Shown piece after piece: positions 1 through 64,000 of a stretch of DNA of 64,000 bases. The position numbers and the translations under genes were made by a program. Position 1 is the first letter of the stretch, and the number at the start of each line of letters is the position of its first letter. Source of the DNA: Antedon mediterranea (Eukaryota; Echinodermata; Crinoidea; Comatulida; Antedonidae); NCBI RefSeq assembly GCF_964355755.1, contig NC_092673.1:20403001-20467000 (forward strand). Reading direction: 5' to 3'. Under the pieces are notes generated by a model. The model saw only the letters and a program-made list of their open reading frames with translations. It made no database searches and had not been told where the DNA came from.

Positions 1-356
1 TGTTTTCTTATGAGTGCAAAAATGTAATCCGATACTCGACGTTTCAGGCCGTGTCTCCACAGCCGATAAAATTAGGAAATTATAGAGGGCGCTATATAAG
101 CATGGACCACAGAGCCGCCATATGGACCATATAATATAAAGATCTTTGTTGGCGTGGACATTTATTTATTTATTTGGATCTACACCTTTAGATTGGTGGC
201 ACACTTATAGTACAAATATACATCTCATAAAATAACAAAATATATAATATATAAAATACAAAAGAAAAACAAATTAACATACAGAAAAGTGTAAAAGCAA
301 ACAAAAAGAAGATATAAACTAAATCAAATGAAAACATAACATACAAACAATCCTTG

Positions 357-1452
357 CCCGAAACACTCCCACTCCTACCTGAAACACTCCCGCCCCTACC
401 CGCAACACTCCCGCCCCTACCCGCAACACTCCCGCCCCTACCCGAAACACCCCACTCCTACCCGAAACACTCCCACTCCTACCCGAAACACTCCCACTCC
501 TACCTGAAACACTCCCGCCCCTACCCGCAACACTCCCGCCCCTACCCGCAACACTCCCGCCCCTACCCGAAACACTCCCGCCCCTACCCGAAACACTCCC
601 GCCCTTACCCGAAACACTCCCGCCACTACCCGCAACACCCTGCACTCCTACCCGAAACACTCCTACCCGAAACACTCCCGCCCCTACCCGCAACACCCTG
701 CACTCCTACCCGAAACACTCCCGCCCCTACCCGAAACACCCCACTCCTACCTGAAACACTCCCGCCCCTACCCGAAACACTCCCGCCCTACCCGAAACAC
801 CCCACTCCTACCCGAAACACTCCCGCCCCTACCCGAAACACTCCCGCCCCTACCCGAAACACCCCACTCCTACCCGAAACACTCCCACTCCTACCTGAAA
901 CACTCCCGCCCCTACCCGCAACACTCCCGCCCCTACCCGCAACACTCCCGCCCCTACCCGAAACACTCCCGCCCCTACCCGAAACACTCCCGCCCTTACC
1001 CGAAACACTCCCGCCACTACCCGCAACACCCTGCACTCCTACCCGAAACACTCCTACCCGAAACACTCCCGCCCCTACCCGCAACACCCTGCACTCCTAC
1101 CCGAAACACTCCCGCCCCTACCCGAAACACCCCACTCCTACCTGAAACACTCCCGCCCCTACCCGAAACACTCCCGCCCTACCCGAAACACCCCACTCCT
1201 ACCCGAAACACTCCCGCCCCTACCCGAAACACTCCCGCCCCTACCCGAAACACTCCCGCCCCTACCCGAAACACTCCCGCCCCTACCTGAAACACTCCCG
1301 TCCCTACCCGCAACACCCCACTCCTACCCGCAACACCCTGCACTCCTACCCGAACACCCCACTCCTACCCGAAACACTCCCGCCCCTACCCGCAACACCC
1401 CACTCCTACCCGCAACACTCCTGCCCCTACCCGAAACACTCCTGCCCCTACC
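357..1452. repeat. 21-bp G/C-skewed minisatellite array
   Basis: About fifty tandem copies of a 21-bp unit of the form CCCGAAACACTCCCGCCCCTA, with variants (CGCAACAC, CCACTCCT, and shortened units). The block around 485-830 recurs at about 876-1221 with a constant offset of 391 bp, including its odd shortened units, so the array grew by a segmental duplication as well as by single units. The minus strand has closely spaced GGG and GGGG runs. Because the unit length is a multiple of three, long reading frames appear by chance on both strands. I see no sign that it is coding. Confidence 0.95.
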
Positions 1453-2236
1453 AGTTTTAAAAATAAAACATACTTCTTCCTCAATTAAAGATAAAAGAAA
1501 TAAAATATAGTAACAGTGTACAGAACTAAATAAAATCAACTGTTAACACAACAACTTATTACAAAACACCCCCACCCCCTATTTTAAATTTACTTAATAT
1601 AGCAATGTAGATAATAGTTATTGTGTCTTTAAAAAATCTTTTACAAAAACTATCCAAAATATTTTCACTATGTTCTTCATCAATTACATTATAAACATAT
1701 AAATCGAATAGGTTGTACTGTATAACCACGGTGCTTGTATAGCGCAATGTCTGGTTGTTCTGGAGCTAAAGCCGCGCGATTATTACTTATAAGTTATAGA
1801 GTCTGTTTCCAAGGAGAAGTTAGATATGTTACATAAAGGAAAATGGTCCAGCGCCCTCTATACACGTACACAAAAGTAATTAGGCCAAAAATGCGATCCC
1901 GTGCTAGATTCATTTCTCTTATAATATAAGTTATACAAGATATGCTACAAATTCTTTATAAAATGTTCACCAGAATCAACATAAGGTACCCTACCACTCG
2001 TGTTTTTCAGTTTACATGTTGTTTCTCATAAGCAATGGTATCGAAAGTAAACTAAAGGTAATCTCATATCTTTAATATAAATTAGTAACCGTTTCTTAAT
2101 TAACCCATCCACACTTACAGACTGATAATCGTCCTTCGATGATTTGTATTTTTACATATCACCTGGCTTTCCTCTACAATCGTGTCACGCACAACATAGT
2201 TTCACCACTCACACGCTAAGTCTTACACACCTCGTG

Positions 2237-2265
2237 CAGGGTTGTAAAATAAATACAACTCCCTG
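2237..2265. mobile_element. Tiny palindromic element, copy 1
   Basis: A 29-bp inverted repeat with ends CAGGG and CCCTG and inner arms TTGTA / TACAA. It is flanked by CCTCGTG on the left and CCTGGTG on the right, a 7-bp duplication with one mismatch. The left arm lacks two bases compared with the copies at 54160 and 62848, so this looks like an older, decayed insertion. Confidence 0.55.
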
Positions 2266-3059
2266 CCTGGTGGATATCCTTTTCTTATGTATTCATTCCG
2301 AATTCCAGAAGTCGCAGTGAAGGACGGACATGTCTGTAGGTCTAACATTTAGAAGGAACGGTTAGAAGTACAGTGTACATTATTTCTCCATTTGGTTTTT
2401 AGAATGTAGACCTAAACAAGACAATATAATAACACTACTTGTACGTACGTAGGAGTTATTGGTCCGTTTTTTTACTGACAGCATGCGATTAGTACGCTCA
2501 ATATGAGGTACCAAAAGTTGTCTCTAGATAGAGGGCGCAATAGTGGGAAAATAAAATATCTTAGGATTATCAATATTATCTCTTCTGAGAGCCATACGTT
2601 GTAAATTTACATGGCTCCGAAAACACTACTGAATGATTGTGAGTGTATAGTGACTATGGTGTAAAACAGTCAACAAGCAGAGAGTCAACCTGATCGGTTA
2701 TAACTTCAGTATTCCAAAAAAAAAAATTAAAAGAAAAAAAAGAATTCAAATCAATTTTGTTTAAATATATCTTTATTACCATGTAAGGCACAATTGAATA
2801 GTAATACCGCCTACTCTAGACTTAAATTATGTACGCTTACATTGTAAATCGATAACTTCTTGCAAGGCTTAGCCACAATAATATACATTGAAATTGTCAT
2901 TTTCCTAATCTAACATAAATAATTGCACTGGCAATAGTCAAGTATTGCACATATTGTTTTATGCTGCTGTTTATCTCATGAAATGAGAGCCTAAAAGAAT
3001 ATTTTTCAAGCATCTTAATAATTAAACAACATCTAAACATACTAACGTCTTCTGTTAAA

Positions 3060-3195
3060 GCTTTGTGTCCAACTTGGAAATACGCGCAATAAGTGAATTG
3101 ACCAATCACAAGTGACAGTTCGGATGACTCAACGCGTCGTGATTGGTCAAATTTCTTGCATTGCGTCCTAGTTGGCCGGGACCAATCTTAAAAAC
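3060..3195. mobile_element. CGCAACGCAAGG-type MITE, copy a
   Basis: A short inverted-repeat element. The left part has ATTGACCAATCACAAG and the right part has GTGATTGGTCAAATTTCTTG followed by GCATTGCGTCC. The same arms recur at 3500, 9846, 23120, 29877, 34920, 35103, 51040 and 51895. Ends are degraded in this copy. Confidence 0.6.
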
Positions 3196-3499
3196 TGCAA
3201 TTCCAGTCAAGTTCACCATTACAGAGGGGATAGATATTCACATTTAAAGGGTTTAAATATATTTAAAATTAAAAGTCGTTTTAATTAATTAAGTCTAATC
3301 GCATGCTCATTAAGAATCTGATCTACAATAGAAAATAATTAATACCTTACTGCATACTTAAACATTGACAAATCGAAGATCATAGCATAAACCTAGTGCC
3401 AATTACAGTAACGCCCATTTACTTTATCAACCATTCAAAAAGTTAATTTGTATTGAGCTACAAACAGTATTTTCTAATTGGTTAGCTACGCTATCACAA

Positions 3500-3815
3500 G
3501 TAACGCTTGGTTTCAATGCGCAACGCAAGCGAGTTTACAAATTCAAGCGACAGTTCTCACAGTTCCATCACTTGTGATTTCTCAAATAAATCCGGTTCGC
3601 ACTCGAGACGCAACGCAAGGACGTAAACGCAACGCAAGCGTTTTAACCAATGACAAGCGAAGTTATAGACAGTTAGCAATCACAAGCGAATAAGCCATCG
3701 CAATTGTGATTGGTCAATTCACTTGCGTTGCGTTACGTCCTTGCGTTGCGTCGCTAGTGGGAACCACGCTTTACTCAGCGTTGCGCTATACGTCCTTGCG
3801 TTGCGTCCTTTGTGT
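3500..3815. mobile_element. CGCAACGCAAGG-type MITE, copy b (compound)
   Basis: A longer, probably composite copy with several CGCAACGCAAG and CTTGCGTTGCGTCC blocks in opposite orientations around 3515-3800. It carries an internal stretch closely matching (in reverse) the copy at 34920. Both arms contain CCAAT-type pentamers. Confidence 0.6.
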
Positions 3816-4204
3816 AACGGTTTTATGAGAGAGCAACAAATAAAAAAAATTAATAAAAATGCTGTAAATGAAAAACAGTTTTTCTCTTAGGCTGACTAGT
3901 CTACTCAAACCAAACAAGAGTTATAAATTATTAAACCGCATTATAGCTTTTAAGCAATTATATACACATTAAAATATCAAAGCTATTAATTTCATAAATT
4001 AACAATAAATACGAAAAATATTTTTTTACAAATATAAATAGACGAATGTATATCATTTTTTAACATTCATTTTTTCATTACAAATGTCTAGTTTTGAAAA
4101 AATATATTGGAATGGTTTGAATACTATTTAATTGTAATAAATAAACAGAAAATATAATTTTGCTGCAGCATTTTCTGTTATTAGTTATATTGGGTTAGAT
4201 GTTG

Positions 4205-7130
4205 TTAAGGTCGTATGCGAGATATACTGGCGTGCGTAGCGGGTAAATACCCACTTAACTGTCGTAATGTGACGTAATCTCTCTTGGCCCTCTCTGTTTC
4301 ATCTGCTGATGGGGGAAACCATACTTGGGTGTCGACGCTGGCTAAATTTGTACCTACTGGAAGATTAGAACTGCTTATCTGTAAGAAATTATGAATAATA
4401 TAATAATAATTATATAACAAATATTACTGTAAACTGTTGAATCAGCTTAAAACCCTGGATTTATTAGGTACTGTACCTATAATTTCCCAGTATCATAGCC
4501 AGATCTGTAATACAGCAGCGTATAAGTATCACATGTGACGCTTTTATCATCGCTCATATGACAATACAGTACTACTACTACTATACTACAGTACCATTAT
4601 ACTTGATATATTGCCATCTGTACAGATACATTACAGAGAATCGGGTGAGTTCAGACAGAGTTAGCCAGATTAGACGCGATAAGTCCTTGTTAGAAACTAT
4701 GTCATAGTACGTAATCACATTAATGTAATTTTTAGTTATAGTCCTCCCCCATAAACATTTTAAATTACGAGTATTTATACAAAATTATTATATTAATCAC
4801 TTTGTATAAAAACATGAATTTGTTAAAAATAAAACTTACAATACTTTCTAATTGAGCGACTATATCTCTAATCTTGGATCGAAGTGACGTAAATCGGCTT
4901 CTATATCCGTTGTGGCCTCTGTAATTATCCTCATCTGCTATCACAAAGGTAAGTGCAGTGTCAAATATATTGATGTTTTCTCTGTATGTTTCAAGTAAAT
5001 CCTGAGCCTATAAAATAAATATGAATGTAGGAATATTGTCACATTATGAACATGTGTAGTTTGATGGCCATGCATTCCAACTCCAAGCTTTGGGGTCAAT
5101 CATGACGGAGTTACAGGGGTTTAACCACTATGACGGTTTCTACTCCACTCACTAGACTCAAGTAAATTTGAAGTTGGATATACGTATACTTAAACAGGGG
5201 TACATCAACAACGAAAGCTTTGGGGTCAATCATGACGGAGGGACAGGTGTTTAACCACCTACTCCACTGGTCTCAAAAGAGACTTATCAATAAAATGAAT
5301 GTTGAAATTGGATATAGGGCACATACTGAAAAAGGAGTAAATCAACTACGAAATTCATCAAATATGATTTCAAATAACCATACATCATTTAGGTACTATT
5401 TCTAAATATATATATTCTAAAATTAGACAGAGTAAAGTAAAACCTACGTTTGCATTTTCTCGTTTGCCAAGCGGGAAATTGTGAATATTTGGAACTCCTA
5501 GAATAGTCCAATAGTAATAATTGACTTCTGGGCCGCTGATTCTTTCGTTTCTCTGAAAGAACATTCGATTTAATTAATTAATATTCATATAATATTAAAG
5601 ATTGATATATATTATATATTATTATTATTATTATTATATTATATTATTAATTAAAATCGATGCAAATATAAAAAAATTCGGCAGCGTATATCTTTATTAT
5701 AAAAATATGGAACAAGCAGCCATTGGCTCAAACCGTAGACGTATAGATATCATAAGCCACGTGATAAATAGTTTACAAAACTTAAAAATACCTAATCATC
5801 TCCCCGAATTGTATATTTTTGGCAAATTTGCAAGTTTTAATTCGCATGGAAGAAACCATTCTCTCTTTTCTAAATACGGTTCGAGGAAGTAAAATAGTGC
5901 ATACTCACGAAGTTAGACATAACAGTGTTCACTTCAATTGCAGTCGTGGATATAGATGACAGTATGCGGCTATATTGCTGTGCTAATGTTGCCGCTGGGG
6001 AACCCGCAGTCGTTAATGAAACCGTTACCGTTTCCGTGGTAATAGTGGTGGAAACCTCCGTCGGTGCAGAATCAGCAACCGCAAACAGAATACAAACTGT
6101 CAAGATATCTGAAACGGAACAGCATTATTAAGATTAGTTATTTCATTTTACAAAATAACGTTTTTAAACGTAATATAAGATGATCTTAGTCACAATATAC
6201 ATTGCCCGCATCAGTGAGTTAATAGCAGATCATAATTATGACGAATTTAGGCCTAATATCTTGGACAATTGCCAAAGTGAATGTGCCCAATATTAATTAA
6301 TCTATTTGTACACATAAAACATGTTCAGGGATTTGTGTTTAAACCACAAAACCGGAAATGTTTAAAAATACTACGAAGGACTTTCTATCTTTTATTATTA
6401 TCCCTTGTTTGATAAAATAAGATGGCGGTATGTCTGAGAAATAATGTCGCGCAATATCTTATACTACACAATAAAATGTCTAACACATCTGAAGCATTCT
6501 CTTCAGTGAATAACTTTCAACTATAGTTCGTTTCTTAATTATATCTACAAAATACCGTAATTGTATAGGTATAATTGCCAACCAAAGCCACCCCTTTCTC
6601 ATAAATTTAGTAAAAAAAATCTATAGATTATTTTATTCTTCTTTTAATTATTGACTATTTTAGTTAGATCTACTCGATACTTAATTGGTAAACCTTTCAA
6701 TTGCAGATCGGTATTTTAAAACATATCGAGTAGGTACTTACAAGAAACGTTCTAAGAATCTGTTAGATTGAAAATACTAATATTGTTCTGTTTTAACATC
6801 GAACAAACTAAACAAACCAATAAATGCATTATTAAACAATAATGCCAAACTATACTATCCCCAAAATATATTTACTAAAATGATGAATTACTCTGTAAGC
6901 ACTATACACGTGGTACGGATTTATCATCAAATTTATTGTGTATCCCATGGAAACACAGTTACTAACTGCGCATAAAATGTGCACACGAATGAAATAAAAT
7001 AATGAGAAATGAAATGAACCTACACGGTTCGAACACGTTTTGACAAACCGTAAAAGTTTTTCGCTGACGAAAAAGCTAATGTGCTTACAAAATAAACAAA
7101 ACATTAATGTTCTTACTTACTTAGATACAT
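4205..7130 (-). CDS. Gene A: secreted IL-6-like helical cytokine candidate
   Basis: Five coding exons, read on the minus strand: 7121-7130, 5909-6108, 5448-5552, 4840-5007, 4205-4378. Junctions are GT-AG with intron phases 1-0-0-0, giving 218 residues. The N-terminus MYLNILTVCILFAVADSAP is a clear signal peptide, followed by a Thr-rich linker and a predicted helix A ending ...VNTVMSNF. The fourth exon (56 residues, starting AQDLLETYREN) aligns without gaps to the 56-residue exons of genes B and D. The last exon, with ADETERAKRDYVTL and SGYLP, matches ADEAERNERDYLTL and ASYLP in gene B. There are no cysteines outside the signal peptide and no obvious N-glycosylation sites. I infer a secreted four-helix cytokine from exon phases, size and likeness to gene D. 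The family link among A, B, C and D is much firmer than the IL-6 label. Confidence 0.75.
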
Positions 7131-7253
7131 AGTAATAGAGTCAAGATATCCAGTAATGTGAAGTTTAAAAAATGACACCTTCCACAATCAGTGAGTGCAA
7201 ATGTACTTCTCAAAATGTGTGATAATAATAATTTGGCATAATATTGCCATCGT

Positions 7254-7262
7254 CTTTATATA
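7254..7262 (-). promoter_or_regulatory. TATA box of gene A
   Basis: On the minus strand this reads TATATAAAG, about 125 bases upstream of the start codon at 7130. A TTCCGGTTCC stretch lies just upstream. Genes B and C also have a good TATA box, 35-105 bases before the ATG once transcription start is allowed for. Confidence 0.5.
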
Positions 7263-8870
7263 CACCAAAGGAACCGGAAGTCAGCCAACTCCAACGCAAG
7301 GAACATCGAAGCGTGTCAAAAGAAAGCGGCTCACTTCTCAAGGGACGTTCTACATGTTGCTCACGAAATATTGGAAGTATCGTCTTAATCAATCCCAAGA
7401 GGCCGGTGGTTCGGTGATCCAGTGTTAACATTCCGTAACGTGTTCATTAGAAGTTACTTTTCGCTGTTTTTATGTTAGTCTAGTAACCTTTAATATGGTT
7501 TAAAAGTGAAAAAACAACAAAACTGACTTAGGATGATTATTTGGCGGTCAAGTCTTGACGGATTAAGTCTACTCACACCTGGTTCGTCTTCATATCCAGA
7601 GTCATACGTCACAGCCATAAGCTACAGGATTACTTCAATTTTTACTTTGTCGTTGTGTTGTTAGTCAGTGTACGTGGTAATAGACAACCTGTTAATTGAT
7701 AATTGATGATATACAACATTTCCGTTAAATTATTACACCACAAATGGAAGTAAAGACACGATCTTAAAAACACAATCTCACAGCAAACATCAACATTTGT
7801 GTATAATATTGCGATGACGAATGCTGTTATTTTTTGACAAAACATTTTTTTTAGTTGAACCTAAAGTTCCGTTTCGACCTAAAAGTACATCGATTACCCG
7901 TGTTAAACCACAAATGCCATGAACCTCTGAAGGGACAGCGAATCATTCTAAACACCCTTGATGAAACGAAATTACCTTACCTAACAAAACCTTAACAATA
8001 AACATATGTACGTTAATAGACATATTTTTTTCAATCATTATGTCCACACACAAAAAAATCACCGACTCACAATATCCCGTCACGAATAGAGTCTGATTGA
8101 CCGCAAACGTTATTGCACCTAGCACCTAGCATGACCAAGGTAATTTCGCCCGCCTCAATGAAATGAGCTACAACATTAATAGTCATGTAAAGCAAACTCG
8201 TTTTCACGTTTCAAAAACCTCCATTCTTTTGTGCATGGATTGAGGTGGTATCATTATATCATCCTCACTAACTACCCATTTACCATATAGCAAAATACAC
8301 CTGGTCTGATTCCAGCCTGTCCATCTTATCAACAGACCATTTTACAAACAAGAACTGACAATTTTCTAGAGACAGTGATTTGTTATGAAACGTTTCGGTT
8401 AGTATTTTTCTTTCTCGTTTTTTTGTTACTCAAATTTGCAAGTTATGATACAACATCGTTTCAAACTGTAACTGTCTTAGTTGAACTATAAATTGTTCTT
8501 CTTCTTCTTCGGTGTCAGAATGCTCAGAAGCGGATCAAACATAATGCACTTATAATCCTATCGTTTACCAAGTAGCCATACAACATTCACATGGATTAAC
8601 ATCAATGTTATATCTATTTTGAAAGCATTTAAATCATCTTCTTGTGAGGTATGAGCCACTCACGTACATATTATAGTTAAACAGTCCATGCAATACCGTA
8701 TCACATCATTCTGTAATTAGCATCATACATAATTAGCATCATAATTAAATACATATAATGTAAGAATAAGTAACTTTTTGTTTAAAGCACGTAAAACTAT
8801 AACAATGGACAACAAATAATACCGCAACATGTTCAAAAAGTCTATTCAACCGTAAAGAGCACTTACTTAC

Positions 8871-8880
8871 TTAATTCCAT
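8871..8880 (-). other. Possible alternative first exon of gene A
   Basis: On the minus strand ATGGAATTAA is followed by GTAAGTAAG, the same layout and phase as the assigned first exon at 7121-7130 (ATGTATCTAA then GTAAGTAAG). A TATATA-containing stretch lies about 120 bases upstream near 9000, the same spacing as for the assigned start. Splicing to 6108 would give a signal peptide beginning MELNILTVC. It could equally be chance or a relic of a duplicated gene. Confidence 0.25.
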
Positions 8881-9609
8881 ATACTTGACATGACAGAAAT
8901 TCGCTGCGTAACACACAGACCCACGATTTGTTTTGTATTGTTTATCCTTGTTTGTTTTCTTTACAAAGTAACGAACATATTTACTTTATTGTTCACTCAA
9001 TATATAAACCAATTTGATTGAATATAATATAAATAAATAATGGTCATTAAAAAAAGATTCATCAGGCTTAGCGCCTAAACTTCTTTGCCTTCATTCCAGG
9101 TTGTACCACACGGATCTATAATACACAATGTTCTTATGATCAATTACAGTACTAAGCAATTCAAAGGGTGAATCAGATATACTTTTGGAATTGGTGATTT
9201 ATTAAATAATATTATTTAAACTACAATTATGCCTAACTAGGGGCCTAACTCGAAACAAACTGTTAAATGTTATATATTCCACCATATACACCATTAAGTT
9301 AACTTCTAGTCACTGACCTATTTTAGGCTACATTGTTTTTGATTCAGAAATGATGTAGGAATGAGCCTTCGAATTTAAAAGAAGGGGAAATATTCCTTTA
9401 AAAAAGGGTACCATATGTTACAATTTGACATCTTAACCACTTTATTATGACACTACACTCCCGGGGTATGACGACATGACTAACACAAATTGAATTCCAT
9501 CACGATGTATTTTAGTTTTGTGTGCCTTGCACTTTAAAAAAAAAGGTTTTTGATGACAGAACTCAAATGGTGAACGATATCACATGCATCCACATTTTGT
9601 TGGTACGTT

Positions 9610-9700
9610 AAGCTCTGTTTACACTATCAAACTATTGTGTGACGTGCCCAAATAAGATAGTGATATGACATCATCATGTCCATTGGGCATATCACATTTA
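9610..9700. mobile_element. AGCTCTGTCTACACTATC-type MITE, partial copy 1
   Basis: Left end AGCTCTGTTTACACTATCAA and the internal TGACATCATCATGTCC dyad are present. The right terminal arm is missing. Confidence 0.6.
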
Positions 9701-9845
9701 AAGTGAAGTGAACTTAAAAGTAAATACATAGTTAAGACATAATACACAAGTTATAGACGTATGTTTTTAAGTGTGTTTAAATGCATTAGCACCTTAATAT
9801 TTCATTTACGTATATTCAGTTTAATCTGTTTGAGATAATTTATAT

Positions 9846-10016
9846 AGTGCGTAACGCAAGTGACGGGATATGATTGGCCAAATTGCATTGCGCGTATCGT
9901 CCTTGTAGTTTTCCTATGTTGGAACCAAGCTTTCGTATCGTCCTTGTAGTTTTCCTATGTGGGAACCAAGCTTTCGTATCGTCCTTGTAGTTTTCCTATG
10001 TGGGAACCAAGCTTTA
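9846..10016. mobile_element. CGCAACGCAAGG-type MITE, copy c, with a 41-bp triplication
   Basis: The left arm has GTAACGCAAGTGACGGG and ATTGGCCAAATTGCATTGCG. The right end, CGTATCGTCC through GGGAACCAAGCTTT, is repeated three times in tandem with an exact 41-bp period (starts near 9893, 9934 and 9975). Confidence 0.65.
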
Positions 10017-10841
10017 ATAACCAATGCTAAAGTTACATTGTTATACACAACAATTTAATTACCGTAAAAAATGTCAAAATGTAGATTTTAGTCCGACTTT
10101 GGTGGGAATATACTTGACATGGTGACCATATTGTTTTCAACGGAAGGTCAATATGCTATAACAATTCGTTCCGTTTTCGAGAGGATAATGATATTGCATG
10201 AAGTTACTGGTACCTTGCCGCGGCGGAATGCGCTTACACGCCACGCGGTCAACTCAAATGTAAGCTGACATACTAAAGACGTAACTTATTGAGTGGATTA
10301 AATAAAATATTAGTAAAGGGATGATTGTTTTGATGGCCTAATATGTGGTTTATGAGACCGCTGAAGGAGGATACAGTGTTAAGTACCGTAACTCACAGGT
10401 GGTGTGGGAGCTTCGTCCCAGGTTCACACGAACACACTATTACGTAATCAATATAATTAAATAAATATAAAAAGTAAATCAACAATCATACAACTCATTT
10501 ACATAATAATGATAATTATTGAATTAATAAAATAGACTCCATCGGTCGACATAATAATAAGCACATTTTTATGCATGTCTTTTGCGATATCGACATTTTT
10601 TCTCGAATATAATATCCGGTATAATCTATTCATAATGTGTGCAAATTATACATTAATTTCTATTAACCATTATTTTGAACTTCATTAGGCTGAGGTCAAA
10701 GGTCAATATCACTATATATAATTTCAATGTCACACAACATTCTCACGTAATCTAATTTTATTACTAATAAATGTATACGTGTAAGTATTTTTAAAAATTT
10801 GTCGAATGCTCAGTGGCCATTGACTTGAACAATGCAGCCTA

Positions 10842-11212
10842 ATTCAATTCAATTCAGGTTTATTAAAAAATATACTAAGTGCTATTGCACAATAGTCTGA
10901 ATTGTGCCAAATTAACATTATAAAAAGTACCCATAACAAAATATAAAATTCCATTTAAAAGTTTATCCAAATATAAAATATGTACAAATCTAAAAATAAA
11001 AACTTAACATACATCACAAAACAAACTAACATTACATTTAGAATATCGCTAAAACACAATTTATTCCAGGCAAACACATTTAAAATGTGTTCCTTTGTAA
11101 AGCAATTTAACGCATAGTGTAATTTAGTAAAAGTACAATTTGTAAACTTAATGTTCTTTGTGTTCAAGGATCATGTAACATTCTTTTGGCCACCTTTGAA
11201 CAATCATTCCAT
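10842..11212 (-). mobile_element. Retroelement 3' end (LINE-like tail)
   Basis: Read on the minus strand, the segment ends with AATAAACCTGAATTGAATTG repeats, a short tandem-repeat tail typical of non-LTR retrotransposon 3' ends. No reverse transcriptase frame is visible, so this is a 5'-truncated copy. Confidence 0.4.
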
Positions 11213-14200
11213 GACCCCAATGTGATACATTTTTTTTTTAATCAAAAAAAAAAACTTACCTCAAAGTAATTCGCCACGATCCATTTCAGAGGTTTACTCG
11301 CTGGCATACAACCAAACGCCTACCACAATCTATTTCCAAAAATAATATTTATAATATTGTGGTTACAACAGAAAATTATGATACTATCATTAAGTACGAT
11401 GCCAGGGGACCACTAATTTAAAAGATGTATCAAGAGAAAATGAACATTTTACATAAAAATAGTTGAAAATTCACTTGTTTAAGTGTCACATTCTATTGAA
11501 TGTTTCGTTTATGAATAACGTGGAAATTAAGATACACAGTACTGGACACCGTAACACACTTATAATTATGTTCAAAATTACTAAACACTGGTATCTGAAT
11601 TACCTGTTTAATAATACTAATAATAATTTATTGCAATAGGCCTAACACGCACACGCACTAATTCAAATCTCTATTTTCTACAATAACGAATGCACCTGGT
11701 CAATCATTCACTTCCCTTGGATATTTGTGGTTATAAAATAAAATTAATTATTATAACTAAGAGTATTAACAAGTTTGATTTAATACAAAAATTAACTTTT
11801 AAACTATTGTGATAATTCCGCCTACCTGTTATGGAAAACAACTTATTTCCATATACCTTGATAATAATTATGTTATTACATCGTAGGCGTAACAGATGTA
11901 CAGACCCAAGTATATACTTAAGTTATATTATACCTTTTGACATGTTTAATAAAGCAAATCTCAGTGCTGTAGTGCAAACTGATAATAATTTTCGATTATA
12001 AAATATTCAAGCACATGGTAAATAAATTATCCGAAAGTGGATATTGTGTGTGATTTATTTTGACATAGATAAGCTGCTCTTCAATGCAATAAATAAGTGA
12101 AGCAAGTACAGTACAGGTATGTTCACATTTAAAAGTTGTTTTCTATACTCAGACATTCCAGGATATTTTAAGAAGGACTTCTGTAGAACCTGTTGTGTGT
12201 GAGTGGCTGTGCATTGTCATTTCACATTTTTGTTCTTCATAAGAAAGATTACAACAACAAAAGAAGAAAAATTCATAGTATTTTATTTACACTTGTAAAA
12301 TACTCAGGTGTAATTGAAAAGAATGAAACAAGAACAAAAGTGGTTGCAATTGTTAGTAGAATTAAAAATCTACAAAAGAGCTATTGTTATAATATCAAAT
12401 TAATTTCAGTAGGCCGGTCGGTTCTGGTGCTTGAATACATACACATACAACCTATTTAAAACAATATGAACATTTATTTGTTAAATAAATAAATAATCTG
12501 TAACATTTTACATAAGATTACAAGCCCGTAACTAGGATTTTTACTTTTTTCGCAAAAAAATGGAGAAATGCAAGCGTAAAGAAAAAAAAAGATTTTGGCC
12601 TAGCTTATTAGATAAAAGTAATTTGCATGTTATCTATGAAGGAATGGCCAAAAATGTTCATGAGTTATGCCTCTTTATTAGAACTTTTGCTGCTGTTTGT
12701 AAGGGGCACTTCTGGAAAAATTAAGAATAAAAAATAAAGGAGGGGGGTGTCTTTCGTACCCTACGAGCCCCAGTGGCTACGGGCATGGATTGCTATGATG
12801 TATTGAACATAAGGCAAGTTTAAATCCAACGAAAGAAGAAGAAAAACATATAATCGAGAAATGAAGAGTTTAAACCCGCGACTACTAAACTTTACTGCTA
12901 TTAGGGTCTATTTGTTCATTTTAAAAATTCGTTTGTTGTAAAAAAAATCACTAGGCCTAGAAATCCTGTATTGATTCATACATTCTTGATTTGCACTCTC
13001 GTGGATGCTCGTAAAAAGTCCGCCATGTATTCTAAATATTTTCTGTCTGTTTATCGATTTTTTAAAGTGATTTGCAATCCATGTTATATCACACATGTTC
13101 TGTTCACAATGTATGTCCAATTAAGTAGCCTAATACTGTCATACAATAAATATTTTGTAGTTTAGTACTAAAATGTAATTAAATAGACCTACAAGGGTTG
13201 TGGGAAAGTACGGTTAAACCAATAGGTGTGTAATAATGTTGATAACACGATTTCATTTTATTTATGTATTAAATAGAGATTGGAATACAATCTTCCCTGA
13301 TTAGGCCCTCTTACCAGTTACGACAATTTATTATATCATAAAACAATAAATTAAATGAAATTAACAAACAGGAAAACAAACTTCCAAGTTTGAAGGTCAG
13401 TCTCAATAACTTAACAGCTTCGAAAAAACATGTTGCAAAAACACATTTTAATGTTCTCCTTTGGGATATTATCCTGAATATTATCTGATAATATAAACGG
13501 TAGTTATTATTTTTATATTCCAAAAGGGAAAACTAGTATTCAATAAATTGTACTGAACGAAATTAATGAAATAACTGTCGGTCAAGTTATTGTGCAACCT
13601 GCCTACAATTGCTGCTATAAAATGGAAAATGTGTGAACGAATGAATGAAAAAGTTACTTATTACTATTTTAATTCGATAAAATAATAGCATTATTCAATA
13701 TTAATGTCAATAAATAGATTATTTATTCAATATAATAAGACAAATTTTACAATATAAAAAACCAACAAAAAACAATAAAATAAGCAAAAGGTCAAGAATA
13801 GGGTTTTATAGAAAATGGAGAGTGATATTGAGATTTGTTAAACATTAATAATTAATAATAAAATAATAGTAATATTTATGTCAATAAATAGTAGTTATTT
13901 ACCGTACTAATTATTCAGTTAAATAATGTATAATATATTTAAAAGAAAAAAGTAGATGAAAAGTGCCAACAAATTGTAAGCCACTGTCAACAAGTTATAA
14001 CTTGTCATTTACCATTTCGTTGCGGCTAGAAATAGTTAATGTGAAATTTGATTTACAAGAATAACGAATACACTCGTGAATTACTATAAACACCTATTAA
14101 TTACTTTTAATTATTTAACGTAAAAATGACCATACTCTTTAAAAATAAAGAGTTTCAGCTCGTTGGAATTGATATATACATGATACTTAACCGGCCAATC

Positions 14201-16209
14201 ACAATCACATACTGAAACTGATGCGGTACTACGTCATCTCTCCAAACGAAAAGATTCAGAGAAATAATGACGAGAATAATTATTTTATTGCAATCTTCTT
14301 TAATAGTAGAATGTTTACTAATTAATGCCCAATTGACGTAATTGAATTTGTTTTTGGTAACAGGTGCATATTAAACTTTGGAAAAATACCAGAGATTCAA
14401 TACACTCTTTTAGTTTAATATGCATTCATTTAAAAAAAGCATTTTTTTAGACGGACACTAACCTCTCAAGGTTTATATGTCTTATGTTATATTTTATTTA
14501 TTTGATACAGAATGCAGATGACGTTATGCTGACTGTACATTTGTATACAAACTATTAAGAACACGTTATGTATAACACCAATACGTAATGAATAGTTCCC
14601 TAGCCATTTGCCATGCTTACAACGGCTTACCTTTCCACCTGTGTGTCGTCACGAGTATTTCGCATCTGAAATCAATATTTCATGATTGTCTTGTCAACCT
14701 GTTGCATGATGTCATGTTTCTTATATTTTCACATGAGATGGACATGGATACCTTGCGTCAACAAACCATTTTAAAAGTGTTTTTAACGGTTTGTCCTTGT
14801 GTGCAAATATTTTTCTCTCCCAGGAACTTAATTATTGGATATGGTATCTGAATCTTCCAATTTAACTTTGCCATTAAAGTGTATTGTTATACATGTGTGG
14901 GTAAACGTCTACTTATATATCATTATCATGAAAAACTAAATGACATATTTTGAAGCCGACTGTCTGTATTCATTAAAAATAGCTTAAAACTTTCACAAAA
15001 ATAGAATTATTAAATTGGCATAGGAATGGACTCAATTAGTCTTGGTTCTAGACCGAAATTCATATGTATAATACTTGAGATCACATTTTCGTAATTTTCA
15101 GACAAAAATCGAAACGCCGACTGGTGGACTAACAACAAAGACAATAACTACATACTTATTGGGCAAGTCTAGCACTCAATGTATCTCAATCTTATAATGT
15201 TACTCTGTAAGATTGGCTTCTAATGGAAGAGAATTATTATCAGTTAAAGACATATTTGTCCCACTGAGGTTGAATTTAACCGGTTATTTGTCTTTTATGA
15301 GTGAAAAACTTATATTTGTTTGTTTTTTTCTACAAAAGTGACTTTATTAAAACTTCAATTTTTTTTTTTTTTTTTTAATAACCTTCTTTTTTCATGTTTT
15401 TGGGGAACAATACATTTCTAACTATTTTTGTTCTAAATTTAGTATAAAAAACTATAAAATCAACATCCGTTGTGAATATTCCCCAGATGTGCTAGTTTAA
15501 GAAGGCAGTACAAACAAAATAATTTATAAAGTCTCAAGATACTATTGACTGAGTAGGTCAGGTTTACCGGTAGCTAAAATCCTGTACTTTTACCACAGTC
15601 GTATGTTTATCATTGACTTCACGTGGTACGCAATAAGAAGTAAAATCCTAAAGTTAATATCTTGGTTTCGGCATCTTTTAAATAAACATATTACTTATCA
15701 CCCACAGATTAAAAAATTTCACTAATACAACTAACTAATCGGTGTTATATCTATAGAGATAGAATATTAAGAAGTGAGTTTCCACCATTTAATTCGTTAC
15801 GTATTGAAGTTTGTATTCTCGGAAAGAAAAACCTACCGCAGAATTATATGTAAGTTTGTGGGTCAGCAGAGATTTAACAATGGTTTAGGTTGAAACTCTT
15901 GCATCACGGAACATTACTACACGTCTAGACTAGCGTACACTTTCAAGGGGAAATGCTTATTTGATTTTATAATCCAAATTGTGTCACTAACGTTAATTTT
16001 TTTAGCCGATTACAGATTATGTTATCAAATACGAATTATTATGCATACTCACTCCAGGATATAATTGATGCGAAAACGTGTTATACCCATAATAGGCATA
16101 AACTAAACATATTGTATTATTATAATAATCTTTTACATTAATTTTGTCTTGATTTTATAATACAGTATTATGATATCTATTCATAGTTAGTTTCCCTACT
16201 ACGCGCATT

Positions 16210-16455
16210 GGGACACTCGTTTTTCGCGCGCATACAAAGTCGTATTACTAATATCACTGTTTGAACGCGCGCGTACAAAGCCATATACGTACCATCAACT
16301 ATCAATGTTTGAACACGCAACAAAGCCATATACGTATCATCAAATATCAATGTTTGAACGCGCGCGTACAAAGCCATATACGTACTATCAACTAGCAATG
16401 TTTGAACGCGTGTGTAAAAAGCCATATTATACTGTTTGAACGCGCGCGTATATGA
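16210..16455. repeat. 48-bp tandem repeat with CGCGCG core
   Basis: Four to five units of about 48 bp. Each starts TTTGAACGCGCGCGTACAAA and contains GCCATATACGTA and ATCAACTATCAATG. The second unit is 45 bp and the last two are truncated. An 82-residue frame on the minus strand follows from the repeat and is not evidence of coding. Confidence 0.85.
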
Positions 16456-19400
16456 AACTATTTATGACAATCTTCGAAAATCTTACCGGTATCAAATTCG
16501 TATAAAATACCAAACTCACTAGAGGATTACATCCAGGTCATATAATTGATACTTATCGGAGGAAATTAGTTATCAAGTTATACTCGATAGGCTATACTGT
16601 GGTAGATTGGGCCGCTATTTGGAATATATTTGGTTATACAATGACGTAAGTGAAAGTTTGTGGGTCTGTGATACATATTGGGTTTTCTTTGTTTTTCTTT
16701 GTTAAGTATTGTTTTGCTCGAATATTATATTTTTTATTACCCTCACTGTTTTTGAAAGATAATTTTTAAAATTACAACTTAGATAGACACTAGATATCCC
16801 CGTGACGATCCTAATTTTAACAATTTAAGAATTAGGGTAGCCACAAAGACTTTACTTTTATAGAAAAGAAAAGACAAAATATTCAGTTTTCTAAATTAAA
16901 CTATTAAAAAAAGTTGTTTTCTTCCTCTCAATACTTTAATCCTGGTGTGCATAATCACAACTAGGTTAGTTTTGTTTTCAATTAACAGCGTGAAAACTAT
17001 TTAAAGACAATTCTAAATGTAATGTCACGTTCCTATAATTTGTCCATATTTTCAAGTTGTACCACCACCAGTAGAAAAGGCGCAACATTTAAATGAGTTA
17101 CAATGAAAACTGGGTCCAATATAATTGGTTACAACAAAAAGAATGACAGTACATTCTTTACAATTTTACTCCTCCCTGATAAACTAACATTGTGCATACA
17201 TGTTTACTTTCACACAAATTAATGTCAAAACAAGCAACCACATAATACAGTTTATTTGATGTATCCTTATTAAAGTTACCCATGTAATTATTAACCAAAA
17301 ACCGATTCTTTCCTATAAAAATCACATGATAGAATGGAACAAAGAGGGTGGGCTTGAACGTGACTGGTGAATTCTAATACATAATGAAGTGGATACCTCT
17401 CAAGGGTTTTGACGTCCACGTATCATGATTGAAATCGGAAAGGAAATAAGGGTAGGCCTAATAATAATAATTAAATACTTCAAAAATATGACACAGACAC
17501 AGGTAAAATATCGGGCAGTTTGTTTTATGTACTTTTACAAATCCCAGGAGTTACATGATTCTTTTGATGACCATTCGACGTCCGCTCTGTCACCTTGACT
17601 TGGGGTCATTTGTGGTGAGGCGCAGTGTATTCAACAGCACCGCACTCATGTTCATATGTAATTGGTCGGTTGCGAAACACGATTAGTATTTCTTCATCTA
17701 TTGTATGGTACTTCAGGCCTATGAAATTACACAGTGTGATATGGTGTGAACTGTCACACATGCATCGCAGTTTTATAGATATAGACGGTGGGCTGACGTT
17801 TTGGTAATTATCCTAGACACACAGATAAACCCATTGTCACGTCTTCATATATTTCCTATTGAAACCTAACTCGATTCGCAATCCTTCTTAAGGGAAATAT
17901 CTCGATATCATGCTGCTACGATTGACGCACATACCATTATTTTCTTTGAATATCGTCTACAGTTTTATATAGACTATAGGCCTATTACCAAGCCTTAATT
18001 TTTGAAATTTCCCCACCCTCTCAATTACTAATAATAACACCCAACGCGACCAGTGGTAGGTTATGACTTATTCTTACGAGGCCTAAAAGCCCTTTTTGTT
18101 GTAACAATTATAATTTATAATGCAGCGTTCGTTGATTTTACTTAGTTTTTATTCTTCTGAAACAAAATAATATAAACACTGAAGACATCTTAAATATGGG
18201 CATATATGACATTACACTCTCCCTTATTCAATTTGTTGCAGATAAAACATAACATCGTCACCATATAAATCAAAAGTATATGCAAATGAATAGTTTTTGC
18301 AGTCAAATTATAATATTAAAACGGGGTTGAGTTGTTACAGATCAATGATCTCATTAATTACCGTAGCCTATACAACCTTACACCAATCTGTACCAAGCCA
18401 AAGGAGATTCAACTATTAATGGACTTATTATTTAGTGCAGTTTCAGGATATAGGCCTAAATGGGGAAAAGATTATTAGGTCAGTGCCTTAGATTAAAGCT
18501 TTTTTTTATACAAAATGTCTGTTTTCTTATTTATTAGTAGTATTTTGGGAGCTTGTACCAGGAGTGAAATGAATTCTAAATGGGGTTAACTAAAGAAACA
18601 ATACCCATTTTAATGGGTGCGTGTCTGCAAAAGGTCTTATGACGTATTAGATAAGCGATTATAGAGTACGGGAGACCAGACAGTTATTAAAGACACACAG
18701 TTTATAGAAACGATAATTCTCGGCGGCTGATTTTTATCACATTATTTATGTTTAATCTTGAGAGATTAGTCTAACATTTTACAACATTAAAGTTTGTTCA
18801 ACCAGGGCAGAGTGAAATTACAATTGCATAATTGATTCCGACATGTATACCTTATGTATGTTTATCATTTGGTAGCAATTGTTCATGTTACCTACCTAAA
18901 TTAACTTTGTTTTTTACATAAAATGACACAAACATTGAGCCAAACGTGTCTGTATCTGATATTATTAGCTGTCAAATACTTAAAGGTTGATTCACACCAG
19001 ATTCAGAAAACATTTTCTGTTCAAACACGCATTCACATTTAGAAGTTTAACCACGCATTCAAACTTGTCCTATAGTGAATACTGCAGCTTATTGCCTTTT
19101 AATATACGAGAAATATCTCAGTGTGAATGGGTATTATTTACCCGATCTAAATTTCTTCTTTTCTCATCCATACCAACCCAATTCTGATTCTTAGTGTGAA
19201 CGTTACGTTAATTTCTTTTAATTATGACTACACCCACATATTCACAAAGCCCAGCCAACTTCCGAATGTTCCTATATAGATATAATAAAAATGGTAACTG
19301 ACGTATTTAGTCTGCCCATATTATTTGATATATGCACCTGGTATTTTCTAATATATATTAAATTAGGCTATAAATTTCTAATTAAATAATAAATGGTGAT

Positions 19401-21713
19401 GCAGTATATAGGTCGAATGCAAATATTATCTAGCAACCTAGACACCGATTTAGTCATGAATTTAGGGCTGTAACCGGAGATCAAGATAGCAATCAAGAAT
19501 ATTGAAAAAAAAATCGAATGCAAAATAATGATATTTTGCAATATCTTTTGATAGCAAATAAGGTATTCCAATTACAGTATAAAGTATTTGTCTTTTTTTA
19601 GTTGAATGTCTGGCTTGCAGGCCTGATACTTAAAACAGGGTTTTGGCGAATGTTTCGTACAAAAATAACAATATGGTTTTGCCCTAACAAACAATGGAAG
19701 TTATATATTTATAAATTTAAACTGTCTAAATCGGAGTCAATATCTATTCAAATTAACGCTAAGCAATTTGAATGGTTATACAGGGTTGATGGACGCGTGA
19801 CCATTACGTCCTTGGAAAAAATCATTACTTGGCATGTTCTCCTAAAAAAAACGCGTGACAACTCTTGCTGTCAGCTCACCTCATCGAATAAGCCACGAGT
19901 GCTCCGCCTCAGCAAAAGACATGGACTTAACTCTTAGTTTGAGGGCGACGGACTAATATTATATCACGTCATGTGAGATACAATATTATTGAATAATCAT
20001 GTGTATAGGCCTATAGATGGGTATAGCGATAAATTAAAAAAGTATCGGACCATAGGTGCATTTTTGTTATTTCCTTCTGGCTTGTTATTGAGGGGATTTA
20101 ATGACCAACCTTTGAGCCTAAGGGGTTCGACAGGGACCATGATAACGGCTCTTGTTACATAGGCCCAAATTTGATGCCCGGGCGGTCATTGATCCATATC
20201 AATTAGGTTTATGTGTCAATTTATTTATCTTGTTACTAAATAAAACAATCTATGGCTGGGTTTTTAATTAGGCTGAATGTAGCTGGCTATCAGCCAATTA
20301 CATATCGAATACAACTTTTTATTGGCGTCTAGCCAATTGCAGATTTTGGTAATACAAATTATTATATTTAAATAAATACAGTACAAAACGACTACTGTTT
20401 CAACTATATAACATTAAACATCACTTTCCTAAATTGTTTGCATCTAGATCGACGACACGATGGGTACGGTAGGCCTACATTAAAAGTTTCAAAGACAATG
20501 TTATATAGCCTTTACTTCATGGCTGAAAATCTATATAGAGATAAACTAAATTGCAAACTGATATAGACCTGTAAATAACTACATTATCGTTTTAAAAATA
20601 GTTACACTTTTATTTCGCATCATTCTTTTTTTTTTTTGTTTAAATGAAATCTGTGTTGTTATTTATGTATAAAATAGCCATATATTTTGTAACTTGAAAA
20701 GGTTACTTTATTATTATTTTGTACTACTTTGTAATGTAACCAAGTTAAGTAATGTATAATGCTTTATGAAATATAGAAAATAAAATAAAACGTATTTGTA
20801 CAAAAAAAGTTTCGTTACAAGATAGATACATAATGGAACCTATTTAGTATTGATAATTAATTTACTGATCTTTAAACTGAAAATCTCAGCTCGACATTAA
20901 GTTCAAATTAAGTTCAGTATACAAGTGCTTTAGCGTTTACCAAACAATTCAAAGTTAAAAATGAAAAGCACTAGAAATAAGCTAAAACGATGCATTCATA
21001 ACCTTGGTTATTGGCTAAACCATCAATGTTTCTACAGTTATATAAGTGTACGTGCGAACTGCAACCTGGCGGTAGGCCAAATTGCCAAGCTTCCCCCCTG
21101 ACCCCAGATTGCCACTGCCTTAACGTTATGTCTAGCCTGGCTAATCGTTGTTGTACTTAAGCCGTGTTTAAATCACGTTTTATGAATACTAGTGGATTTT
21201 AAGTGCTCATTTCATTCATAATTCTTACGTATTCCGGATAAAAATATAAATAGATTAAATGGTAAATCATATTTTATGTAATAATTTTGAAACTCGAATA
21301 TGGTTGTTTTATTTCAGGTGCACATTCCGGATGATAATACTCATGAAATATTAAATAAATACGATTATATAGATTCAGATTAATTTTTTTTCGTCATCTA
21401 TTAAAATGTTTAAAATATATGATATTTATTTCCATAGACAAAAGTTAAAAATACATTAAAAAAAATGTACAAATGTGGTTAAAATGGTAAAAAGTGAAAA
21501 CTAATGTTTTATTTAGTAATTTTAAAACTAGAATATGGCTATTTTTTCATTCATTTCATTTGTCCTGGGCCTATATTATATTCCGGATAGAAACACAAAT
21601 AAAAATATGATGTAATAAAATAATAAATCATATTTTACATTGTAATTTTTAAACTCGAATATGGTTGGTTATGGCGATATTTCATATCGGAATGAAAAGT
21701 AAAATCACGTAAA

Positions 21714-22256
21714 TTAAAGATGTATTGTCCCTTTAACTAATTCCAAAAAAATTTAAAAAAAAGAGATTTCGAAAAAAGTGGGTTATTTGAAGTATCATAA
21801 TAGTTATTAATTTTCACAAAAAATTAGTCGAAAAAAATATCATTAAACTGAAATACAGTCATTTTTTTGTTCAAAAAATAACTTTGACTTCCATTCAAAG
21901 TTTTCGATCAAAACATATCTAATAATGCAACGCGCCTGTTTGGCTACTCTGTATGCATAATCATAAAAGCTTCCTCGCGATCTGTTTAAAAACATATTCT
22001 CAACCGTGAAAAGTTGTAAAAAATCCTAATTAGCATCATGCATAATGTGTACTCAGCGTTTGAAATCTTTGTTTACTTTCGCTCGCGACGATTTTCCAGA
22101 CGAAATGTAATCAAACTAATTTACCTGTTAATTACATAAACTTGTTATTTTTGGCTAAAATTTTCGACTTAAAGTGAATAACTTTAATATTACTTTGATA
22201 TGGGCAATTTAAATTTAGACTATCTTTTTTTGTTTAAAGGAACAATACATCTTTAA
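21714..22256. mobile_element. TTAA-flanked MITE (AGATGTATTGTCC ends), copy 1
   Basis: The element begins TTAAAGATGTATTGTCC and ends GAACAATACATCTTTAA, about 540 bp, with TTAA at both ends. A second copy of nearly the same length lies at 57002-57522 and matches throughout, for example at GAGATTTCGAAAAAAGTGGG and CGACGATTTTCCAGACG. TTAA target sites suggest piggyBac or Kolobok-type mobilisation. No transposase frame is present. Confidence 0.8.
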
Positions 22257-22893
22257 TATATTGTCGTATGTTATATTAACGCCAAATAAATACACTTACA
22301 CAGAATTATTTTTTTTTATCTTTTGTGGTTAACCGCCACCTTTATTCATTCAATGTTACATAAACAACAATTACAGAATCTCATATATGTTTAAATTATT
22401 TTATCTATTACAAATATATTGCATATTTAATAAAAAAAAAAGTTGTTTACTTATAAGTAAACAAATAAATACACTTAACGAAAATATTTGTTACTCGTAT
22501 TCCTTTAATTCCAAATTTTATGAAAGTTTATAAGCACGTTACATGTTTTGATTTGAATTTATTAGAAAATCATAATAAAATGCATACAAAGCATATAAAT
22601 TACTGACATTACAAATAATACATTTATAAACGATTTTCCTAATACATTTATAAAAGATTTTCTAATACATTTATAAAAGATATTTTCATAAAATAGTTTA
22701 TCCATCCTGTAATTGGCGAGTATCTCGCTGTTTGATGCGTATGAAAAAAATGTTTTTTATTTATTTAAAATTGACATTAATTTTTAAACATCCTTGTTTA
22801 CAAACTGTATAGTATGTCGGTTTAGTTGAATGAAATTTGACCTCCTCACCGACCTACTTCTACAGACAAATCTAAACACAGGTGACCTTCAAG

Positions 22894-23037
22894 ATGGGAA
22901 ATCGTCTGAGCACCAAAGAATGTCAACACTCAAACGACTGGATTAAAACGGATCCTACAGAATACAACCGCGTGAGAGAAGTTACAAATATTCCAAAAAC
23001 ATTTGCCAACAATTCCACTAAAACATATTCTTTTTAA
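22894..23037 (+). CDS. Candidate 47-residue small protein with myristoylation-type start
   Basis: An open frame starting MGNRLSTKECQ and ending STKTYSF, then TAA. Gly2 and Ser6 fit an N-myristoylation signal. A reasonable splice acceptor (CTTCTACAG) lies about 30 bases upstream, so the frame could be the coding part of a gene with an intron in its 5' leader. The frame is short, I recognise no family, and there is no second exon to confirm it. Confidence 0.25.
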   Translation: MGNRLSTKECQHSNDWIKTDPTEYNRVREVTNIPKTFANNSTKTYSF

Positions 23038-23119
23038 GTTAATTGTTTAATATTATAATAATTTAATTAGATTTTAAGCCGATTACAATTGTCGGAACAG
23101 ATGAAAAGAGGTAAACTTT

Positions 23120-23265
23120 GGTTCTCATTCGGACGCAACGCAACGACGTAGGCCCAACGCAATGACCAATCAAATCGGCAGTTCGAAAGATCTATCGCGG
23201 CGTGATTGGTCAAAATACTTGCGTTGCGCTTACGTATTAAGCGTTTACTCTATGCGTGAAAGCAA
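23120..23265. mobile_element. CGCAACGCAAGG-type MITE, copy d
   Basis: Contains GGACGCAACGCAACGACGTA on the left and GTGATTGGTCAAAATACTTG followed by CGTTGCGCTTACGTA on the right, as an imperfect inverted repeat of about 145 bp. CCAAT boxes lie in both arms. Confidence 0.65.
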
Positions 23266-23735
23266 GCTCAAGGTAATATACAGTTCATTGATAAAACTCA
23301 TCGCTGGCAGAATGCCAATACATCGTACGATGTATTCCTAAATTTCATACATTGTTTACATTTTATTTTGTTGATGACCTTGTCGTAACTTTTAAAGTAA
23401 TTCAAAATTTGGCAAAGCAATTTTATTGGTTATCCTGTTTAAATTGTTTAATTTAGATAGTAAAAGAATAATTCTCGATTGATTTTAATCCAGGAGCACG
23501 TATGCCGTCGTTACGAAAACCCTAGATATCTCTCAACCTTCGAATATAATATAATCAAATGAATCTAAAACCCGTCCTAGTTACAGGTCTAGTCTTCTAA
23601 AACTGTTTTAAATAACACAGACATGGTGTATTAATTAAATATTAGAGGTTTGGCACTAAATACCAAGAAATCTCAGGCCTAGGTACAAAGTAGGCCCATG
23701 CAATCGTCGATTATAAACTTATCAATACTTTTAAA

Positions 23736-23936
23736 TTGGTTCGTAAACCCAAGACAATTGGTGCGCGATCATCTTCCAAGAAATACTTGTTGCCTGGAAG
23801 ATATCGCAGTAAAGGTACCTTGTTATGGAATCTTTTCTGTAGTATTGCTCATGTTGGATGGACTTATTTAGGATATGATTGGTGGCGACATCACACACCT
23901 CCAACACGCCTTCAGTCTGAGTGTACAAGGGGATAA
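23736..23936 (+). CDS. Doubtful 66-residue frame with a hydrophobic segment
   Basis: The frame encodes a basic N-terminal half (KPKTIGARSSSKKYLLPGRY), a hydrophobic aromatic stretch (LLWNLFCSIAHVGWTYLGY) and a basic tail. It has no ATG, since the listed start is TTG, and it is open back to a TAG at 23691. It could be an internal exon or a retrogene piece, but I see no convincing acceptor and know no family match. Confidence 0.15.
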   Translation: MVRKPKTIGARSSSKKYLLPGRYRSKGTLLWNLFCSIAHVGWTYLGYDWWRHHTPPTRLQSECTRG

Positions 23937-24723
23937 AAAATAATCCTTCATTCCAATCGTTTGCTGTTTCTTTAAAGACTACATTCTTGGAACAGAAGAC
24001 GACGGTTTTTTAAATAATGGAAAATCATAAAGATAATAGAATGGCACTTTCTTCTGGAAATTACAGAGCTTGAAATGCTTCACTCATAAAATATGTGATA
24101 CATTATGCGTTGTGTTGGTGTGTGTGAGTATACACACATAGCCTGTTTTATATTATATGTATTCATACTTTTGCTATAATATATAAAGAAAGAATTCACA
24201 TGTACTGGAAGTAATAAACTGAATATCTTCTTTTAAGAAAAATGAATGTATAAATATTCATGTTAGAAAAACACTATCGCTCTATGATGATGATGAACAA
24301 CTCTAAAATGTAAATAGGAAATGCTTTTTTTTAAATTTTATATCTATTATGTTGTGTTTATTATTTTATGTTTTTTGCGAAGACAGAAGTGTAAACTTCT
24401 CTATGCAGGATCCTTGCCATTATTTATGCTATAAAATTATATTTATAAACGATGAGTAAATAAATGTGAATTAAACAAAAAAGAATGGAAGACGGCATAC
24501 TTTAAAATAATGGAAAATAATAGAGGAAATTAAACGGCATCGCTGGTCTACAGTAAGTGAAACAACAAGCTTGTCCGAGAAGACATTTACATTATATATT
24601 GCAAATTCAACAAAAATAAATTATATATAAAATCGCATTAAGTGGAATAAAGGTCGTTAACAAAATATTAAAAACGTGATTTATTTTCTAATTTTTGAAA
24701 ACTTTTACAGAAATTCACGATTT

Positions 24724-25208
24724 AAAGGCCAGGTGCGGGAAAACAATTTCTATTGATCATACATTCCAATAATTATCGATCTATTTTATTTGTGTTACAT
24801 GAGCTTGTTAAAAATAAGTTCGAGGTAAACAGTAAACAGTAAAATCTCTATTCTTTTGTACACAAATGAAACTATGAAAAATAAACGGTTGACTAAATAT
24901 AAGGTAATTAACTTAAATGTTACGTTTCTAGTATTTTTATTCAACTTCAGAGTTTTATTTTCATGTTATAGCAAAAATTATTCACCGTACATCCACCATC
25001 TTTTTTCACCTTCTATAGGGAGTCACCAGCCAGATAAATTAAACTACCTAACTACTGAAACAAGTCTTCGTGACTTTTGGCAAATGTTGTATTTTACCAT
25101 TTTTAAGAGAAATTCATGTTCAAATTTTTGTCTTGATTTCTATTACAAATATTTGATTTATGTATAATTAACCAGATTTCAAATTCATGCCTGTACATGA
25201 GCTTTAAA
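24724..25208 (+). mobile_element. Dispersed repeat, copy 1 (GGCCAGGTGCGG end)
   Basis: This segment matches, in reverse complement, 43418-44023. Both share the AAAGGCCAGGTGCGG end, TCATACATTCCAATAATTATCG, and the opposite end near TTAACCAGAT and GTACATGAGCTTTAA. The two ends resemble each other (TTAAAGGCCAGGTGC and TTAAAGCTCATGTAC), suggesting short inverted termini next to TTAA. The 103-residue frame inside it is a by-product. Confidence 0.65.
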
Positions 25209-25843
25209 ATATCGATGCACCTCAATGTTTCTCTTTAATAATGATAACTTGTGACTAGACTAAACAAGGCCAACAGCCATAAGTCGCGTGCAAAAACGCA
25301 TAGTGATACCGGACAGACCGACCGACCGACATAGAGTATAGAGTCGCGTCCACGCGACTAAAAACGCTGATTACCTGGGAAAATTTGTATTCTTAGTATA
25401 AGACGAGGCAATATGTACAACATGGCCGCTACTAATAAATGTACATCCGTTAGAAAAAAAATAAAATTGCACCTTCCTTATAAACCTCAACCATATTTGT
25501 CAATCCTACTCAAACTTTTTACATTTACAATAAATCTATTGACTGAATACCGGTAGCGGTAGTTCATAAGTAGGTACTTAATCCACACACGTGTTACTAA
25601 ATAAATTATGTGTGAAAATACCAATAATTGAGCGTTATTTATTAATTTTTACATGATCATAATAAAGTATGATGCAATTATTCTTCTGTTCCTGCATCTG
25701 TCTTAACATTGGTTAAGATCTGAACTTTATTCAGCCCTAATTCATGACTCTGGCAAGCTATTAGGATGAAACGTTTCTTAAATCTATTTGCAATCCCAAC
25801 AAATGGTAGTAATTGTACATAGAAACTTCGGGTGACAAGACCA

Positions 25844-25852
25844 TATATAAAA
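25844..25852 (+). promoter_or_regulatory. TATA box of gene B
   Basis: TATATAAAA lies about 105 bases before the proposed start codon at 25949, a spacing close to that in gene A. Confidence 0.5.
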
Positions 25853-25948
25853 TGAGAGAGAAGAACAAAATGCAATCAGATAGAAAGATCTTCGAAAGGA
25901 GAAAAGACGACAGTACCAGACGACCATTGACTATTAGTTTCTTCAGCA

Positions 25949-28611
25949 ATGTTGCGTAAGTGTTGCATTCAATATTGTTGTTTACTTTTCATAAAATAGT
26001 GTGTAAAAATGTATTAAAATTCTAATATTTTAATACTTTTAGAAATCGTTTTTAAATGTTAAAACATGATTTTAAAGTTCCTTTCAAATAAAATATATAT
26101 TTTTAATGGAACGAATAACATATTTTAAGGACAGCAGTATAGGCCCTGAGGCATGGTTAAGTACAAATTACTTCGTTGACAGACCTTTTCCTGACCCTAG
26201 TTGTAGAATAGTACATTATTCAATCTATAGGCAACACTCCTGATCTATAGCTAGATCCCTTTAGAGCAAGGGTTAATTCGAATAAGCCTATATGTGCGGC
26301 TTACTTTACACATCTCAAAGCTGGTAACAAATATTAAAGAAGATTCAAAATTAAATCTAGCATGAGAGATACGAGGAAATAGTGGTAGAATATGTTTTTA
26401 TTCTGAGCGGATTTTCGCTCAACTTAGATTCTATTTTCGTTTTCCGCTTACCATTACCGCTTGTCTGTGTACATTGGCATTAATGTGTAAAACCACCGTA
26501 TAAATTTCTACATTTCTTCAATTTTTTTTAATACAAGACTTGTGGATTCAATCTTTGCTACGTGCGCTACTATATTGAAGATGTATTTAATACTTACTTT
26601 GATGGCGTTTAATATTTGTTATTAAGATTTAATTTTTGTTAAAGATATTGTAGAGGTATTTATTGGTATAGTGTGCGTAATGACAGTGGCGTCCACCCCG
26701 ATTGCTACACGAACTTACTACAACGACCTTATATCTGGTTTCAGCAGTCTACTGGTTGAGAGCAGAGACGTTTTAAACAGATTTGTAAGTTAAGCTATAT
26801 TCTCAATTTTATAATATAAAAACAAAACAGAGCTAAATCTTAGTTTAAAACACCTTCTTCGAAAAATAAAAAGTGAACTATTACAAAATCGTTTTAGAAA
26901 TCGCAACGAATTCAGCAAGATGCAGTTTTAATGTCGACAGTGGAAGGTCTCCCGGATGTTTCCGCTTTGACATTTCGTACACGTCAAAATATGACAGTAA
27001 GTACCAGTACTTAATTATTTAAAGTAAGTTCACCAATTAAAAGTTTGAATATTTTAATAGGGTATTTTATATTTAATAGTCGAACTTAAGTACAAAACTT
27101 AACAAATATAAAATGTTTGTGTATTCATATTAACACCATGATTTTGTATAGTCCCTTTTATTGGTCAGTTTGGGCTTTTATAGAATTTTATAAAATTGTA
27201 TCTTACAAGAGGTGGTCCTTTAAAAGAGGTGGTCATTTATGAGAGGTAGTGGTCGTTAAAAGAATTTGTTTCTTAGGAGAGGTCACTAACGATAAGAATA
27301 ATAAGTTTTAAGCTCTATCTACACTATCAAACTTTATGTGACAAAAAATGTGTATGTGTCAAAGCACTACCATTTAAGCATATCACACTTTTCTTGTCAC
27401 ATAAAGTTTGATAGTGTAGACAGAGCTTAAGGAAATTATATATGTATTGATAATTCTTATGTTTTTTTAGGAAGGTGATCTACTTGAAACACACAAAGTG
27501 AATTTACTAATCTATCACTCTGCAATCGCGCTGGTTATTCTAGATGAACTTGCCTACTTGGGATCGGGATCGTTTTTATCTGAATTTCAGCATATTTCTG
27601 GTGATTTGAACATCGCAGCCTCTAAAGTAATCGGAATTGTATGTACCGTCAATGAAACACATTCATGTTTAATTAATTATACAATTTACTAATAAAATGA
27701 TGATAATCATTTCTATTCTGATTGTATATCTAATATTAATTATTCGTTTCCATTCATTTTCTTCGTGTTGATATACAATTCCTCAATAAATAGATATATT
27801 TTATTTTATTGTATTTATTCGGTATATAAAACAGCACAAACATCCCAGCGGGCAAACCTGTGAAAAAAAAGTAAATAACAAAGACAACGAGGAAAAAAAG
27901 CAATTAAACAACCAAAAGTACAACGAACGAATTAATTTGGAAATAAAAAAATAAAGATAAATATATATTTATAAAATTGTTTATATCTCTACCAACCTTC
28001 TTTGTTTTCTACTCTTATTCAGTCTCCACCCACCATTCACCACCCTGTCTCATTTTGTAATATTTCTTTTATTCCTGTCCACCCAGGCGGCACTTGCCAG
28101 TTCGTATGCTATGACATCCAAATTCCTTCACTTGCTCTGATGAAGGGCTAGTGTTGCCCAAAAGCTCTGCTAACTTTTCTGGCTGTTTTACTTTATCGTT
28201 TTGATTTTAGCTTTTCGCTTTTTTTTTGTATCTCCATTGGAGATTCAGCCACTGATACCCACAGCATTTGTCAATTTTTCAGTAATTTGCCTTTGGATTT
28301 ATATATATATATATAGGCTAAATAAAGTAAAGGATGAGTATTGAAATTAAAATAGTTTATAAAATATACTAAATTATTATCTATTCGATATAAAACAATG
28401 ATTAATAAGTATACATATCTATTTTGTTTAGATGCATTTCGGGAACCTTACCGGAACTTGCATTACGTCATCAAACGGCACCCTCTATTTTGACACGACC
28501 GCAGATGAAGCGGAGCGAAACGAGCGAGACTATCTGACACTTCTTGCCGTAGCCTCATACCTTCCAGACACTTTGGCGGATTTTCGAAGACTGAGAAATT
28601 TTTATAGATAA
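25949..28611 (+). CDS. Gene B: secreted IL-6-like helical cytokine candidate
   Basis: Coding exons 25949-25955, 26645-26784, 26898-26996, 27471-27638 and 28432-28611, phases 1-0-0-0, 197 residues. The second exon opens with a hydrophobic signal core (VFIGIVCVMTVAST) and ends in helix A (LISGFSSLLVESRDVLNRF). The 33-residue third exon shares the ERI/QRI position with gene A. The fourth exon is 56 residues and begins EGDLLETHK, parallel to AQDLLETYR in gene A. The last exon has ADEAERNERDYLTL and ASYLPDTLADFRRL, parallel to gene A. Three N-glycosylation sites are visible (NMT, NLT, NGT). The first exon encodes only Met-Leu plus one base and is the least certain part. An in-phase alternative acceptor at 26654 would drop three residues. 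A MITE lies in intron 3 and retroelement debris in intron 4. Confidence 0.75.
27310..27428. mobile_element. AGCTCTGTCTACACTATC-type MITE, copy 2
   Basis: A complete 119-bp copy in intron 3 of gene B. The left arm is AAGCTCTATCTACACTATCA, the right arm its near-perfect complement ending GTAGACAGAGCTT. The arms extend more than 30 bp, so the element folds into a near-complete hairpin. TTAA overlaps the right end. Confidence 0.85.
27835..28290 (+). mobile_element. Retroelement-derived repeat (GATGAAGGGCTAGTG family)
   Basis: Lies in intron 4 of gene B. It contains CTGATGAAGGGCTAGTGTTG, then CTCTGCTAACTTTTCTGGC and ATTCAGCCACTGATACCCAC. The same words occur in reverse near 45700-45800 and as a fragment near 55265-55330, so this is a dispersed family. 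It is probably a retroelement 3' region; the class is not determined. Confidence 0.5.
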
Positions 28612-29733
28612 TAAGAAAAGGTTATTCAATAATTATCCAATATTATGAAAAAACTGTAATAATATTTGTTTTATTTTTATACTACAAAAATTAACCCCTA
28701 AAACACTCGACCACCCACTTCAAATGATTTATTTAAACTTCACAAACTTCTAAAAACTACCCTACCAAGGTAGTATACAGTAATCTAATATCGCCCTCAT
28801 CGATCACTTCTATAAATCATGTATAATAATGATCTAGGCTTCTCAAATAATTTATAGCTGATTCTCTCTCTATTTTGACGCGATCATTTTGATCAAGGTA
28901 ACAAAACACATATCTGTTAAATTGTAAGAAGTTGTTATGTACTCACTGGCCGATCGAGAAATTTCAGAATTAGCGCACCAATCCACAATTTTGGATCCGC
29001 CTTGTTCTAGGCCTATACATTTATGTATTGTAATTTTAATATTTTATTTAACTATATAAAACATTGTTTTACGATACAAATTAACGTCTATTAGATTCGA
29101 GTATATTTTCAACATACTAGTAATGTATATTTATCAATGAATTTTTTAGATACACATCTGCTAATTATGTAAAAGCAAAATACTTAAGTCTCAATAATCG
29201 AAACGCTGACAGGATAATAATGGGTGTGTTTCACTTCCCCCGGGGAAACCGCGTGACAGTTCCCCGAGGGAGTGGCATACGTGATAGTCCTGCGGTTCAA
29301 AGCATTGGTAAAAACTGTTTAAAATGTAAACAAAATCTCTACATTATAATATTCTTGTAAAAATAATATTAAAAATATTTATCGCTCATAGAAAAGAATA
29401 AAATGCTTCCAATGTAAATGTGCAATAAAATATATATCTAATAGATGACCTTGTTTAGTAATTATTATAATTTGTAGTACTTCATCCAACAACAGAGACC
29501 AGACACATATAACTTACTAAAGCTAGCTAGAAGCTACCAGGTTAGTTCAGGCAGGGGAAAATAAGCATAATGTTATTAGAAAAAAAGTGAGTGATGATGA
29601 TGACTTAACCTATGCGACATGAAATTGAAATCTTTAGGGTAGGGTACGGTACGATTTTAGAATGATGGTCCAATTATACCCCGTGCTGGATCGTTTAAAC
29701 ACAGTGAATTACTTTAAAATCAAAACTTACTGC

Positions 29734-29850
29734 AAAGCTCTGTCTACACTATCAAACTTTATGTGACAAAGTGCCCATAATATGGACACGTTGAAGTCAT
29801 ATCACTACCATATTTGGGTCTAGCTAGTTTGAGAGTGTAGACAGAACTTT
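29734..29850. mobile_element. AGCTCTGTCTACACTATC-type MITE, copy 3
   Basis: Left arm AAAGCTCTGTCTACACTATC, right arm ending GTGTAGACAGAACTTT, internal CATATCACTACCATATTTGG. 117 bp. Confidence 0.8.
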
Positions 29851-29876
29851 AGATTGGACATCTAAACTACATTGAC

Positions 29877-29970
29877 TCGCAACGCACGCAAGGACGTAAG
29901 TGCAACTTAAGTAATTTGACCAATCACGACGAATATGCGTTGCGTCAAAGTGGGAACCAAACTTAAAGCT
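29877..29970. mobile_element. CGCAACGCAAGG-type MITE, copy e
   Basis: Contains CGCAACGCACGCAAGGACGT, then TTTGACCAATCACGACG and GCGTTGCGTCAAAGTGGGAA. It abuts the next MITE directly. Confidence 0.65.
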
Positions 29971-30069
29971 CTGTCTACACTATCAAACAAACAAAAAAGT
30001 GTGATATGCCCAAATATGGTTATGATATGACATCATCATGTCCATATAAATGAGCACATTTTTTTACTA
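29965..30069. mobile_element. AGCTCTGTCTACACTATC-type MITE, partial copy 4
   Basis: Left arm and the ATGACATCATCATGTCC core are present, the right arm is lost. It starts within a few bases of the end of MITE copy e. Confidence 0.7.
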
Positions 30070-30647
30070 TAGAGAAAAGGATGAATAGCCAGATCTGAAC
30101 CAACACCATGGGGTTTAGAGGCAAGTAACCACGCAGCATTCTTATATACAGTATACGTATAAACAAAATACTAACGGCACAACTGATTATTGATTAAAAG
30201 AAATCGAGGTATCTTATACCGTGAATGATACCAAGAAACGTCCACTATTTGGAAAGGTCATCCTTAGGAGGTTAATTATCCCAATTGATACGCAATTTAA
30301 ATGTCCATCGTAATGGAACTCAAGTAATGAAATATTGTTACGATTCCAGGAATTCGGTGTGGTTTGGACAGTTTACTGTTTATTTTTAAAATGATTAATT
30401 TTAGATAGACGAGATAAAAAAGAAAAATAATGAGCTCATCCATGGATTTGAAGTATGCAAATGCAGCATACCTACTTCATTGTATTTACGATGTGTAAGT
30501 ACCATGCAGTAGTTTTTAAAAACAACTAAAAGAATGTTTCAATTTAGGCCTATTCAAAACATATACTTATAGTTTCTAGGGAATTTCATAAAATGTCAAA
30601 ATAATGTATAAGCCTAGTTGCCTAGTTTATTGAAAAAATACAATCTT

Positions 30648-30796
30648 AAGCTATGTCTATACTATCAAACTAGTTTGACCAAAAAAGTGTGATGTGCCCA
30701 AATATGGTAGTGATATGCCCAAATATGGCAGTGAAATGACATATGGGTACATCACATTTTTTGTCACATCAAATTTGATAGTGTAGACGAGATTTA
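30648..30796. mobile_element. AGCTCTGTCTACACTATC-type MITE, copy 5
   Basis: A complete but diverged copy: AAGCTATGTCTATACTATCA on the left, TGATAGTGTAGACGAGATT on the right, with a doubled ATGCCCAAATATGG core. Confidence 0.8.
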
Positions 30797-31584
30797 ACTG
30801 TCATTGGAAACGGGGTTTAAAACGAATTTGGATGTGCACAAATTAGGAAGTAAAGTTTCTAAATTCGAAAAAAAGCCTACATAGAAGAAGTACGGTGGCA
30901 ATAGGGGAGAGAAGGGGGATGATTTTTCTACGGGGTTGTCAGATTTCGCATTCAATTCAATGAACACGTACCGCCAGACTACCACCAAACACAACCTTAA
31001 AATTAAAAATAGTCTCAACCTTTTGCACAAAATTAATAAGACTAGGCCTTGAGTATACGTTTTCTTAAAAATAATAACAATTATTTACAAAAATGAAAAC
31101 TATCGGCAATTATTCTTTAATTCCGCTTTTAGTGTATCTGAAATATATACGTTACCACACCTATTTTAGAATCAACAGATTTACTATGTAACAATGTGTA
31201 CAAGATCACTCCGCATTGATATCTTAATTGATTAGGGGGTTTTCTCTAGACATTAAAGTAATCCCTGCTTGCATATTATATTCTGAGTCACGGCAACCCG
31301 GATAATTTATTTTGACAGTGTCACATGATGGACAATCATTATTATTTTATATATTGCATTACTTTAACCATATTTAATCAGTGAATTTAAGTTTTGCCAA
31401 TAAGTCTGCTTAGGGACGTCTATCACGAAGATAAAGGAAATTGAATTAAAATCTTCGTTGTCTACGCTGACATAGCGCAATCCTACTGAACTGGTATAAG
31501 CCTGTAAAGTCAGCTATCCTCTCAAGAACAGCACATACACATTGCCATGACGAGAAGCGATTTAGTAGTATTTAGTTCCGTAAT

Positions 31585-34500
31585 ATGCCGATACCGAGGC
31601 TTGCGATGTGCTTTCTACTCGGACTAATCTTATCGACAGACGGCAGGCCAACCTCCGCAATCAAAACTCTACAGCACCTTGACCAAGAATCGGACTCTGG
31701 AGACACCCTGGATATAAATACGATTGAAGTGACCGAATTCCAACGTACACTGGCTACCGCGGCACATCGAAGTAAGCACATAACATTATGTCTAACGGAA
31801 ACTTCTGACAGCAGTATAAAATCGTTTTCATCTAAACTGAAGTGTCTGCTAAAGAAAATTGGATCATGTTCAAAAGATCGAAAGGCTACCAAAACTCTAA
31901 GCATAAACGGTATCAAACCCTTAGCATCGTTCCAACAAACTAACACACTAAAGCAAAACAACAACAAAAAATGTGAAGTTGTTTTAGACTTGATTCAATT
32001 GATAAAGAAGAGTATGTTTCTTTCAAGAGAAGGCGTTGTAGAGACAATGACAACTGCGGAACATTTAGAACGACAAGCCATACGTGAACTCGATGTAGAA
32101 GACGCGATAATTAATAACAATACACGGGGATGCGTGCATAACTACGTAACCATTGATAACAAAGAAAACGTACAATCTAGAAATATTATTTCACGATCTA
32201 GAAGAAACATATTTAACATGAATGAACATAGTTTTCTGCTAAAAAACACTTCTAAAACAACACATGGAAATGTAAAAGATGAAAATCAAACAGAAATTAG
32301 AGGCATTGCAAGAGGTGTCAATAATGATCTATCAAATCCAAAAGTTGAGAGATCACGTCTCATGTTAACAGATCACCAAGATGCAGCGGATGCGCTACGA
32401 ATTGGAATAAACGATGTTACACAATATGGGGCAAGATTGTCAGGGAGTGTTGTACAACGAAGGAAGGGGAAACAAGATATAATAACTTTAAAAGATAGAG
32501 TGACGAAACTTGGAGAATTCTCAAAACAATTTACTTATAACCACAATTCAGATAGCATATCTGATTCAAGAGAATTCAACGACAGTTCCGAGTTGACACA
32601 AACTCCAAAATACATAACATTTCCAGAAAGAGTAGTGTATTATGTAGTTATAAACATTGACGAAGTTTATTCGATTTTAAGGGAAAACTACAGAATTTAT
32701 GTGAGTACTTAACATGGTCTTTTTGTCTAAATAAGCGGCAAGTTCACTTTAAACAAACTCCATATTTTTATTCTATAATAATAGTCCTAAAAATAATTGT
32801 TTTTGTTTAATGTTTTTGTTGAGTATGCCATTTTATTGTCACATAATAATTATTCACATTAACCGAACATTGGATTAAAAACATAATTTACCTGAAATAA
32901 ATGTAATATAAAGCAAAAAATAGTCAAATTTACTGGAAGTCAATGGATTTTTGGTATAATTTGTCTTTTTATAAGCTTAGTGAAAACATTTGTTTTTCGA
33001 CGGACGTGATTAACTTTATTAAAACTGCAAAATGGTCTATTATCAAAGTTATTATTATAGCCTACTCCATTTTCATGTATTTGGGGGACAATACAACTTC
33101 AAAAGAAATTACTGTACATTTGTTTTTAAACTAAGATTCGATAGATCCATTCTCATTTTAGAAAGTTACCGTAATCAACTCCGTTTTTCTACGTTCAACA
33201 AATTTAAAGTTTGCATATAATTTCACAAGAGTATTGCAGGGTATTAACAGCAGTGTTTTCTATATACCACACCATGTCGGAAAGTTGGTAAAATCTTAAT
33301 TTCCACAGACTTACACTTATGAGTAACTTTTTCAGAAAGAAATATCTAAAGAATGTACCATTTTCATTGAAATCTTTTATTTACATCAACCCAAATTATT
33401 TTTTATCAGATTTCTCAATAGTAACCTAAATTTGAACAGATTTAAGAGAATCTGTAACCATTGCTGTCTAAATCAACCAAACAACAGACCACAATCCGCT
33501 ATTTTTAGAACTTATTTTTATTTTCAGCGTAGGAAATATTTTGGCAGTGGTAGGCTTGGCATAAAGTTGAAAAATAGAGGAACGTTCATACAGTGGCATC
33601 AAATAGGACCACATAGGTGGTGGTTCAAACCAGTAAGTAGTCCTCTACATTCACTTAAGCAGAATTTAAACGATCGAACGAAGAGTGAGCTCTTCTATCC
33701 TTTAACACATGTCCATGACATAAATGAATTAATACCAAGAAGAAAATAATTCGGATTGATACATATTAGATAATCGGGAATAATTATATGAACAATATCA
33801 TTTGAATCATATAAATAAGGCCACAATGATGTTATTTGCGTGGTACAGATACGAAATGACCTCATGGGCCATAAATTGACAAATAACCGTTCCTTTTATG
33901 GTCATTGGTAAGTGTAAATTACTTTAGCTAAATCATAAAGCAATCATGATAATATATCTACCTTTGATCAACCATAGGCCTAAGTCAAAAAACTATGTAA
34001 ATAATAATAAACCTATTAACCGAAACATAACCTATGTTCAAAGTCTGCAGACGAAATGACGTGACGAAATTAGATTTCCTTTAGATTAAAACGGCGAGAC
34101 GATAATACTGTTGATATGAACATGTCAGTTGTCATACGCGTTATACATGTGGGAACCTCTATAATTACCATATTAATATTCTTTCATTGTCTAAAGCTAA
34201 AAACAGCACGCGGTTTGTTTTTAACTTATCAAAAATTATCAGCTATAATTCGATTTCTAGAAATTCCTTTGTATTTATAATTTTGCAATTATTCATTAAT
34301 ACCGTAGGCAATAGACCTGCATAATTATTTCAAGGTACACCAGGGCTGAATAAATATGTATATAGCTTTGACAAAAAGTGGAGGCGAGGCTACTCAAAAG
34401 GTTAAAAAAAGTAAAATTAAAGAGGTTACCTTAGATATCGAACATTCTTAACGCTGAGCATTTTGTTCACAGGCCTAACATTTTTTGTAATGCTATGTAA

Positions 34501-35900
34501 CGTTTTTTTTCCCCAAAAAATGTTTATTTGTTTGTTTCTACAGAGTATACAAAGGTTATGCGATCACATGGATTATCTCAAAGCTTATGAAGTTCTAATT
34601 AACGGAATCCTGGGATTTGAAAAGCTACAATCAGATAACGAAAACGTACTTTCTGGTTTAAACATTTTAAAAATATTTTGCGCCCGATTAAGACTCAGTA
34701 TTTACTACATGGTAAGTGGAAACACCATCACGGCCACCAAATTATTTAGAAATAACAGTATTTCAACTAATTTTTTTCCAATATTATTATCATTGTACAG
34801 TATATTGAACGTTTATGTAAGCCTATACGTGATCGCTAAAAAAATATCAAACATTACAGTAGGATAAGATATAGATAGTGCAAAAATGGGGCTTCAGCAT
34901 TGCTGTCAAAATCCTTCCTGAAGCGTGGTTCCCACTAGCGACGCAACGCAAGGAGGTAACGCAACGCAAGTGAATTGACCAATCACAAGCGATGGCTTAT
35001 TCGCTTGTGATTGCTAACTGTCTATAAATTCGCTTGTCATTGGTTAAAACGCTTGGGTTGCGTTTACGTCCTTGCGTTACGTTCTAGTGGGAACCAAGCT
35101 TAAAGCGTGGTTCCCATTAGAACGCAACGCAGCGACGTATCGACGGAAATTGATGTATTGCGTAACCACCACAAGCGGGAACCGACGACGAAACATTGCT
35201 GCAAACATCGCAGGTTTGATTTCACGCAGGCGGGGGAAAACACAATTATTAGAAGGGCATTTTCTTACGTTAACATTTTTTAAGCTGGTTGATCGATGTG
35301 TCACAGTGTTAAATGCTGCAATTATCATCAGCATGTATTTTCAAAACAAGCGTACTTGAGCTTAGGAACGAACATTACTGAGCGCCGCCAGTCAAAAATT
35401 ACGCAGCCCTCTAAAGCTTGGTTCCCACTAGCGAAGCAACGTAACGCAATCTACGCAACGTAAGCAAATGCCCTTCTAATAATTATGTTTGCCCCCGCCT
35501 GCATGAAATCAAACCTGCCATGTTTGCAGCATTATTGCGTCGTCGGTTCCCACTTGTGATTACACTTTACGTCGATACGTCGCTGCGCGTTGCGTTCTAG
35601 TGGGAACCACGCTTAAATATCAAAAGGCTTCCGCTTGTTTGTTGCATTTTTAAATGAATTAATCTATACCCACACATAACATTCAAATGCACTACTCTAT
35701 ACTCACGAATAACATGATAATTTACTTTTTTTCAGATTAGAAAATATACAGAATCTGCCGGCGAGAGTGATGAAAGTATACGACAAAAATTAACGTCATT
35801 GGAAAATCGCTCCTTTCAACTTCATTCCATATTAGTACTACGCGAACTTCGAGCGTATTTGCATAGATTAATACTTGAGATAGAACAATTAATTGAATAA
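31585..35900 (+). CDS. Gene D: long-precursor IL-6-like cytokine candidate
   Basis: Coding exons 31585-32700, 33528-33632, 34544-34711 and 35736-35900, all phase 0, 517 residues. The protein starts with a signal peptide (MPIPRLAMCFLLGLILSTDG) and has a long N-terminal region with five cysteines (69, 87, 95, 130, 183). An RSRR furin-type site lies at 204-207. After a polar stretch, helix A begins near residue 347 (PERVVYYVVINIDEVYSIL). The 35-residue and 56-residue exons have the same lengths as those of gene A. The 56-residue exon carries LCDHMDYLKAYEVLINGILG followed by FEKLQ, reminiscent of the IL-6/G-CSF signature region. The last exon has IRQKLTSLENRSF and SILVLRELRAYLHRLILEI, close to IL-6 helix D in spacing and character. 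N-glycosylation sites include NTS, NQT, NDS and NRS. This member makes the IL-6 comparison most convincing. Confidence 0.8.
34920..35102. mobile_element. CGCAACGCAAGG-type MITE, copy f
   Basis: A well-preserved 183-bp copy in intron 3 of gene D. It begins AAGCGTGGTTCCCACTAG and ends CTAGTGGGAACCAAGCTT, with inner CGCAACGCAAGTGAATTGAC and CCAATCACAAGCG. The terminal inverted repeats are near perfect. Confidence 0.85.
35103..35614. mobile_element. 512-bp foldback element related to the CGCAACGCAAGG MITE
   Basis: Two inverted arms of about 165 bp, 35103-35270 and 35455-35614. They start AAGCGTGGTTCCCATTAGAA and end TTCTAGTGGGAACCACGCTT, and share inner blocks such as AAACATTGCTGCAAACAT and AATTATTAGAAGGGCAT. 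The centre contains another partial MITE end (AAGCTTGGTTCCCACTAG at about 35414). Open frames of 95 and 85 residues on opposite strands come from the palindrome. Confidence 0.8.
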
Positions 35901-36532
35901 TTAAATGATATCCCACTACTTCGATAGTCGAATGTGGAACATATAAAGAAAATCCAAATGACTTAAAACAACAATTAAAAAAAAGCCAAAGTAAACACGT
36001 AAAAGAACAAATATCAGACATTGTATGGCGTTATTTAATACACACCTACATATTTTACCTGCAGTACACGGAATATATTTGAAAGCTGTTTATATTGACT
36101 ATCAGTAGACACTTAGAGCAAAAGGGAAATTCCCTCAAAAATAGATTCGTTGTGTTAAGTATAATATACACGGTTAATTGATTTGCCTGACCTTTCATTC
36201 ACAAAAATGCTGATATATTAAACGTTAAGGGGAGCATTAAACAAAAAGTGCTGAAATACAAATGAGTCTATTTCTTGATATTCTTGGAAAATATATACGC
36301 AATTCACTCACAAAACCAATGGTACTTGACAGTCTATAGACAAAAACCAGATAATTCAAATGAAAATGGCCAGAAAATATATCAAACTTTTATTTGATAA
36401 CTTAATGTTTCAGACTTGCAATTCTTAGTAGGTTTACTTTGTAACAGGTATTTAGCCAATTAATCACAGACGATAGTTTCGTGGATATGAAATATAAGTC
36501 TAATGAGGGTGGCGTGTTGGAGAGATGGGTGG

Positions 36533-36540
36533 TATATAAA
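36533..36540 (+). promoter_or_regulatory. TATA box of gene C
   Basis: TATATAAA, 68 bases before the start codon at 36608, implying a 5' leader of about 40 bases. A CCAAT pentamer (AGCCAATTAA) lies about 80 bases upstream. Confidence 0.6.
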
Positions 36541-36607
36541 AAGGTGTACCGAAAGAGAAACGGTACATCTTGCTGGAGGATACACAAACCAACTGAAAAT
36601 TATTATC

Positions 36608-39376
36608 ATGAGTGTAGTCGACATATTACAGGGTAAGTATTGGCTGTATTCGTTATACCTTCTTTCAATAAATGTTCCTAGGTTGTAAATGCATACAATT
36701 TAGGGCTATGCTATATTTTAGTTAGCAGGTACAACAATGCGTTGTACATCCAAATTACTGAACTGAAAGGTTTGCCATTTATGTAATGGTGCAACAAAAA
36801 TGATCAGGTAATGTTTTTATTATATGCTGTTTAGATTTTATTACTATAGTTAGCACAGAAATAACTATTTCATTTTCAACATAAATGTTGTTATTTTTCC
36901 AAATGTTACATAGGTCAAAATCATGTGAAAAAAAAAGAAATTGATAATTTTGAACGCATATGCACTGCAAATGTTTTGCATAAGTTTGTATTTATCAATT
37001 ATCATATATAGGCCTATGTAATTTTAAAATGAACTCTTGTTCAAAGTTTAAAAGATTGAAAACATCGATTACTGATTAATACAGGGACAATTGTATCGTT
37101 TATTAGTTTAAATAAGATTACAAACCACCCACTGACGTCAATGCGTCCCTGGGTTTCCCCCAAAAAAGTATATATCTATAGTGATATATGATGTTTCCTT
37201 CATAAGGGCTTGCCTAATACATCTTTATTGCAGGCTGGTTCTTTCCAGGCGAGTCAAAACTTTCGTGTATTCGTTTACTACTATTTTATCAATATAGGTC
37301 TATTTTCCTTTTTCTTTGATGTAGGATTGTATTTCGTTCTTCTGGGGGCATTTTCTACGTCACCGAGTACTGATTTCTCATTTGCCGAGTATGACAAGAT
37401 CTACCATTTAACGAACACATTGCAATGCCAAATAGTAAATGCAACTGATGAGGTAAGAAGCCAGACCACAAGAGACAGACATTAATTTGACAGCACAGTC
37501 GCCGGCTGTATTTTCTTTTTAATGTTACTAACGATTTTAATTTTTTTGGACAGAAAAGCAAAAATATGTCTATTTATGAGAGTTTCATGTTATTTTTTTT
37601 TAGTTTCATATGAACTACACATCAAGGATACAAGCTAATGTTCGCAGGATTATCACACCCCTAGAGGATTGCCCACAGAACATATGCAACGATGTAAGTA
37701 TTTTAATAATAATAGTACTTTTAGTGTCGTTTCATAAGTAAAGATGTTTTTTCCACAAAAGGGAATTTTTTTTCACAAACGGGGCCGGGCAAAAATCGTC
37801 ATAAGCTAGGCTAGTTAAACATATCATTACCTTTGCTGCTAGTTTGAAAAGGGCACCTCGTAGAAAGGGGGTTCTAAAGGCTTAGCATCTATATCGAATT
37901 CAACCTCGATTAGGAATGACAACTTCAACACGTGGAACTGTTTTTTTTTTGTTTCAAAATACGTCTAAATGGATAATCCAAAACAGGAAAGAGAAAAATT
38001 ACTTTTTACTCTTCCTTGATTCAAACATTTTAATTTTGTTGTTATTCTTTGCAGACCACGATCAATCGTATTATAAAACATAAAGATAGCTTAGGAGCCT
38101 ACCGAGACACCCTAGAAAATATAACATTAGCCTACACGAGCACAAGGATACCAGTTGCCGACAGTTTACAGGCCCTGAACGCTGTTATTCGTCATTTAAA
38201 AACAATTCTAGTAAGTTTAATAAGTTATTGTGGCATTTAATATAATATCCTATTAATTATTTAGAGTACCGTTATATGAATGTTTATTGCGATTGTTTAT
38301 CATGCAGCTAAATTAAATTTAATAAAACGTAGTTTTGTCGTGCGGTGAATAATAATTTTCTAGCTCCAAGTCGGTACCAGAAATAGTCTTTAATATGAAT
38401 TTTTTTATTTTGTATGGCCATAATATATGAATGTTTGTATCGCAAAAAATCCACTACATATGTTGCGAAAAAGGCACTACAAGTGAAACTTTAATCGTGG
38501 ATACCACCACCTAGCCTACCTTAAGATTCTAAGCCAATATTTTGTAATTACCGTTTTTTTTACTCATTCTACTTATTTCATTTGACAGCGACGAGCTGGC
38601 GCATCGTCTACAACATACACACCTTCACCGCTATCCACGACACAGTCCACTGTGGTAAGTTATTATATCTATGTTCTGTGTTTTATTTTTTTATTTTATT
38701 TTATTCAATTTCCAGGTAACATACAAAAATCATAAACAAGGTACGGCATCATTCAACAAAACAGAACAAAAGTACTATCAGCACCTGCGGGTAACCAAAA
38801 GTGGATCAGTTCAAAAGAACTGCACTGTCGAGTGGCTTTCCCAACTAATAGTACGAAAAACGCAAAAGACATAAAAACACAGTGATAGTCTAGATGAATT
38901 CGATATCAGTAATACATTTTTTCAAATCCCTTCTAAACCCCCCCAAGTTAAACAGGACTTGTGTTGTATTAAAAAGCAAGAAGGAATCTTGTACGACGGT
39001 TTATCAGAAAGGTGACGACATGTTACCAAAATTAGTTTTAATAGTCCTTTCCATCCCTACAATTTTTATTTAGTGTTTCGTTGTGAAGATTTCTTCAAAA
39101 TTTTGAAATTAAAACCATAAAATAAAATGAATTAATGATGATATTGATATTTGAACATTTTAATTGCAGATTCAATATGTATCTGAGTATGGCTTTTCTA
39201 AACTTACGGATCTGTGGTTACGCGATGCAATCTTATACGAATTCTTTATGTCTCTTTTACGCTATCAAAATGAAATAAACATTGACGTGATTCAGTTCAG
39301 CGGATGTAGACAGAGTTATCAATGCGGTTGTTCGGTTCTTGAGCTATGCAGGCTAAATTACCAAAGCTGTGTATGA
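36608..39376 (+). CDS. Gene C: secreted IL-6-like family member with Cys-rich tail
   Basis: Coding exons 36608-36632, 37325-37452, 37604-37693, 38055-38210, 38589-38654, 38716-38790 and 39170-39376, phases 1-0-0-0-0-0, 248 residues. MSVVDILQG is joined to LYFVLLGAFSTSPS to form the signal peptide. The acceptor at 37325 is fixed by phase, because an upstream one at 37234 runs into a stop. The 30-residue third exon has the SRIQ match to QRIQ of gene B. The 52-residue fourth exon corresponds to the 56-residue exon of A, B and D. Unlike them, C has a Ser/Thr/Pro-rich exon (ASSTTYTPSPLSTTQSTV) and a separate exon before the last. The last exon carries the helix-D-like LTDLWLRDAILYEFFMSLL and then a cysteine-rich C-terminus (five Cys in the last 23 residues). 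N-glycosylation sites: NAT, NYT, NIT, NKT. A divergent paralogue of the cluster. Confidence 0.7.
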
Positions 39377-41085
39377 ATATTAATATAAAGGAACATCATC
39401 AAATTTTCTTTACACCGTTCAAACCCGTTTCGAGAACGATGGTGGCGGCTCTGACGCGTTTCAAGAAAGTTGATCTACGCTCTAATGCCTTTCAAGAAAG
39501 TGGCTGACGCTCTAACATGGTTAAATGGGTTGTTTGACGCTCTAACGCGTTTCAACCGGATATATGATGTACTTTTTCAAAATATAATGTTTTTTTTGGG
39601 GTGGGGGTTTCAGGGCAACGTGCAGTAACATCTGTCTTTTTCTTTCTAAAATTTTTCAGGTCATTCGATATATATATATATCCAATATCTAATATATTAT
39701 GTTGTAAAAACGTAAACAAAAAGCATTCCATAATAAATGTAGTATGTAAGTTTAAGCAGAATACATTTTTGCTAAAATAAAAGTATTCAATTTATTGGCC
39801 TAATAAAGTAAAAACCAAATAAATAATGTCGAATGTGCCTGTTTTCTTATTTCACTGTAGACCTACCGTATTCCATTTGTACCAGAGTACTAATACGATT
39901 TATGACCAAGAAATAAATATAACGGAACACTAAATGACATGACTTACTTTAATAGACGTCTTTTGTTCGAAGTTGCCATGTAATGGCAACTCCACTGCTC
40001 TCTCTCTCTCCCCCAGTTAGTCTCTACAGATGTCTTTAAGGTATTGTAGACATTGAGACTTTTGCGGTATTGTAGACCTCTGAAGTTACTATGTAATGAA
40101 ATCTCTACTGTTCTCTCTCCCTCTCCTCGACATCCGTCTCTACACAACTTACTTTACAAGACGTCCTCTTGAGTTATGATGGACCCCCGAAGTTGTGTAT
40201 ATGATGGCATCTCCACTGCACTCAATCCCTCAGTCAGTCTCTACAGATGTCTTTAAAACTAAATGACACAACTTTACTTTATTAGACGTCCTCTTGAGGT
40301 ACTGTAGACCTCTGAAGTTGCCATGTAATGACATCTCAACTGCTCTTTCCCCCTACAACAGTCAGTCTCTGCAGATGTCTTTAAAACTGAATGACACAAC
40401 TTACTGTATTAGACGTCCTTTTGAGGTATTGTAGATCTCTGAAGTTGCCATGTAATGACATCTCCACGGCTCTTTCCCCCTACAACAGCAGTCTCTATAG
40501 ATGTCGTTAAAACTAAATGACACAACTTACTGACCTTCGAAGTTGTCATGTAATGACATCTCCACTGCTCTCTCTCCCCTCCCCAGTCAGTCCCTACAGA
40601 TGTCTTTAAAACTAAATGACACAACTTACTTTATTAGACATCCTTTTGAGGTATTGTACATCTCCAAAGGTACCATGTAATAGCATCTCCACTGCACTCA
40701 ATCCCTCAGTCAGTCTCTACAGATGTCTTTAAAACTAAATGACACAACTTACTTTATTAGACGTCCTTTTGAGGTATTGTAGATCTCCGAAGTTGCCATG
40801 TAATGTAATCTCCACTGTTTTCTATTGAAAGTTAGTCTATACAGATGTCTTTAACGTTGTGTGTCGTATTACCTGGATATCGAAAGTTCCACTAATTAAC
40901 AATAAGTACAGTACTCTTTCCTGGTATAATTCACACTATCATGATAGGACATAAATCATGTGTATTTTATTTCTATTATGAAAATCACAAAAACAATTCA
41001 AAAAGAGACATTGAACTTTTCATTTAGTTTTATTTATTAGTATCTGTATATTATTAGCAACCATTATTCTTTGATAGATTTATAT
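39377..41085. other. Gene-free, satellite-rich segment
   Basis: No exons seen. It contains the gene C 3' region, a roughly 45-bp degenerate tandem repeat at about 39420-39560 (GCTCTAACGCGTTTCAA units), and the satellite at 39930-40855. Confidence 0.6.
39930..40855. repeat. About 125-bp satellite, six to seven units
   Basis: Units begin AACTAAATGACACAACTTAC and contain TTAGACGTCCTTTTGAGG, AAGTTGCCATGTAATGACAT and CAGTCTCTACAGATGTCTTT. Unit starts near 40261, 40389, 40515, 40614 and 40737 give spacings of 128, 126, 99 and 123 bp. One unit has an internal deletion. Confidence 0.85.
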
Positions 41086-41731
41086 TATGATTTTATTATG
41101 ATTTGGTTATGATCGAGTATGATTTGGTTATGATTGAGTATGATTTGGTTATGATTGAGTATGATTTGGTTATGATCGAGTATGATTTGGTTATGATCGA
41201 GTATGATTTGGTTATGATCGAGTATGATTTGGTTATGATCGAGTATGATTTGGTTATGATCGAGTATGATTTTGTTATGATCGAGTATGATTTGGTTATG
41301 ATCGAGTATGATTTGGTTATGATCGAGTATGATTTGGTTATGATCGAGTATGATTTGGTTATGATCGAGTATGATTTGGTTATGATCGAGTATGATTTGG
41401 TTATGATCGAGTATGATTTGGTTATGATCGAGTATGATTTGGTTATGATCGAGTATGATTTGGTTATGATCGAGTATGATTTGGTTATGATCGAGTATGA
41501 TTTGGTTATGATTGAGTATGATTTGGTTATGATTGAGTATGATTTTGTTATGATCGAGTATGATTTGGTTATGATCGAGTATGATTTTGTTATGATCGAG
41601 TATGATTTTGTTATGATCGAGTATGATTTTGTTATGATTGAGTATGATTTTGTTATGATTGAGTATGATTTTGTTATGATTGAGTATGATTTGGTTATGA
41701 TCGAGTATGATTTTGTTATGATATAGTATGA
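41086..41731. repeat. 21-bp tandem array (TATGATTTGGTTATGATCGAG)
   Basis: About 31 near-perfect units of 21 bp. Variation is limited to C/T in GATCGAG/GATTGAG and G/T in TTTGGTT/TTTTGTT, and the variants cluster in neighbouring units. The plus-strand frame is open for 207 residues as repeated MIEYDLV, which follows from a stop-free unit of length divisible by three. No splice or start context supports coding. Confidence 0.95.
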
Positions 41732-41739
41732 TTAGATGT

Positions 41740-42294
41740 GTGGCAATTAGCTACATATACTTATTACCTACACTGTCTATTATTAATTGTTACATTTTAT
41801 TTTTACATAGAACAATGCATACAAAAGTATGAAAATTTGTTTCATATTTACATTAAAATAATAAAACCAGTATAAATCTGAAAGAAACATAATTTTAGTA
41901 ATTGTATCAAAAGTTATAAATTGTGATATAACTATATATTAATAATAAAGTTATATGTTTATTTAGCAATGGCAAACAAGGTATTACTGATTATAATACT
42001 TGTACACATTTGAAATTAAAATTTATAAAACAAGTAAGCTAAAATAAACATAATTCTAAGATCTGTTATAAAATTATTATATTAAAATACTGTAGTGTTT
42101 AATTTATATTGCTTTAAATTAAGAATTTTGTATTATTATTTTGTTTAACTAATGTTCTTCAATTTCAGTTATATTGGTACCAATTTCTTTTTTATATAAG
42201 GAAATTTGAAAGAGCTTTTTTAAATGTAACACTTTGTATTTACTTGTTAATTCATAGAGCTATCTTTTTGTCATCTTTTACTATACAAGTTGTT
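41740..42294. other. AT-rich 3' flank of the aldo-keto reductase gene
   Basis: No gene or repeat recognised. It presumably includes the 3' untranslated region of the minus-strand gene ending at 42295. Confidence 0.5.
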
Positions 42295-45200
42295 CTATGA
42301 AGTCACTGCAAATGGATGATCCTTGTGGTCAAAAATCCTTTAAAAAAAACCAGAAAATAAATTAAAATAATTTAAGAAATAATTTCAATGAATTCTAGTT
42401 TAAATATTCTATTTTTCAGTTTCTGTATCTGTATTACAATTTGATTTTAAATCTAAATTAAAAAATATGTAATTTTTTTAAACTGCTTAGAAAAGCCAAC
42501 ATAGGAAATCAAATATTATATACCTGCCAACTTTTTCAGTGGACAATGCACGAGATAATAAATTTAAGTTGTATATAGCGCCCTCTGTGTTATTTTAACT
42601 AAAAATAAATATGCCCTCTATGTTTGATTTTTTACAAAATTTAGTTTTCCTGTACTACATAAAACAAAAAAACACAGGCCTAGGCTAATTATGTTCACAT
42701 TAATTGAATAATGTGCAGTCCTATGCTATTTTTCTATCAAGTTAATTTCAAAATAATGTTTTTGATGAATATTTTTATGGATGTGTGAGATGATGGGTGA
42801 GGCATACATGTTTTATTTATTCATGCGCGAGAGTTGGCAGGTATAATATTATACAAAGTAACTATTAATATTAATAGTAAGTATATATTAGGTTTGCCAT
42901 AGAATGGTATATTGTCAATATTATTAAAGGATTTTTTTGTTTGTCAAGAGCCAGTTGATTTACTCACCATTCCAAAGCACACCCTCTATAGTTCTTATTC
43001 AAGTTTAACAAAAGTCTAACATCTTCTGGTTTCAACTCAAAGTTCATTGACTGAAATACAAGGTAAAAATAATTATAATCATTTATACTTTTGTACATAC
43101 TAAACTTTATCTTTGGTTATTAAAAAAGAAGACTCACTTCAAAATTGGCTTGAATGCGAGAAGGAGTCACGCTTTTTGGAATGACCACAATGCCACGTTC
43201 AACTGCGAAGCGTATGAGTACCTGAGCGGGACTTTTCTTGTAACGGTTCGCAATTTCAACAACAATTGGGTCATCCATAACTGACGGGTCTGTCTCCTTC
43301 ACCCTGAAAATACACCATCAATACCTTATAATATATACATCAACTAAAACAGAATCTGGGGTGGGTTTCTTTCGAAGTTGCTTACATTTTTGTATTAGTT
43401 TTTAGGTGAGGATGTTAAAGCTGAGGTACAGGTTTGAATTTTAAATATAATATCTGGTTAATTGTACATAAATCAAATATTTGTAATAGAAATCAAGATG
43501 AAAAAACATGAATTTCTCTTAAAACGGTCATATAAAAAATTGGCAAAATTCTGCTATAAAAACCAGCAAGACTTTTTTTCAGTAGTTAGGTAGTTTAATC
43601 CATGTAATAACATTTCTGGTGACTCCCTAGAAGATGAAATAGATGGTGGATATACGGTGGATATCAATTTTTGCTATAGCATGAAAATAAAACTCTGAAG
43701 TTGAATAAAAATACTAGAAATGTAAAATTCAAGTTATATTACCTATATTTAGTCATCTGATAACATTTTTTACCACACCATTTATTTGTCATAGTTTTTT
43801 AAAAATGCCTCTCTATTTACAACATTTGTGTACAAAACAATAGAGATTTTACTGTGTAATTTAAACTATCTATCTCTGATAAAAAAGTGCTTATTTTCAA
43901 CAAGATGGTGTAATTGAAACAAATAAAATCCCAAAAATTATGAAACATAGGGGAAACTATAGATCGATAATTATTGGAATGTATGATCAATAGAATTTTG
44001 TTTCCGCACCTGGCCTTTAGAGTCAAATTAAACATTTTCTGGGTTAAAATCTTTCTGACTTATCCGACTCTCCCTCCACATGACTGAACTACTTTTCATT
44101 GTATTTATATGCTATTTTATGTATTGACAACTAGTTTTATATATTATGTCATTGTGTATTATGTTATATTGTGGAAATAAATTGAAATTAAAATTGAAAC
44201 ACAGATGGGGATGCATCAATTTATATTTCATATTAATTATTGTCAGCATTATTGATGGTCATTATAAAGTTTATAATTTAACAATACAATAATTTTAATC
44301 CAAAATAAACCTAAAATTTAATTATATATTTCATCGAACAATGGCATTTTAAAAATAGATTTTAAAAAAATGTATAAAATTATGTGTGTTTAATTGTGAA
44401 AATCCATAAAAAAAAATTGTAGAATTATGCAAAATGGAAATTAAAACAGTTTGTGCATATAATTGATAATTTTAAACAAAATAAATTATGCAAAATTAAT
44501 ATGTAAATATTATTCTGTAAAAGTTAAGCTAGTTAATAGTAATATAATAAATTGTTTAATGCAATTCTCTTTTAAAAAAAAACAAAATGCATTTCATTAA
44601 TATTGATTTCCAAGGTAAATATTGACTGCAATAAAGATCATTGTTTTGTTTCACTTTGCTGGCCTAGCATAATATATAAATGATGAAATATTGCTTAGTT
44701 GAGCTCCGTTTTCATTAACAGTGGTTGCAGGCTAGGCAAATAAATCTTACCATGGTCTTTGTGGAGAGCCAAGTGGGCTATACGCCGTAACCACAATTCC
44801 CTTGCTTTTACAGAATTCAACCATAGGCTCTTGCGTCAAGTATGGATGAAGTTCAATCTATAAATGATAATAACAACGGTTTTAATTAACCCATTGAGTG
44901 CCAACTTCGCATTTATGCGAACAGGACGCCACCACTCGCTGTGCCAACTTTGCATTTATGCGAATAGACTAGTTGTACTGGCTGTGCCAACTTCACATTA
45001 AAAAACTGCGAAAAAAATGAACGTCTCAATAAAATAGTCTTCACCAAGTCTATTTGTATTGACATGCATATTAAACAAAAGCCAATGAACCATTCTATAT
45101 TTTGACGCGAACATTTGTAGGGCTTACTATATTGAAAATTTGAGTATTTTGAGGTTAAAAAAAATGTTGGTTTGAAGTCGTCGCTGCTGTGCTTGACGAC

Positions 45201-48200
45201 GATGGCTCGGATATTGACATCGATTACGATATAGGCCTAGCTAGCTAGGCCTAGAAAGAAATTGATGAAGGCCAAGGCAGGCAAGGTGGTATGGACGTGG
45301 ACTCCTCAAATTATCTAGGCCTCGGTCTAGTAGGTCAGCGCTAGGCTACTACTATATTAGCTACAGTAGCTTGGCCTAGACCTAGCTAGCTGTACACATA
45401 TTGCTAAAAACCTATAAAAAAATATAATAAAAATAACTTTGCATTTAGAAATGTCTGATGAACATTTGTTTTTAACATTTGATTTTTTGAAATTATCAAT
45501 AGCTTATTTGCAAAATATTACTGCCCTGTCAAAAATGTTGTTTATTCTCGCGTTGATAAAAAATGAGCTGGCAATACTTCACTGAAACAATGGGCCAATA
45601 AACATCTGGCAGTCAATGGGTTAATTAATTCACTTTTTTTTTAAATGTTACCTTGATATCTATATATAAATCCAAAGTAAAATTACTGAAAAAATGACAA
45701 TGCTGTGGGTATCAGTGGCTGGATCTATAGGGATATTGTTTTAAATAAGCAAAAATCTAAATCACTAGCCCTTCATCAGTGCAAGAGTACATAGACAAAA
45801 TTGAGAATATAAAGCAGACATGCACTGCCTGAGTGAACTGGAACAAAAGAATTGAAATATATGATGTTTTATCTATATCAAAAATAAAACTTGGTTACTT
45901 CATAGTACTTTATTACAGTAAACATTTGTTTCGTATGCTAGCAGATTAATAATTACTCTTTTTACCAGGAAAAGTCCATTGCGTACAGCCCAGGACAAAA
46001 AGAAATTTACCTACCTGGTTGACTGCCACTGGAACTTTGTTTGGCATTGCAAGTATTTGTTCAATTTGTTGTTGGTTGAAGTTGGACACTCCGATAGATT
46101 TGCATAAGCCTTTAGACACAAGTTCTTCCAAAGCCTTTAAACAATTAAGAGAGAAAGGATCATGTATCTATTTCGTATATAAATTGTTAAGGCTCTACTT
46201 GTGATCTGTCAAAGCTTCTCAAAGCTGCGTGTGGCGCAGTTTGTTGGATTACTGATCGTGAGATCGTGGTTCGATTCCAAAACTCACCGCATTGCTTGTA
46301 TCCTTAGGCAAGATACTTTACTTACGTTGTAAAAAATGGGTACTGGTTAGATCAAGACACAACTTGCGTTGATTAGTAGCTGCATTATTATGGGAGTATG
46401 TTTCCATACATGTTTCATCCAAAAAATTACCCTGGTAATAATGTGCAGCGCATTGAGAGCTTGCTTATATGCGCTAAATAAGAATGAACTATTATTATTA
46501 TATTTCCATTTTTCACAGAAGTCTTCAATAAAATCAGAATTAGATTTATTATAATAATAGTATTCGTACTCTACTGATATAAATAGTTGCACATTAATAT
46601 TTAATACTATTTACCTAAATTTTAATTAATACAGTATTCCAATCATTCAGTGTTAATGCTTAGGGTTTTCTTTAATACACAAACACTATTACAAACTTTA
46701 CCTTCCATGTATCTGTAAATGGAATTTCTTCTGCATATAGGAATTTGCCATTATCATCTTTAGGGAACATGACATCACCTCTCTACAAAAGAAATGATAG
46801 AATGCAATGACAAATATACCAGAGCAATAATAAAGGCCATGATTCTAAAAGTATGGACCAGTGCGAGGGAGTTGGGGGCGTGCTTTCTTGCTACCTACAT
46901 CGACACACTTTTGGTGGTTTCTAGGTCCAGGCGACAACCGAAGACACGTCATTTGTTCCTAGGTCATCAGTTTCACCACAGTTCTAACTTCCATTATTAC
47001 TAATTTGTAAGTTTAATTTGTTACTTTTACAAGATTCACTAGAAATCAATTTTTGTTTTATATTACCGGAACTAAACTGTGATTTCCCTGTTAAAATACT
47101 TTCTGTATCCTAAAGCATTCCTAAAGCTCTGTCTACACTATCAAACTTTATGTGAAAAAAAAATGTGATGTGCCCATATATGGACATGATGATGTCATAT
47201 CACTACCACATTTGGGCATATTTCTAACATATTTGGGCATATCAAACTTGTTGTCAAACTAGTTTGATAGTATAGACAGAGCCTTAGTTACTTAAAAAAA
47301 ATCTGTGAAATGTTACTCATTAGCCATTTACACCCTAACTTTTGCTTTGTTTTTTAATAGTTTTATTTAACATTTCATGTGTTATAATTATATGTATCGT
47401 CGGGGCCCGCATGAGACAAGCCTTCGCTTCTAGTGCTGGCCCCAGATTATTGCAATAAACTGAATAAATGTGAATAAATGAATGAATAGTGTAGAATTTA
47501 TATTGAGTTCAACAAAACGGTACTCGCCTTGTAAGCCATTGGCCAGTGGATAAGATAAAGGTCAACATAGTCCAAACCCAGCAACTCAAGACTATCTTGA
47601 AATGACTTCATCACATCATCAGGATGATGGTATGTATTCCACAGCTGTATGGAAAATAAAATAATTTTTTGGTAATTTAAATTTGTTAGACATGATACAT
47701 TTGTATATGTAAAAAATTGCTTGAAATTTAGCATACACACATAAAATTGTCTATTCAGCACTAAAACATAATTTATGAAACAAATTTTATTATAATTAAA
47801 TGTTGGAAATTGTGTTGCGTCTAGTTTATTCATTCATAGTTACAATGAGGGTTTTATTTTTATTCAAATGGTCTATTTACTGTAGGTCTATATTTTTTAT
47901 TAATATCTTTGTTTACAGATGGTGACCATAAACAACAAGCAAATGCGGACAATAAAGGGACCCTTAAATACTATGATTTTGACAGTAGCCCCAGGGCTGA
48001 GTCACAGAAATAAGCGCACACATTCAGCTGGCCCCAGCCTGGCACCACTTTTCCTACACATACAAACTCATAAAATGAGGTTATAGTACGTAGAAGTAGG
48101 ACTCTTTTAAAACGGTTTTCTGTATTTAAAAATTAAAATCAACATGTTTTGGCTTTTCAATAATAACAGACATAGGCTACAATTAGTTTTTGTCACACGC

Positions 48201-49151
48201 GATGGCGATAATAGCGGTAAATGAAGCATAAAGAAAATGGCGGTTGATCACTGTTTTCGCGATATGAAAACAATTCCAAAGTCCTTATATGATGACATCA
48301 CACACGTATCAGCACTCCATTGGCTGATTATGACGTAATGCAAATTTACCGTACCTTTAGTAAACGGAAGTTAGGATACGGTACCGTATCTTTAGCCACA
48401 GCGTTAATTTAAGGGTAAAATTGTTAAATCTCTATAATAATGTTCCGATCTTTGTTTATGTTATTGTTGCTTAATTGAATGTATTTGTTATAGTTTACTA
48501 GATTCAACCTGTTAGTGGCGGTTTCATCGCTGTTGGTTGTCAACTGAATAAAATAAATAAATAAAATAAATCATTTGACTAAACTCTACCTTGCTAGTAA
48601 TAAACAAGTCTTCTCTCTTTACAGTACCATCGTCAAATTTAGCCTTCAGAGCAGTTCCAACCTCTCCTTCATTCTGGTATGCACGGGCACAATCTATGTG
48701 TCGGTACCCCATTGAAATTGCTGCTTTTACTGCATTCTCAACCTCACCTGGTTTAGACTGAAAAATGTAAGTGAAATTAAATCTCACAATTAATAAATTG
48801 ACCATTTCATTAAATTCATTATTTTCATTTATTGAAGCCTGCGTAAAGTATGTCTGGTCGCTAAAATATACATAATACTAGGTCTTTATAGTTAGGTTAT
48901 AGACCATGCCTAGCTAGGCCTTAGTATAGACCTTTAAACTACGCACAAGAGTCAACCAACACACGAAGATTCCTCGCACAATCAGTTTCCTCATAAGAAG
49001 CGAAGGCCTAGGCCTAGGCCTAGCCTAGACTTGGCCTACAGAAAATCAAATTTTGCCCAATAAAATAGTTAAAAAACCATACCTGCCAAGTACCTAAACC
49101 AATAATGGGCATAAGTGCACCGCTTTGAAGCTTTAAAGCATTTTTCAACAT
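42295..49151 (-). CDS. Aldo-keto reductase, AKR1-type, complete
   Basis: Nine coding exons: 49083-49151, 48590-48757, 47528-47644, 46702-46782, 46015-46134, 44751-44857, 43138-43303, 42968-43050 and 42295-42337, total 317 residues, the usual AKR1 length. It is an NADPH-dependent carbonyl reductase of the TIM-barrel family, expected in the cytosol. The N-terminus has [11 protein letters not shown]. The catalytic tetrad is intact: Asp45 and Tyr50 ([11 protein letters not shown]), Lys79 (FITSKLW), His112 (LIHWP). [15 protein letters not shown] and the NADP-phosphate-binding [11 protein letters not shown] follow, and the tail [10 protein letters not shown] matches the usual HKDYPF ending. The donor after exon 3 is GC (AAG then GCGAGT), all others GT. 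Introns contain a SINE, a MITE, a piggyBac-like element and two further repeats. The substrate cannot be told from sequence. Confidence 0.95.
42521..42843. mobile_element. Terminal-inverted-repeat element (ACCTGCCAACT ends)
   Basis: Begins TACCTGCCAACTTTTTCAG and ends GCGAGAGTTGGCAGGTA, about 320 bp, in the last intron of the aldo-keto reductase gene. AT-rich flanks obscure the target duplication. Confidence 0.7.
43418..44023 (-). mobile_element. Dispersed repeat, copy 2
   Basis: Reverse-complement partner of 24724-25208, inside the aldo-keto reductase intron between 43303 and 44751. It is longer than copy 1 by internal differences. Its GGCCAGGTGCGG end lies at the high-coordinate side. Confidence 0.65.
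44100..44195 (+). mobile_element. LINE-like 3' tail
   Basis: A short segment ending ATAAATTGAAATTAAAATTG, a simple repeated tail like those of CR1/L2-type retrotransposons. Class is a guess. Confidence 0.3.
44890..45620. mobile_element. piggyBac-like nonautonomous element
   Basis: TTAA at 44886-44889 and at 45621-45624 flanks a 731-bp element beginning CCCATTGAGTGCCA and ending TGGCAGTCAATGGG. The CCC start and TTAA target are as in piggyBac. Internally, GCTTGACGACGATGGCTCGG and following bases could encode an acidic stretch ([12 protein letters not shown]) like the N-terminal region of piggyBac transposases, but no long frame survives. Lies in an aldo-keto reductase intron. Confidence 0.75.
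45690..45850 (-). mobile_element. Fragment of the GATGAAGGGCTAGTG repeat
   Basis: In reverse orientation it carries CTGATGAAGGGCTAGTG and CCAGCCACTGATACCCAC, as at 27835-28290. Aldo-keto reductase intron. Confidence 0.5.
46207..46505 (+). mobile_element. tRNA-derived SINE
   Basis: The head has a tRNA-like A box (TGGCGCAGTTTGTTGG, about 46232-46247) and a perfect B box (GGTTCGATTCC, 46268-46278). It is followed by CTTAGGCAAGATACTTTACT, a GCGCATTGAGAGC/GCGCTAAATAA 3' part and an ATT-rich end. This is the layout of tRNA-derived SINEs common in marine invertebrates. It lies in the aldo-keto reductase intron between exons 4 and 5. Confidence 0.8.
47123..47285. mobile_element. AGCTCTGTCTACACTATC-type MITE, copy 6
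   Basis: Complete copy: left AAAGCTCTGTCTACACTATC, core GGACATGATGATGTCATATC, right end AGTATAGACAGAGCCTTAG. Aldo-keto reductase intron 3. Confidence 0.85.
47345..47490 (+). mobile_element. LINE-like 3' end with AATAAATGAATG tail
   Basis: Contains TATGTATCGTCGGGGCCCGC and CTAGTGCTGGCCCCAG, which can pair as a stem, then GCAATAAACTGAATAAATG repeats. Typical of a 5'-truncated non-LTR retrotransposon. A similar tail occurs near 24376-24480. Confidence 0.5.
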
Positions 49152-50799
49152 TTTATGATGATTAATTCACAGATTAATTCGATAAATGATCCCACTTTTA
49201 ACACCACTAGGCCAACGACGATCGCGCTTGAAAAAGAAAGGAGGTTTGCAGCAGCATGCAGCAGTAGCTAGCTCAGCTCTGCTGTGTCATGTCACGTTTT
49301 TTATTTTCCCAGGTACGCACATCAAAAGTACACTGACCATCAGATTTCCCAATGTCAGAGGTCTTTACTAAAACACCATTTGTTTTATTTAAATATTATT
49401 ATACAGTATATAACATTCAGTTAATTACAAGTATTTTATATTAGGATTTTTTAAAAGATAGCTAGGAGATCAGTTGGTGGTCTAAAAAATCAATCGTAAC
49501 AGAATACCCTTTCCAAAATCGACGAATCCTTTATCTCGCGCAAACATACATCCAATCGCCTACTGGATATTTGGTATTTTTTGCACACAAAATGGTAAGA
49601 ATATATCACACGTTACTCAGTAATGTTAGTCGTCATTATATTATTAGCAAATCACATTAAATAGACAGCTTGCTACATTTCCATGTAACGACCATTAACG
49701 CAGAACCTTTTAACAGTATTAATTTTATGGGACAACTGGTGAGGAATCGTAACTACAGTACAGTAGTGTGAATATAGGCCTATCCATAATCCACGGAATA
49801 TAGTATATGCATCTTTTATGGTCATGTTTTTATAAGACTGATTATTCATTCGGTGACCTGTCTCAAACGAATAGCTAAGCCTACTTGATTTTTATTTATA
49901 TGTTTAATTTATTCAACATGGTCTTGTCGTCGTCACGATTTATCCGTACATTATCATCAGCTCCTCCTCATAGTCACAATCAATTTCTATTTCAATCAAT
50001 TTAGATTAGCACATTGTAATTATTATTATAAGATATAAACACAACAGGCAAAGAACATCAATTCTAAAGCGCCCGGTGATATACTTTATATACTGATCGG
50101 GATACTGATAAAACTATAAGTAGGCATATAGGCCTGTACACACATTAGACAACATTAATTATAAATATATGTATTTATTTTATATTGGTTGACATGATCT
50201 ACAATTTTAACAAGCATTTTGATTATTACTGTATTTTATCACTTCTCGATATTAATTATGTTGTATTTTTTCATAACTAAGGGTTATTTATTTGATTATA
50301 CATGTCAACATATTACACACACAAAAATAAACGCCTTCCTCAAATAAACTCCTCCTCCGAATAAACGCCTTTCTCTAATAAACTCCTCCTCCGAATAAAC
50401 GCCTTCCTCTAATAAACTCCTCCTCCGAATAAACGCCTTCCTCGAATAAACTCCTACTGTAAAAACCCTCCTCTACAATAAACGCCCGAGGCGTTTATTT
50501 GTCACTCGAGAAAAGCTACTCCAGTGGAGTCCGGGACGATTCGGACAACATAGTGGAGTACCGTTCACTTGTATTGTGTGTGTTATGTTATTGTAAAAAT
50601 TATTTTATCGACAAATTAAAACCGCTTTAAAATCGAAATAAAAATATTTATTTATTAAGCGTCATCCGCTCACCCTAACGAGTTTTACAATAACAATTTT
50701 CCCTTATTATTATATGATATATACACAGAATCCGGTAAATCAAATCCACTTCAGAGTCTGCACATGCGTTAGCATGAGGTACTACCAATAACCCCCGAG
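49152..50799. other. Intergenic region between the aldo-keto reductase and sulfotransferase genes
   Basis: No gene seen. The first few hundred bases should hold the aldo-keto reductase promoter. The repeat at 50326-50490 is the only clear element. Confidence 0.55.
50326..50490. repeat. 34-bp tandem repeat (AATAAACGCCTTCCTC)
   Basis: About four and a half units of 34 bp, each made of two related 17-bp halves, AATAAACGCCTTCCTCT and AATAAACTCCTCCTCCG. Followed at about 50480-50510 by a hairpin ATAAACGCCCGAGGCGTTTAT. Confidence 0.85.
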
Positions 50800-53247
50800 T
50801 CACCTTTTGATACCCAGAGTTTTTTTCTGATTTTTGAAGCGTTCTTTGACATAATCGTATAATTGATATTCCCAATACATTTCTTCTAATAGAATGTTGT
50901 TGACTTCCTCTGTTGGCATTACTTTAGACTTCGTTTGAAATGGTTTGCTAGTCTTTTGCTCTGAAATAATTATAAAATAATTTTCAAGACACAACTTATA
51001 ATGTTGAACTCAACTGAACCTGTACAGGCTGTCTATTACGACGGTAAATAACAATCTTCCCACTCGGGACACGCAACGCAAACGAGCGACAGTTTGGTGA
51101 TTGGTCAAATCACGTGCGCTTACGGTTCTTGCGTTGCGTCCCTATAGTGGACCTGGTAACACGCTTCCAGCATGCCTCCCTATTCTATATCGTCATCATT
51201 AAAATAATCATACTTGTTAAACTATAATATTCTTAAAATTACATACTTTGGCGTCGAACAATTTCAGCAGTAGCACCCTGAAATAAGCGAGGTATTGCTT
51301 TTTCTAGGACAGCAAATGTGTCTTCAATTTCCTCTAGTAGTCCTACCGTTACGAAGCTTCGTTTTATGTTAGCTTTAGCCATATCCAAAGGAATTGAACT
51401 ATTTAACAAACTGTTAAAAAAACAATCGCATTCGTCGAGTCAGAAATACTCGTGAACGCAGTATCATGGAGCAATACAATACTAAATGTTGCCCTCATAT
51501 TGTGTCTACACTATCAAACTTTAAAAAAAATGTGATGTGAACATAATTGGACATGATGTCATATCGCTACCATATTTGGGCACATTCCTACCACATATGG
51601 GAACATCACACCTTATTGTCAAACTAGTTTAATAGTGTAGACAGAGATTAAGAAAAAAAATTAAGTCACAGGTCAATTTATACTGAAATATCTATCTTAC
51701 CTGCACTGAGGGCTGTGTCCACAAAAGAATGGAATTATATACTGAAGTCTATTCCCTGAGCATTCAGGAAGTCGCTTTAGTACACATTCGTTAATGGTCT
51801 GTAAAAATCAATTGCTTATAAAAAAAACGTTTTTATGGTGTAATATTACTATTTATTATTGAAGTATTTCATAAGTATTGATAGGACTGTTTTTAAGCTT
51901 GGTTCCCTAGCAACGCAAGGACGTAAGCGCATCGCAAGCAACAACCAAGCACGACGCGATGAATCGCCCAACTATCGTTTCTGATTGGTCAACTCACTGC
52001 GTTACACTTACGTCATTGCATTGCGTCCACAAGTAGGGGGAGACCGAGAATTTAAGTGGCACAAATCTGTAGTATTAGAATTACCTGATATTTACTTTGA
52101 TCTGTACCCAAAAAGTTCATAGGATTTCTATCGTCACCAAAACGTCTGAAGTAGTACTGCGATATGAACCTGTCTATGGGATCTCGAATTATGTTTATAT
52201 ACCTAACCCTTTTCGAGCTAGATGGATAAGGTAATTATAAAACCATTACAAATTAATATTTTATTTATTTGTTATTTTCATTCTAGCAAGAACTACTGTC
52301 GATACATTACTGTACATGCATTTTATATTGACTTCCCTCATATCACTCTAAGCCACCAGCCTCCCACCCAACACAACACGCACACAAACACGTCACATGC
52401 TGATTATTATCCGATTAAATTATTTTAGTATATCTCCTACCAGAGAAGAGTGAATGGTACCTACTTACTTTGGAAAAGTTAAAAAATGCATATGGCGCTC
52501 AAATAAAACCGGAGGTTCCGCCGCCCGAATTAATTGCTTTATCAAATCCTAAATTGTAAAAAATAGACAACAAAAATCGATAAACATTAAATATTCTGTG
52601 TTATATTTTTTTGTATCTTACAACGTCGTCTCCCAGATAACAATTATTGTTGAATCATCCAAAAGCAAATCGCTATACTGGCTGGCTTGTATTAGTCCTA
52701 CCATGTTGTGAACGTACAAGCGTATGCCGACACAGGTGTAAAGGAGTTCACACAAGAATTTAAATAAATGGAAAAGGACCATTGATTTGAATCAAATTTT
52801 AAATATTGTACTACCTTTTTATTTTCTGGTAGATGAAGAGGGCCATATATTGTAGAGCTTATCATATTATACTGGTTTCTGTTCGCTAAATATCGGAAAA
52901 TATCTAAAGCGGTTCGACTTCCACACTTAGGTACCCGGTTGAAGATGATTCGTTCATCCTAGATAGACAAAATGTAACGAATTATCTACAACATGTATGT
53001 AATAGAATTTGATATATATTATGACATTGTATCATACGACTCACCGTGTTTTTATCAAATGTGCTGCCTAACGGTAGATAATGCATTGTCTGTTTTAATT
53101 CTTTCCAATAAAAAAATCTCTTCTTTTTCCTCCTACCATTCTTTGATTTAATAATACTACTAGACCTACTATTGTTTTTCGGGTCTGATTTGATTGGTAA
53201 AATAAAATGTTTCATGTCATTTGATTTCTTATCGAAAAACAATTTCC
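50800..53247 (-). CDS. ust: Uronyl/heparan 2-O-sulfotransferase (UST-type), 5' end missing
   Basis: Seven coding exons: 53045-53247, 52815-52958, 52469-52548, 52085-52217, 51701-51798, 51247-51410 and 50800-50960, all GT-AG and phase-consistent, about 327 residues. The family moves sulfate from PAPS to the 2-O position of uronic acids in glycosaminoglycans in the Golgi. The 5' PAPS loop is FNRVPKCGSRT, the conserved His region is ERHMHFLTF, the 3' phosphate-binding region is RYINIIRDPIDRF with YYFRRFGDD. YIIPFFCGHSPQC and GLLEEIEDTFAVLEKAIP follow. The C-terminus (EYQLYDYVKERF ... LGIKR) favours UST over HS2ST. The first listed exon starts in phase 1, so an upstream exon with the membrane anchor is required. 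The candidate at 54081-54266 does not fit in frame. Two CGCAACGCAAGG-type MITEs and one AGCTCTGTCTACACTATC-type MITE sit in introns. Confidence 0.9.
51040..51175. mobile_element. CGCAACGCAAGG-type MITE, copy h
   Basis: ACACGCAACGCAAACGAGCG on the left, GTGATTGGTCAAATCACGTG and TTGCGTTGCGTCC on the right. In the last intron of the sulfotransferase gene. Confidence 0.65.
51498..51650. mobile_element. AGCTCTGTCTACACTATC-type MITE, copy 7
   Basis: TGTCTACACTATCAAACTTT on the left, AATAGTGTAGACAGAGATTA on the right, with two CATATTTGGGCACAT-like core repeats. Sulfotransferase intron. Confidence 0.8.
51895..52045. mobile_element. CGCAACGCAAGG-type MITE, copy i
   Basis: AAGCTTGGTTCCCTAGCAAC and GCAAGGACGTAAGCGC on the left, CTGATTGGTCAACTCACTGC and CATTGCATTGCGTCC on the right. 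Sulfotransferase intron, about 40 bases from an exon. Confidence 0.7.
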
Positions 53248-54080
53248 CTGTAAAATACAAATCATATAAATTCCATATATCATTTCTGTATACAAAATAC
53301 AAGCAACTTAACCATTGTTACGCCTACTTTTGGTAATCGGTATATGAAAAATAAATATTGCCAAATTGTTTGTGTCTATTGAGAGGTATAAGGCCTATAT
53401 GTATTTGAAAAAGGGTCGGCTATTCACGTACAATTAGCGGACATAACCACCATCGTAAAAAAAAGAGAACACCTGGTATGGTATCCATATTATTATAGAG
53501 GCTGAATTAAAGATCTTAAGTTAATAAATGCTCGTCTCGTACTCTAATTGCCATAACTAGGCCTACAAACTAAAAAAACAAGAAAATAATAATCAATCAG
53601 TCGATAGAGATACCTTTAGCCTGACAGTCAATCTAATAACTTTAGTAAAATGCCAAATCCTAAACAATGTTATATAAAAGATAATGATGTACTCAGGCAT
53701 ACATTGCTATATTTTGTATCTGTCATTGGGAAGCCACTTGGTTGCCTAGGGATTCCCAAAAAGTGTATAAAGTTTGCGGTATCTGTTGAGTTTCTCGACG
53801 TTTGATCAATATGCTTTGATCGTCCTCAACAGTTCTTTTCAGAACTAAGATATATACGTGGTGCAAACTTTATATCAACATTTGATTTCGCCATGCAAAC
53901 CTTCAAACAATAGGCCTAATTAGTAATAGTACTGTAGTAATAAACTACAAATAAAGTAGTATGCATGCCTATATTAGGCCTATTGTATATATATAACTAG
54001 GGACGATTAGTAGGCCCTAGTGCTCCATGCTATAACCATGTCTCATAAACTTCTTCTTCGGTAAACAACAATCCACATAC

Positions 54081-54266
54081 CTTTTGGAGCTGCATTAGAG
54101 TCTGAGAATGATGTTGTTGGAATTAGCTTGTGGATTGGTCGTTCTCAGTAATATTTGAGCAGGGAGTTGTTATTAATAACAACTCCCTGATTTGAGGTAG
54201 GTATCTAATGCTCAGAAAAAGGCTATAAATAACCAACAAAACTATAATCTTTGATAGTTTGTCCAT
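54081..54266 (-). pseudogene. Candidate but broken first exon of the sulfotransferase gene
   Basis: On the minus strand an ATG at 54264-54266 opens MDKLSKIIVLLVIYSLFLSI followed by RYLPQI, a good type II membrane anchor for a Golgi sulfotransferase. A GTATGT donor follows at 54080. The frame hits TAA before the donor and does not reach the phase 1 needed by the next exon. A 30-bp palindromic element with its 7-bp duplication (37 bp added) sits inside. Removing it still leaves the exon one base out of phase and closes with a different stop. It may be a lost exon, contain an assembly error, or not be the true first exon. Confidence 0.35.
54160..54189. mobile_element. Tiny palindromic element, copy 2 (with exact 7-bp duplication)
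   Basis: A perfect 30-bp palindrome with arms CAGGGAGTTGTTATT and its complement, flanked on both sides by ATTTGAG (54153-54159 and 54190-54196). The identical 7-bp flanks show it arrived as an insertion. Confidence 0.8.
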
Positions 54267-54459
54267 TTCGTATATAGAAGCAAATTTTTTTTCCGAATCA
54301 TCAATTCAATAGCTATTCAAAAACCAATTGTCGTTATCTAACGTACCGTATACCGTTTAATCATGGACCTGAATACATATGAATAAAAGAAAATAAAATA
54401 AGGCCGAATATATACCTCTAAAATATAATATAATGCAGGATCCTTCGTGGTATAATGAG

Positions 54460-54690
54460 TTGAATTGTCAGACGTCAACCTAATTTCAACGTTGATACAA
54501 CGTTGAATAGTGACGTTGTACCGACCATGAATTGTCAGACTTTAACCCGAATTCAACGTTGTATCAACAATAAAATAGTTGTATCAACATGGGTAGACCG
54601 ACGTTGTTCCGGCGTTGATATTGGATTGTCCGACATCGCGACCTAATTTCAACGTTGATTCGACGTCGGTATGTCCGCTGGGTATACACG
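54460..54690. repeat. CAACGTTGA-rich internal repeat
   Basis: Two to three diverged copies of a roughly 75-bp unit with GAATTGTCAGAC, AATTTCAACGTTGAT and GTTGTACCGAC-like words. AACGTTG palindromes recur throughout. Class unknown. Confidence 0.5.
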
Positions 54691-54919
54691 TCATAATATT
54701 ACACAAAAAAACCAATTCAATTCAACGGAAAGAAAAGCATTTTATTAATAAACCTTGTTTGTTGTTGACATTTTAGCACGATAGGCCTAGTATTATACTC
54801 CAACATGCACGAACAAAAACAAGATATTTTCTGACGGTGTTTTAGGCCTAACTGTTAATTGAAAATACATTTAGTGATTTAAGATTTAAATAACAGTAAA
54901 AATGTCATTATGTAAACTT

Positions 54920-56161
54920 TTACGAAGAAGAAGATGATAAAAACGATGAGAATGAATCCTCTGAACAATTGATTTCGTCACTTCCGTCGAGGCAGTCTGA
55001 GACTCCATCACACGATTTGGATGCTGAGATGCACATGCCATTGTTGCATTGGAATGGATCTCCAATGAAATCGTTTTTACAAGAATCTAAAATTAAGGAA
55101 AATAAGATAAGATTTGGATCGGTTTGTATTGGTTCCAAATATAGATAATTCATTCATTTTATTGTTACACATACGATAATAAATAAATTAAATAAATAGA
55201 TTTAAATTTTGCTTATGTGTGGATACTCTAATATTAGAGTATCTAATATAATAAGCCCAACTGGCTTTAGGGCTGAGTTTCCATTGTACATGGAGATACA
55301 AACAAAAAAAGGCCAAACAGATTTTTAGTTGAATTGACAATTATCTTCTCCTCTAGATTAATAAAAGTTAAATTCTTTTATAAATTAGATAATGATAATA
55401 GTAATACTAATAGTTCTTCTATTCTGAATAGTGGCAATAGCTTAAACCAGATCCTGCCGGCTTCATTTATCATATATGAAAGTAACGTGCACGAAGAAAC
55501 TGAAATTGATTGGCCAACTTACTTTTCCAGTCGTCCGCGCATTGGTCAACACCTTCATCACTTTTGTCTACGCAGTCTACCTTTGTGTCGCAAACCCATT
55601 CAGAGAATATACATTCACCGGACACTGGACATTTATATGGATTGGGTACATACTCCTTCAGTTTATCGCAGTCCATAGCTACAATGATAACATATTTAAT
55701 TTAGTTAAAATGAGAGAGAGATTCATAATATCAAACTCAACGTTATGGACATTTTACAATTCGGAGAACAAACCGTTTACTATGATTCTTGTTTATTTAT
55801 TTAATTGTTCATATATAATCTGCTGATTTGAAGCAATATTCGACGTTCAGCTGTGTTAATTGTAGATTAAAATCATTTAATTATGTTTTGACATCATGTC
55901 TAAATCACCGATGCACGCAGTAGGCCTACCATTCATAGACCACTATACTTTACGATAAAAATGCCATGAAGAATTATTGCCATTGCAACATATTTTAATA
56001 TATTTTATATTTTTAATATTTTAGTAGGCCTACCGTAATATGCCATATTACGGTAGGCCTACTCAACCATGTTTAAAAAATATTGAAAAAATATATACAT
56101 TACCATTTCCAAATGTAGAAAGGGAAACAATCGCAAAACACAAACAAGCAAAACTCCGCAT
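54920..56161 (-). CDS. Small secreted protein with two LDL-receptor class A repeats
   Basis: Three coding exons: 56104-56161, 55523-55678 and 54920-55086, intron phases 1 and 1, 126 residues. Exon 1 is a signal peptide, [18 protein letters not shown]. Exon 2 encodes one LDLa repeat ([30 protein letters not shown]). Exon 3 encodes the second ([28 protein letters not shown]) and ends in a Ser-rich tail. Each repeat has the six cysteines and the acidic Ca-binding cluster ending in DGSDE or DKSDE. One repeat per exon with phase 1 borders is typical of these domains. There is no membrane segment, so a short secreted binding protein is likely. Partner unknown. A TATA-like TATATAATA lies on the minus strand near 56270. 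Confidence 0.85.
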
Positions 56162-56265
56162 AGTGGTAATGGGTCCAAAAGAAGTAGAATAATATAATAA
56201 CGTCGAGCTGTTTAAGATCAGAGATCGTCTATCTGCACTTAAAACGTCCACAACGCATTATATAG

Positions 56266-56277
56266 GCCTATTATATA
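56266..56277 (-). promoter_or_regulatory. TATA-like box of the LDLa gene
   Basis: On the minus strand GGTGGTATATAATAGGCC, about 105 bases before the start codon at 56161. The GGTGGTATATAA context is the same as at the gene C TATA box. Confidence 0.4.
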
Positions 56278-56299
56278 CCACCAGGTGTGACATGACAAG

Positions 56300-57001
56300 T
56301 GGGTGAGTATTAACCATGTATTCCCCAGTGTAACTTTGAGACCATTAGTTACATATGGAACTTAATAATTATGTTAAATAATGTATTTGATGACTTCAAA
56401 CGCAATTAAGATTTGATACGCAAGTTGTTAATGTGTGTAAGTAATAATACTTATTTGTTATAGTAATCTTAACATGTATACGATTTGGCGACACGGAGTA
56501 TAATCTGTAAGGAAGGAGGAGCGAGAAAACACGGATATAGCTATGTACTTTTAAGCTTTTTATCACACCAATAACTTCGTGTTTCGGGGCGATAGGATGA
56601 TTTAAATAAGGATGTATTTTTATCACAATTTCTTGTGAAATAACTGATATTTTACGTATCCTATTACTACTGTCCATTAAGTTGCTATAAGAACAGTCGG
56701 GTAGCATTGGTTTAAGGGTTTTGGGTGGGGCTGGTTTTCTGGGGCCATTAATGTTTTAAGAAAGCCATTCGGGTTGCATTATTTTTTTCCTATGCAATTA
56801 AGGCAGATATCATGTCAATCAATAATTCATTACCTTAATTATTTTCTATTATAAAGAATAACAAGATAGCTGATCTACTTCCTAAATATACTAAATCTCT
56901 AATCTCTTGAACGACATCGAACCGAGGGCTTCAGTGTAAAGTTAAAACCGTTACCACTAGACCAAGCATTTCGGTTGGCAAACGCTGTTTACACAAATTA
57001 T
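56300..57001. other. Gene-free intergenic stretch
   Basis: I see no exon or clear repeat here. It leads into the two adjacent elements at 57002 and 57535. Confidence 0.5.
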
Positions 57002-57522
57002 TTAAAGATGTATTGTCCCTTTGTCAAATTCCAACAAAATTTAAGAAAAAAGATTTCGAAAAAAGTGGGTCATTTTGAAGTATCATAATAGTTATTAACT
57101 TTCACCAAAAATTAGTCGAAAAAAAAATCATTTAATTGAAATACAGACGTTTTTTGGTTCAAAACATATCTCATAATGCAACGCGCTTAATTGGATACTC
57201 TGTATGCATTAATCATAAAACTTTCCCGTGATCTGTGTGAAAACACCTTCTCAATCGTGACGAGTTGTAAACAATCCTAATTAGCATCACGCATAATGTA
57301 GGCCTATACTCATGGTTTGAAATCTTCGTTTACTTTCGCTTGCGACAATTTTCCAGACGAAATGTAATCAAATTAATTTAGCTGTTAATTACGTAAAATT
57401 GTTGTTTTTGGCTCGAAATTTCGAGTTAAGTGAATAAGTTTAATATTACTTTTATATGGCCAATTTAAATTTAGAATATTTTGACCTTCATTTTTTGTGT
57501 CCAAAGGACAATACATCTTTAA
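57002..57522. mobile_element. TTAA-flanked MITE (AGATGTATTGTCC ends), copy 2
   Basis: Starts TTAAAGATGTATTGTCCC and ends GGACAATACATCTTTAA, 521 bp. It matches 21714-22256 along its length in the same orientation with small indels. Confidence 0.8.
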
Positions 57523-57534
57523 TCTCTCTGCATC

Positions 57535-58348
57535 AGAGCCATATATATAAAGAGTTACGACATTGGATTATAGTCACGTGATATGCAGATCAATTTGTGT
57601 CAAACTTGTCTCCGTAATGCATGTAAAGTATAGGAGCAAGAAAATACTTTAAACTTGTTCTTATATTTAAAAAAATGTAATTGCACATTTTACGATGAAA
57701 TATCGATGTGCACAGCGTACAGAAGTACTTGCGCCAAAGAATATTGCGCGCGCGTGCGCTAGTACATTATAACGTTCGATTGATTGATTTTGGAACGAAA
57801 CATCTCATAACTACGTCCTATTAATAACAATTATGTAATATTTTCAATCCATAATGCATTCTTTGATGGCTAAATAAAATAATAAAGTGTCGTGGATATA
57901 TTTTTTAATATATTGAATAGGGTATGAACAATATTGAAATATTAAAGGCAAATTATTACAAATGAAATGATGAACGAGTCTCTGAAAGTTTGTGTCAAAA
58001 ACACACAGAGAGCCATATACTGTATAAAAAGAGGGGTAAATGTGTGTGTTTTTTGTATTGGTTCATGCTTTGATGTATTCTGAATTGCATGTAGGCCTTA
58101 GCATTTATTCTTTTGTTATTATAGACACAATATATATATGTTACCAAATTAATACCATTAATACAATTAATTACTAAAATAAAAACGGAATCTAAGCGTT
58201 ATTTCATAGACAAAAAATTCTAAAAATAATGCATGAACTATAGGAAAACGCTATACAAAAGAGACGCGCGCGCCCTCAGCGTGCGAATTCTTTGACACAA
58301 AAATGGCTTCTAATTTTCAATGTCGTAACTCTTTATATATATGGCTCT
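57535..58348. mobile_element. 814-bp element with perfect 31-bp terminal inverted repeats
   Basis: 57535-57565 (AGAGCCATATATATAAAGAG onwards) is exactly repeated in inverse at 58318-58348. The flanks CTGCAT(C) and CTGCAT(G) hint at a short target duplication. No transposase frame. It begins 12 bases after the end of the preceding MITE. Confidence 0.75.
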
Positions 58349-58613
58349 GCTCTGCATGCTTATATAGCGCCCTCTATATGATGTCATAATTATTCTAATG
58401 AATTATGATTTCTGCCTTAATTGCATAGAAAAAAAATGTATCCAGGTTACAATGTAGTTAAACTATCGTATGTAGTTATGTTCAAACAAATATCTTACAA
58501 CTTTGAAATAATAATTAAGTTTATTATATGTCATTATTGATTAAATAAATTCAAAACGAAAATGATATACAGCACTAGGATGTTTATTTTGTACAAGTTC
58601 AACAATATCTCAA

Positions 58614-60284
58614 TTAAAAACATGGATTCATTTCGTTACCGTTGCAGACGCCGTTAGTAGAAATATCATCTATTATGGTGACGTCAACATCTCTTTCAGA
58701 AACTGCCTGAAAAAAACAAAATTTAAAGTTATATTATCTTAGTAAATCCATTAATGAATCTTTCACGTCATAAGGAAATTTCCCGAATGATCAAAATCAA
58801 AACGGTACCCTTAAATTAATTGTAATTTAACTCTTTTCTGGTCTAGCGTTCCTATTCCCAAAAGTCATCCATTCATATAGAAGAAGGTCTATCCGGTAAC
58901 TTGGTTTTGGGACATGACGACTGCCACTTCGGCATGTATATTATTAGTTGGTAAGTTTTAACAGTTTATTAGAAATGGAGTAGGCCTATACGATTATTGT
59001 GAATAGGGATGTTTTGCATATATATGTATATAAAGCTCTGTCCACACTATCAAACTTTATGTGACAAAAAATGTGATGTGCCCATATATGGACATGATGA
59101 TGTCATATCACTACCATGTTTGGGCGTATCACTACCGTATTTGGGCACATCACACTTTTTTCCGTCAAACTAGTTTGATAGTGTAGACAGAGCTTTAGAT
59201 TAGTTTGATATGCGATGAATACTAGTAAATTGAGGTAAAAATAGGATTCAGCAAAGAAATTTCATTTCATACTTTTAACATTTTTTCTATAGAAAGCCTC
59301 TGCAGTGAAATTCGAAACCCCTACACATTTTGTATTACGATGATAATAAAAAGAATGAAATGGACATTTATCAAATTATATTTAATATTTAATGTTATAT
59401 GACGAACACATTCTTAAATAGGCTAGTCAAATAAATTAAAAATAATCGTTCTTTGAAAATTATTTAATAAAACCACATATTGTAGTCTTTTATTTAAAAA
59501 AAATTCAAAACGTTCTTATACTTGTCTTACATTCACAACTGTTTCATGCTGTTATAAATAGAAGTACTTTTGGGTTTTCTATCTAGCCTGATATAATTAG
59601 GTGCCTTACCTTCTCTCTAGCCCAAATAAAACCTCTTGTCCTAGCCCAATGGTAGTAATCAGATCCATTTCTTTCGGTAGGCGATTCAGAAGAAGAAAGA
59701 GTCTCCTGCAAAACGGCAATGTACTCTATAGCACAGCGCAAAGCTTGTATTTTGGAGATTCTTTTACCGGTTGGCTTTACTCTGTGGTTCAGTTTATTCC
59801 TGAGCATGTCAAAGGCATCGTTCATATCTCTCATCCTTGATCGCTCTCGGTTGCTGGCTGACTTTCTCTGTAGAATTTCACGATGTTTTTCTTCTACTGA
59901 TTCAAGCTGGACTTCGGCAGCGTGGCTAACTGTTTCTTTATTTCCTGGCTTGATGTACGCAGATGTTCCGTTCAGTACAGTTTGGTCACCTGGGCACTTT
60001 TTAAATTTATTCAACTAATAAAAAAATTGTATGGGAAACATAGTATCAGTATTGTTATATAATATCGGTATTTATATCCAAGCTTTACAATTCAAACTAA
60101 TCTATCTATTAAAGATAAGACTATTGATAATTTTGTTTAATCTAAAGCTATTTCTTGTATTTTATTATTGTATTTTTTTGTGTTTTAACGTATATATTTA
60201 TATCTAAATATTGTTATGTCTTCCTATAATTGACATTAAAAAAACATTAAAATAAACACAAAACCTTACCTCTCCATGTACCAT
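58614..60284 (-). CDS. Group A basic helix-loop-helix transcription factor
   Basis: Three coding exons: 60270-60284, 59610-60014 and 58614-58706, all phase 0, about 170 residues. Start at 60284 (MVHGE) is fixed by phase, since the ATG ten bases upstream would run into a stop. The bHLH domain lies at about residues 52-107: basic region KSASNRERSRMRDMNDAFDML with the ERxR motif, a loop (NHRVKPTGKRI), and helix 2 SKIQALRCAIEYIAVLQETL. The glutamate and arginines for E-box contact are present, so DNA binding is expected, probably with an E-protein partner. The last exon is short and acidic (DVDVTIIDDISTNG). By eye it sits among the Ascl/Twist/MyoD-like group A families without a clear match, so I give no symbol. 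Confidence 0.85.
59032..59196. mobile_element. AGCTCTGTCTACACTATC-type MITE, copy 8
   Basis: The best-preserved long copy: AAAGCTCTGTCCACACTATC on the left, GATAGTGTAGACAGAGCTTT on the right, core GGACATGATGATGTCATATC. It lies in the last intron of the bHLH gene. TA at both ends may be the target duplication. Confidence 0.85.
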
Positions 60285-62847
60285 TGTGTACCATTATAAA
60301 CGTAAGTTCGCATGAAATTCGTTTCTGGAATAACAATCTTAAGTCGACACTTCAATTTTGTTGAAAAACATCAACAATATACCAAACCTTTTAGGTTCAA
60401 TGTTCTGACTAGTTTGAAAGTTCTCAGAAAAGCATTGTCTCATCAGCTTTTAATTAACTATTGCTTCGCTGCTTTAATTCATACAAATTATGACGTCACC
60501 AAAAACAAGACACCTATTTAATATTCAGGACCACTTCCAAAAAATACAGTTCCCATGCCATTCAGTCACCAATGTTGCCCGTTTACACCACAAATGCAGA
60601 ATGCCCAAAATCCACGTGCACCTAAAACTCCAGACAGCTTAATAATGGATAATTAGTTACATTAGATGTTCAATGAACTATTAATAACAATATTTTCCAT
60701 TAACAAACACCAATAATTAGTATTATCTCTAATTTAGTATTATTTATTTGAAAATAACAATTGGTTTATCTTTTTATAAACTTCTTGAAACAATAGAACC
60801 ATGGAGAAAATACAACAGAATAGAGACTAAAGCTCCGTCTACACTATCAAACTTTACGTGACAAAAAAAATGTGATGCAAATGACACATTCTGAACTAGA
60901 AGTTGTAGTGGAACTTTCAACTCCGCTCCCTAAGCCTCAAATGAGTCTTAGTTTTTTTTTATAAGCACGATATCAATCCTGTAATTGGCGAGTTTGTGCT
61001 CGCTTTTGGATGCTTGTGATATTTAAAAAAATTACTGAATAACTGTTATTCTGGCATATGGCCAAATCTTAGCCTGTTCAGGGACATTTTGGGTCCCGAA
61101 GATGTGCCTTTAATAGTGGTTTTAGTAGACAACACGTTCGTTGTTTGAACGTGCCTCCATGGTTTGAATATGTTTTAAACTTTTATAGTGTCAAGTCGTT
61201 AAACTCTTCATCTCATCAATTTAGTTCTCATCATGCGTACGTTGGTCCCACGATTCAATTTCTCAGTCTCATGTCCACAGACTTCCCATGGCCTTTTCAT
61301 GTAAACACCGTTGGTATAATAGTAATACAATCCTACTTAATTGGGAGAGCCAATGCATATTTAATGAAGATGTGGCTATCTTTCCGCCCCCGAGGCTAGC
61401 ATTTTCCAATAACGCCTTAAATGTAGTGAAAACAACAATGTATAGAATAGCGTTAGAACAAATTAAGAAACAAAATGTAATATATCGTAACTATACACTT
61501 TATTATACAATAATACATCTGTATATAAATCACATTTCTAAATTATAGCATGCAGGCCGTCAAGCCGAAAGGAGGAATCTCTTACATAATAGTATATTGT
61601 GCTTAGGCCTACTATTGAAATTAATATTTACGGTATTCATCCGTCCAACAAACTTGAATGTCATCATTCGGAGTCATACATTGAGTACATGTACTGGCAA
61701 TGCTTTGCGAAACCCCCTTCCTCATTACCCTTGTTCCCTTAAACCATGGAACAAATATTGTTTACCTCCATGCTTAAACAGCACTAACTTAATAGAGAGT
61801 TTCGTGCTCGTGTGAAAACTCCCTAATAATTATTCATAAAACTTTCAAAAAGTTATACTGAAGTATACTGTATTTCATTCAAAACCTTCATTATGCTCGA
61901 GTAAATAAAAACAAACGTTGGCCTATTTAGGCCCCATTGTAGATTACTAGACAGATTACTAGACGAGTTTAACAAAAAAACAGAAACTTTTTCAATCCTT
62001 TTGGAAAACGTGTTTTTTACAATTATAGTAAATACCGTAAAACAGAGTGAATTAATAATTGATTGAAGCAATGAACGTTATCGTGTCCGATTACGTTTCC
62101 GGCAATAAACAAACACCATGTGCAGCTGGGAGCTATGACGAAATAAACAATTAACTAAGTTTTATTAGACAAATATTTGTTTTCAATAGAAACCTGTACC
62201 ATGGAGCTATAAAATTACTGTACCATGCTCAAAACGGAAGCCCAATAATAGTAGTAGGGCTCGTCTCCATTTTTAACTTTTTTAGAATGTTTCACCCCTC
62301 TATCCTATCTAATAACGCTGAAAACACAAAATCGTGTAGCAAAATTGTTTAAAGCTCAAAAAGTAAAGAAATACATAAGTACACTAAAAGGTACAGTAAC
62401 ACCTTCATACAATATAGATTTTAAAATGTACGACAAAAAATATAACCATAGCACATATATATCCATATAACTATCATAAACAAATACAGTCATAAAAATT
62501 ATACTCTTGATTATAGAGTGAAATTCAGTCTTCCCCGATTAAACAAACCACCACACTAATACGCACCATACATACAACCGCGTACGCCAAAACGTACCGT
62601 AGTTACTTTATGGATATATAATTAATTATACCTCTATTATCTTCTATTACAATTATTGCTCTCGAAATGTCTAATACCTACAGCTTTTATAGGGTTTTTT
62701 TTCAAAAATAAATTTTATTTTAATACAGGAATGTTTGGCTTACGTTGTATAACATGGAAAGGGGTAGGATAAAAAATGTAATGTTTAATTTATAGCATGC
62801 AATGGTGATGTGCTTTACAATAGTGTATAATTGAAATACAGGCTAAT
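60285..62847. other. Upstream region of the bHLH gene and gene-free flank
   Basis: No supported gene. It contains a partial MITE (60829) and a copy of the CCTGTAATTGGCGAGT repeat at about 60975-61030, also at 22705. Open frames of 70-86 residues at 61145-61815 have no start, splice or family support. Confidence 0.5.
60829..60886. mobile_element. AGCTCTGTCTACACTATC-type MITE, partial copy 9
   Basis: Left arm AAAGCTCCGTCTACACTATC and ACGTGACAAAAAAAATGTG only. The rest is lost. Confidence 0.65.
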
Positions 62848-62886
62848 CAGGGAGTTGTAAAAAGATAATTATTTTACAACTCCCTG
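62848..62886. mobile_element. Tiny palindromic element, copy 3 (with exact 7-bp duplication)
   Basis: 39 bp with 15-16 bp arms (CAGGGAGTTGTAAAA and TTTTACAACTCCCTG) flanked by GGCTAAT on both sides (62841-62847 and 62887-62893). Confidence 0.8.
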
Positions 62887-62893
62887 GGCTAAT

Positions 62894-64000
62894 CGCTACA
62901 AAATAGTACAGTTGCAAACAATCAGTAGGAATGTTTAGCATAGTGATTTTAGCTGCATCTGTTATAACACTGAACTGAAATTACTATAGACGTTGAGTAA
63001 TGAGCATATTAAAATTATATCTATAAACACTAAAATAAAAGCAAATTTAGTTTACATAGACGAGCGGTAACGGTAAGCGGAAAACCGCGTAGCTTGTCCA
63101 ACATTGAATCTGATCTATCCTTAGCAGCGGAAGCCGACCGTCTGCTCCGCGTTGTGTGTAAATGGGCATACGGCATAATACAGATTCTATATTTTTATTA
63201 CAGTTACCGCGTTGGCCATAAGAGCATCTATTTGGTGAAGTGGCTTTGTAGGTCTATAACAAGCTATACATAGTACACACTAATCATTTGGATCGATTTG
63301 AAATTACTATTATTACTTTTCTAATTTACATTTGAACAAAAATATATTTTCTTTTAGTGTACTTGGTTATTAGTTCTCTTTTCTTATTGCACTAATTAAA
63401 ATAATAATAATTTATGCATGAACAATGACAATTGAAAAGGGGAGTGGGGGGGGGGGCAGGGTATTAAATGTCAATTTATTATACTTTGACATTCCTAATA
63501 CAGTCTTTTTATCCTAGTATAAAAATTATATTTCTATAAAACATTTAAGACAAGACAAATAGAACCAATATTTTAATATGTACTTCAACATGCAGTGGAT
63601 GGAGGATGTGCACTTCTGCTTTATCACACATATATTTTTTTAAATATCAAAATTACTGAGGATTTTAAAAAAAGGGTAACTTTCTTTTATACCACAGAGG
63701 AATTATTATATGTTCCTCCCTTGTTATAATGTTTAGTCTGTGTTAGCTTTAGAGCAGACGTTAGTGTCACTCTGTACATGTTAATACAATGACACTCATT
63801 GCAACACTAAATGACACCCACTACAACACTAAATGACCCCCATTGCAACACTGAATAACACCCATTAGAACACCATCACTTCCAAATTTGTACTGTACTA
63901 CTTTAAACCGAACACTATAAAGCCATTATTTTTTTTACCAGTAGTTTGCACGAAAACAAAATGATAGTGAACATTATGGGCACATGAAAGAATATAAATA
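62894..64000. other. Gene-free end of window
   Basis: Nothing coding seen. It contains a G run at 63438-63455 and a degenerate tandem repeat of about 24 bp at 63780-63880 (GCAACACTAAATGACACCCA units). Confidence 0.5.

Follow-up and report, generated by a model that had tools for sequence, protein, structure and literature searches.

The question raised by this locus is whether an echinoderm genome can encode class I helical cytokines. A survey of May 2026 across 18 metazoan phyla and subphyla found IL-6-family cytokines in vertebrates only and traced IL6R-like receptors to molluscs, also placing them in sea urchin (PMC13203501). According to a 2022 review, no type I helical cytokine has been reported from acorn worms or sea squirts, and amphioxus has a GH-like hormone (PMC9010856); a 2012 paper described the sea urchin as lacking apparent cytokine receptor signalling (PMC3296744). 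In 1996 an IL-6-like activity was reported from echinoderms on biochemical grounds (Beck and Habicht, as cited in PMC9465101). In the literature found, a class I cytokine ligand has not been reported for this animal group. To our knowledge no gene is known for the activity of 1996. Our analysis of a window of 64,000 nucleotides from Antedon mediterranea, together with the remaining genome, suggests with a probability of roughly 80% that genes A and B of the window and a distant paralog, gene E, with genes C and D as divergent relatives, code for secreted class I helical cytokines of the long-chain type.

In the sequence-derived gene models, genes A (minus strand) and B (plus strand) are intact, with five exons, intron phases 1-0-0-0, clean splice sites, perfect TATA boxes and a secreted product of 218 and 197 aa, respectively, and every intron of gene A is AG/GT. 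The sequence-only reading had already proposed phase-consistent exons for both genes, and the matches it listed between them (DLLET, ADExERxxRDYxTL, YLP) were recovered in a protein alignment over 187 aa with 32% identity (E=8e-31). Between A and B, codon position 2 is conserved above positions 1 and 3, which argues that both are real coding genes. Gene E (206 aa) is a further close paralog located 5.3 Mb off with the same layout, namely five coding exons in phases 1,0,0,0 with an exon 3 of 99 nt and an exon 4 of 168 nt, and sequence comparison found A, B and E to be mutually homologous. In all three a TATA box lies 105-153 bp upstream, a short first exon splits the signal peptide, the leader is hydrophobic by inspection and exon 2 terminates in F. 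The 168-nt exon described earlier as shared is common to A, B, C and E, but exon 4 of gene D has 156 nt; the arrangement with B, C and D in tandem and A inverted was found as first read. Five exons with phases 1,0,0,0, a short split signal-peptide exon and an upstream TATA box are the gene layout of GH, IL-6, G-CSF and EPO.

Exons of genes A to D, with positions in the window. Entries marked tentative, provisional or uncertain are candidates.
Feature	Position	Strand	Remark
Gene A exon 1, 10 nt, ATGTATCTAA, phase 1	7121..7130	-	TATATAAA 132 bp upstream
Gene A exon 2: remainder of signal peptide, Thr-rich stretch, predicted helix A	5909..6108	-	amphipathic segment
Gene A exon 3, 105 nt: A-B loop	5448..5552	-	matches gene B
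Gene A exon 4, 168 nt: predicted helices B and C	4840..5007	-	AlphaFold helices
Gene A exon 5: CD loop, predicted helix D, stop codon	4205..4378	-	conserved with B, E
Gene B exon 1, 7 nt, ATGTTGC, phase 1	25949..25955	+	deduced from donor site and phase; TATATAAA 105 bp upstream
Gene B exon 2: signal peptide, predicted helix A	26645..26784	+	
Gene B exon 3, 99 nt: A-B loop	26898..26996	+	matches gene A
Gene B exon 4, 168 nt: predicted helices B and C	27471..27638	+	
Gene B exon 5: predicted helix D, stop codon	28432..28611	+	conserved with A, E
Gene C candidate exon 1, ATGGTCATTG followed by gtaagt	33898..33907	+	TATA-like box ~90 bp upstream; tentative
Gene C candidate exon 2: signal peptide VVIRVIHVGTSIITILIFFHCL, helix A	34129..34276	+	tentative, 3' end provisional
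Gene C exon 4, 168 nt	34544..34711	+	z 5.2 vs gene D exon 4
Gene C last exon: predicted helix D (LVLRELRAYL), stop codon	35736..35900	+	z 3.4-4.0 vs B, E exon 5
Gene D exon 1, phase 1	36608..36632	+	TATATAAA 75 bp upstream
Gene D exon 2: signal peptide, predicted helix A	37325..37452	+	
Gene D exon 3, 90 nt	37604..37693	+	
Gene D exon 4, 156 nt: predicted helices B and C	38055..38210	+	
Gene D optional exon, 66 nt, Ser/Thr-rich	38589..38654	+	uncertain
Gene D last exon: predicted helix D, Cys-rich tail	39170..39376	+	outside dispersed repeat

Structure prediction with AlphaFold gave a helix hairpin for exon 4 of gene A alone (helices 2-28 and 36-54 with a loop between them, pLDDT 88.6), and for exon 5 alone a loop followed by helices 27-42 and 46-55 (mean pLDDT 65.8). 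A Foldseek search with the exon-4 hairpin returned generic helical hairpins only, and as modelled this hairpin by itself is a generic fold. Four amphipathic segments each were identified in A and E, and we infer from these predictions that A, B and E would adopt a full four-helix fold.

Searching the genome for gp130-like receptors, as had been suggested from the sequence alone, did reveal a CRLF1/gp130-like family with at least six receptor copies on contig 6, a tandem expansion. The class I cytokine receptor gene L062 on this contig encodes an Ig-like domain, a CHD with two Cys pairs (model cysteines 102, 112, 142 and 151), WSDWG, FN3 repeats (fn3 profile match 5.7e-40) and a TM, and its WPEP motif is box-1-like by inspection. 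Among PDB matches it is closest to CRLF1 (the best, E=1.3e-14), CNTFRa (1.3e-5), IL-12Rb2 and IL-6Ra, and PRLR was matched at E=0.002. A query of the genome with human gp130 hit for the most part FN3 exons of titin, usherin and Robo type, which were discarded on inspection; two minor matches were traced, C6:1289766 leading to the true receptor. A PF09240 match on contig 10 was rejected, the site being without a receptor. Genes for STAT and JAK (JAK FERM) are also present. With putative ligand genes, a receptor family, JAK and STAT in one genome, a complete cytokine signalling system appears to be encoded in Antedon mediterranea.

The ligand proteins matched neither the IL6, LIF/OSM and CNTF families nor any other cytokine family in Pfam at E<=10, PDB sequence searches returned nothing, and no profile or pairwise comparison with known cytokines reached database-level significance. 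A six-frame search of the genome with the IL6 profile gave no match, which is uninformative because the genes match exon by exon. In a control, CLCF1 failed to retrieve CNTF in the same PDB search, and absent sequence matches therefore carry little weight. The original assignment to the IL-6/G-CSF group, for which comparison with PF00489 had been proposed, was not borne out: the ligand proteins do not match this profile, and the two disulfides of IL-6/G-CSF, where the cysteines are conserved, are absent from A, B and E. Mature A and mature E have zero cysteines and mature B has one; D has several unaligned ones. Similarities to this group are the five exons in phases 1-0-0-0, the signal peptide and the protein length, whereas exon 4 of IL-6/G-CSF has 147 nt compared to 168 nt in A, B and E. 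What holds of the proposed homology is the broader type, a secreted helical class I cytokine, to which gene architecture, predicted helices, amphipathic segments and the presence of receptor, JAK and STAT point. The best sequence signals, weak and none of them decisive, are those of gene E to growth hormone and of helix D to CLCF1/CNTF.

Placing A, B and E in one particular branch of class I cytokines, that of IL-6/CNTF (gp130 ligands), is tentative, and we rate it slightly below even odds. CRLF1 and CNTFRa, the receptors of CLCF1/CNTF, are the nearest matches to the receptor in this genome. Helix D of A/B/E carries V/L-L-[RKQ]-E-L in register with CNTF/CLCF1/CT-1 (gp130-LIFR ligands), and the A/B/E profile aligns to CNTF helix D with E=0.047, although the E-values given by hhalign are not separated from those obtained with controls outside the cytokines. 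Exon 5 of gene E scored z 4.2 against the D region of CLCF1 (7/2000 shuffles) and gene B scored z 3.7 against IL-6. However, similarity to CNTF/CLCF1/CT-1 is weak, the disulfides and Pfam matches are missing as described above, and a layout of five exons is not specific for this branch; vertebrate CNTF/CLCF1/CT-1 genes have fewer exons.

It is unlikely that A, B and E are growth hormone/prolactin-type (group 1) hormones of a branch older than chordates, although gene E scored z 6.2-6.3 against human GH (BLOSUM45/50; 0-3/2000 shuffles, among >100 comparisons) and z 4.6-5.3 against bovine GH. Gene E and human GH are collinear from the mature N-terminus with similarity spanning helix A to C, and in both the first mature exon ends at a Phe after 31 residues (TYSQF and TYQEF), at the exon/intron position in GH. 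GH/prolactin genes likewise have five exons in phases 1-0-0-0 of similar sizes; their exon 2 also ends in F, and the 168 nt of exon 4 are near the 165 nt of GH. Further indications are PRLR among the receptor matches and the amphioxus GH-like protein, by description a near system grouped with GH/prolactin (PMC9010856). Against this, the conserved disulfide pairs of GH/PRL are missing in A, B and E, the similarity is confined to gene E, with no GH signal from A or B and none for human PRL with E, and the A/B/E profile aligned to GH/PRL by hhalign was not significant.

Marginally less probable still is a family of lineage-specific secreted helical proteins outside class I with a convergent exon layout, which would fit the lack of significant cytokine matches, the generic hairpins in the fold search and a full fold resting on exon-wise prediction, but not the 1-0-0-0 layout with matching exon sizes, the four amphipathic segments, the collinearity of gene E with GH, or a large class I receptor family in need of ligands.

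If A, B and E are class I cytokines, the secreted four-helix bundle would most likely bind the cytokine-binding module of the CRLF1/gp130-type receptors of the same genome, the receptor chains would dimerise, receptor-bound JAK would phosphorylate them, and STAT would then take the signal to the nucleus. This pairing of ligands and receptors is putative, and a role in immune or injury responses may be envisaged. The insect Unpaired (Upd)/Domeless system is comparable by description, with an invertebrate helical ligand, a gp130-like receptor and JAK-STAT (PMC7378365). We consider it an evenly balanced possibility that non-chordate deuterostomes have a complete class I cytokine network that expanded independently, here comprising at least three to five ligands, a tandem array of at least six receptors, a JAK and a STAT, and that the deuterostome ancestor had already assembled the ligand-receptor system of IL-6/GH type seen in vertebrates. 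Such a system would predate adaptive immunity by long, and with A, B and E as ligands the orphan-receptor question would become directly testable. Finding such genes by exon phases, split signal-peptide exon and TATA box suggests how BLAST-based surveys could have missed them.

All four genes had been read as a signal peptide followed by exons fitting a cytokine; this applies to A and B, while the divergent genes C and D are resolved in part. They are tied to A/B/E mainly by layout and by the weak similarities listed in the table. Only the last two exons of gene C are firm; its 10-nt exon 1 and the signal-peptide exon from 34129 are plausible, and neither a donor for the latter nor an exon 3 was found. 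Among other candidates, an ATG at 26581 was dropped as exon 1 of gene B, being without a usable donor, and for the neighbouring gene F an FGF-like identity was dropped as Pfam gives no support. A COX1 query for taxonomy gave no mitochondrial match. The open segment 38716-38874, an alternative last exon of gene D, belongs to a dispersed repeat that occurs across the genome in >100 copies or fragments, and the actual last exon is therefore 39170-39376, in agreement with the end coordinate of the sequence-only reading.

The phase-consistent exons that the sequence-only reading had described for the cytokine-like genes A and B were confirmed by our analysis, since intron ends are AG/GT throughout and both genes show the phases 1,0,0,0. 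These phases are standard for long-chain class I cytokine genes (such as GH, IL-6, G-CSF, EPO), as is a split signal-peptide exon ahead of exons for helix A, the loop, helices B and C, and helix D. The two proteins aligned over 187 aa with 32% identity (E=8e-31). Identity by codon position was 39/56/37%, with similar values for other pairs, as expected for diverged coding sequence under constraint. Searching the genome assembly (18 contigs, 354 Mb) with A and B revealed a close paralog, gene E, about 5.3 Mb distant on the same contig, with exons of 37, 134, 99, 168 and 183 nt and phases 1,0,0,0, whose identity with A and B is about 30%; using E or gene C as the query brought up no additional close family members. 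A perfect TATATAAA precedes the start codon by 132 bp in A, 105 bp in B, 153 bp in E and 75 bp in D.

Genes C and D are by sequence comparison more distant from A, B and E. Exon 4 of C resembled exon 4 of D (z 5.2, 1/2000 shuffles), and exon 5 of C resembled exon 5 of B and E (z 3.4-4.0). Gene C has two firm exons and a tentative 5′ part, and may be degenerate. One gene D intron contains a segment that seems to carry an open frame and a splice-like acceptor (VTYKNHKQGTASFNKTEQKYYQHLRVTKSG); it was rejected as an exon because it is a dispersed repeat matching about 100 places genome-wide, and the exon listed for gene D is therefore its true end.

Coordinates of the features (positions in the window unless a contig is given)
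Feature	Location	Strand	Remark
Gene A exons	7130-7121, 6108-5909, 5552-5448, 5007-4840, 4378-4205	minus	218 aa
Gene B exons	25949-25955 (inferred), 26645-26784, 26898-26996, 27471-27638, 28432-28611	plus	197 aa
Gene E	C4:25689430-25696132
Gene D, last exon	39170-39376
Dispersed repeat	38716-38874		gene D intron
Gene F exons	31585-32700, 33528-33750	plus	between B and C
Apparent aldo-keto reductase exons	43123-48877	minus	by inspection
Uronyl/heparan 2-O-sulfotransferase-like exons	50803-52958	minus	by inspection
bHLH transcription factor exon	59586-60014	minus	by inspection
Tandem repeat arrays	318-1507, 41088-41750
Tandem receptor copies	C6:1241620-1314576		at least six

Hydrophobic-moment analysis identified four amphipathic segments each in A and E. 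Folding was done per exon from the A/B/E alignment and predicted helices 2-28 and 36-54 for exon 4 (mean pLDDT 88.6), and a poorly ordered loop with helices 27-42 and 46-55 for exon 5 (mean pLDDT 65.8). The predicted helices of these two exons match class I cytokine needs, but such single-exon models do not prove the bundle itself, which we infer. A Foldseek search with the exon 4 hairpin was uninformative.

Homology to the IL-6/G-CSF group, as initially proposed, was not borne out: the cysteines of that group are absent in A, B and E, and Pfam and PDB sequence searches gave no cytokine match for the ligands at E<=10. Negative sequence searches say little, because a control PDB search with CLCF1 missed its known relative CNTF. 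On present sequence evidence the IL-6/G-CSF assignment is not established. Among the pairwise shuffling tests (22 targets), gene E against human GH was the one strong outlier (z 6.2-6.3 with BLOSUM45/50, 5.6 with BLOSUM62), with z 3.6-5.3 against bovine GH. The human alignment is collinear starting at the mature N-terminus, and in both E and GH 31 residues precede the end of exon 2, which reads TYSQF in E and TYQEF in human GH. The signal was not repeated by A, B or human PRL in these tests, and since some 110 comparisons were made the similarity is suggestive only. The A/B/E profile scored 0.035 against EPO, 0.047 against CNTF (helix D on helix D) and 0.072 against GH/PRL (helix A on helix A), whereas non-cytokine controls scored 0.2-0.87 and the yardstick of CNTF against GH, accepted distant relatives, 0.59. 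Overall, the comparisons favour class I membership of A, B and E.

Our search of the genome for receptors did reveal a class I cytokine receptor gene (L062) on the minus strand of contig 6. Its product has an Ig-like domain, a cytokine-binding module that contains WSDWG and two pairs of cysteines (Cys 102, 112, 142 and 151 of the model), more FN3 domains, and a transmembrane helix with WPEP after it; the cytoplasmic tail is long. The best PDB match of its first three domains was CRLF1 (1.3e-14), followed by CNTFRa (1.3e-5), IL-12Rb2 (7.6e-5), PRLR (0.002) and IL-6Ra (0.008), and nearly all remaining matches listed were class I receptors. The same three domains retrieved the tandem copies, and partial copies (Ig and first-CHD exon pairs) lie dispersed over 20.6-25.3 Mb of contig 3 and at 142 kb of contig 4. 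The genome also contains a STAT and a JAK-type FERM segment with JAK2, TYK2 and JAK1 as best PDB matches. The analysis thereby shows the genes with their homologies. Most likely, the ligands would engage these receptors via the cytokine-binding module, a pairing that we infer, and would dimerise them, with JAK and STAT signalling following. As a guess at their role, TATA-box promoters and tandem expansion of ligands and receptors would be in keeping with signals of immunity or injury that are inducible and evolve fast.

IL-6-family ligands have been described from vertebrates only, while IL6R-like receptors extend to molluscs and are also placed in sea urchin (PMC13203501). No type I helical cytokine was reported from acorn worms or sea squirts, and a GH-like one from amphioxus (PMC9010856). 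Cytokine receptor signalling was said not to be apparent in the sea urchin (PMC3296744), and a sea star IL-6-like molecule was described in 1996, according to its citation in PMC9465101. Our full-text searches of open-licence papers found no report of echinoderm helical cytokines.

In the same window, gene F encodes a signal peptide and a C-terminal part (RKYFGSGRLGIKLKNRGTFIQ) with a faintly FGF-like look and no Pfam match. The long tandem repeat arrays, with PETLPPLPE- and DHNQIIL-type six-frame translations, are probably non-coding.
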